Shown: positions 1 through 39,883 of the stretch, one piece after another
Layout: every line of letters starts with the position of its first letter
Numbering within the stretch: position 1 is the stretch's first letter
Assembly: GCA_016790475.1 (NCBI GenBank)
Contig: JAEUOX010000181.1
Location: 1 to 39,883, forward strand
Direction of reading: 5' to 3'
From: Rhodoferax sp.
Lineage (GTDB): Bacteria; Pseudomonadota; Gammaproteobacteria; Burkholderiales; Burkholderiaceae_C
DNA length: 39,883 nucleotides
Made by a program: the position numbers and the translations under genes
Notes under the pieces: generated by a model
Database searches by the model: none
Seen by the model: only the letters and a program-made list of their open reading frames with translations
What the model was told of the DNA's origin: nothing

Positions 1-473
1 CGCACCTGGTGATGAGCCCGCTGGAGTTCCTGCAGCGGCTGGCGGCGCTGGTGCCACGGCCCAGGCTGCACCTGATCCGCTTCCATGGTGTGCTCGCCCC
101 GAATGCCAAGCTGCGCTCGCTGGTGGTGCCGCAGGGGCCGCCCAAGGATGAGCAAGCGCCAGGCGTTGGCGCATCCGGCGTCCAGTGCGAGGCCGAGACC
201 GTCCAAGTCCGGCCCGCACGCATCAGCTGGGCACGGCTGCTCAAGCGGGTCTTAGCTACGACATAACTTGAGTACAAGTTAGTCGTCGCTGAAGCTTGCG
301 CTTTCGATATCGACATGCAGCGCTGCCCGCACTGCGGCGCCGGGGAGCTCAAGATCATCGCCGCCATCCAGGAGCGGCCGGTGATCGAGAAGATCCTGAG
401 CCATCTGGGGCTGGATCCGCAGCCGCCGCCCAAGGGTAGGGCGCGCGAGGCGGGGCTGCATTTCGCTGCTTGA
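1..473 (+). pseudogene. IS91-type transposase, C-terminal remnant, interrupted
   Basis: Reading from base 3 the frame gives HLVMSPLEFLQRLAALVPRP, then a stretch containing HGVLAPNAKLR, which is the look of the C-terminal half of IS91/IS801-type (Y2, HUH) transposases. After a 51-bp insertion (252-302) with an in-frame TAA at 264-266, the same frame resumes at 303 with FDIDMQRCPHCGAGELKII and runs to a TGA at 471-473. The CPHCG zinc-finger-like motif and the PPPKGRAREAG tail are typical of these elements. The N-terminal part with the catalytic tyrosines lies outside the window or is lost. Removing the insert restores a continuous reading frame through the expected KRV-FDIDM junction, so this is a broken gene and not two small genes. 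Family assignment is from recall of the motif pattern. Confidence 0.8.
252..302. repeat. 51-bp palindrome-bearing insertion in the transposase
   Basis: A block of exactly 51 bp separates two parts of one transposase frame. It contains a strong dyad: ACGAC (258-262), a bulged A, TAACTTG (264-270), loop AGTA, CAAGTTA (275-281), GTCGT (282-286), so 12 paired bases with one bulge. The length is a multiple of three, but the insert supplies a TAA stop. No clear target-site duplication can be read. It could be a miniature mobile element or the scar of an excised one. Confidence 0.6.
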
Positions 474-762
474 GCCGCTTGCGCCGTCGGACACCTATCG
501 CCACGGGCTGCGGCTACCCTGCAGCCGGGGTGGCGCTGCGCGCTGTGTCGGCAAACCCTGGCCAACATCAGGGTCAACCCTGAGACCGGGCCAATCCTGC
601 GCGCCGTGAACGTTCAAAGACCTGCCAACTCGCCAGCCCCGAGCCTGCAGACGCCCGGACTGCGCCCAGAATCCGCCAAGACTTGCGTACTTTGGCCCTC
701 TGCGGGCTCGGCCGGGAGCGTTTTCAGGCCCATTCTTGGGGCGTCCTATGGCGTTTGAAAAT
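474..762. other. IS91-type element 3' flank, no gene seen
   Basis: This stretch follows the transposase stop and holds no reading frame that I recognise. It is probably the non-coding 3' end of the IS91-type element, which ends somewhere before the dehydrogenase fragment at about 769. The exact end of the element cannot be placed without a reference copy. Confidence 0.4.
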
Positions 763-768
763 CCTATT

Positions 769-840
769 CCCGCGCATGCGGGTTACATCGACGGGCAGAA
801 CCTGCTGATGGACGGCGGGTCGTTTCCGCGGACGATGTGA
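769..840 (+). pseudogene. Short-chain dehydrogenase, C-terminal fragment
   Basis: The frame ending at TGA 838-840 reads GYIDGQNLLMDGGSFPRTM. This matches the conserved C-terminal signature of classical short-chain dehydrogenases/reductases (GYxTGQxLxxDGG). Everything upstream, including the Rossmann fold and the Tyr-x3-Lys site, is missing, and the mobile-element remnant lies directly before it. The likely history is insertion or recombination of the IS91-type element into an SDR gene, leaving only the tail. The fragment cannot be functional. Confidence 0.65.
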
Positions 841-982
841 GGCATTGAGGGCCGGCGCGCACACCCTACGGCCGTCGCAGGAACAGCTGACCTGCGGGAC
901 CCGTGCCCACCGTGGTTATGCTGGACCGGCAGACGCGCCGGCCAGTCCGTAGCCGGCGCAGTCTCCCATCAGGGTCCAGGCA

Positions 983-1966
983 TCAAGAGCCGAATTTTTG
1001 CTTGATGTTGAGGCGTTGGATGACCTCGCCCCACTTGGCCAGCTCCTGCTTCGTGAATTCCTCGAATTGCGCGGTGCCGAGTGGGCGCACCTCGAAACCT
1101 GCGGTTTCCAGTCGCTGCCGGCTTTCGGGCTGTTGCATGCCTTCCACGATGTCGCGTCCGAGCTGTTCCAGGATGGGCCGTGGCGTGCCTGCGGGCGCGT
1201 AGATGCCGAGCCAACTCGTGACGTTGAAGTCGGGCAGTCCCGACTCTTGCATGGTCGGGACGTCCGGCAGGTGCTTGGAGCGGTAGTTGCTTGTCACGGC
1301 CAGCGCCTTGATGCGACCGTCGCGCATCAGGGGGAGCACGGACGGAAGGTTGGCGAAAGTGCACTGCAGACCGCCATTCACCACATCCACGAGGATCTCG
1401 CTGGCGCCCTTGTAGGAAACCACTTCCATCTTCACGCCAGTGCGCATGCCGAAGAACTCGCCCGCCAGGTGGGCGGAACTCCCGATGCCGTTGGCGCCGA
1501 ACAGCAGGGGCTTGTTCTGGGCTTTTACACTCTTGATGAAATCGCCCACGGTGTTGGCGGGGTGGTTGCGCGGCACCACCAGCACGTTCACGAATTCGGA
1601 CGTGAGCGCCACCGGAACCAGGGCCTTGAGGACGTCCAGGGGCAGACCCTCGACCGTGAGGGGCGGCAGGACGTTGCCGCCGAGGCCACCGGAGCTCAGC
1701 ACGTAGCCGTCTGGGGGCGCCTTTGCAACCACCTGCTGACCGATCACGCCACTGGCACCCGGGCGGTTTTCCACCACCACGGACTGCCCGTACTTCTTGG
1801 CCAGCATTTCTCCGACGACGCGTGCCGCGATATCGGTCACGCCGCCGGCGGGATACCCCACCACGATACGCATGCCGTGAGATGGAAATTTCTCCTGCGC
1901 ATTCACGGGAACGTAACCCGCGGCCATTGAGGTGCCCAGAGTCCATATTGCTTGTCGACGATCCAT
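983..1966 (-). CDS. Bug/TctC-family periplasmic substrate-binding protein
   Basis: A 327-aa tripartite tricarboxylate transporter (TTT) receptor-like protein. The start at 1966 was chosen because AAAGG lies a few bases upstream and the protein then begins MDRRQAIWTLGTSMAAGY, a secretion signal probably cleaved after VNA; the 15 extra codons available upstream look non-coding. The mature part has the usual family features: RIVVGYPAGGVTDIAAR near the start, a VVENRPGASG motif, then FxANLPSVLPLMRDGRIKALA. Such proteins bind carboxylates in the periplasm and present them to TctA/TctB permeases, but no permease genes are seen here, as is common for orphan Bug genes in Burkholderiales. It is separated from the preceding cupin gene by a hairpin terminator, so it may have its own promoter in the AT-rich stretch at 1967-2060. 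The ligand is unknown; the context suggests a substrate of the neighbouring pathway. Confidence 0.88.
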   Translation of the reverse strand: MDRRQAIWTLGTSMAAGYVPVNAQEKFPSHGMRIVVGYPAGGVTDIAARVVGEMLAKKYGQSVVVENRPGASGVIGQQVVAKAPPDGYVLSSGGLGGNVLPPLTVEGLPLDVLKALVPVALTSEFVNVLVVPRNHPANTVGDFIKSVKAQNKPLLFGANGIGSSAHLAGEFFGMRTGVKMEVVSYKGASEILVDVVNGGLQCTFANLPSVLPLMRDGRIKALAVTSNYRSKHLPDVPTMQESGLPDFNVTSWLGIYAPAGTPRPILEQLGRDIVEGMQQPESRQRLETAGFEVRPLGTAQFEEFTKQELAKWGEVIQRLNIKQKFGS

Positions 1967-2094
1967 ATCAAGCCTTTCAAAAGGAAAAAAAACAACGAAG
2001 AACCGAATCAAATCAATTAAGTGACAATCAGATTATCCTACTTATAGGTCTGCGGGATCTACCGATTGCCGCACCATGGCGTGTCTCCCCTCCT

Positions 2095-2132
2095 GCAAAA
2101 CCTGGCCGCGCACACGCGTGTGTGCGGCCAGG
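2095..2132 (-). terminator. Hairpin terminator after the cupin gene
   Basis: Bases 2101-2132 form a near-perfect palindrome (16-bp arms, one G-T pair, e.g. CCTGGCCGC at one end and GCGGCCAGG at the other). On the minus strand it is followed by TTTT (2097-2100). It would end transcripts of the long catabolic operon before the Bug gene. The T-tract is short, so leakage is possible. Confidence 0.6.
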
Positions 2133-2143
2133 AGTTCGAGAAT

Positions 2144-2650
2144 TCAGCGAATGAAGGAGGACACGAAGTCGGCTCCCAGGCCCGCCTTGATGTAGTGCGC
2201 CCTGCACATTTCGATCTTCGTGAAAACGTCTTCGTAGCCCGTTTGCCGGCCCTGCTCGTCCACGTAGACCATGGCACCGCTGACGTTGAAGAAGGTGATC
2301 ATCTCGTCGGAGGGGCCATTGGCCTCCACCACCAGCGTGTGGATTTCCCCCGGTGGCTCATAGACGAATTTGCCCTCGCTGGCGATCCAGTCGTGTTCGA
2401 GGTAGCGCCAAGTGCCCTTGACCACATACCCGAAGACGGCGCCAGGGTGAATGTGTCGGCTCAGCACGCCGGAGCGGCGCACCCGCAGCATGTTGCACCA
2501 GCCACCGGTGACCGTGTTGAGAAACAGCGGGCGGAACCAGACGTTGGGCGCTTGTTCCACCCATTCGCGTTCGTCTTCGGGAATGGCTGCGATGGCGAGC
2601 TCAGGCTGGATGCCGGAGTGCTGCGTGATCAGGGATAGGTCGGCTGGCAT
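2144..2650 (-). CDS. Cupin protein, 2,4'-dihydroxyacetophenone dioxygenase-like
   Basis: A 168-aa single-domain cupin. The metal site is visible: His66-x-His68 in SRHIHPG, an acidic/His pair at Glu85-His86, and His104 in GEIHTL, the pattern of mononuclear Fe cupin dioxygenases. The overall look (an N-terminal segment with NVWFRPLFLN, then GxVxGYVVKGTWRYLEHDW) resembles the 2,4'-dihydroxyacetophenone dioxygenase family, which cleaves a carbon-carbon bond next to a ketone. That family assignment is from memory of the motif pattern, and the real substrate is unknown. It is the last gene before a terminator and begins 50 bp after the aldehyde dehydrogenase stop, with only a weak ribosome site. 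In the context of a Rieske dioxygenase cluster it could open or shorten a side chain of an oxidised intermediate. Confidence 0.75.
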   Translation of the reverse strand: MPADLSLITQHSGIQPELAIAAIPEDEREWVEQAPNVWFRPLFLNTVTGGWCNMLRVRRSGVLSRHIHPGAVFGYVVKGTWRYLEHDWIASEGKFVYEPPGEIHTLVVEANGPSDEMITFFNVSGAMVYVDEQGRQTGYEDVFTKIEMCRAHYIKAGLGADFVSSFIR

Positions 2651-2700
2651 GGGGGGCCTCGTAGGTTCAAAAAGGGGTTGGTGTTGGCCGGGGCGCGTAT

Positions 2701-4137
2701 TCAGGCTGCGATGTAGGCAGTCTTCACGGTGGTGTAGAACTCGACGGCGTGGCGGCCTTGCTCGCGTGGGCCGTAGCTGGAGCCTTTGCGGCCTCCGAAA
2801 GGTACGTGGTAATCCACGCCGGCGGTAGGGCAGTTGACCATCACCATGCCGGCCTCGGCGCGTTGGCGGAAGTCCATTGCGCGCGCCAGCGAGGTAGTGC
2901 AGATGCCGGCTGACAGGCCGAAGCGGGTGTCATTGGCCAACGCAAGTGCCTCCTCGTAGTCGCGGGCCGGCACGAGTGTGGCGACGGGGCCGAAGATTTC
3001 CTCGCGACAGATGCGCATGCCGTTGTCGCAATCCGCAAAGAGTGTGGGGGTCATGTAGTAGCCCTCCGTGGAGGCACGTATGCGCTCGCCGCCATGGACA
3101 AGATGGGCACCTTCCTCGCAGCCCAGCCGCACGTAGTCCAGGTTCTGCTGCAATTGCGCAGCGCTGGCCACGGGGCCGATCTGCGACGAAGGGTGCAGCG
3201 CGTGGCCCACACGCAGTTCACGCGTGCGCTGCGCCAATGCATCACGAAAGCGCGCGTAGATGCCGCGCTCCACGATGATCCGGCTGGACGCAGTGCAGCG
3301 TTGTCCGGTCTGGTAGAAAGTGCCTTGCAGCGTGGTTTCGACGGCCACCTCCAGGTTCGCGTCGTCCAACACCACCAGCGGGTTCTTGCCGCCCATCTCC
3401 ATCTGCAGCTTGGCCAGCCGCTGTGCGGCTGTGATGGCGATGCCGCGTCCGGTCTGCTCCGATCCAGTGAAGCTGATCGCGTCCACGCGCGCATCCTCCA
3501 GCAGCGCCTGGCCCACGACGCTGCCACGCCCCATGACGAGGTTGAAGGCGCCCGCTGGCAGGCCGCTGCGGCTGATGATCTCTGCCAATGCCCAGGCCGA
3601 ACCGGGCACCAGGTCCGCGGGCTTGAGCACCACGGTGTTTCCGAAGGCAAGGGCCGGTGCGGTTTTCCAGGCGGGGATCGCCATCGGGAAGTTCCACGGC
3701 GTGATGATGCCGACGGTTCCGACCGGTTCGCGTGTTACGGCGACTTCTACGCCCCGGCGCATGGGGGGCGCCAGTTCTCCGGGGACCCGCATGGCCTCGG
3801 CGGCAAAGAACTTGAAGATGCTGCCCGCGCGCACGACCTCGCCCACGGCCTCGGGCAGGGTCTTGCCTTCTTCGCGTGCCAGCAGGGTTCCCAGCTCCTC
3901 GCGGCGTGACAGGATTTCGATGCCGATGCGTTCGAGTACGTCGGCGCGATCCTGCGCGGTGCTGCGCGCCCAGATGGCACGCGCACCGTTGGCGGCGGCG
4001 ATGGCCTGCCGCGTCAACGCGGCGTCAGCCTGCGCGTATTCGCCGACGACTTCGGAGAGGTCGGATGGATTGGTGTTCGGAGAGGCCGAATGGCCGGCGA
4101 CCCACTCGCCGCCGATGAAGTGCTTGTGCATGGACAT
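2701..4137 (-). CDS. NAD(P)-dependent aldehyde dehydrogenase, ketoglutarate/succinate-semialdehyde type
   Basis: A full-length 478-aa aldehyde dehydrogenase. The catalytic residues are present: Glu247 in LQMEMGGKNP and Cys281 in TGQRCTASS, 34 residues apart as usual. The cofactor-binding PWNFP and FTGS motifs and the late EEIFGPV motif are also seen. The C-terminal run GVDYHVPFGGRKGSSYGPRE resembles the ALDH branch that includes 2-oxoglutarate (2,5-dioxovalerate) semialdehyde dehydrogenases of sugar-acid pathways. It starts 15 bp after the TPP enzyme gene ends, clearly in one operon. Neighbours supply possible aldehydes: a sugar-acid-type dehydratase, a 2-keto acid decarboxylase-like enzyme and a GABA-type aminotransferase. 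Which aldehyde it takes (2-oxoglutarate semialdehyde, succinate semialdehyde or an aromatic aldehyde) cannot be fixed from sequence. Confidence 0.9.
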   Translation of the reverse strand: MSMHKHFIGGEWVAGHSASPNTNPSDLSEVVGEYAQADAALTRQAIAAANGARAIWARSTAQDRADVLERIGIEILSRREELGTLLAREEGKTLPEAVGEVVRAGSIFKFFAAEAMRVPGELAPPMRRGVEVAVTREPVGTVGIITPWNFPMAIPAWKTAPALAFGNTVVLKPADLVPGSAWALAEIISRSGLPAGAFNLVMGRGSVVGQALLEDARVDAISFTGSEQTGRGIAITAAQRLAKLQMEMGGKNPLVVLDDANLEVAVETTLQGTFYQTGQRCTASSRIIVERGIYARFRDALAQRTRELRVGHALHPSSQIGPVASAAQLQQNLDYVRLGCEEGAHLVHGGERIRASTEGYYMTPTLFADCDNGMRICREEIFGPVATLVPARDYEEALALANDTRFGLSAGICTTSLARAMDFRQRAEAGMVMVNCPTAGVDYHVPFGGRKGSSYGPREQGRHAVEFYTTVKTAYIAA

Positions 4138-4152
4138 GGGGCTCGTGGGGAG

Positions 4153-5718
4153 TCAGGGCAAGACGACCTCGATGAGTCGGGGGCCGCGTTCGGCCAGGGC
4201 CGCCTGGAAGGCACGGCGCAGTGCGGATACGGAGTCCACGCGGCTGGCCGGCACGCCGAAAGAGGTGGACAGGGCTTGCCAGTCCACGGCCGGGCGCCCC
4301 AGGCTCAACAGATCGCGCACCGATTCGCTCGTGAGCTCGTAGCCGGTGCGTGCCATCTCGTTGATGAGGATGTTGTAGCGTCGGTTGCTTGCCAGTACTA
4401 CCACCACATCGCTGCCTTCACGGGCCATGGACCACAGTGCCTGGATGGTGAACAGCGCACTGCCGTCGGATTGCAGCGCCACCACCTTGCGGTCCGGGGC
4501 GGCCACGGAGGCGCCAAAGGCCGAGGGCAGACCCTGGCCGATGGCGCCGCCCGTGAGCACGATGGTGGTGTGGCGCTCGGCCTGGGAGGCCAGGGCATTG
4601 AAAGGAAAACCCAGGGTGGCGCCTTCGGCGGAGACGATGGCGTTGGCGGGCAGATGGGCGGCGATGACGCGCGAGGCCGTTTCGGCCGTCAGTGCCTCGC
4701 CCAGGTCGGTGTCGGACACCCGTTGCAACAGGGCCATGGGCGCCGCAGGAGGACGTACGCGTTCGAGCAGATCGTCCACCGCCTCGCCGACGCGGCCACG
4801 GGGGCCACAGAGTTGCACCATGCGTGCCGGGTCTCCCAGGTGGCTCGGAAGGCCCCGTGCGCCGAAGAAGGCCACGGGGGGCTCGGCACCGAGCACCGCG
4901 ATGCGTTCGAAGCCCAGCAGGTACGGATGCGCCTTCTCTGCCAGCGCGACCAGCCGCTTGACTGCGGGGAGCCCCAGGCCTTGCTCGCTGGCAGCGGGGA
5001 AAGTTTCTCCCACCAACTCCACATTCGGCAACGCGGCCAACCGCGCCAGGCGCCGCAGAGTACCCTCGCCGAGCGCGTCGGCACCGAGATACAGCAGCAC
5101 CTTGCGGCCGGCCGTGATGTCGGCTGCCACCGTTGCCACGGCACCGGCGTTGTAGTCCGCGGGTGCCTGTGCCGCCACCGCGGGCGCGATGGCGTGGTGT
5201 ACCGGGTCCTCTTGCAGGTCCATGGGCAGAATCAGCGTGTGGATCCCGCCGATCTGCTGCAGCCCGTGCAGCGCACCCACCGTGGCGCTGTGCAGCGTGG
5301 CGGACGTGTCGGCGCGCCAAACACCTGCCGATACCGGACGGGCCAGCGATTCAATGTCGCTGGCCAGCGGGGGGTCGGCCGCCACGTGCCAGGACATGTG
5401 TTCCCCGATGACGTTGAAGATGGTGGAACGTGCGCGTCGCGCGTTGTGGAGGTTCGCGATCGCGTTCGCGAAGCCCGGCCCCAGATGGGTCAGCGTCATC
5501 GCCGGCTTGCGACGGATGCGGTAGTAACCATCTGCAGCGCCCGAACAGACGCCCTCGAACAGTCCCAGTAGCGGGCGGATTTCGGTGGCACGGTCCATCG
5601 CTGCCACGAAGGGCAGCTCCGTGGTGCCCGGGTTGGCGAAGCAGACCTCGATACCGGCGGCAGCGGCCGACTTGAGCAACCACTGCGCGCCCATCATCTG
5701 CGAGGCGTCCTGGCTCAT
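4153..5718 (-). CDS. TPP-dependent enzyme, benzoylformate decarboxylase / acetolactate synthase-like
   Basis: A 521-aa thiamine diphosphate enzyme with the three-domain layout of the family: N-terminal PYR domain with NPGTTELPF and catalytic Glu55 in LFEGVCSGAADGYY, a central domain, and a C-terminal PP domain with the Mg-TPP motif around SDGS (Asp418) and a downstream ASNRRYN. The NPGTTELPF signature is close to that of benzoylformate decarboxylases (MdlC) and related 2-keto acid decarboxylases; automatic pipelines often call this group acetolactate synthase large subunit. No small regulatory subunit gene is nearby, arguing against a biosynthetic synthase. The ATG overlaps the aminotransferase stop by 4 bp (ATGA, 5715-5718), so translation is coupled; the 43 extra codons upstream were rejected because they lie inside that gene. 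It probably decarboxylates a 2-keto acid to the aldehyde used by the next gene. Confidence 0.82.
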   Translation of the reverse strand: MSQDASQMMGAQWLLKSAAAAGIEVCFANPGTTELPFVAAMDRATEIRPLLGLFEGVCSGAADGYYRIRRKPAMTLTHLGPGFANAIANLHNARRARSTIFNVIGEHMSWHVAADPPLASDIESLARPVSAGVWRADTSATLHSATVGALHGLQQIGGIHTLILPMDLQEDPVHHAIAPAVAAQAPADYNAGAVATVAADITAGRKVLLYLGADALGEGTLRRLARLAALPNVELVGETFPAASEQGLGLPAVKRLVALAEKAHPYLLGFERIAVLGAEPPVAFFGARGLPSHLGDPARMVQLCGPRGRVGEAVDDLLERVRPPAAPMALLQRVSDTDLGEALTAETASRVIAAHLPANAIVSAEGATLGFPFNALASQAERHTTIVLTGGAIGQGLPSAFGASVAAPDRKVVALQSDGSALFTIQALWSMAREGSDVVVVLASNRRYNILINEMARTGYELTSESVRDLLSLGRPAVDWQALSTSFGVPASRVDSVSALRRAFQAALAERGPRLIEVVLP

Positions 5719-6998
5719 GCGCAGGCTCCGCCAGCCGGTACGGCAGCCTGCAATGCGGACTCGAGGATGTCCAGCGCCTCGTCGAAGACCGCATCGGTCG
5801 TGGTGAGCGGGAACAGGAAGCGAATCACGTTGCCGTACTGGCCACACGTGAGCAGAATCAACCCGGCATCCAGCGCTGCCTGGCGCACGCGTTGGGCGAT
5901 CTCGGCGCTGGGCGCGCCTTGCGCGTCGCGAAACTCCACCGCCACCATCGCGCCCAGGGCGCGTACCTCGCTGATCGCCGCGCAGCGCGCACGTGCGGCT
6001 TCGAGCCGCAACACCAGACGTTCACCCAGTGTGTTGCCGCGCGCCAGCAGGGACTCTTCGGCAAAGATGTCCAGCACGGCGTGGGCTGCGGCAACGGCCA
6101 GCGGGTTGCCGGCATAGGTGCTGCCCAGCCCCCCGGGGGCGATGGCATCCATTACCTCGGCGCGGCCCACGACGGCGGCCAGCGGCATGCCGGCGGCCAG
6201 GCTCTTGGCGGTCGTGACCAGGTCTGCGGAGACGCCGTAGTGTTCCATCGCGAACATCCGGCCCGTGCGGCCGAAGCCCGACTGAATCTCGTCGGCGATG
6301 AGCAGCATGCCGTGTTCGTCGCAGATGCGGCGCAACGCGGCCATGAAGTCCTTCGGTGCGGGATGGAAGCCGCCCTCGCCCTGCACGGGCTCGACGATGA
6401 TGGCGGCGATCCGCGACGGCTCCACGTCCGACTTGAACACGCGCGCCAGCGCATCGAGTGCGTCCTGTGTGGTGATGCCCTGCGCGGTGGCCGGGAACGG
6501 AACGCGGTACACGTCGCCGGGAACGGGGCCGATGCCTGCCTTGTAGGGCACGACCTTGCCCGTCAGCGCCAGCGCCATCAGCGTGCGGCCATGGAAGGCG
6601 CCGTTGAAGGCGATGATGCCCGGGCGCCCGGTGGCGGCGCGCGCGATCTTGACGGCGTTTTCCACCGCTTCCGCGCCGGTGGACATGAGCAGGGTCTTTT
6701 TGGCGAATGTCCCGGGCGTGAGCTGGTTCAGACGCTCGGCAAGCCGGATGTAGCTCGCATAGGGCACCACCTGGAAGCAGGTGTGCAGGAATTCGCCGGC
6801 CTGGGCGACGATGGCGGCCTGCACGCGTGGATGGCGGTGGCCGGTGTTCAGGACGCCGATGCCGCCCACGAAGTCGATGTAGCGGCGGCCGGCTTCGTCC
6901 CAGAGTTCGCTGCCCAGGGCACGGGCTGCGAGGATGTGGGTGGAGACGGCGACGCCGCGGGGGCAGGCCGCCTGCTGGCGGGTGATCCAGTCGTTCAT
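5715..6998 (-). CDS. 4-aminobutyrate aminotransferase-like PLP enzyme (GabT family)
   Basis: A class III aminotransferase of 427 aa, close in length and sequence to GabT of E. coli. Visible motifs are GGIGVLNTGHRHP, TGAEAVENAVKIARAATGR (PLP phosphate binding), EPVQGEGGF, the DEIQSGFGRTG segment with the PLP-binding Asp, and the Schiff-base lysine Lys265 in TTAKSLAAGMPL. The start at 6998 gives MNDWITRQQAACPRGV, which aligns with the GabT N-terminus; an alternative ATG at 7040 overlaps the dehydratase stop (TGATG) but adds 14 low-complexity His/Pro/Thr residues. It converts an omega-amino acid plus 2-oxoglutarate to a semialdehyde plus glutamate, and the ALDH two genes on could oxidise that product. 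The true amino donor in this cluster is unknown. Confidence 0.9.
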   Translation of the reverse strand: MNDWITRQQAACPRGVAVSTHILAARALGSELWDEAGRRYIDFVGGIGVLNTGHRHPRVQAAIVAQAGEFLHTCFQVVPYASYIRLAERLNQLTPGTFAKKTLLMSTGAEAVENAVKIARAATGRPGIIAFNGAFHGRTLMALALTGKVVPYKAGIGPVPGDVYRVPFPATAQGITTQDALDALARVFKSDVEPSRIAAIIVEPVQGEGGFHPAPKDFMAALRRICDEHGMLLIADEIQSGFGRTGRMFAMEHYGVSADLVTTAKSLAAGMPLAAVVGRAEVMDAIAPGGLGSTYAGNPLAVAAAHAVLDIFAEESLLARGNTLGERLVLRLEAARARCAAISEVRALGAMVAVEFRDAQGAPSAEIAQRVRQAALDAGLILLTCGQYGNVIRFLFPLTTTDAVFDEALDILESALQAAVPAGGACA

Positions 6999-7039
6999 GG
7001 GAGTGGTGGGGGTGGGATGTGGGTGAGAGGGTGGATGCA

Positions 7040-8800
7040 TCAGGTGGCGACGTGGCGCAAGAAGTCGAAGTCGCAGCCGTGTTCGGCCTGCAGGATGTGC
7101 TGTTGGTACAAGCGTCCGTATCCGCGCGCGGGCAGTGCGGGGATGGGGGGCAGGGTGGTTCTGCGCCGCGCCAGCTCGGCTTCGTCGACGAGCAGGTCGA
7201 TGCGCCGCTGCGACAGCGACAGGCGGATCTGGTCGCCGTTGAGTACCAGTGCCAGCGGGCCGTGCAGTGCTGCCTCGGGCGAGATGTGCAGCACGATGGT
7301 GCCGTAGCCCGTACCGCTCATGCGCGCATCCGAGATGCGCAGCATGTCCTTGACACCGCGTCGGGCCAGCTTCGCGGGAATGGGAATGTAGCCGGCCTCG
7401 GGCATCGCCGCCGCCACGGGCCCGGCGTTGCGCAGCACCAGGATGTCCTCGGGCTCCACATCCAGCGTCTCGGAGTCCAGGCGCGCTGCCATGTCTTCCA
7501 GCGAATCGAAGACCACGGCGCGCCCGGTGTGCTCGAACAGGCGTTCATCGGCAGCGGCGCGCTTGATGAGCGCACCGTTGGGCGCGAGCGTGCCGAAGAG
7601 ACCGATCAGCCCGCCATCCTTGCGCAGCGGTTCGTTGCGTGGGCGGATCACGGCAGGGTCGAACCAGTCATCTGCGCTCGCCTCCATCACTTCACCCAAG
7701 GTCTTGCCCGTCACGGTCATGCAATCCAAGTGCAGCAGGTCCTTCAACTGGCGCAGGATGGCCGGAACGCCGCCAGCGGCGTGCAGGTCTTCCATATAGA
7801 ACGCGCCGGTAGGCTTCAGGTCCACGAGCACGGGGGTGCTGTCGGCCAGCGCGTTGAGCATGTGGGGTGTGACGGCGATGCCCAGCCGTCCCGCGATGGC
7901 CGTGAGGTGGATCAGGGCGTTGGTCGATCCACTGATGGCCAGCAACACGCGCAGCGCGTTCTGTATCGAGTTGGGCGTGACGATGTGATCGGGCTTGAGG
8001 CCTTGGCGCGCCAGCCACACGGCCTGGCGGCCGGTAGCCTCGGCGGCGCGCAGCCGGTTGGCATGCACGGCAGGGATGGCCGCGGTGGCCGGCAACATCA
8101 TGCCCAGCGCTTCCACGATGCAGGCCATGGTGCTGGCCGTACCCATCACCGCGCAGGTGCCGGCCGTGGTGGCGAGGTTGCCTTCGATCTCGGCGATCTG
8201 CTCGGTGGACACCTCACCCGCACGGTGCTTGCCCCAATAGCGGCGGCAATCCGTGCAGGCACCCAACCGCTCGCCCCGGTAGTTGCCGGTCATCATCGGG
8301 CCACCCACCAGCTGGATCGCGGGGCGCCCAGCCGACAGCGCACCCATGAGCTGGGCGGGCACGGTCTTGTCGCAGCCGCCCACCAGCACCACCGCATCCA
8401 TGGGCTGGGCGGTGATCATCTCCTCCACGTCCATGGACATGAGGTTGCGGAACTTCATGCTCGTGGGCGAGAGGAAAGGTTCGCCCAGCGAGATGGTCGG
8501 AAAGTCCATCGGCAGCCCACCGGCGGACAACACGCCCCGCTTGAGCGCCTCCATCAGCTCGGGGAAGTGCCGGTGGCAGTTGTTGTAGCCACTGGCGGAA
8601 TTGGCGATGCCGATGACGGGCCTGGAGAGCTCTTCATCCGAGTAGCCCATGGACTTGGCGAAGGACTGGCGCAAGTAGCGCGAGAAGGCCTTGTCGCCGT
8701 AGTTCGTGAGCCCGTCGTTCAGGCCCTTGTGGACATGCACGGGTGCTTCTCCCGCCGCAGCCAGTGGAGTGGCAATGTTGCCAGCGCGAATGGTGCTCAT
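7040..8800 (-). CDS. IlvD/Edd-family sugar-acid dehydratase
   Basis: A 586-aa dehydratase of the dihydroxy-acid / sugar-acid family. Three cysteines that would hold the [2Fe-2S] cluster stand at Cys75 (GYNNCH), Cys143 (GGCDKT) and Cys216 (AGTCAVMG). Their spacing (68 and 73 residues) is the same as I recall for L-arabinonate dehydratase. CTDCRRYWGKH and DARMSGTGYGTIVLHISPEA are further family hallmarks; the Ser in the last motif is the likely base. The enzyme removes water from a 2,3-dihydroxy acid to give a 2-keto-3-deoxy acid. Typical partners in pentonate catabolism are an aldolase or dehydratase and 2-oxoglutarate semialdehyde dehydrogenase; here the partner is a TPP decarboxylase-like enzyme, and no KDG aldolase or DHDPS-type dehydratase is seen. 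The substrate is therefore open. Its stop touches the next possible start (TGATG). Confidence 0.9.
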   Translation of the reverse strand: MSTIRAGNIATPLAAAGEAPVHVHKGLNDGLTNYGDKAFSRYLRQSFAKSMGYSDEELSRPVIGIANSASGYNNCHRHFPELMEALKRGVLSAGGLPMDFPTISLGEPFLSPTSMKFRNLMSMDVEEMITAQPMDAVVLVGGCDKTVPAQLMGALSAGRPAIQLVGGPMMTGNYRGERLGACTDCRRYWGKHRAGEVSTEQIAEIEGNLATTAGTCAVMGTASTMACIVEALGMMLPATAAIPAVHANRLRAAEATGRQAVWLARQGLKPDHIVTPNSIQNALRVLLAISGSTNALIHLTAIAGRLGIAVTPHMLNALADSTPVLVDLKPTGAFYMEDLHAAGGVPAILRQLKDLLHLDCMTVTGKTLGEVMEASADDWFDPAVIRPRNEPLRKDGGLIGLFGTLAPNGALIKRAAADERLFEHTGRAVVFDSLEDMAARLDSETLDVEPEDILVLRNAGPVAAAMPEAGYIPIPAKLARRGVKDMLRISDARMSGTGYGTIVLHISPEAALHGPLALVLNGDQIRLSLSQRRIDLLVDEAELARRRTTLPPIPALPARGYGRLYQQHILQAEHGCDFDFLRHVAT

Positions 8801-8853
8801 GGCTCAGCTCCGGACTGCGGTGTGGGTGCCCGCAGGGCTACCGGGGTATGGAG

Positions 8854-9822
8854 TCATACCGCCCACACACCGGGGTTGACCATGGCCTTGGGCGTCTTGC
8901 CTGCCAGCGCATCCAGCAGGTTGTTGGTCGCCAGCTCGATCATGGCGCGGCGGGTTTCCACGGTGGCGCTTCCGGCGTGCGGCTGCAGCACCACGTTGGG
9001 CAGGTGGCACAGCGGGCTGGCGCCGTCCAGGGGTTCTTGCACCATCACATCCAGCCCGGCGCCGGCGATACGGCCCTGTTGCAAATGCGCGATGAGGGCG
9101 GGCTCGTCCACCACGGGGCCGCGCGAGGTGTTGATGAAGAAGGCGCTGGGCTTCATGAGGCCCAGTTCCCGTGCACCGATAGACGCGCGTGTGGTGTCGC
9201 TGAGCGGCACGTGCACGCTGACGAAGTCACACTGCGCGAACAACGCGTCGCGCTCCAGGTAGCTGGCCAAGCCGCTTTGTTCCGACGCCGTGTCGCGGCT
9301 GCGGTTGTGGTAGCTGACCGCCATGCCGAAGGCCCGCGCACGCAGGGCCACCATGCGGCCGATGCGGCCCATGCCCAGCAGACCGAGGCGCTTGCCAGCC
9401 AGATCGGTGGCCAGCGGTGCGGGCTTGGTCTTCCAGGTGCCCCTGGCCACGAAAGTGTGCATGGGCACCAGGTTGCGGGCCAGGCACAAGACCAGGCCGA
9501 ATGTCAGGTCGGCCACCGCGGCGTCCAGCACACCGGGGGTGTTGCATACCAGCACCTTGCGTGTGTTGACGACGGGAACCGAAACGTTGTCGAAACCCAC
9601 CGCGTAGTTGGATACGACCTTGAGTTGGGGGAAGGCATCCAGCAGCGCCTCGTCCACGCGTGTCTTCAGCGTGCACAACAGGCCCTTTACCTCGGCGCGC
9701 CGGCCGACTTCGGTGATGACCTCCTGTGGGGGCGTGCCGGCAGGCACCTGGACTACGGTGTGCAGGGCCTGCACGCGGGACAACAGATCGGGTGGCAGGG
9801 TGGCGGAGACAATGACGGTCAT
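8854..9822 (-). CDS. D-2-hydroxyacid dehydrogenase (glyoxylate/hydroxypyruvate reductase-like)
   Basis: A 322-aa NAD(P)-dependent D-isomer 2-hydroxyacid dehydrogenase. The Rossmann motif GLLGMGRIGR is followed by the catalytic set: Arg in FINTSRGPVVDE, Glu in DVMVQEPL and His in LQPHAGSATVETR. SNYAVGFDNV in the substrate domain is the usual substrate-loop motif. It interconverts 2-keto and 2-hydroxy acids. The start at 9822 (MTVIVSATLPPDLL) fits the family; the 46 additional codons upstream would cover the neighbouring small gene and are not credible. Ribosome site is weak. In this operon it may reduce a 2-keto acid intermediate or oxidise a 2-hydroxy acid substrate to feed the keto-acid steps. 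Confidence 0.88.
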   Translation of the reverse strand: MTVIVSATLPPDLLSRVQALHTVVQVPAGTPPQEVITEVGRRAEVKGLLCTLKTRVDEALLDAFPQLKVVSNYAVGFDNVSVPVVNTRKVLVCNTPGVLDAAVADLTFGLVLCLARNLVPMHTFVARGTWKTKPAPLATDLAGKRLGLLGMGRIGRMVALRARAFGMAVSYHNRSRDTASEQSGLASYLERDALFAQCDFVSVHVPLSDTTRASIGARELGLMKPSAFFINTSRGPVVDEPALIAHLQQGRIAGAGLDVMVQEPLDGASPLCHLPNVVLQPHAGSATVETRRAMIELATNNLLDALAGKTPKAMVNPGVWAV

Positions 9823-9866
9823 CGGGTGTTTTCTCAAAGGGGGAAATGCAAAAAGGGGTTGACGAA

Positions 9867-10064
9867 TCAGGTCAGGCCTTCGATGTCTTGCGCGAAGACG
9901 GGCTCTATGGGGCCCGTGGCGGCATCGGACCCGGGTGGCACGGCACGGCACATCAACCAACTGCCGTCCTGCGGGTTCTCGACCACCTCCACACGATCGC
10001 CGGCCTTGGTGGTCAGGCGCATGCCGGGTTGGACATCGACGAGGTTCAGGGTTCTGGAGGACAT
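9867..10064 (-). CDS. Unrecognised 65-aa protein in the dioxygenase operon
   Basis: A small reading frame between the ferredoxin (13 bp upstream) and the 2-hydroxyacid dehydrogenase (44 bp downstream), in the same direction. The protein begins MSSRTLNLVDVQPGMRLTTK and contains GDRVEVVENP and GSWLMCRAV. The alternating hydrophobic/charged pattern and the PGM...GDxVEVV start look like a small all-beta (SH3/KOW-like) fold. There is one cysteine, so it is not an iron-sulfur protein by itself. No membrane segment or signal peptide. Its tight place next to the ferredoxin suggests a role with the Rieske system, but I do not recognise the family and assign no function. Confidence 0.7.
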   Translation of the reverse strand: MSSRTLNLVDVQPGMRLTTKAGDRVEVVENPQDGSWLMCRAVPPGSDAATGPIEPVFAQDIEGLT

Positions 10065-10077
10065 GGTTGGAATTCCT

Positions 10078-10404
10078 TCAATAGGGAATCTGTTCGGAGG
10101 GCACGGTGACCTCGATCCCGTCGAGTTCCGCAGTCATCACCAACTGGCACGACAGGCGGCTGGTGGGACATGATTCGGGGGCGAATTCCACCAGCGCCAG
10201 TTCGGTGTTGTTGGCGGCTTCCAGTTTGGGAAACCATTGCGGATGCACGATCACGTGGCAGGTACCGCAGATGGCGCCGCCGCCGCAGTCGGCGACGATC
10301 CCGTCAACGGAGTGTTCACGCGCGGCTTCCATGAGACTTGCGCCCAGGGGCAGATCCAGGGTACGGGAGGTCCCATCGGGCAGGTGAAAAACGGCTGTTG
10401 CCAA
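10078..10404 (-). CDS. [2Fe-2S] ferredoxin, adrenodoxin/putidaredoxin type
   Basis: A 108-aa soluble ferredoxin. Cluster ligands are Cys40, Cys46, Cys49 and Cys86 (C-x5-C-x2-C-x36-C, in DCGGGAICGTCHV and SRLSCQL), the adrenodoxin/putidaredoxin spacing and not the Rieske type used by many dioxygenase ferredoxins. The C-terminus has IEVTVPSEQ, a typical closing strand. It lies 74 bp after the dioxygenase beta subunit gene and would pass electrons to the alpha subunit's Rieske centre. No NAD(P)H:ferredoxin reductase gene is seen in the window, so a reductase encoded elsewhere must reduce it. Confidence 0.93.
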   Translation of the reverse strand: MATAVFHLPDGTSRTLDLPLGASLMEAAREHSVDGIVADCGGGAICGTCHVIVHPQWFPKLEAANNTELALVEFAPESCPTSRLSCQLVMTAELDGIEVTVPSEQIPY

Positions 10405-10478
10405 AGCTGGCTCCTAAGGGGGCAATGGAGGGGGTGCCACGCGTCGCCGCGGACGGACGGTATCTGCGTCGAAAGAGG

Positions 10479-11033
10479 TCAGAAGAAGATGGTCAGGGCC
10501 TTGGCCGTCAACACGGTTTGGTCCAGGTAGAGCTCGCGGCGCAACAGGCGTAGCCCCTCGGGCGTGTCACGCAGCGTGTCCTCGCGTTTGCCAATGAACA
10601 GGTTGTTCTCGGTTTGCCCCCGGTTCTGGTTCACCAGAAAACGTGAGCGCACTCGCAGCTGCCGGCTTCCATCGTCCTGCGCGTCGATGGCCAGGATCCG
10701 GATGTTCGTGACCAGGTGCGAGACGCGCGAAGCGGGTTCCTCGGCCCAGTGGATGCCGGTCTTGAATTGGGCCACGCGCTGACGCAGCGTGGTGATGCCC
10801 TCGTCGAACCACGCTGTCTGGCCGGTAGCGGTGTATTCCCGGCCCACTTGGTCACGGCGCACGTTGCGCGCGATGGGCATGCGGTACTGGATCGCTTCGT
10901 CCAACAGTCCCAGCCAGGCTTCGTAGTCGCGGCCGTCGAGCAGGTCGGCCTCCATGTGCAGGAACTGGCACACCTCCCACCATGCGTCCGGGGTGACAGC
11001 CAGCGAAGGCTCGGGGATCGGGGCCTCAGACAT
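10479..11033 (-). CDS. Ring-hydroxylating dioxygenase beta subunit
   Basis: A 184-aa small subunit of a Rieske non-haem iron oxygenase, of the SnoaL-like (NTF2-like) fold. Segments such as FLHMEADLLDGRDYEAWLGL near the N-terminus, a central IQYRMPI strand, HLVTNIRI and RSRFLVNQNR in the second half are typical. The start at 11033 gives MSEAPIPEPSLAV and overlaps the alpha gene by 8 bp (ATGTCTGA, 11026-11033); upstream codons lie inside the alpha gene. The subunit is structural, building an alpha3beta3 hexamer with the preceding product. The overlap implies coupled, near-equal synthesis. Confidence 0.9.
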   Translation of the reverse strand: MSEAPIPEPSLAVTPDAWWEVCQFLHMEADLLDGRDYEAWLGLLDEAIQYRMPIARNVRRDQVGREYTATGQTAWFDEGITTLRQRVAQFKTGIHWAEEPASRVSHLVTNIRILAIDAQDDGSRQLRVRSRFLVNQNRGQTENNLFIGKREDTLRDTPEGLRLLRRELYLDQTVLTAKALTIFF

Positions 11034-12408
11034 GCCTAGCCTCCATCGGCACGGGTTGCGCGGCTCTGGACGCGGACATAAGGGATTCCCAGGACTGCCC
11101 CTCCATGAACTGTTTCCACCGCCCGTAGAAGATGCGTGCGTTCTCCTCCGTGAACTCGCCGTTCTCGATGGCACCCGTGAGGCCGGGCACGGGACGCGCA
11201 TGGCCCAGGCCCATCTGGTAGTTGAAGAACATCTGCGAGGCGACCGCCCCCTGGCTGGCTTCGGTCGCGCCGGTCCAGTTCTCCATGTCGTCGGACTCGG
11301 TCATGCCACCGGGGCCTGAGTAGCGCAGGTAATAGTGGCGCGCGGCCTCCTTGACGGCTTCGGGTGCGTCCTTATCCACTAGGTAGATGCGCCACATCTC
11401 CATCTCGGTGGGGCTGACCGGGTGGAAGACCGCGATGGTGCGCGGCTGGCGGCCATGGAAGGACATGTTCGGGAAGATCGTGCCCACGCTGTGCAACACA
11501 CGCATGCCGTCGCCGAGTCGGGCTTGGCGCTTCTCGTGGAGCTCGCGGTAGTAGGCTTCCACTGCGGGGTCCTGCGTCCATAGCGGCGCATAGGGTGGCT
11601 CCTCGTGGTACGGCTTGCGGCCGACCAGGCCATGGCCCAGGTGGGGAAATCCCACCGTCATCCGTTGTGGGGTGGGATCACGCCGACCCTTGCCGCCGGA
11701 GGGGCCGATGCCGACGATGTCGACCGACCGGTGGCTGATGTCGTGGTAGAGGTCGCCAATGAAGTTCTCGGGAGCGAACTTCCAATTGCACTTGACACGC
11801 CACTTCTGCACGCCGGCAATGACCTCGGAGCCCCCAGGGCTGCCGTCGCGGTGGTCCAGCGCATAGTCCAGATAGTGGCGCATATCCCCGATGTAGTCCT
11901 CGAAGTCAGGGGCGTTGGCATCCCAAGTGGCCCAGATGGAGCCCTTGTAGTTGTGCATGCGTGCCACGCGTTTCAGGCCCCAGTCCTTCTTGTTGAGCTC
12001 CCCGTGGTAGTGGGTGGCGAAGCCGGGAACACCGATGAGTGCACCAGGCTGTTCGACGAGGCGCCCGTTGGTGGAGAAGCTCCAACCATGGTAGGGGCAG
12101 GTGAAGGTGCGGTTGTTGCCGTGGTCGTAGCGACACAGCTTCATGCCACGGTGGGGGCAGCTGTTGAGAAAGACGTGGAGCTCACCCTGAGGATCGCGCG
12201 TGAGAATGACGGGGTCGGTGCCCATGCGCGAGATGAAATAGTCATCTGGGTTGGGTACCAGGCTCTCATGGCCCACGAAGAGCCAGGCCTTGGCGAAGAT
12301 CTCGCGCATCTCCGCCTCGAAGATCTCCTGGTCAACGAAGATCCGTCTGCCGATCAGCCCCTTCTCGAGTTTGACCAGGTCGTCGAGGGTGTTGAGTCTC
12401 GGGTTCAT
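11026..12408 (-). CDS. Rieske ring-hydroxylating dioxygenase alpha subunit
   Basis: A 460-aa catalytic subunit. The Rieske cluster ligands are Cys84 and His86 in SCPHRGMKLC and Cys104 and His107 in TCPYHGWSF (C-x-H-x17-C-x2-H). The mononuclear iron site is in NWKFAPENFIGDLYHDISH: bridging Asp219, ligands His222 and His226, with the carboxylate ligand Asp373 or Asp374 in ESDDMENW. The two His ligands are separated by three residues, one fewer than in naphthalene-dioxygenase-type enzymes (His-x4-His), an oddity worth modelling. The presence of a beta gene and of ESDDMENW places it nearer the two-subunit naphthalene/biphenyl-type oxygenases than the phthalate type. The ATG overlaps the GntR regulator stop by 4 bp (12405-12408). 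It inserts O2 into an aromatic or similar substrate; the substrate cannot be read from sequence. Confidence 0.93.
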   Translation of the reverse strand: MNPRLNTLDDLVKLEKGLIGRRIFVDQEIFEAEMREIFAKAWLFVGHESLVPNPDDYFISRMGTDPVILTRDPQGELHVFLNSCPHRGMKLCRYDHGNNRTFTCPYHGWSFSTNGRLVEQPGALIGVPGFATHYHGELNKKDWGLKRVARMHNYKGSIWATWDANAPDFEDYIGDMRHYLDYALDHRDGSPGGSEVIAGVQKWRVKCNWKFAPENFIGDLYHDISHRSVDIVGIGPSGGKGRRDPTPQRMTVGFPHLGHGLVGRKPYHEEPPYAPLWTQDPAVEAYYRELHEKRQARLGDGMRVLHSVGTIFPNMSFHGRQPRTIAVFHPVSPTEMEMWRIYLVDKDAPEAVKEAARHYYLRYSGPGGMTESDDMENWTGATEASQGAVASQMFFNYQMGLGHARPVPGLTGAIENGEFTEENARIFYGRWKQFMEGQSWESLMSASRAAQPVPMEARHV

Positions 12409-13172
12409 CGCTTCCTTCCTATCTTCGGTTTGTCTTCTGAGGTCTGCTGGCCGGTCTTCAGCCGCAGGGCCGTGCTTTCCACATGTGTATTGGCGCGTTC
12501 GCGCGCCAGCGCCGCATCACCGGCCTCGATGGCCTTGAGCAGACGCTCGTGCTCGCCCTGCGCGTCGGCCGTACGACCAGTGGCCTTGGAGCCTTCTCGC
12601 GAGACGGTGAGATTCTTCTTGTAGAGCTCGGCGATGAAGCCGAACATCGCGATGTAGTGCTCGTTGCGCGTGGCAACGGCAATGGCGTGGTGGAAATCCA
12701 GATCCGCCTGGACGCCTGCGGCGACGTCGCCGGTGCGAATGGCGACGCGCATCCGGTCCACGGCGTCGTGCATCATTTCTAGATCGTCCGGCGTGCGGCG
12801 TTGCGCGGCCAGGGCGGCGGCGACCATCTCGAAGCCCTGGCGCAGTTCAACGATGGACAGTGCTTCGTTGTAGTCGCCCGCCTCGGCCGCATGCATCTTC
12901 AACACGGTGGGTCGGCGGTTGGCCTGCACGATCAGGCCGCGCCCTTGCTTGCTGATCACATAGCCCTCGGCCTTGAGTCGGGCCACGGCTTCGCGCAGTA
13001 CCGTACGCGAGACGCCCATATGTTCTGCGATCAGTTGCTCGGAAGGCAACACATCGCCGGGCTGGTATTGCCCGGCCGTGAGCTGCGAGAGCAAACGCTC
13101 AGTCACGCGCTCGGTCAAGTTGGGTTCGGACCGCAGCGCGACGGCGCTGCCTAGGTCATCAAGTAGACGCAT
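12405..13172 (-). CDS. GntR-family (FadR/FCD) transcriptional regulator
   Basis: A 255-aa repressor-type regulator. An N-terminal winged helix-turn-helix is seen at about residues 35-85 (GQYQPGDVLPSEQLIAEHMG, SRTVLREAVARLKAEGYV, KQGRGLIV). The C-terminal all-helical FCD effector domain has the Asp/His pattern of metal-binding members (DLDFHHAIAVAT, HERLLKAIEAGD). Such proteins usually bind a carboxylic acid from the pathway they control. The gene is first in the dioxygenase operon and overlaps the alpha gene by 4 bp, so it is co-transcribed with its presumed targets. A palindrome 28 bp upstream of its start, and a similar one before the ridA-like gene, are candidate operators. The basic C-terminal tail (KPKIGRKR) is unusual but short. 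Confidence 0.92.
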   Translation of the reverse strand: MRLLDDLGSAVALRSEPNLTERVTERLLSQLTAGQYQPGDVLPSEQLIAEHMGVSRTVLREAVARLKAEGYVISKQGRGLIVQANRRPTVLKMHAAEAGDYNEALSIVELRQGFEMVAAALAAQRRTPDDLEMMHDAVDRMRVAIRTGDVAAGVQADLDFHHAIAVATRNEHYIAMFGFIAELYKKNLTVSREGSKATGRTADAQGEHERLLKAIEAGDAALARERANTHVESTALRLKTGQQTSEDKPKIGRKR

Positions 13173-13199
13173 GGGTTCTCCATTTGTACGATAAAAGCA

Positions 13200-13213
13200 C
13201 TATATGCATATAG
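13200..13213. promoter_or_regulatory. Candidate GntR operator upstream of gntR
   Basis: CTATATGCATATAG is a perfect 14-bp palindrome in the 72-bp gap between the nitroreductase stop and the gntR start. It lies in an AT-rich stretch flanked by ATTTGT and ACAAAT, themselves inverted repeats. A related sequence (TATAAGCATAT) occurs upstream of the ridA-like gene. Binding by the local GntR protein is an inference from position and symmetry. Confidence 0.55.
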
Positions 13214-13244
13214 CACAAATCTTAGTCGTCCAAAGAGCCTGATC

Positions 13245-14024
13245 TCAGACCAGATGAAAACCCTGCTGCGCCAGAACCTGCGCAACATCGGCGTAGTCCG
13301 CGCTCTCATAGCGCTTCGAGATCCAGTCCGTCCATACCGGGGCACTCGCTTTGCCCAACGCTTCCGAGTAGTCGCTGTATTGCGCGTCGAGGGGGGCCAG
13401 GCTGTCTTGCGAGTGCTGCGTCTGGTAACGCTCCTCGTGCGCGAAGGCCTGCAGGCCGATGCGGGGCTTGAGCGCGGCGGGCACCTTGGCGGGATGGCCA
13501 AGACACAGGCCGGCCAGGGGGTAGGTCAGGGTGGGCAGTTCCAGCAAGGTGCAGACATCGGCACTGTTGCGCCGCACACCGCCGATAGGGCAGACCGCCA
13601 AGCCAGCCGCGCGGGCTGCCGCCATCAAAGTACCAAGCACGATGCCGGCGTCTACGGCGCCGATGAGCACGGCGTTCTGGTTCTCATGCACACGCTGCGT
13701 GCGCCCATGTTGTTGCGCTGCCATGGCGCTGCGGCAGAAGTCCATCACCAGTACCACGAAGATGGGCGCGCGCGCGATGCTGGCCTGGTTGCCACACAGG
13801 GCCGCCATTTGCTGTTTGCGATGACTGTCCCTGAGCACGATGGCCGTGACGTGCTGGCCGTTGTTCCAGTTCGCGGCACGCAAGCCACAGGTGAGGACGT
13901 TGTCCAGTGTGCTTTCGTCGATGGGGGCGTCGGTGAACTCTCGCGCACTATGATGGCCTTGGAGCAGGTCCCACACGGCGGGGGCGAAGGCATTGTTTTC
14001 TGGGATGGTTGCCATGGATGTCAT
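13245..14024 (-). CDS. NfsA/FRP-type nitroreductase-like flavoprotein
   Basis: A 259-aa nitroreductase-fold protein. The N-terminal HHSAREFTDAPIDESTLDNV matches the RRSxRxFxxxxV FMN-binding start of the family; VCPIGGVRRN and PLAGLCLGHPA are the second FMN-contacting region, as in NfsA-type proteins. It would use FMN and NAD(P)H to reduce nitro groups, quinones or flavins. The start at 14024 overlaps the preceding stop by 4 bp (ATGA); the alternative ATG three codons on (14015) is possible. It lies between the ridA-like gene and gntR and reads in the same direction as the dioxygenase operon. It is not of the ferredoxin-reductase fold, so it does not fill the missing reductase slot in an obvious way. 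The physiological substrate is unknown. Confidence 0.85.
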   Translation of the reverse strand: MTSMATIPENNAFAPAVWDLLQGHHSAREFTDAPIDESTLDNVLTCGLRAANWNNGQHVTAIVLRDSHRKQQMAALCGNQASIARAPIFVVLVMDFCRSAMAAQQHGRTQRVHENQNAVLIGAVDAGIVLGTLMAAARAAGLAVCPIGGVRRNSADVCTLLELPTLTYPLAGLCLGHPAKVPAALKPRIGLQAFAHEERYQTQHSQDSLAPLDAQYSDYSEALGKASAPVWTDWISKRYESADYADVAQVLAQQGFHLV

Positions 14025-14452
14025 GCCCTTTCGCGTGCGGCCAGCGGCTCGATTTCCAACAGCCAGCCCGCGTTGACCAAGCCCGCCACCTGCAGCACGG
14101 TCCGCGAGGGAAAACGGGTCGCGCGCTGGCCGAAAAACTCGGACCAGGCCGCATTGAAACCCTCGAAATCCATACGCCCGATGCGCGGGTCGGCCACCAG
14201 ATAGACCCGTGCGCCCACCAAGTCCTCCAGCGTCAGCTGAAGTTCCTGCAGGACACCCGCCACACGCCCCAGGCAACCCAAGGTCTGCTGGCGTGTGTCG
14301 CCGAATGCTTCTAACGACTGGGGATCGACGGAGGGGTTCACCACGGGGGGCATCTGGGCGCTGATCATCACCAGATTGCGGGAGGCGCCGATTTCCACGG
14401 CGCGCGACAACAAGGACGTGGAAATGGGTGATGAGGTGCGGTGCAATGTCAT
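14021..14452 (-). CDS. RidA (YjgF/YER057c/UK114)-family protein
   Basis: A 143-aa protein with the RidA fold pattern: RNLVMISAQMPP replaces the usual xxSGQIP strand, LGRVAGVLQELQLTLEDLVG is the central helix, and PSRTVLQV carries the conserved Arg that binds the substrate carboxylate in active RidA enzymes. Family members deaminate reactive enamine/imine intermediates, and some subfamilies act in aromatic catabolism (for example 2-aminomuconate deaminase). It is the first gene of the minus-strand run and starts just downstream of an AT-rich palindromic stretch. The start at 14452 (MTLHRTSS) was preferred over 14479, which would lie inside the putative operator. The exact substrate is unknown. 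Confidence 0.82.
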   Translation of the reverse strand: MTLHRTSSPISTSLLSRAVEIGASRNLVMISAQMPPVVNPSVDPQSLEAFGDTRQQTLGCLGRVAGVLQELQLTLEDLVGARVYLVADPRIGRMDFEGFNAAWSEFFGQRATRFPSRTVLQVAGLVNAGWLLEIEPLAARERA

Positions 14453-14469
14453 GGTGGATTCGGAAAGGC

Positions 14470-14490
14470 GTATAAGCATATTATCGTATA
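14470..14490 (-). promoter_or_regulatory. Candidate operator/promoter upstream of the ridA-like gene
   Basis: The AT-rich stretch contains TATAAGCATAT (14471-14481), matching the core of the palindrome before gntR at 10 of 11 positions, followed by TATCGTATA. It lies 18 bp upstream of the ridA-like start, where a -10 element is expected. Shared use by the GntR regulator is inferred. Confidence 0.45.
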
Positions 14491-14552
14491 AACATCTTGA
14501 ATGCAAGTCGAACCCACCGATGTCGCAGCAAACAAGACCGGATAGTGAGCGT

Positions 14553-14998
14553 TCAACGACGCACGAATGCGCGCAGTTTGAGCCCGGCCGCCCACAACGC
14601 ACCGAAATAGATCAACGCCGAACCGAGCAAGACCAGCGCCAGCACCGCCAGCCGCTGCAGATCGCGAATCTGGGGGCCGACCCATTGGGGCTGGCTGGCG
14701 GCCCACATCAGGAACACCGACAACAATGCACAGGCGGCCACGACCTGGCACAGGAATACGGTCCAGCCAGGCGACGGTCGGTATCGACCGCGCCGTATCA
14801 GGCCCCACAACAAAGCCGATGCGTTGACCAGCGCACCCAGGCTGATCGCCAGGGTGAGCCCGGCATGGGCAAACAGCGGCACCAGCACGAGATTGAACAG
14901 TTGGGTGATGACCAGCACCATGATGGCGATACGCACCGGCGTGCGGATGTCCTGACTGGCATAAAAGCCGGGCGCCAACACCTTGATCGCAACGATCG
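14553..14998 (-). pseudogene. murJ: murJ (mviN), 5'-truncated C-terminal fragment
   Basis: From about 14998 down to the TGA at 14553 the frame encodes the last ~148 residues of a lipid II flippase MurJ: IKVLAPGFYASQDIRTPV, then hydrophobic segments (IAIMVLVITQLFNLVLVPLF, LAISLGALVNASALLWGLI, FLCQVVAACALLSVFLMW, LAVLALVLLGSALIYFGALW) and the closing AAGLKLRAFVRR. Whole MurJ has about 14 membrane segments and over 500 residues; only the last few remain. Upstream of the IKVLAPGF motif the similarity stops and no start or membrane segments follow. The fragment marks a recombination breakpoint. A complete copy should exist elsewhere, since MurJ is normally essential. Confidence 0.8.
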
Positions 14999-15672
14999 CG
15001 GTGTGCGGGCCTGGGGCAGATCGCGTTGCACGATCTGCGGATTCGACGCGCTTTGAGCTCGTCACTTCGGGCGGGCACCAACTACGGCCGGTGGTCCGCC
15101 CAGGGAAGCTGGGGCAGTTTGCGCGTCGTCACTACCGGCGGGTGCCCGTAGTGACGACGCTGTTGGCGCAGGGGCTCGCCCAGTGCAGAACGCGGCGCGG
15201 TTGCAGCAGTTTGACTTCAGAGGGCGCCGCTCCGGTCTGGATAACCGGATCGGTGGTGTGCCTGGCGCAGCGGATCGGCGTTGATGCCGATAGGGGCAGG
15301 GTGGGCGTCTGAAGAGCCCAAGGGTTGACAGATATCTCCAAGCCTTTCGGCTCCCGACTCTGAGGAGATGTCGCCGGTGCGGGCGATGCGATGACGGGCA
15401 TCAATCGGGCTGACTCAGCCAGTGGGAAAGCGATACGCGCGAATGTTGCGCCAACTTGATGAGGATTGCAACTGCAGCGGCAATCATTGAGTCAGGCGGC
15501 TTACCCACCGCCGCGCGAGTCTTGCGTGAGAGGCGCCGATCGCGCGTCCGTGGATAAGTCTTTCCGGCTCAAACATCAGGCGCGTCGCTACAGGGTCTTG
15601 TGCAGAAGAGAACTTTTTGGCCAACAACACGTGCCCAACACGTTTGATTTTTTATGGGCAGAAACATGGGCA
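14999..15672. other. Gene-free junction zone
   Basis: Nothing I recognise as a gene lies here. The stretch holds a perfect 13-bp inverted repeat (15123-15135 and 15148-15160) and, near its right edge, two 11-bp direct repeats. No reading frame shows a family motif. It sits between the murJ breakpoint and tRNA-Ser, and is probably leftover DNA from one or more insertions or rearrangements. Confidence 0.5.
15123..15160. repeat. 13-bp perfect inverted repeat
   Basis: GCGTCGTCACTAC (15123-15135) and GTAGTGACGACGC (15148-15160) are exact inverted copies around a 12-base GC-rich loop. No T-tract follows on either strand, so it is not a standard terminator. It could be an end of a lost insertion element or a protein-binding site. 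Confidence 0.6.
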
Positions 15673-15676
15673 GAAA
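15654..15676. repeat. Tandem direct repeat next to the tRNA-Ser 3' end
   Basis: ATGGGCAGAAA occurs at 15654-15664 and again at 15666-15676, 12 bp apart, about 40 bp beyond the 3' end of tRNA-Ser. Short direct repeats of this kind resemble arm-type binding sites of tyrosine integrases that use tRNA 3' ends. No integrase gene remains, so the link is inferred. Confidence 0.5.
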
Positions 15677-15701
15677 AGCAAAACGGGCCGCGAAGGCCCG
15701 T
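15673..15701 (-). terminator. Intrinsic terminator of tRNA-Ser
   Basis: On the minus strand ACGGGCC pairs with GGCCCGT (15683-15689 and 15695-15701) across a 5-base loop, followed by TTTTGCTTTT. It lies about 15 bp after the tRNA CCA end, as expected for a single-gene tRNA transcript. Confidence 0.8.
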
Positions 15702-15715
15702 ATTTCCTAGTGTCC

Positions 15716-15805
<90 letters not shown>

Positions 15806-15815
15806 GGTGCGCGGC

Positions 15816-15821
15816 ATTGTA
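15816..15821 (-). promoter_or_regulatory. -10 box of tRNA-Ser
   Basis: TACAAT on the minus strand lies 10 bp before the tRNA 5' end, the right distance for a start at or just before the mature RNA. A good -35 box is not evident. Confidence 0.45.
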
Positions 15822-15861
15822 GCAGCGGGTTCTGCGCTGCCCGGCGGCACGGACCGCCGTC

Positions 15862-16776
15862 TCACGCCTTCTGATGCGTCTGCACCATCTTCATCGCCGA
15901 GCCGATCAGTGCCGAGACCTCGGTCATGTTGCTGGGCACGATCAGCGTGGTCGTGGCGTCGGTGGCAACGCGGCTGTAGGCGTCGACCGCCTTTTCGGCC
16001 ACCTTGAGCTGCACCGCCTGTTCGCCGCCCGGCTGCCGGATGGCCGCCGCGATGCGCTCGATCGCCTGGGCGGTGGCCTCGGCCACGGCCAGGATGGACT
16101 GGGCTTCACCCTGGGCCTTGTTGATCGCGGCCTGCTTCTCGCCCTCGGAGCGGGCGATGAAGGCCTCGCGCTCGCCAGTGGCGATGTTGATCTGCTCCTG
16201 GCGGCGGCCCTCGGACGCGGCGATCAGCGCGCGCTTCTCGCGCTCGGCCGTGATCTGGGACTGCATCGCATGCAGGATCTCCTTCGGCGGCGTCAGGTCC
16301 TTGATCTCGTAGCGCAGCACCTTGACGCCCCAGTTCAGCGCGGCCTCATCGATCGCAGAGACCACCTGCGCGTTGATGATCTCGCGCTCCTCGAAGGTCT
16401 TGTCGAGTTCCAGCTTGCCGATGACCGAGCGCAGCGAGGTCTGCGCGAGCTGCGTGATCGCCGTGACGTAGTCCGATGATCCGTAGCTGGCGCGCATCGC
16501 GTCGGTCACCTGGAAGTACAGGATGCCGTCCACCTGCAGCTGGGTGTTGTCCTTCGTGATGCAGATCTGGCTCGGGATGTCGAGCGGGATCTCCTTGAGC
16601 ACATGCTTGTAGGCCACCCTGTCGACGAAGGGCACCAGGATGTTCAGGCCCGGCGTCAAGCTGCCGTGGTACTTGCCCAGGCGTTCGACGACCCAGGCAT
16701 GCTGCTGCGGCACGATGCGGATCGCCCGGACGATGAAGATCAGCGCGACGACGACCAGGATGAAGGCGATTTCCAT
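15862..16776 (-). CDS. SPFH/band-7 membrane protein (QmcA/stomatin-like)
   Basis: A 304-aa protein with one N-terminal membrane anchor (IAFILVVVALIFIVRAI) followed by the SPFH domain: IVPQQHAWVVERLGKYH, GLNILVPFVDRVAYKH, then a long Ala/Glu/Arg-rich coiled coil (REKRALIAASEGRRQEQINI, AEATAQAIERIAAAI) and a C-terminal hydrophobic end. Family members form large oligomeric rings in the inner membrane and organise or protect membrane protein complexes, often with FtsH. The gene follows an NfeD gene after 36 bp; SPFH-NfeD pairs are a widespread conserved unit. The length is normal. Confidence 0.92.
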   Translation of the reverse strand: MEIAFILVVVALIFIVRAIRIVPQQHAWVVERLGKYHGSLTPGLNILVPFVDRVAYKHVLKEIPLDIPSQICITKDNTQLQVDGILYFQVTDAMRASYGSSDYVTAITQLAQTSLRSVIGKLELDKTFEEREIINAQVVSAIDEAALNWGVKVLRYEIKDLTPPKEILHAMQSQITAEREKRALIAASEGRRQEQINIATGEREAFIARSEGEKQAAINKAQGEAQSILAVAEATAQAIERIAAAIRQPGGEQAVQLKVAEKAVDAYSRVATDATTTLIVPSNMTEVSALIGSAMKMVQTHQKA

Positions 16777-16812
16777 GGGATGGTTCCGGTAGGGGAGGGA
16801 AGGGGCAGGCGC

Positions 16813-17241
16813 TCAGGAGACCTTGTCGACAACCAGGCGGCTGCCGACCACCTCGACGACCTTGTGGGTGCCGGTGGACGGGGCAGTGCCGCTGCGGTGC
16901 ACGACCGTCCAGGCCGCACCGCGGTAGCGCACGCTGGCGGTGCCGTCCGGCTGCCACTGGTCGATCTGCACCGTCTCGCCGATGTCCAGGTTGACATCCG
17001 GGTTGGCGGTGGCCGCCAGCCCGGGCGGATGCCGCAGCCGGCGCAGGTGCCACAGCGCGACGGCGCCGCCGCCGACGACAGCGCTGAGCACGAGCTGGCC
17101 TGTCAGCCCCAGCCCCGCATGCGCGGCCAGTGCGCCGGCCGCCAGGCCGATTGCCACCATCAGCAGGTAGAAGGTGCCGGTCGCCAGCTCTACCGCGACG
17201 GCCAGACCGGCTGCTAGCCACCAGATCGTCGACGCTGCCAT
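16813..17241 (-). CDS. NfeD-family membrane protein
   Basis: A 142-aa short-form NfeD protein. Two to three N-terminal membrane segments (IWWLAAGLAVAVELATGTFY, LLMVAIGLAAGALAAHAGL, LVLSAVVGGGAVALW) are followed by a soluble OB-fold domain with GETVQIDQW, ASVRYRGAAWTV and HKVVEVVGSRLVV. The start at 17241 is fixed by GAGGAA 7 bp upstream; longer versions run into the divergent promoter region. Short NfeD proteins act with the SPFH partner encoded next, probably as a membrane-bound oligomer. Confidence 0.9.
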   Translation of the reverse strand: MAASTIWWLAAGLAVAVELATGTFYLLMVAIGLAAGALAAHAGLGLTGQLVLSAVVGGGAVALWHLRRLRHPPGLAATANPDVNLDIGETVQIDQWQPDGTASVRYRGAAWTVVHRSGTAPSTGTHKVVEVVGSRLVVDKVS

Positions 17242-17387
17242 TGTGAGTTCCTCATCATGAAGCCCCCTGTCGGGGATGCACCACATTTTGGGCCCTGCAG
17301 GCGGCAACGCAAGCTTGTCGCCACACAATTTCCTTACACTGCGCGCCTGTCCGTCAACTTCTGCCTCGGCCCGCGCAGGCATCCGCC

Positions 17388-19670
17388 ATGAAATTCCGCT
17401 TTCCGATCGTCATCATCGACGAGGACTTCCGCTCCGAGAACACGTCCGGGCTGGGCATCCGCGCGCTGGCGCAAGCCATCGAGAGCGAAGGGTTCGAGGT
17501 GCTGGGCGTCACCAGCTATGGGGATCTGTCCCAGTTCGCACAGCAGCAGTCGCGTGCCAGTGCCTTCATCCTGTCGATCGACGACGAGGAGTTCACGCCG
17601 GGGCCGGACCTGGACCCGGCCGTGCTGAACCTGCGCCAGTTCATCGAGGAGGTGCGGCGCAAGAACCTGGACGTGCCGATCTACGTCTACGGGGAGACCA
17701 AGACCTCGCGCCATATCCCGAACGACATCCTGCGCGAACTGCACGGCTTCATCCACATGTTCGAGGACACGCCGGAGTTCGTGGCCCGCCACATCATCCG
17801 CGAGGCCAAGAGCTACCTGGAAGGTGTGCAGCCGCCGTTCTTCAAGGCGCTGCTGGACTATGCCGAGGACGGGTCCTATTCCTGGCACTGCCCGGGCCAC
17901 TCCGGCGGCGTGGCCTTCCTGAAAAGCCCGGTCGGGCAGATGTTCCACCAGTTCTTCGGCGAGAACATGCTGCGCGCCGACGTCTGCAATGCGGTCGAGG
18001 AGCTTGGCCAGCTGCTGGACCATACCGGCCCGGTGGCGGCCTCCGAGCGCAATGCGGCCCGGATCTTCAATGCGGACCACTGCTTCTTCGTGACCAACGG
18101 CACCAGCACGTCGAACAAGATGGTCTGGCACCACTGTGTGGCGCCGGGCGACGTGGTGGTGGTGGACCGCAACTGCCACAAGTCGATCCTGCACGCGATC
18201 ATCATGACGGGTGCGGTGCCGGTGTTCCTGAAGCCCACGCGCAACCACTTCGGCATCATCGGCCCGATCCCGAAGGAGGAGTTCGAGCCGTCGGCGATCC
18301 AGGCCAAGATCAAGGCCAACCCGCTGCTGCGGGGTGTGGACCCGATGAAGGTCAAGCCGCGCGTGCTGACGCTGACGCAGTCCACCTACGACGGTGTGCT
18401 CTACAACACCGAGACGATCAAGGGCATGCTGGACGGCTACGTCGACAACCTGCATTTCGACGAGGCCTGGCTGCCGCACGCGGCCTTCCACCCGTTCTAC
18501 GGCACCTACCACGCGATGGGCAAGAAGCGGGCGCGCCCGCAGCACGCGGTCGTGTATTCCACCCAGTCGATCCACAAGCTGCTGGCCGGCATCAGCCAGG
18601 CGAGCCATGTGCTGGTGCAGGACGCCCAGGAGACCAAGCTGGACCGGCACCTGTTCAACGAAGCCTACCTGATGCACACCAGCACCAGCCCGCAGTACAG
18701 CATCATCGCCAGCTGCGATGTGGCCGCGGCGATGATGGAGCCGCCCGGCGGCACCGCACTGGTCGAGGAGAGCATCACCGAGGCGCTGGACTTCCGCCGT
18801 GCGATGCGCAAGATCGACGCCGAATACGGCGACGACTGGTGGTTCAAGGTCTGGGGGCCGGACAAACTGGCTGAGGAGGGCATCGGCCGGGCGGACGACT
18901 GGGTCATCAAAGGCGAATCCCGCAAGGCACGCGCCGGCGTCAACTGGCACGGCTTCGGCAAGATGGCCACCGGCTTCAACATGCTGGATCCGATCAAGTC
19001 GACGATCGTGACACCCGGCATGGACCTGAACGGCAAGTTCGCCAAGACCGGCATCCCGGCCAGCATCGTCACGAAGTTCCTGGCCGAGCACGGCGTGGTG
19101 GTGGAGAAGACCGGCCTGTACAGCTTCTTCATCATGTTCACGATCGGCATCACGAAGGGCCGCTGGAACACCTTGCTGACCGCGCTGCAGCAGTTCAAGG
19201 ACGACTACGCCAAGAACCAGCCGATGTGGCGCATCCTGCCGGAGTTCGTCGCCCAGCACCCGAAGTACGAGCGCATGGGCCTGGCGGACCTGTGCCATTT
19301 TGTGCACGAGCTCTATGCCCGGTACGACATCGCCCGGTTGACCACCGAGATGTACCTGAGCGACCTGGCCCCGGCGATGAAGCCCAGCGACGCCTATGCC
19401 CATATCGCGCGGCGCCAGACCGAGCGGGTCGAGATCGACCAGCTGGAGGGGCGGATCACCGTAGGCCTGGTGACGCCTTACCCGCCGGGCATCCCGCTGC
19501 TGATCCCGGGCGAGGTCTTCAACCGCAAGATCGTCGACTACCTGAAGTTCTCGCGCGAGTTCAATGCGCAGTGCCCGGGCTTCGGCACCGACATCCACGG
19601 CCTGGTGACCGAGGAGGATGCCCAGGGCCGGCTGCGCTATTTCGCCGACTGTGTGAAGCAGGGCGCCTGA
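17388..19670 (+). CDS. Lysine/arginine/ornithine decarboxylase (PLP, fold III type)
   Basis: A 760-aa inducible-type basic amino acid decarboxylase. It has the N-terminal wing domain of the family (IVIIDEDFRSENTSG), the core motif SWHCPGHSGGVAFLKSPVG, VTNGTSTSNKMVW, and the PLP lysine Lys397 in STQSIHKLLAG, preceded by HFDEAW, the Asp that contacts the PLP ring. The C-terminal domain ends with TPYPPGIPLLIPGE, also typical. It makes cadaverine, agmatine or putrescine from lysine, arginine or ornithine; specificity cannot be told by eye. No antiporter gene is adjacent, so it may serve polyamine synthesis and not acid resistance. It is divergent from nfeD; just past its stop is a short GC hairpin (GGCGCC at 19662-19667 and 19674-19679) without T-tract, shared with convergent fabI. 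Confidence 0.93.
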   Translation: MKFRFPIVIIDEDFRSENTSGLGIRALAQAIESEGFEVLGVTSYGDLSQFAQQQSRASAFILSIDDEEFTPGPDLDPAVLNLRQFIEEVRRKNLDVPIYVYGETKTSRHIPNDILRELHGFIHMFEDTPEFVARHIIREAKSYLEGVQPPFFKALLDYAEDGSYSWHCPGHSGGVAFLKSPVGQMFHQFFGENMLRADVCNAVEELGQLLDHTGPVAASERNAARIFNADHCFFVTNGTSTSNKMVWHHCVAPGDVVVVDRNCHKSILHAIIMTGAVPVFLKPTRNHFGIIGPIPKEEFEPSAIQAKIKANPLLRGVDPMKVKPRVLTLTQSTYDGVLYNTETIKGMLDGYVDNLHFDEAWLPHAAFHPFYGTYHAMGKKRARPQHAVVYSTQSIHKLLAGISQASHVLVQDAQETKLDRHLFNEAYLMHTSTSPQYSIIASCDVAAAMMEPPGGTALVEESITEALDFRRAMRKIDAEYGDDWWFKVWGPDKLAEEGIGRADDWVIKGESRKARAGVNWHGFGKMATGFNMLDPIKSTIVTPGMDLNGKFAKTGIPASIVTKFLAEHGVVVEKTGLYSFFIMFTIGITKGRWNTLLTALQQFKDDYAKNQPMWRILPEFVAQHPKYERMGLADLCHFVHELYARYDIARLTTEMYLSDLAPAMKPSDAYAHIARRQTERVEIDQLEGRITVGLVTPYPPGIPLLIPGEVFNRKIVDYLKFSREFNAQCPGFGTDIHGLVTEEDAQGRLRYFADCVKQGA

Positions 19671-19695
19671 GGCGGCGCCTGCCGGGGTGCCCGGC

Positions 19696-20490
19696 TCAGC
19701 CGGCGGCGCGTTCCTCGGTGGACAGCGCCACCTTGCTGAAGCCGCCGTCCACATAGGTGATCTCGGCGGTGACGCCGGCGGCCAGGTCGCTCAGCAGGAA
19801 GGCGGCGACGTTGCCGACGTCCTCGATCGTGACATTGCGGCGCATCGGCGCGGCCGACGACACCATGCCCAGCAGCTTGCCGAAATCCTTGATGCCGCTG
19901 GCGGCCAGCGTCTTGATCGGGCCGGCGCTGATGCCGTTGACCCGCGTCCCGCGCGGCCCCAGGGCCTCGGCCAGGTAGCGCACCGAGGCTTCCAGCGAGG
20001 CCTTGGCCAGGCCCATCGTGTTGTAGTTGGGGATGATGCGCTCCGAACCCATGTACGTGAGCGTCAGCAGCGCGGCGTTGCTGCTCAGGGTGGGCAGGGC
20101 CGCCTTGGCCATGGCCGGGAAGCTGTAGGCACTGATGTCGTGCGCGATCCGGAAGTTCTCGCGGCTCAGGCCGTCCAGGAAGTTGCCGGCGATCGCCTCG
20201 CGCGGTGCGAAGCTGATGCTGTGCACGAAGCCGTCGAACTGGGGCCAGGTTTGCGAGAGGTCGGCGAACAGGCGGGCGATCTGGGCGTCGTCCCCGACAT
20301 CGCAGTCGAATATCAGCGTGGAGCCGAACTCGGCAGCGAACTCGGTGATGCGGTCCTTGAACCGCTCGCCGACATAGCTGAAGGCCAGCTCTGCACCCTG
20401 CGCATGGCAGGCCCGGGCGATGCCATAGGCGATCGAGCGGTTGCTCAGCACGCCGGTGATCAGCAGTTTCTTCCCAGCAAGAAAACCCAT
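19696..20490 (-). CDS. fabI: Enoyl-[acyl-carrier-protein] reductase (NADH), FabI
   Basis: A 264-aa divergent SDR. The N-terminus [20 protein letters not shown] is the FabI cofactor start. The catalytic region [20 protein letters not shown] carries both FabI tyrosines and the Lys in the family-specific order (Tyr-x9-Tyr-x6-Lys). It reduces enoyl-ACP in the last step of fatty acid elongation. The start at 20490 was chosen over one 19 codons upstream because GGAGG stands 7 bp before it and the protein then begins as in E. coli FabI. It is divergent from yejA with only 37 bp between the starts. Confidence 0.96.
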
Positions 20491-20527
20491 ACCGTAGCCT
20501 CCACGAAATTTCCTGCAGAATTGTCGC

Positions 20528-22324
20528 ATGCGCCGTTTGCTGATCACCTGTCTGGCCGCCGCCTGCCTGCCCGCCTGGGCCGCGTACGGGTACGCGCTGT
20601 GGGGTGATCTGAAGTATCCGCCGGGCTTCAGCCACTTCGACTACGTGAATCCGCAGGCGCCCAAGAAGGGCGAACTGCGGCTGGTCAGCAACCTGCGGGT
20701 GTCCACCTTCGACAAGTACAACCCGTTCACGATGAAGGGCAATGCGCCGGCTTACCTTTCCGGCCTGCTGTTCGACACGCTGCTGGCCGGCTCGATGGAC
20801 GAGACCGCCTCCGGCTACGGCCTGCTGGCCGAGGACGTGGAGGTCGCCCCGGATGGCCTGTCGGCCACCTTCCGGCTGCGGCCGCAGGCGCGGTTTCACA
20901 ATGGCGCGCCGGTGCTGGCCGCGGACGTCAAGCACAGCTACGACACGCTGGTCGGGCCGTTCACGTCGCCAGGCTACAAGACCCTGCTGGAAGATGTGGC
21001 CGGCCTGGATGTGCTGGACGAACGCACGGTGCGCTACCGCTTCAAGAAGCGCAACCGTGAGCTGCCGCTGACGGTCGGCGGCCTGCCGGTCTTCAGCCGC
21101 CAGTGGGGCATGGAGAACGGCAAGGCCAAGCCCTTCGACCAGGTTGTCATGGACATCCCGATCGGCAGCGGGCCCTACAAGATCGGCCCGGTCAAGTTCG
21201 GCAAGGACATCACCTATGTGCGTGACCCGAACTACTGGGCCCGCGATCTGAACGTGCGCCGCGGCGTCAACAACTTCGAGCGCATCACCGTCAAGATCTA
21301 CAAGGACAACACCGCCCGGCTGGAGGCGCTGAAGGCCGGCGAGTTCGACCTGATGCGCTTCTTCTCGGCTGCGGACTGGGCACGCCGGGTCACCGGCCGC
21401 AAGTTCGATACCGGCGAACTGGTGAAGGCGGAATTCAAGCACCGGCTGCCCTCCGGCTTCCAGAGCTATGTCTTCAACACCCGCCGCGACAAGTTCAAGG
21501 ACGTGCGGGTGCGCCAGGCGCTGGGCCTGGCGCTGGACTACGAGTGGATGAACCGGCAGATGTTCTACAACGCCTACCAGCGCGTGAACGGCCTGTTCGG
21601 CAACACCGATTGCCAGGCCAGCGGCCTGCCCGGCCCGGAGGAACTGGCCCTGCTGGAACCGCTGCGCGCCAGCATTCCGGCCGCGGCCTTCGGCCCGATG
21701 ACGGTACCGCCCCGCACCGACGGCGACTCCTCGCTGCGCGCCAACCTGCGCCGCGCGCTGGCCTTGCTCAAGGAGGCCGGCTGGGAAGTCCGCGACGGCA
21801 AGCTGCGCAATGCCCGCGGCGAGCCGATGGTCATCGAGTACCTGGACAGCAACGAGGCCGGTGCCCGCGTGGTGACTCCCTGGGCCCGCAACCTGGAGAA
21901 GATCGGCGTGCAGCTGAACTTCCGGCCGGTGGACTTCGCGCTGTACCAGCAGCGGCTGCAGAAGTTCGACTTCGAGGTGACCTCGCTGGCCTACCAGGGC
22001 ACCCACAGCCCGGGGCAGGAGTATGCCGACATCTTCGGCAGCAAGGCCGCCGACACCGAGGACTCCGGCAACCTGTCGGGCATCAAGAGCCCGGCCGTGG
22101 ACAGGCTGATCGGCCAGATGACCAGCGCCGATAGCAAGGCCGAGTTGCTGCCGGCCTGCCGTGCGCTGGAGCGCGTCATCAGCCACAGCCACCTGATGGT
22201 CCCGCAGTGGACGGCCGGCACGCACCGCATTGCCTACAACGCCTGGCGCCTGGCCATGCCGCCCCAGATGCCGCCCTACGCCAGCGGCGAAGGCTGGGCG
22301 ATCGACACCTGGTGGGCCAAGTAA
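20528..22324 (+). CDS. yejA: Oligopeptide ABC transporter, periplasmic binding protein YejA
   Basis: A 598-aa SBP_bac_5 family protein with a signal peptide ([18 protein letters not shown], cleavage likely after the last Ala). The YejA-type opening [20 protein letters not shown] and the [20 protein letters not shown] segment are clear. [11 protein letters not shown] and the closing [12 protein letters not shown] also match this subfamily. It binds oligopeptides or related compounds (microcin C in enterobacteria) and delivers them to YejBEF. It is the first gene of a four-gene operon; the next start is 3 bp after its stop. Confidence 0.92.
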
Positions 22325-22327
22325 GCC

Positions 22328-23356
22328 ATGTGGGCCTACATCCTCAAGCGCCTGCTGCTGATGATTCCCACCTTGCTGGGCGTGCTGCTCGTCACGTTCG
22401 CCGTGATCCAGTTCGTGCCGGGTGGCCCGGTGGAGCAGTACCTGGCAGAGGCGAAGGCCGGGGCTGGCACCAGCACCGAGGGCGGCGGGCTCAGCTACCG
22501 CGGTGCGCAGGGGGTGGACCCGAAGCGCATCGCACAGATCAAGGCGCTGTACGGCTTCGACAAGCCGGCCCATGAGCGCTTCTTCCAGATGCTGGGCCAG
22601 TTCGCCCGCTTCGACCTCGGCAAGAGCTTCTTCCAGAACAAGGATGTCGGCCAGCTGATCATCGAGAAGCTGCCGGTGTCGATCAGCCTGGGTCTCTGGA
22701 CCTTCTTCATCAGCTACCTGATCGCGGTGCCGCTGGGGGTGGCCAAGGCGGTGCGGGCCGGCTCCCGCTTCGACTTCCTGACCACCTTGCTGGTGCTGCT
22801 GGGCTACGCAATTCCCGGCTTCGTGCTGGGCGTGGCGCTGCTGGTGGTGTTCGGCGGGCAACTGCAGTGGTTCCCGCTGCGTGGGCTGACGTCCAGCAAC
22901 TGGGAGGAACTGTCCTGGGGGGCGCGCATCGTCGACTACCTGTGGCACATCACGCTGCCGGTCACCGCGATGGTGCTGGGCAGCTTTGCGGTGACGGCCA
23001 TGTTGACGAAGAACGCCTTCCTGGAAGAGATCCGCAAGCAGTATGTGGTGACCGCCCGCGCCAAGGGCCTGGGGGAGCGGCGCGTGTTGTGGAAGCATGT
23101 GTTCCGCAATGCGCTGATCCCGATCATCACCGGATTCCCGGCCGCCTTCGTCGGTGCCTTCTTCACCGGCTCGCTGCTAATCGAGACGCTGTTCTCTCTC
23201 GACGGCCTCGGGCTGCTGAGCTACGAGAGCGTGATCCGGCGCGATTATCCGGTGGTGCTGGGCACGCTGTTCCTGTTCACGCTGATCGGCCTGGTGACCA
23301 AGCTGATCTCCGACCTCTGCTACGTGTGGGTCGACCCGCGCGTCAAGTTCGACTGA
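22328..23356 (+). CDS. yejB: ABC transporter permease YejB
   Basis: A 342-aa inner-membrane permease of the DppB/OppB family. It starts with MWAYILKRLLLMIPTLLGV (first membrane segment and family signature). Further hydrophobic segments follow (WTFFISYLIAVPLGVAKAV, FVLGVALLVVFGG, MVLGSFAVTAMLT). The EAA loop that contacts the ATPase is in VTARAKGLGERRVLWKH. YejB carries an insertion after the first membrane helix (VEQYLAEAKAGAGTSTEGGG region), typical of this subfamily. It lies between yejA and yejE with 3-bp and 1-bp gaps. Confidence 0.94.
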   Translation: MWAYILKRLLLMIPTLLGVLLVTFAVIQFVPGGPVEQYLAEAKAGAGTSTEGGGLSYRGAQGVDPKRIAQIKALYGFDKPAHERFFQMLGQFARFDLGKSFFQNKDVGQLIIEKLPVSISLGLWTFFISYLIAVPLGVAKAVRAGSRFDFLTTLLVLLGYAIPGFVLGVALLVVFGGQLQWFPLRGLTSSNWEELSWGARIVDYLWHITLPVTAMVLGSFAVTAMLTKNAFLEEIRKQYVVTARAKGLGERRVLWKHVFRNALIPIITGFPAAFVGAFFTGSLLIETLFSLDGLGLLSYESVIRRDYPVVLGTLFLFTLIGLVTKLISDLCYVWVDPRVKFD

Positions 23357-23357
23357 C

Positions 23358-24440
23358 ATGACGACTGGCACTGCCCACGCCCACCGCAGCCTGTCGCCCG
23401 GGCGCCGCGCCTGGCAGCGCTTCCGCCGCAACCGGCTCGGGTATTGGAGCCTGGTGCTGTTTGTGGCGCTGGTGCTGGTGAGCCTGTTTGCCGAACTGGT
23501 CTCCAATGACCGGCCGCTGATCGTGCGCTACCAGGGGCAGACCTACTTCCCGATGTGGCAGGACTACCCCGAGAAGACCTTCGGCGGCGACTTCAACACC
23601 AGCACCGACTACCTGGATCCCTTCATCCGGGAGCGCATCACGACCGGCGGCAACTGGGCGATCTATGCACCGAACCCCTATGGCCCGAAGACGCTGAACT
23701 ACTTTGCCCGGGAGCCCAACCCGTCGAAGCCGACCTGGGACAACCTGCTGGGTACCGACGATCGGGGCCGCGACCAGCTCGCGCAGCTGATCTACGGCTT
23801 CCGGGTCAGCGTGCTTTTCGCGCTGGCGCTGACGGCGGTTGGCGTGGTGCTGGGCGTGGTGGCGGGCGCGGTGCAGGGCTTCTTCGGTGGCAAGACCGAC
23901 CTGGCCTTCCAGCGCTTCATCGAGATCTGGGGCTCGATGCCGGAGCTCTACCTGCTGATCATCTTCAGCGCGGTGTTCGCGCCCAGCCTGGCGCTGCTGC
24001 TGGTGCTGCTGAGCCTGTTCGGCTGGATGGGCCTGTCGGACTACGTGCGGGCCGAGTTCCTGCGCAACCGGCAGCTCGACTACGTCCGCGCCGCCCGCGC
24101 GCTGGGCGTGAGCAACTGGCAGATCATCCTGCGCCATGTGCTGCCCAACAGCCTGACGCCGGTCGTCACCTTCCTGCCGTTCCGGATGAGCGGCGCGATC
24201 CTGGCGCTGACCTCGCTGGATTTCCTGGGCCTGGGCGTGCCGCCCGGCACACCGTCGCTGGGCGAGCTGCTGTCCCAGGGCAAGAACAACATCGACGCCT
24301 GGTGGATCTCGCTGTCGACCTTCGCGGTGCTGGTCGTGACGCTGCTGCTGCTGACCTTCATGGGCGATGCGCTGCGCGACGCGCTGGACCCCCGCAAGGC
24401 CGACCAGGATCCGGTCGCCGCACCGAAAGGCAGCCGATGA
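23358..24440 (+). CDS. yejE: ABC transporter permease YejE
   Basis: A 360-aa permease, partner of YejB. The N-terminal SLSPGRRAWQRFRRNRLGYW and first membrane helix are followed by a long periplasmic loop (YQGQTYFPMWQDYPEKTFGG) that distinguishes YejE from DppC. Then LLGTDDRGRDQLAQLIYGFR, the remaining helices, and the EAA loop YVRAARALGVSNWQIILRH. Its stop overlaps the yejF start by 4 bp (ATGA, 24437-24440). Confidence 0.94.
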   Translation: MTTGTAHAHRSLSPGRRAWQRFRRNRLGYWSLVLFVALVLVSLFAELVSNDRPLIVRYQGQTYFPMWQDYPEKTFGGDFNTSTDYLDPFIRERITTGGNWAIYAPNPYGPKTLNYFAREPNPSKPTWDNLLGTDDRGRDQLAQLIYGFRVSVLFALALTAVGVVLGVVAGAVQGFFGGKTDLAFQRFIEIWGSMPELYLLIIFSAVFAPSLALLLVLLSLFGWMGLSDYVRAEFLRNRQLDYVRAARALGVSNWQIILRHVLPNSLTPVVTFLPFRMSGAILALTSLDFLGLGVPPGTPSLGELLSQGKNNIDAWWISLSTFAVLVVTLLLLTFMGDALRDALDPRKADQDPVAAPKGSR

Positions 24441-26044
24441 CGCTGCTCGACGTGCGCGGCTTGCGGGTGGCTTTCGGCGGGCGGGATGTCGTGCGCGGCA
24501 TCGACTTCACGATCGCGCGCGGCGAGAAGCTGGCGCTGGTGGGCGAGTCCGGCTCCGGCAAGACCGTGACCGCGCTGAGCCTGCTGCGGCTGGCCCAGAA
24601 TGCGCATTGCAGCGGCAGCGCGCTGTTCACACCGGCGCAAGGCGCGCCGGTGGACCTGCTGTCGATCCCGGAGCGGGCGATCCAGGCCTTGCGCGGTCAG
24701 GACATCGCGATGATCTTCCAGGAGCCGATGACCGCGCTGAACCCGCTGTTCACGATCGGTGAGCAGATTGCCGAGGTGCTGCAGCTCAAGCAGGGGCTGG
24801 ACCGCGCCCGCAGTGCGGCCGCCGCGTTCGAACTGCTGGAGAGCACCGGCATCCCGGAGCCGCGGCGTCGGGCCGCCGCCTTCCCACACCAGCTCTCCGG
24901 CGGCCAGCGCCAGCGGGCGATGATCGCGATGGCGCTCGCCTGCCGGCCGGCGTTGCTGCTGGCGGACGAGCCCACAACCGCGCTGGATGTCACGGTGCGC
25001 GGGCAGATCCTGGATCTGCTGTCCGAACTGCAGCGCGCGCATGGCATGGCGGTGCTGATGATCACGCACGACCTGAACCTGGTGCGCCGTTTTGCCGACC
25101 GGGTGGCGGTGATGGAGGCCGGCGACATCGTCGAGCAGGGGCCCGTGGCCGAGGTGTTCGCGCATCCGCGGCACGCCTACACCCGCCGCCTGATCGACAG
25201 CCGGCCAGCCCGCCAGGTGCAGGAGGTCGACGCCGCGCAGGGCCAGCCTGCCGCCGGCCTGCTGCAGGCGCGGGGGGTGCAGGTGCGCTACCCGACCCGC
25301 CTGCCGGGCGTGCAGGGCTGGTTCCGCAAGGGCAGCTTCGTCGCGGTCAAGGACGCCAGCTTCGTGTTGCCGGCCGGGCAGACGCTGGGCGTCATCGGGG
25401 AGTCGGGGTCCGGCAAGTCGACGCTGGCGCTGGCCGCGCTCGGGCTGCAGCCGTGCAGCGGCGAGCTGCGTGTCGATGGCCAGTCCTGGGGGCAAGGCGT
25501 CGTGGCCGACCGCGCACTGCGGCGCACGATGCAGGTGGTCTTCCAGGATCCGTTCTCGTCGCTGTCGCCGCGGATGACGATCGAGGAGATCGTCGGCGAG
25601 GGGCTGCGCGTGCATGCCCCCGCGCTCGGGCCGGCCGAGCGCCAGCAGCAGGTGCTGGCTGCGCTGGGCGAGGTCGGCCTGACCGAAGGGCAGTTTCCGA
25701 ACCTGCTGTCGCGCTACCCGCATGAGTTCTCCGGCGGCCAGCGGCAGCGCCTGGCGATCGCCCGGGCCCTGATCGTGCAGCCGCGCCTGCTGGTGCTGGA
25801 CGAGCCGACCAGCGCGCTGGACGTGACGATCCAGAAGCAGGTGCTCGACCTGCTGCAGCGCCTGCAGCGGGACCGCGCGCTGAGCTACCTGCTGATCACG
25901 CACGACGTCGACGTGATCCGGGCGATGGCGCACCATGTGCTGGTGCTGAAGGATGGCGACATCGTCGAGGACGGACCGCTGTCGCAGGTGCTGGACGCAC
26001 CCCGCCATCCGTATACCCGCACGCTGGTCCAGGCCAGCCGCTGA
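24437..26044 (+). CDS. yejF: Fused ABC transporter ATPase YejF
   Basis: A 535-aa protein with two complete ATPase domains, the known layout of YejF. Domain 1: Walker A GESGSGKT at 36-43, signature LSGGQRQRAMIAMAL, Walker B LLLADEPTTALD. Domain 2: Walker A GESGSGKST at 321-329, signature FSGGQRQRLAIARAL, Walker B LLVLDEPTSALD. The start at 24437 overlaps yejE and gives MTLLDVRGLRVAFGGRD. It powers import of peptides through YejBE. It is the last gene of the operon; the only terminator downstream is the one in the rimP leader. Confidence 0.95.
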   Translation: MTLLDVRGLRVAFGGRDVVRGIDFTIARGEKLALVGESGSGKTVTALSLLRLAQNAHCSGSALFTPAQGAPVDLLSIPERAIQALRGQDIAMIFQEPMTALNPLFTIGEQIAEVLQLKQGLDRARSAAAAFELLESTGIPEPRRRAAAFPHQLSGGQRQRAMIAMALACRPALLLADEPTTALDVTVRGQILDLLSELQRAHGMAVLMITHDLNLVRRFADRVAVMEAGDIVEQGPVAEVFAHPRHAYTRRLIDSRPARQVQEVDAAQGQPAAGLLQARGVQVRYPTRLPGVQGWFRKGSFVAVKDASFVLPAGQTLGVIGESGSGKSTLALAALGLQPCSGELRVDGQSWGQGVVADRALRRTMQVVFQDPFSSLSPRMTIEEIVGEGLRVHAPALGPAERQQQVLAALGEVGLTEGQFPNLLSRYPHEFSGGQRQRLAIARALIVQPRLLVLDEPTSALDVTIQKQVLDLLQRLQRDRALSYLLITHDVDVIRAMAHHVLVLKDGDIVEDGPLSQVLDAPRHPYTRTLVQASR

Positions 26045-26105
26045 GCCGGTGTCTGCAACTGCAAAAATGCGCGCTGCGGGGGCTTCCCTTGCCGCATTTT
26101 TGGGC

Positions 26106-26111
26106 TAGAAT
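26106..26111 (+). promoter_or_regulatory. Putative -10 box of the rimP-nusA operon
   Basis: TAGAAT, with a weak TTCCCT-like -35 16 bp upstream, lies after yejF and before the leader terminator. There is no room for a promoter between that terminator and rimP, so a start near 26118 is the simplest reading. Not proven. Confidence 0.4.
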
Positions 26112-26128
26112 CCCGGCTTCACGACCAA

Positions 26129-26158
26129 ACGGGCGGGTTTCTACCGCCCGTTTTTTTT
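26129..26158 (+). terminator. Intrinsic terminator in the rimP-nusA leader
   Basis: ACGGGCGG (26129-26136) pairs with CCGCCCGT (26144-26151) over a 7-base loop, followed by a run of eight T. This is a strong intrinsic terminator. It would end yejABEF transcripts, but if the -10 box at 26106 is real it also sits about 10-15 bases inside the rimP-nusA leader RNA and could act as an attenuator. Confidence 0.88.
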
Positions 26159-26194
26159 GGTCGAACGCTTTTGAAGCCAGAGGATTGCACACGG

Positions 26195-26800
26195 GTGGCA
26201 CTGCAGCAAGTCGTTGAAACCACGGTAACCGGTCTGGGATACGACCTGGTCGAGATCGAACGCTCGGCCGGTGGTTTGCTGCGCATCACGATCGACCTCC
26301 CGTGGACCGGGCCGCAGCCCGGCGCCCCCGAGCAGTTCGTGACGGTCGAAGACTGCGAGAAGGTGACCCGGCAGCTGCAGTTTGCGCTGGAGGTGGACGC
26401 CATCGAGTACCAGCGGCTGGAGGTGTCCTCCCCCGGTATCGACCGCCCGCTGCGCGGCCCCCAGGATCTGGAGCGCTTTGCCGGCGCCGTGGTCGACATC
26501 ACGCTGAAGGCGCCGGTCGGTGCCGCGGCACAGGGGCTGGTCAACGCCAACCGCAAGAAGTTTCGCGGCACGCTGGAGCGGGTGGCCCCGGCCGACGGAC
26601 AGTCCGCCGCCAGCTGGCAGGTCGTCTGGAGCGACGAGCCGCCGCCCAAGCCGGGGCAGCGGGTCAGCCGCAAGCGGGCTGCAGCACCGGTGCAGGTGCT
26701 CGGATTTGTGTGGGACGAGGTGCGCGATGCGCGGCTGGCGCCGATCGTGAACTTCAAGGGGCGGGGGGCCGGGAACCCTGGCGCCGCTTCGGAATCTTGA
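26195..26800 (+). CDS. rimP: Ribosome maturation factor RimP
   Basis: A 201-aa RimP (YhbC). The N-terminal domain shows VETTVTGLGYDLVEIERSAG and the central motif VTVEDCEKVTRQLQFALEV, followed by the hallmark LEVSSPGIDRPLR. It helps mature the 30S subunit. The start at GTG 26195 (VALQQVVETTVTG) was preferred because AGAGG lies 11 bp upstream and other RimP proteins begin close to this point; a TTG at 26171 would add eight residues without a ribosome site. The C-terminal part has a longer Pro/Lys/Arg-rich insert (DEPPPKPGQRVSRKRAAAP) than the E. coli protein, which I recall from Leptothrix/Rubrivivax-type species. It is first in the nusA operon. Confidence 0.92.
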   Translation: MALQQVVETTVTGLGYDLVEIERSAGGLLRITIDLPWTGPQPGAPEQFVTVEDCEKVTRQLQFALEVDAIEYQRLEVSSPGIDRPLRGPQDLERFAGAVVDITLKAPVGAAAQGLVNANRKKFRGTLERVAPADGQSAASWQVVWSDEPPPKPGQRVSRKRAAAPVQVLGFVWDEVRDARLAPIVNFKGRGAGNPGAASES

Positions 26801-26876
26801 TTTTTGGGCTTGTGCGAATGGCCGGATCGCAGCGAAATGACGCTGATGCCGGTAACGACTTTAGGAGAGCAGTGGC

Positions 26877-28373
26877 ATGAATCGCGAAATGTTGATGTTG
26901 GTGGACGCCATCTCCCGCGAGAAGAGCGTGGAGCGGGATGTCGTGTTTGCGGCAGTCGAGGCGGCACTGGCCCAGGCGACCAAGAAGCTGTACGAGGGTG
27001 ATGTGGACATCCGCGTCGCGGTGGACCGCGACAGCGGCAACTACGAGACCTTCCGCCGCTGGCATGTCGTGCCCAACGAGGCCGGCCTGCAGCTGCCCGA
27101 CCAGGAGATCCTGCTGTTCGAAGCCCAGGAGCAGATTCCGGACATCGAGGTGGACGAGTACATCGAGGAGGCGGTGGCCTCGGTGCCGATCGGGCGCATC
27201 GGCGCAATGGCGGCCAAGCAGGTGATCCTGCAGCGCATCCGGGACGCGGAGCGCGAGATGCTGCTGAACGACTTCATGTCGCGCGGCGACAAGATCTTCG
27301 TCGGCACCGTCAAGCGCATGGACAAGGGCGACATCATCGTCGAGAGCGGCCGGGTCGAAGGCCGGCTGCGCCGCAGCGAGATGATCCCGAAGGAAAACCT
27401 GCGCTCCGGCGACCGGGTCCGGGCCATGATCATGGAGGTCGACCTGACGCTGCGCGGCGCGCCGATCATCCTGTCGCGCTCGGCGCCGGAATTCATGATC
27501 GAACTGTTCCGCACCGAGGTGCCGGAGATCGAGCAGGGCCTGCTGGAGATCAAGTCCTGCGCGCGCGACCCGGGCTCCCGGGCCAAGATCGCGGTGCTGT
27601 CGCATGACAAGCGCGTCGATCCGATCGGTACCTGCGTCGGTGTGCGCGGCACGCGGGTCAATGGCGTCACGAACGAGCTGGCCGGCGAGCGGGTCGACAT
27701 CGTGCTGTGGAGCGAGGATCCGGCGCAGTTTGTCATCGGCGCGCTGGCACCGGCCAACGTGTCCTCGATCGTCGTGGACGAGGAGCGCCATGCAATGGAT
27801 GTCGTCGTCGACGAGGAGAACCTGGCCATCGCGATCGGCCGCGGCGGCCAGAACGTGCGCCTGGCCTCCGAGCTGACCGGCTGGAAGATCAACATCATGG
27901 ATGCCGCCGAGTCGGCCCAGAAGCTGGCCAACGAGACCGACTCCGGCCGGCGCCTGTTCATGGAGAAGCTCGACGTCGACGAGGAAATCGCCGACATCCT
28001 GATCGCCGAGGGCTTCACCAGCCTGGAGGAAGTGGCTTATGTGCCGCTGCAGGAGATGCTGGAGATCGAAAGCTTCGATGAGGAAACCGTCAACGAGCTG
28101 CGTTCGCGGGCCAAGGATGCCCTGCTGACGATGGAGATTGCCCACGAGGAGAGCGTCGAGGAAGTCTCGCAGGACCTGCGTTCGCTCGACGGCCTGACAC
28201 CGGAGCTGATCGGCAAGCTGGCCGACAAGGGCATCCATTCGCGCGATGACCTGGCCGATCTGGCGGTCGACGAACTCACCGACATCACCGGCCAGACCGA
28301 GGACGAGGCCCGCGCGCTGATCATGAAGGCCCGTGAACACTGGTTCACGAACGAAGCCGCCGGGCAAGAGTAA
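26877..28373 (+). CDS. nusA: Transcription termination/antitermination factor NusA
   Basis: A full-length 498-aa NusA. Domains in order: RNA-polymerase-binding N-terminal domain ([20 protein letters not shown]), S1 domain (about 135-200, [20 protein letters not shown]), KH1 and KH2 ([40 protein letters not shown]), and two C-terminal acidic helix-hairpin-helix repeats (from about 365 and 440). The repeats are the proteobacterial autoinhibitory module. NusA modulates pausing, termination and antitermination and is often autoregulated. AGGAG lies 10 bp before the start. Confidence 0.97.
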
Positions 28374-28452
28374 TGGCCATGCCTGCGAAATTTCAGTGAT
28401 TGCTGACAAAGCCCGCAGGCCGTGTTCTGCAAAACCATAGGTAGCACAACAA

Positions 28453-31371
28453 ATGTCCAGTACGACCGTCGCCGAGTTTGCCAACGAACTCAAGAAATCA
28501 ACCGCCACGCTGCTGGAGCAGCTCAAGGCCGCCGGTGTGGCGAAGTCCTCCGCCGCGGACCGGCTGACCGACGCCGACAAGCACAGTCTGCTGAACTACC
28601 TGCAGTCGGCGCATGGCACGGCGTCGGCCGAGCGCAAGAAGATCACGCTGGTCAAGAAGTCCACCACCGAGATCAAGCAGGCCGATGCCACCGGCAAGGC
28701 GCGCACGATCCAGGTCGAGGTGCGCAAGAAGCGCACCTTCGTGCGCCGCGATGACGGCACCGACGGCCCGGCCGAGCTGCCCGCAGCGCCCGCACCGGTG
28801 GCAGCGCCGGCGGCACCCGCCGCGCCGGTCATCGACCACGCGGAACTCGCCCGCCGCGAGGAAGAGGCCCGCCGCCAGGCGGAGCTGATCCGCCGCCAGG
28901 AAGAGGAACTGGCCCAGCGCCGCCAGGAGCGCCAGGAGCAGGAAGAGCGGGCCCGTGCCGCGGTCGAGGCCGCCGCGCAGGCTGCCGCCAAGGCGGAAGC
29001 CGAAGCCAAGGCGAAGGCGAAGGCCGCGCAGGTGTCGGCGCCGCAGGACAACAGCGCCGCGGAGGCTGCCGCCGCCCAGAAGGCCGATCAGGAGCGCGCT
29101 GCCGCCAAGGAAAAGGTCGCGGCGGAGTCCAAGGCCCGCGCCGAAGAGGAGGCCGCCCGTGCGGCGGATCTGAGCGAACGCCGGCGCAAGGCGGAAGCCG
29201 AGGCGGCCGCCATCCGCAACATGATGTCGACGCCGAAGAAGGTGCTCGTCGCCAAGCGGCCGGAGGAAATCAAGCCGGCGGCGAAGCCGGCCTCTGCCGA
29301 GGACGCCAAGGCTGGCGTCAAGGGCACGCTGCACAAGCCGGCCGCCACCGGCACGATGACCCGCGCCGCCCGTCCGGGTGCGCCCGGCACCAGTGGCAGC
29401 CCGGGCAGTGCGCCGGGCACCGGCAAGGAAGTGAAGTCGGCCAAGCTGTCGAGCAGCTGGGCCGGGGACCCCGCCAAGAAGAAGGCCATCCCGACCCGGG
29501 GTGACACCGGCGCCGGCGCGAGCCGGGGCAACTGGCGCGGCGGCCCGCGCGGCAAGCGCGGCAACGACCGCGACCAGCGCGATGACCACATGCAGGCCGC
29601 GCCGGTCGAGGCCCGCGTGCTGGAAGTCCATGTGCCGGAGACGATCACGGTGGCCGAGCTGGCCCACAAGATGTCCGTCAAGGCCTCCGAGGTGATCAAG
29701 CACCTGATGAAGCTGGGCCAGATGGTCACGATCAACCAGTCGCTGGACCAGGACACCGCGATGATCGTGGTCGAGGAAATGGGGCACAAGGCCATCGTCG
29801 CCGCACTGGACGATCCGGAAGCCTTCACCGACGAGGAGGTGGCCGCCCAGGGCGTCGAAGCCCTGCCGCGTGCGCCGGTCGTCACCGTGATGGGCCACGT
29901 CGACCACGGCAAGACCTCGCTGCTGGACTACATCCGCCGCGCCAAGGTCGCCTCGGGCGAGGCCGGCGGCATCACGCAGCACATCGGTGCCTACCATGTG
30001 GAGACGCCGCGCGGCATGGTCTCCTTCATCGACACCCCCGGCCACGAGGCCTTCACCGCGATGCGTGCGCGTGGCGCCAAGGCCACCGACATCGTGATCC
30101 TGGTCGTTGCGGCGGATGACGGCGTGATGCCGCAGACGCGCGAGGCGATCAAGCATGCGAAGGCGGCCGGCGTGCCGCTGGTGGTGGCGATCAACAAGAT
30201 CGACAAGCCCGACGCGAACCCGGAGCGGGTCAAGAACGAGCTGGTCGTCGAGGAGGTCATCCCCGAGGAATTCGGCGGCCCGTCGCCGTTCGTTCCGGTG
30301 TCGGCCAAGACCGGCGAAGGCATCGACTCGCTGCTGGAGCAGGTGCTGCTGCAGGCCGAAGTCCTGGAGTTGCGCGCACCGGTGGACACGCTGGCCAAGG
30401 GCCTGGTCATCGAGGCCAAGCTGGACAAGGGCCGCGGCCCGGTGGCCACGGTGCTGGTGCAGGGCGGTACGCTGAAGACCGGCGACATCGTGCTGGCCGG
30501 CTCCACCTACGGCCGTGTCCGTGCGATGCTCGACGAGAACGCCCGCACGATCAAGTCGGCAGGCCCGTCGATCCCGGTCGAGATCCAGGGCCTGACCGAG
30601 GTGCCGCAGGCCGGCGACGAGTTCATGGTGCTGCACGACGAGCGCCGGGCCCGCGAGATCGCGACCTACCGCGCCGGCAAGTTCCGCAACACCAAGCTGG
30701 CCAAGCAGCAGGCTGCCAAGCTGGAGAACATGTTCAGCGACATCACGGCCGGCGAGGTCAAGATGGTGCCGATCATCGTCAAGGCCGACGTGCAGGGCTC
30801 GCAGGAAGCCCTGGCGCAGAGCCTGCTCAAGCTCTCGACCGACGAGATCAAGGTGCAGCTGGTCTACGCCGCCGTGGGCGGCATCAGCGAGTCCGACGTC
30901 AACCTGGCCATCGCCTCCAAGGCGGTGATCATCGGCTTCAACACCCGGGCCGATGCCGGGGCGCGCAAGCTGGCCGAAGGCAACGGCATCGACATCCGCT
31001 ACTACAACATCATCTACGACGCGGTGGACGACCTGAAGGCCGCGATGTCGGGCATGCTCACGCCGGACAAGAAGGAAGAGGTCATCGGTACCGCGGAGAT
31101 CCGTCAGGTGTTCAAGGTCAGCAAGATCGGCTCGATCGCCGGCTGCATGGTCACCTCGGGTCTGGTGCGTCGAAGCGCGCGTCTGCGCCTGCTGCGTGAC
31201 AACGTGGTCATCTTCACCGGCGAGCTGGACTCCCTCAAGCGCTTCAAGGACGACGTGCGCGAGGTCAAGGAAGGCTTCGAGTGCGGCCTGAACATCAAGA
31301 ACTACAACGACATCCAGGAAAACGATCAGCTGGAGTTCTTCGAGATCAAGGAAGTCGCCCGGACGCTTTAA
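28453..31371 (+). CDS. infB: Translation initiation factor IF-2
   Basis: A 972-aa IF-2 with the long N-terminus of proteobacteria: an IF2_N domain ([20 protein letters not shown]), an extended Ala/Glu/Arg-rich region (about 100-260), a low-complexity Gly/Pro linker, and a second IF2_N-like domain ([20 protein letters not shown]). The GTPase domain follows, with G1 GHVDHGKT at 481-488, then DTPGHEAF, and NKID. Domains II, III and the fMet-tRNA-binding C-terminal domain ([17 protein letters not shown]) complete it. It brings initiator tRNA to the 30S subunit. Internal starts giving shorter isoforms, as in E. coli, were not resolved. rbfA follows 9 bp after the stop. Confidence 0.97.
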
Positions 31372-31380
31372 GGCCTGACC

Positions 31381-31755
31381 ATGCCCGCCCGCAAGTCCGC
31401 CACGCCCAACCGCGCCTTCAAGGTCGCCGATCAGATCCAGCGCGATCTGACGGAGCTGATCGCGCGCGAGCTGAAGGACCCGCGGGTCGGCATGCTGACG
31501 ATCCAGTCCGTCGAGGTGTCGCCGGACTACGCCCATGCGAAGGTGTTCTTCAGCCTGCTGCAGGGCGACCCGGTCCAGACCCAGCAGGGGCTGAACCAGG
31601 CGGCCGGCTTCCTGCGCGCGGGTCTCTTCAAGCGGCTGCACATCCATACCGTGCCGACGCTGCATTTCCAGTTCGACCGCACGACCGAGCGTGCGGCGGA
31701 CATGAACGCATTGATCGCGCAGGCCGTGGCCTCGCGTTCCAAGAACGAGGACTGA
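31381..31755 (+). CDS. rbfA: Ribosome-binding factor A
   Basis: A 124-aa single KH-type-domain protein. Diagnostic stretches are RVADQIQ-like [40 protein letters not shown] and [20 protein letters not shown]. It binds 16S rRNA near the 5' helix and is needed for late 30S maturation and cold growth. It is tightly linked to infB (9-bp gap) in the standard operon order. Confidence 0.95.
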
Positions 31756-31826
31756 CCGCCACCGGGGCCGGGTTTCCGCATCGTTGATGGAACACTGGCC
31801 GCGACAGCCAGCACAGGTGCATCCGA

Positions 31827-32771
31827 TTGGAAACCCGAACCCCCCGCGTCAAAGTTGTCCGCCGCCCGGTGCATGGCGTGCTGCTGCTCGACAAGCCCCT
31901 GGGCCTGTCGAGCAACGACGCGCTGCAGAAGGCGAAGTGGCTGCTGCGAGCCGAGAAGGCCGGCCACACCGGCACGCTGGATCCGCTGGCCACCGGCGTG
32001 CTGCCGCTGTGTTTCGGCGCGGCCACCAAGTTCAGCCAGCTGCACCTGGATGCCGACAAGCGCTACGCGGCGGTGGCGCGGCTCGGCGTCACGACGAGCA
32101 CGGGCGACCGGGAGGGGGAGGTGCTGCGCACCCGCCCGGTGCAGGTGACGGCTGAGGATGTGGAGCGGGCCTGCGCCGCGTTGCGCGGGCCGATCCGCCA
32201 GGTGCCGCCGATGTACAGCGCACTGAAGAAGGATGGGCGGGCCCTGTATGAATATGCGCGGGAGGGTGTCACGGTGGAGCGCGCGGCGCGCGACGTGCAG
32301 ATCCACGCGCTGACGGCGACGCTGGACGTGCAGGAGCCGCTGCTGCACCTGGATGTGTGGTGCAGCAAGGGCACCTACATCCGCACGCTGGCCGAGGACC
32401 TCGGCGAGGCGCTGGGATGCGGCGCGCACCTGGTGGCGCTGCGCCGTGTGGCCACCGGCGATTTCGGCGTCGGGGACTGCGTCGGGCTGGAGCAGCTGGC
32501 GGCGATGGACGAACCCCAGCGCCTGGCCTGTCTGCGGCCTGTGGATGTGCTGCTGCCGGGGCACACGCCGATCGAGCTGGGCACCGAGGACGCCGGGCGT
32601 TTCCTGAGCGGGCTGCGCCGGCGCGGGCACTGGGCGAACTGCGCGCAGGTGGCGGTGTACGGCCGCCAGCCGCGCGCACTGCTGGGGACCGGCCATGTGG
32701 CCGGCGGAGAACTGATTCCCGGGCGCCTGCTGAGCCCGATCGAGATCACGCAGACGCTGGCGGCCGCCTGA
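31827..32771 (+). CDS. truB: tRNA pseudouridine(55) synthase TruB
   Basis: A 314-aa pseudouridine synthase. The catalytic Asp52 lies in [17 protein letters not shown], and [38 protein letters not shown] and [19 protein letters not shown] are all family motifs. A TTG start at 31827 is used because no in-frame ATG lies upstream, and the resulting N-terminus ([17 protein letters not shown]) has the length seen in Burkholderiales TruB. It modifies U55 in the T-loop of all elongator tRNAs. The C-terminal PUA-like part is present. Confidence 0.94.
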
Positions 32772-32812
32772 GGCGTCGGATGCTGCGACACAGAGTCAAC
32801 TGAAAGAGAACC

Positions 32813-34645
32813 ATGAGCTACAAACAGATCCGCAACATCGCCATCATCGCCCACGTGGACCATGGCAAGACCACGCTGGTGGACATGCTGCTGCGCCAGA
32901 GCGGCACCTTCCGCGCCAACGAGAAGATTGCCGAGCGCGTGATGGACAGCAACGACCTGGAGAAGGAGCGCGGCATCACGATCCTGGCCAAGAACTGTGC
33001 CGTCGACTGGAAGGACACCCACATCAACATCGTCGACACCCCGGGCCACGCCGATTTCGGCGGCGAGGTGGAGCGCGCGCTGTCGATGGTGGACGGCGTG
33101 ATCCTGCTGATCGACGCGGTCGAGGGCCCGATGCCCCAGACCCGCTTCGTGACCAAGAAGGCGCTGGCCCTGGGCCTGAAGCCGATCGTTGTCGTCAACA
33201 AGGTCGACCGCCCTGGTGCTCGGCCGGACTACGTCATCAACGCCGCCTTCGACCTGTTCGACAAGCTGGGTGCGACCGAGGAGCAGCTGGACTTCCCGGT
33301 GGTGTATGCCTCGGGCCTGAACGGCTGGGCCTCGATGGAGGAGGGGGCGCCGGGCGAGCAGTGGGGCCGTGATCTGGCGCCGCTGTTCGACACCGTGCTG
33401 AGCCACGTGCCGGCCAACCAGGGGGATCCGTCCGCGTCGCTGCAGCTGCAGATCAGCTCGCTGGACTACTCCACCTATGTCGGGCGCATCGGCGTGGGCC
33501 GCATCAGCCAGGGCACGCTGCGCGTGAACCAGGAAGTGCTGGTGATGGAAGGTCCGGAGGGAAACTCTGGCAAGGCCAAGGTGCAGCAGATCCTGAAGTT
33601 CGATGGCCTGGAGCGCATGCCGGCCACCGAAGCGGGCCCCGGTGACATCGTGCTGGTCAGCGGCATCGAGCAGGTGGGGATCGGCGTCACGCTGACCGAC
33701 CCGCTGAAGCCCGCACCGCTGCCGATGCTCAAGATCGACGAGCCGACGCTGACGATGAACTTCTGCGTCAACAATTCGCCGCTGGCCGGGCGCGAGGGCA
33801 AGTTCGTCACCAGCCGCCAGCTGCGCGACCGGCTGGAGCGCGAGCTGCAGGCCAACGTGGCGCTGCGCGTCAACGACACCGACGAGGACGGCATCTACGA
33901 GGTCTCCGGCCGCGGCGAACTGCACCTGACGATCCTGCTGGAGAACATGCGCCGCGAGGGCTACGAGCTGGCCGTCTCCAAGCCGCGCGTGGTGTTCCGG
34001 ATGGTCAACGGCGAGAAGCACGAGCCGATCGAGATGTTGACCGTCGACATCGAGGAGGGCCACCAGGGCGGCGTGATGCAGGCGCTCGGCCTGCGCCGTG
34101 GTGACCTGGTCAACATGGAGCCGGACGGCCGCGGCCGGGTGCGCCTCGAGTACCGCATCCCCGCGCGCGGGCTGATCGGCTTCCAGAACGAGTTCCTGAA
34201 CCTGACCCGCGGCACCGGGCTGGCCAGCAACATCTTCGACGGCTACGAACCCTACCGGGGCGACATCGAGAGCCGCAAGAGCGGCGTGCTGATCAGCATG
34301 GATGACGGCGAGATCGTCACCTATGCGCTGGGCAAGCTGGACGATCGCGGCCGGATGTTCGTGAAGCCGGGCGATCCGGTCTACGAGGGCATGATCGTCG
34401 GCATCCACAGCCGCGACAACGACCTGGTCGTGAACGCGGTGCGCATGAAGCAGCTGACCAACTTCCGGGTCTCGGGCAAGGAAGACGCGATCAAGATCAC
34501 GCCCCCGATCCAGCTGACGCTGGAGTACGCGGTGGAGTTCATCGAGGACGACGAACTGGTCGAGATCACGCCCAAGAGCATCCGCCTGCGCAAGCGCCAC
34601 CTGAAGGAGCACGAGCGCAAGAAGGCGAGCCGCGAGGCCCTGTAA
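32813..34645 (+). CDS. typA: Ribosome-associated GTPase TypA/BipA
   Basis: A 610-aa translational GTPase. G motifs: AHVDHGKT at 13-20, the switch segment [17 protein letters not shown] and [11 protein letters not shown]. It continues with EF-G-like domains II, III and V and the BipA-specific C-terminal domain. It acts on the ribosome under stress and low temperature and in 50S assembly. The gene follows truB after 41 bp in the same direction; Burkholderiales often place it there. Confidence 0.96.
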
Positions 34646-34652
34646 GTCTGCC

Positions 34653-34667
34653 GCCCCGGGCCGGGGC
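34653..34667. terminator. GC hairpin between convergent typA and smpB
   Basis: GCCCCG and CGGGGC form a short stem with a 3-base loop in the 24-bp gap between the two convergent stops. There is no T-tract, so terminator function is only suggested. Confidence 0.3.
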
Positions 34668-34669
34668 GC

Positions 34670-35152
34670 TCAGCGGTGGCGCGTCTTCAGGACGCGCTCG
34701 ACCTCGCGCTTGCCTTCGCGGTCCTTGATGGTGTCGCGCTTGTCGTGCTCGGCCTTGCCCTTGGCCAGAGCGATCTCGCACTTGACCTTGCCGGCCTTCC
34801 AGTGCAGGTTGATCGGCACCAGCGTGTAGCCCTTCTGCTCGACCTTGCCGATCAGCCGGAGGATCTCGGCCTTGTGCATCAGCAGCTTCTTGGTGCGGAC
34901 CTTGTCCGGGCTGATGTGGGTGGAGGCGCTGTGCAGCGGGTTGATCTGGCAGCCGATCAGGAACAGCTCGCCATTGCGGATGACCACATAGCCGTCGGTC
35001 AGCTGCACCTTGCCCTCGCGCAGCGACTTGATTTCCCAGCCTTCCAGCACGATGCCGGCCTCGAAGCGCTCCTCGAAGAAATAATTGAAGGCGGCCTTCT
35101 TGTTGTCCGCGATGCGGGTCTTGGGGGCGGGAGCGTCGGGTTTGCGAGCCAT
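34670..35152 (-). CDS. smpB: SsrA-binding protein SmpB
   Basis: A 160-aa SmpB. It has the OB-fold core with [40 protein letters not shown] and [17 protein letters not shown], followed by the basic, largely helical tail ([20 protein letters not shown]). It brings tmRNA to stalled ribosomes; the tail enters the mRNA channel. The start at 35152 gives [20 protein letters not shown], the usual N-terminus; longer forms run into the divergent ratA region. The gap to the divergent ratA start is 79 bp, the frequent smpB/ratA arrangement in proteobacteria. Confidence 0.96.
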
Positions 35153-35231
35153 GGTGCAAGGTGGGGTTGTCCGGCGCCAGTGCAAGGCCTCGAAAGAGGC
35201 CTGTCTACAATCCCGCGCAGCCCTGCATTCT

Positions 35232-35672
35232 ATGAAAACCGTCCACAAGTCCGTCCTGATCTGGTACCACCCCACGGAAATGTATGCACTGGTGACGGAT
35301 GTCGCGGCCTACCCGCAGTTCCTGCCCTGGTGCGACCACGCGGCGGTGGTCTCGGAGGATGACCAGGGCATGACGGCCGAGGTCGGCATCGCGTTTGGCG
35401 GCATCCGCCAGGTGTTCACGACGCGCAACCTGCACACCCCCGGCAGCGAGGTCGCGATGCAACTGGTCAACGGCCCATTCTCCCGGCTGGACGGGCAATG
35501 GCGCTTCCAGCCGATCGGTGACGGCAGCCAGCGCGCCTGCCGGGTCGAGCTGCTGCTGAACTACGGTTTCGACAATGCCACGCTGGGCCGGCTGGTCGGG
35601 CCGGTCTTCGACAGGATCGCCTCCAGCCTGGTGGATGCCTTCGTCAAGCGGGCCGAGCAGGTCTACGGCTGA
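35232..35672 (+). CDS. ratA: RatA/CoQ10-type START-domain protein
   Basis: A 146-aa polyketide-cyclase/START-like protein. [33 protein letters not shown] and [15 protein letters not shown] are the conserved RatA segments. The start at 35232 (MKTVHKSV) fits the family; upstream codons overlap smpB antisense. RatA of E. coli was described as an inhibitor of subunit association, while the wider family acts in coenzyme Q binding; I do not choose between these. It forms a two-gene unit with rnfH 9 bp downstream. Confidence 0.92.
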
Positions 35673-35681
35673 GGGCGGGCG

Positions 35682-36011
35682 ATGGAGGTCACCGTGCTGT
35701 TCTCACCGGCCGCACGCGTCGTGCACGTGCGCCGTCTGGAACTGTCCGAGGGTGCCACCGTGGCGGAGGCGGTCACGCAGAGCGGCTGGGAGGCCGAGGT
35801 ACGCCGCACGCCCGAAGGTGAGCCGATGCTGGGTGTCTGGGGGCGCAAGGCGCCGGCGGACCAGGTGCTGCAGCCGAAGGACCGGGTGGAGATCTACCGA
35901 CCTCTGACGGTCGACCCGAAGCTCGCGCGCAGGACGCGCTTCGTCAAGCAGGGGGCCCGGGCTGCCGGGCTGTTCGCCCGCCGGCGGCCGGGGGCCAAGG
36001 CCGGTTACTGA
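35682..36011 (+). CDS. rnfH: RnfH-family ubiquitin-like protein
   Basis: A 109-aa member of the RnfH (UPF0125) family with a beta-grasp pattern: ALSE-like RRLELSEGATVAEAVTQSGW, then EPMLGVWGRKAPADQVLQPK and DRVEIYRPLTVDPKLARR. The last motif (YRPLxxDPxxxRR) is diagnostic. The biochemical role is not settled in the family. It follows ratA, its usual partner. Confidence 0.92.
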   Translation: MEVTVLFSPAARVVHVRRLELSEGATVAEAVTQSGWEAEVRRTPEGEPMLGVWGRKAPADQVLQPKDRVEIYRPLTVDPKLARRTRFVKQGARAAGLFARRRPGAKAGY

Positions 36012-36045
36012 AGCGGCCGGGTGCCGCAGCGGCGGCCTGGGGCCG

Positions 36046-36579
36046 TCAATTGCAGTTGGTTTCCATGACGGTCTGGATGCGCTTGAGCTCGGCGGCCCGT
36101 CCGGCGTCATCCAGGATCTCGCGCTCCCCATTGGGCTTGGTGTGGGACACCCGGACGCCGGAATCCATCAGCGCCTTGTTGGCCTTGGCCCGCTCGCAGT
36201 TGTCGGCCTTGACCTTCTGCAGCCGTTCCGCATCCGCGCGGGCCTTCGCCGCAGCGGCTGCCTCGGCGAGCTTCTTCTTCTCGGCCAGGTCCTTGTCGAC
36301 GCCGGAGAGCCGGGGCGTGGCCGCAGCGTCCTCATTGGCGGCCACCGGTGCCGATGCGGTCGCGCCAGGCGCACTGGCCGCGGCAACCGGCGCTGCGGCC
36401 ACCCCGCGGGCGCTGCTGCCCGGCTGGCGCAGGATGTTGCGGGCCGGGATGTCGGGCGGCGGCGCCCGGTCGCTGAAGACCTTGCGGCCGTCCTTGTCGA
36501 CCCATTGCCACTGGGCCTGGGCCACCGCCCCGGCCAGCAAGCACAGTCCGAGCACCAGACACTGTCCGATCCGTTTCAT
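36046..36579 (-). CDS. DUF4124 periplasmic protein
   Basis: A 177-aa exported protein. A signal peptide (MKRIGQCLVLGLCLLAGAVA-QA) is followed at once by QWQWVDKDGRKVFSDRAPP, the DUF4124 motif seen at the N-terminus of many betaproteobacterial envelope proteins. A Pro/Ala-rich linker and a charged helical region (KKKLAEAAAAAKARADAERL) come next, then a conserved C-terminus with two cysteines (one near NCERAKANK, one in the final ETNCN). Its function is unknown. It is divergent from guaB and convergent with rnfH. Confidence 0.85.
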   Translation of the reverse strand: MKRIGQCLVLGLCLLAGAVAQAQWQWVDKDGRKVFSDRAPPPDIPARNILRQPGSSARGVAAAPVAAASAPGATASAPVAANEDAAATPRLSGVDKDLAEKKKLAEAAAAAKARADAERLQKVKADNCERAKANKALMDSGVRVSHTKPNGEREILDDAGRAAELKRIQTVMETNCN

Positions 36580-36636
36580 GGGCGCAGTGTAACGCGCAGC
36601 CCGCGTCCCGGACAGGCCCGGCCGGGCGGCGGTGAG

Positions 36637-36642
36637 TACAAT
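36637..36642 (+). promoter_or_regulatory. Putative -10 box of guaBA
   Basis: TACAAT lies 20 bp before the guaB start in the divergent gap to the DUF4124 gene, with GGAG just before the start codon. No clear -35 box is visible in the GC-rich sequence upstream. Confidence 0.4.
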
Positions 36643-36662
36643 GCCCCATTTGGAGCTTTGAC

Positions 36663-38132
<1,470 letters not shown>

Positions 38133-38147
38133 AGGCCGGTTGCCGCC

Positions 38148-39761
<1,614 letters not shown>

Positions 39762-39883
39762 AACAGAATCGGTTCTGCATCGTTCAAGAACGTTCAGAAA
39801 CTCCGATTTTTTCTAAGTAGATCAATGGCTTACGAAGCGATCGGCAGTCAGGATCGTTCAACCTCGATCATCGGGTGAATAAC
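39762..39883. other. AT-rich flank after guaA, possible island edge
   Basis: These last 122 bases are about 43% GC by eye, against well over 60% in guaA. They hold two short palindromes, CAGAATCGGTTCTG-like (39764-39777, imperfect centre) and CGTTCAAGAACG (39781-39792), plus a further CGTTCA copy near 39857. No gene or clear terminator is visible before the window ends. An integrated element starting here is plausible. Confidence 0.45.

Follow-up and report, generated by a model that had tools for sequence, protein, structure and literature searches.

The window, by which we mean the whole 39,883-nucleotide stretch of Rhodoferax sp. DNA analyzed here, carries a real, repeatedly conserved and uncharacterized bacterial gene cluster. 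It is no chance assembly, since the same genes recur together in other genomes. Our tentative proposal, to which we give somewhat less than even weight, is that the cluster degrades a five-membered heteroaromatic ring with a carboxylate at C2 to 2-oxoglutarate, the likeliest substrate being a 2,5-dicarboxylate (of furan, or a pyrrole analogue); we infer the substrate, the reactions and their order. We favor this ring-opening route because a hydroxyacid dehydrogenase is found at nearly all related clusters and is exchanged for an SDR in sister clusters, because of the families to which that dehydrogenase, a dehydratase, a TPP enzyme and an aldehyde dehydrogenase are closest, because of a KdgD-subfamily protein in a Rhodococcus cluster, and because the window cluster has no recognized dihydrodiol dehydrogenase. 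The cluster runs from 983 to 14,452 on the minus strand and comprises 13 genes with recognized families (Pfam, NCBIfam) plus a 14th small open reading frame:

983..1966, minus strand, TctC/Bug substrate-binding protein (Pfam TctC; reading frame open to 2011 with TTG)
2144..2650, minus strand, 2,4'-dihydroxyacetophenone-dioxygenase-like cupin (Pfam Cupin_7)
2701..4137, minus strand, aldehyde dehydrogenase (ALDH), proposed 2-oxoglutarate-semialdehyde dehydrogenase (best NCBIfam model, alpha-ketoglutaric semialdehyde dehydrogenase)
4153..5718, minus strand, TPP enzyme, proposed 2-oxoacid decarboxylase (PRK07586, over cut-off)
5715..6998, minus strand, class-III aminotransferase of GABA-transaminase type (GabT; TIGR00700)
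7040..8800, minus strand, IlvD/Edd-type dehydratase (IlvD; PRK06131, over cut-off)
8854..9822, minus strand, D-2-hydroxyacid dehydrogenase (HADH; top NCBIfam scores, glyoxylate reductase and GhrB)
9867..10064, minus strand, 65-residue protein, c1
10078..10404, minus strand, 2Fe-2S ferredoxin of the C-x5-C-x2-C type (Pfam Fer2)
10479..11033, minus strand, Rieske dioxygenase beta subunit (Pfam Ring_hydroxyl_B)
11026..12408, minus strand, Rieske dioxygenase alpha subunit (Pfam Rieske and Ring_hydroxyl_A)
12405..13172, minus strand, GntR/FCD regulator (Pfam)
13245..14015, minus strand, nitroreductase-family flavoprotein (Pfam; ATG at 14015)
14021..14452, minus strand, distant RidA-family protein (Pfam Ribonuc_L-PSP)

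An earlier, sequence-only reading had named most of these families, and the Pfam and NCBIfam matches bear it out, down to the GntR/FCD regulator, which also accompanies 26 of 31 related clusters. It had counted fourteen genes while leaving the 65-residue gene (9867–10064) and the TctC gene (983–2011) unnamed. Alpha and beta, GntR and alpha, IlvD and GabT, and GabT and the TPP gene overlap or nearly abut, so co-transcription is plausible from the layout. A scan for sigma-70-like promoters over 500–15900 on both strands returned 0 sites, with 1.9 expected.

In a second Burkholderiales family, sampled at 268 genomes, 31 have an alpha subunit 67–77% identical to that of the window, with IlvD, the TPP enzyme, GabT, ALDH, the cupin, the nitroreductase and RidA each present in subsets of the related clusters. 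In two other genomes, G1228 and G1230, a span of some 14 kb holds alpha, beta, TctC, c1, GabT, TPP enzyme, ALDH, RidA, nitroreductase, GntR, HADH, IlvD and cupin, which is the window's whole set except the ferredoxin, with RidA on the opposite strand. The earlier reading's idea of one conserved, uncharacterized catabolic cluster has held up: the set recurs in these two genomes, and no pathway with it is described among the literature matches listed. The window's copy looks horizontally acquired. In a class sample of 369 genomes (E 1e-165) alpha was found in the window's own genome alone, and a scan of genome contigs with alpha gave one relative, from Roseomonas harenae (68%).

Alpha residues C84, H86, C104, H107, H222, H226, D373 and D374 are invariant in 19 aligned sequences; the Cys/His set corresponds to the Rieske motif and the His, His, Asp set to the mononuclear iron ligands of the Rieske ring-hydroxylating oxygenase alpha-beta type. 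Beta is present in 31 of 31 relatives and the ferredoxin in 24 of 31, its CGGGAICGTCH motif kept in 25 of 26 aligned sequences. A ferredoxin reductase gene lies near 24 of the 31 relatives; none is in the window cluster. The highest family scores of alpha and beta are with models for 3-phenylpropionate/cinnamate dioxygenase. Both miss the HcaEF equivalog cut-offs (NF042946, 341 vs 830; NF042947, 127 vs 230), and beta passes a broader model (PRK10069, 177 vs 145). The best solved sequence matches are HcaE/HcaF and biphenyl dioxygenase, which share the two subunits and both sets of ligand positions, and the solved relatives of alpha carry benzenoid or phenylpropanoid substrate names. In the window's alpha, by comparison, fewer residues separate the two His ligands, and its company is HADH and c1. 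No dihydrodiol dehydrogenase and no catechol-cleaving or other ring-cleavage dioxygenase, such as a benzenoid cis-dihydrodiol route would use, is recognized among the window cluster genes, the dihydroxyacetophenone-dioxygenase-like cupin, whose relative is a dioxygenase that cleaves C-C bonds, being the sole candidate.

HADH is found at 30 of 31 related clusters, the single miss being cut by a contig end; by comparison, in the stretches compared, the TPP enzyme and ALDH are each near 11 of the 31 alphas and GabT near 10. These counts, together with the missing benzenoid enzymes, leave the earlier proposal, a ring whose side chain is hydroxylated or aminated, less well supported than the cluster itself. 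HADH falls below the glyoxylate reductase and GhrB cut-offs, and none of the models shown gives it a score over an equivalog cut-off; its best solved match is a "probable 2-ketogluconate reductase". Its Arg, Glu and His motifs are retained in 31 sequences. Glyoxylate/hydroxypyruvate and 2-ketogluconate reductases act on a group of the HOOC-CO-CHOH- type. In 13 sister clusters (alpha 49–54% identical) an SDR adjoins alpha and the HADH match is absent. A 2-ketoaldonate-reductase-like HADH standing where these clusters have an SDR suggests that the dioxygenase product opens to a 2-keto-3-hydroxy acid.

The proposed route would run as follows. The dioxygenase would dihydroxylate C2 and C3 of the ring, and because C2 also carries the ring heteroatom, the resulting hemiketal or hemiaminal would open spontaneously, without a ring-cleaving enzyme, to HOOC-CO-CHOH-CH2-CO-COOH. 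Reduction of the 2-keto-3-hydroxy end by the GhrB-like HADH would then yield 5-dehydro-4-deoxyglucarate, HOOC-CHOH-CHOH-CH2-CO-COOH. IlvD would dehydrate this 2,3-dihydroxy acid to 2,5-dioxoadipate, the TPP enzyme would decarboxylate that to 2,5-dioxopentanoate, and ALDH would oxidize the latter to 2-oxoglutarate. TctC may capture the acid and GntR/FCD may sense it; with nitrogen as the ring heteroatom, RidA could hydrolyze an imine or enamine. Such an opened-ring, sugar-acid-like route accounts jointly for HADH, IlvD, the TPP enzyme and ALDH, and leaves GabT, the cupin and the nitroreductase outside.

All 8 IlvD sequences aligned keep the three Cys motifs, and the best solved relatives of its subfamily are dihydroxyacid and L-arabinonate dehydratases. 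The TPP enzyme scores 563 against a cut-off of 363 with PRK07586, whose name is acetolactate synthase large subunit; its closest solved relatives are benzoylformate decarboxylases, and its ELPF/ELPM and LTHLGPG motifs, the latter including a His, are kept in 12 of 12 sequences. ALDH misses the equivalog cut-off of its best model (NF042993, 531 vs 770 bits) and passes none of the others shown. In the KdgD branch of the glucarate pathway, 5-dehydro-4-deoxyglucarate is likewise taken to 2,5-dioxopentanoate, KdgD making the latter plus CO2 in one step; intermediate and product would be shared, with IlvD plus the TPP enzyme in KdgD's place in the window, whose genome (89.8% complete) has nothing over the cut-off of the KdgD equivalog TIGR03249. 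A plasmid cluster of Rhodococcus qingshengii combines an alpha (52.5%), an HADH (42%), a KdgD-subfamily protein (PRK03620, 321 vs cut-off 278), two ALDHs and an SDR. There the KdgD-like protein would replace IlvD and the TPP enzyme, since the net change is the same.

Several results count against the heteroarene route. The Rhodococcus protein fails the KdgD equivalog TIGR03249 (276 vs cut-off 374), and its cluster has an SDR besides HADH. Across whole genomes, KdgD does not follow cluster type. Of 16 genomes that lack clustered IlvD and TPP enzyme, 14 have it, against 12 of the 16 in which at least one of the two is clustered, a difference that is not significant (Fisher p = 0.65); here G1076, split by contig ends, counts as present, G1234, with IlvD on another contig, sits in the IlvD/TPP group, and presence in that group means over cut-off. 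G1127 and G1130 have neither clustered IlvD/TPP nor a KdgD over cut-off, their IlvD homologs (62–63%) lying elsewhere, and G1225, G1138 and G500 have IlvD with no TPP match at E 1e-110. Two actinobacterial loci, L022 and L023 (alpha 49%), match neither HADH nor the SDR of the sister clusters and carry a beta-hydroxyacid-dehydrogenase-like gene instead. The benzenoid names of alpha's relatives, the acetolactate synthase name and the cut-offs missed by ALDH and HADH weigh the same way.

An unlikely alternative, of the type that the earlier reading put forward, is a side-chain pathway for an aromatic compound: HADH or GabT would turn its 2-hydroxy or amino acid side chain into a 2-oxo acid, the TPP enzyme would decarboxylate this and ALDH oxidize the product, and the dioxygenase would attack the ring. 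The benzoylformate decarboxylases and the phenylpropionate-type scores fit this, as does the tie of GabT to the TPP enzyme (10 of 12 clusters with it, 0 of 19 without, counting the window and leaving out the truncated G1234). It leaves IlvD over and lacks the dihydrodiol and recognized catechol-cleaving enzymes, and HADH is kept where the TPP enzyme, ALDH and GabT are not found. GabT itself passes TIGR00700 (567 vs 507 bits), falls below the other GABA-transaminase models shown (e.g. PRK07495, 649 vs 724) and keeps the residues aligned with E. coli I50, R141, E211 and R398. These are residues of the GABA site, which is of the omega-amino-acid type, not the alpha-amino-acid type.

It is also improbable, in our judgment, that two modules for separate compounds have been joined, one for the dioxygenase (GntR, alpha, beta, ferredoxin, HADH, TctC) and one for sugar or amino acids (IlvD, GabT, TPP enzyme, ALDH, cupin). 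The first does stand without clustered IlvD or TPP enzyme in 16 of 32 genomes, and sugar-acid genes adjoin the two cupin relatives whose surroundings were examined, out of 139 plasmid records. Yet TPP orthologs (57–65%) are at the cluster in all 11 other genomes having one, and IlvD orthologs (at least 73%) in 8 of 9, the ninth (G1234) having its copy on a different contig; genes of the second module vary in placement between genomes and still stay near alpha.

A mono-carboxylate ring, 2-furoate or pyrrole-2-carboxylate, handled by the same chemistry seems distinctly improbable. IlvD would then give 2-oxoglutarate semialdehyde directly, with the TPP enzyme and GabT serving another intermediate, which suits G1225 and G1138, where IlvD and ALDH cluster without a TPP ortholog. 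It leaves the window's TPP enzyme idle, and KdgD, with its relative in the Rhodococcus cluster, acts on a C6 diacid.

The auxin (iad) pathway of Variovorax (IadCDE), where a Rieske oxygenase begins the degradation of an N-heterocycle (PMC10374108 and PMC12633357), was rejected on a distant match of alpha to IadD (9o71, so named in PMC12633357; E 4e-35 vs 1e-91 for HcaE) and on differing genes, the words dehydratase and hydroxyacid being absent from the main text of PMC10374108. A phthalate-type pathway was rejected too: the L022 and L023 alphas have class II aldolases nearby that pass the PhtC (3,4-dihydroxyphthalate decarboxylase) cut-off, the L022 one adjoining a separate phthalate-like set, but no gene of this kind is recognized in the window cluster. 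Because these aldolases match PhtC, a GarL/GarR route for them and the neighboring beta-hydroxyacid dehydrogenases is disfavored; the scores of the latter are also far short of the cut-off for tartronate semialdehyde reductase.

RidA (TIGR00004, 33 bits vs cut-off 106) has relatives (44–50%) beside 6 of 31 related clusters. The nitroreductase, with ycnD and NfrA2 as best solved relatives, is in 5 of 31; an alternative in-frame ATG upstream overlaps the RidA stop. The cupin, closest among solved proteins to 2,4'-dihydroxyacetophenone dioxygenases, is at 6 of 31 loci, plus G1228 and G1230 on longer stretches. At the threshold used, TctC accompanies 30 of the 31 relatives. Between the ferredoxin and HADH sits c1, which is conserved in relatives and often found with dioxygenases of this lineage. 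It has no match in Pfam or NCBIfam and, in a phylum sample of 249 genomes (E 1e-6), occurs in the window's own genome alone. AlphaFold2 predicts a small five-stranded beta fold (mean pLDDT 91.1), for which Foldseek found nothing at E <= 0.001 (best 0.026).

No furan-specific gene is recognized in the cluster. The Trudgill/Hmf furan pathway (hmfABCDE, hmfFGH) can start from furan-2,5-dicarboxylate (FDCA) and ends at 2-oxoglutarate (PMC6604932), as would our proposed route. It decarboxylates FDCA first and proceeds through a CoA thioester and furoyl-CoA dehydrogenase, and none of these is recognized among the window cluster genes. More doubtful than the main proposal, and unlikely as a whole, is a fuller picture: an undescribed route from furan- or pyrrole-2,5-dicarboxylates to 2-oxoglutarate, free of CoA and of ring-cleavage enzymes, in which the Rieske enzyme would dihydroxylate C2–C3, the ring would open spontaneously and enzymes of sugar-acid type would follow, IlvD and a TPP decarboxylase taking the part of KdgD, with an aminated variant (GabT, RidA) for aminomethyl- or GABA-substituted rings and c1 as a new small beta protein dedicated to this oxygenase lineage.

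If true, the proposal would join Rieske aromatic oxidation and sugar-acid catabolism, which are usually separate, and offer an intermediate that has a name and can be tested for. Nature might then have a second way to degrade furan-2,5-dicarboxylate, which serves as a bioplastic monomer, or pyrrole carboxylates. Even with the wrong substrate, solid leads are left in the conservation of the cluster, in the exchange of HADH for an SDR between sister groups and in the companion protein that lacks annotation.

The cluster at 983-14452 is one unit, judged by its conservation. The sequence-only reading had proposed a search for conserved neighbourhoods holding the Rieske dioxygenase alpha subunit, the dehydratase and the thiamine diphosphate (TPP) enzyme together, and these recur, for example in genomes G1228 and G1230. 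The families it named are confirmed among thirteen minus-strand genes; a further gene is c1, a small protein recognised through comparison with relatives. The contig (C212 in a host genome of 4.77 Mb, 517 contigs and 89.8% completeness, and here taken entire) carries the following features.

9-266, plus strand, fragment of a Y2_Tnp transposase (Pfam E 4e-6), at the far left contig end
983-14452, minus strand, thirteen genes; from low to high coordinate: TctC/Bug substrate-binding protein (TctC), cupin, aldehyde dehydrogenase (ALDH), TPP enzyme, class-III aminotransferase of GABA-transaminase type (GabT), IlvD/Edd dehydratase (IlvD), D-2-hydroxyacid dehydrogenase (HADH), ferredoxin, dioxygenase beta subunit, dioxygenase alpha subunit, GntR/FCD regulator, nitroreductase, RidA
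9867-10064, minus strand, c1, 65 amino acids, between the ferredoxin and HADH genes
14553-15065, minus strand, C-terminal piece of an apparently truncated MurJ gene (profile positions 335-440 of 451), between RidA and tRNA-Ser
15716-15805, tRNA-Ser gene, between the cluster and the right-hand genes

When we searched 299 genomes of the window's own family with alpha (E 1e-80), nine others matched, the best three at 52-54% identity and of a sister type. It was in a second Burkholderiales family that close relatives turned up: 32 of 268 genomes hold alpha at E 1e-160, 31 of them at 67-77% identity and G1169 at 56%. The surroundings of all 32 were fetched, with longer stretches for eight; in G1234 and G1169 the flanks run into a contig end. 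Gene counts, made at set identity thresholds, refer to the 31 relatives and exclude the window and the sister-type G1169. The core consists of alpha and beta (31 each) and of HADH and TctC (30 each), the single HADH absence being G1234, where a contig end cuts it off. At intermediate frequency come c1 and GntR (26 each), ferredoxin and ferredoxin reductase (24 each); the accessory genes are TPP enzyme and ALDH (11 each), GabT (10), IlvD (7), cupin and RidA (6 each) and nitroreductase (5). Beyond these counts, the longer stretches place IlvD and cupin at the G1228 and G1230 clusters too, giving both genomes the whole window set minus ferredoxin; their RidA gene lies on the other strand. Further afield, Roseomonas harenae (alpha 68%) has GntR, alpha, beta, TctC, ferredoxin, reductase and c1; its sole HADH relative is 39% identical and on the other strand.

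Horizontal acquisition of the cluster is probable. Its thirteen genes have a third-position GC of 0.72-0.86, against 0.90-0.94 for ten right-hand genes, among them SPFH, IF-2, BipA, IMPDH and GMP synthase, and this codon-usage boundary (983-14452 versus 15862-39761) falls near the tRNA-Ser gene. The transposase fragment is of IS91 type; positions 303-541 are 79% identical to a Piscinibacter plasmid, and alpha at E 1e-80 is absent from the three other listed genomes of the window's genus.

The accessory enzymes mostly keep to the cluster. Of the 31 other genomes searched, 11 have a TPP enzyme ortholog (57-65% identity), in every case at the dioxygenase cluster. IlvD at 73% identity or more occurs in nine of 31, eight times at the cluster and once, in G1234, on another contig; the copy at the G1138 cluster is 61% identical. 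GabT tracks the TPP enzyme, being found in 10 of 12 clusters with it and 0 of 19 without (window counted, G1234 excluded). GabT retains the GABA-transaminase site, whose residues we took from the E. coli enzyme, and should therefore act on a GABA-like omega-amino acid; our guess would be an aminomethyl-ring acid, or GABA freed from an N-substituted pyrrole. This substrate does not fall readily into the route set out below. The cupin and the nitroreductase likewise have no step in that route. Two cupin relatives were examined among 139 plasmid records, one in Acidovorax (71.8%) and one in Paracoccus (66.7%), and both have sugar-acid genes nearby; the nitroreductase most resembles ycnD and NfrA2.

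Two details of the oxygenase deserve mention. In alpha (11026-12408), the presumed iron-ligand histidines at residues 222-226 (HDISH) have just three residues between them; in alignments the intervening residues number four in solved HcaE, five in solved biphenyl dioxygenase and four in two actinobacterial plasmid loci, L022 and L023. The ferredoxin (10078-10404) belongs to a cluster without a reductase gene, while a reductase lies near 24 of the 31 relatives; in the host its electrons presumably come through a reductase borrowed from elsewhere.

Then there is c1. In the second family, 29 of the 32 alpha-bearing genomes have it, versus 8 of 236 without alpha at E 1e-160 (Fisher p 3e-28, the genomes being related and not independent), and those eight are sister clusters. 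The link to alpha is not absolute: G1231 and G1232 have c1 elsewhere, adjoining a TctC gene with no matching dioxygenase in the fetched stretch (L105, L106), a long way from where these two genomes carry alpha. In a phylum sample, one genome of 249 has c1, the window's own. The predicted structure is a confident model of five strands; a structural search with it gave nothing significant, the weak matches including many small-barrel domains. From its gene position, one might guess that it partners the oxygenase in assembly or in electron transfer.

What might such a cluster do? The explanation we favour is a 2,5-dicarboxylate furan or pyrrole ring opened by the dioxygenase and carried by a sugar-acid-type route to 2-oxoglutarate. 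Furan-2,5-dicarboxylate would be dihydroxylated at C2-C3, and the resulting hemiketal would open to give 3-hydroxy-2,5-dioxoadipate; HADH would reduce the keto group beside the hydroxyl to give 5-dehydro-4-deoxyglucarate; IlvD would act on its 2,3-diol to yield 2,5-dioxoadipate, which the TPP enzyme would decarboxylate to 2,5-dioxopentanoate and ALDH would oxidise to 2-oxoglutarate. As far as sequence can tell, the enzyme families suit these steps. HADH is nearest to glyoxylate/hydroxypyruvate reductases and a 2-ketogluconate reductase, and IlvD to dihydroxyacid and L-arabinonate dehydratases. The TPP enzyme scores over PRK07586, a model named acetolactate synthase, has benzoylformate decarboxylase as its closest solved structure, and keeps the His within LTHLGPG in 12 of 12 aligned sequences, a residue that we take to mark decarboxylases. 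The top family score of ALDH is alpha-ketoglutaric semialdehyde dehydrogenase, under cut-off. Among the matches listed in the open-licence literature we found no description of this gene set and no Rieske route through 5-dehydro-4-deoxyglucarate.

The strongest outside support comes from a plasmid of Rhodococcus qingshengii CX-1 (alpha 52.5%, HADH 42%), where one gene run holds alpha, beta, c1, HADH, ferredoxin, an FAD-dependent oxidoreductase, a KdgD-subfamily protein (below the stricter equivalog cut-off) and two ALDHs. KdgD converts 5-dehydro-4-deoxyglucarate to 2,5-dioxopentanoate in one step; IlvD plus the TPP enzyme would therefore be its two-enzyme equivalent. The distribution of KdgD does not bear this out. 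Genome-wide it is present in 14 of 16 genomes without clustered IlvD/TPP versus 12 of 16 with (p = 0.65, no separation; G1076, where contig ends interrupt the gene, scored as having it and G1234 placed in the IlvD/TPP group), and G1127 and G1130, with neither IlvD nor the TPP enzyme at the cluster, have no KdgD over cut-off either.

The best clue to the first product lies in the sister type, 13 loci (L021, L025, L027, L028, L093, L107-L114) with alpha at 49-54%, in which a short-chain dehydrogenase (SDR) adjoins alpha, followed by beta. c1 follows beta in 12 by tblastn and was found in the thirteenth (G1063) by profile, although L107-L114, eight of the 13, were selected for having c1 and so are not independent evidence of it. 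The order alpha-SDR-beta-c1 is conserved; in 12 of 13 a 2Fe-2S reductase gene precedes alpha, and TctC genes are often present. HADH has no match in any of the 13. SDRs often serve as dihydrodiol dehydrogenases, and here one occupies the position that a 2-hydroxyacid dehydrogenase holds in the window's group. Other relatives of comparable identity depart from this: the Rhodococcus plasmid (L020) has HADH plus another SDR; L022 and L023 match neither HADH nor the sister SDR and carry a beta-hydroxyacid-dehydrogenase-like gene. Spontaneous opening would be expected if one hydroxylated carbon bore both the ring heteroatom and a carboxylate. From the SDR/HADH exchange, the dioxygenase product is probably an opened 2-keto-3-hydroxy acid, not a stable cis-diol.
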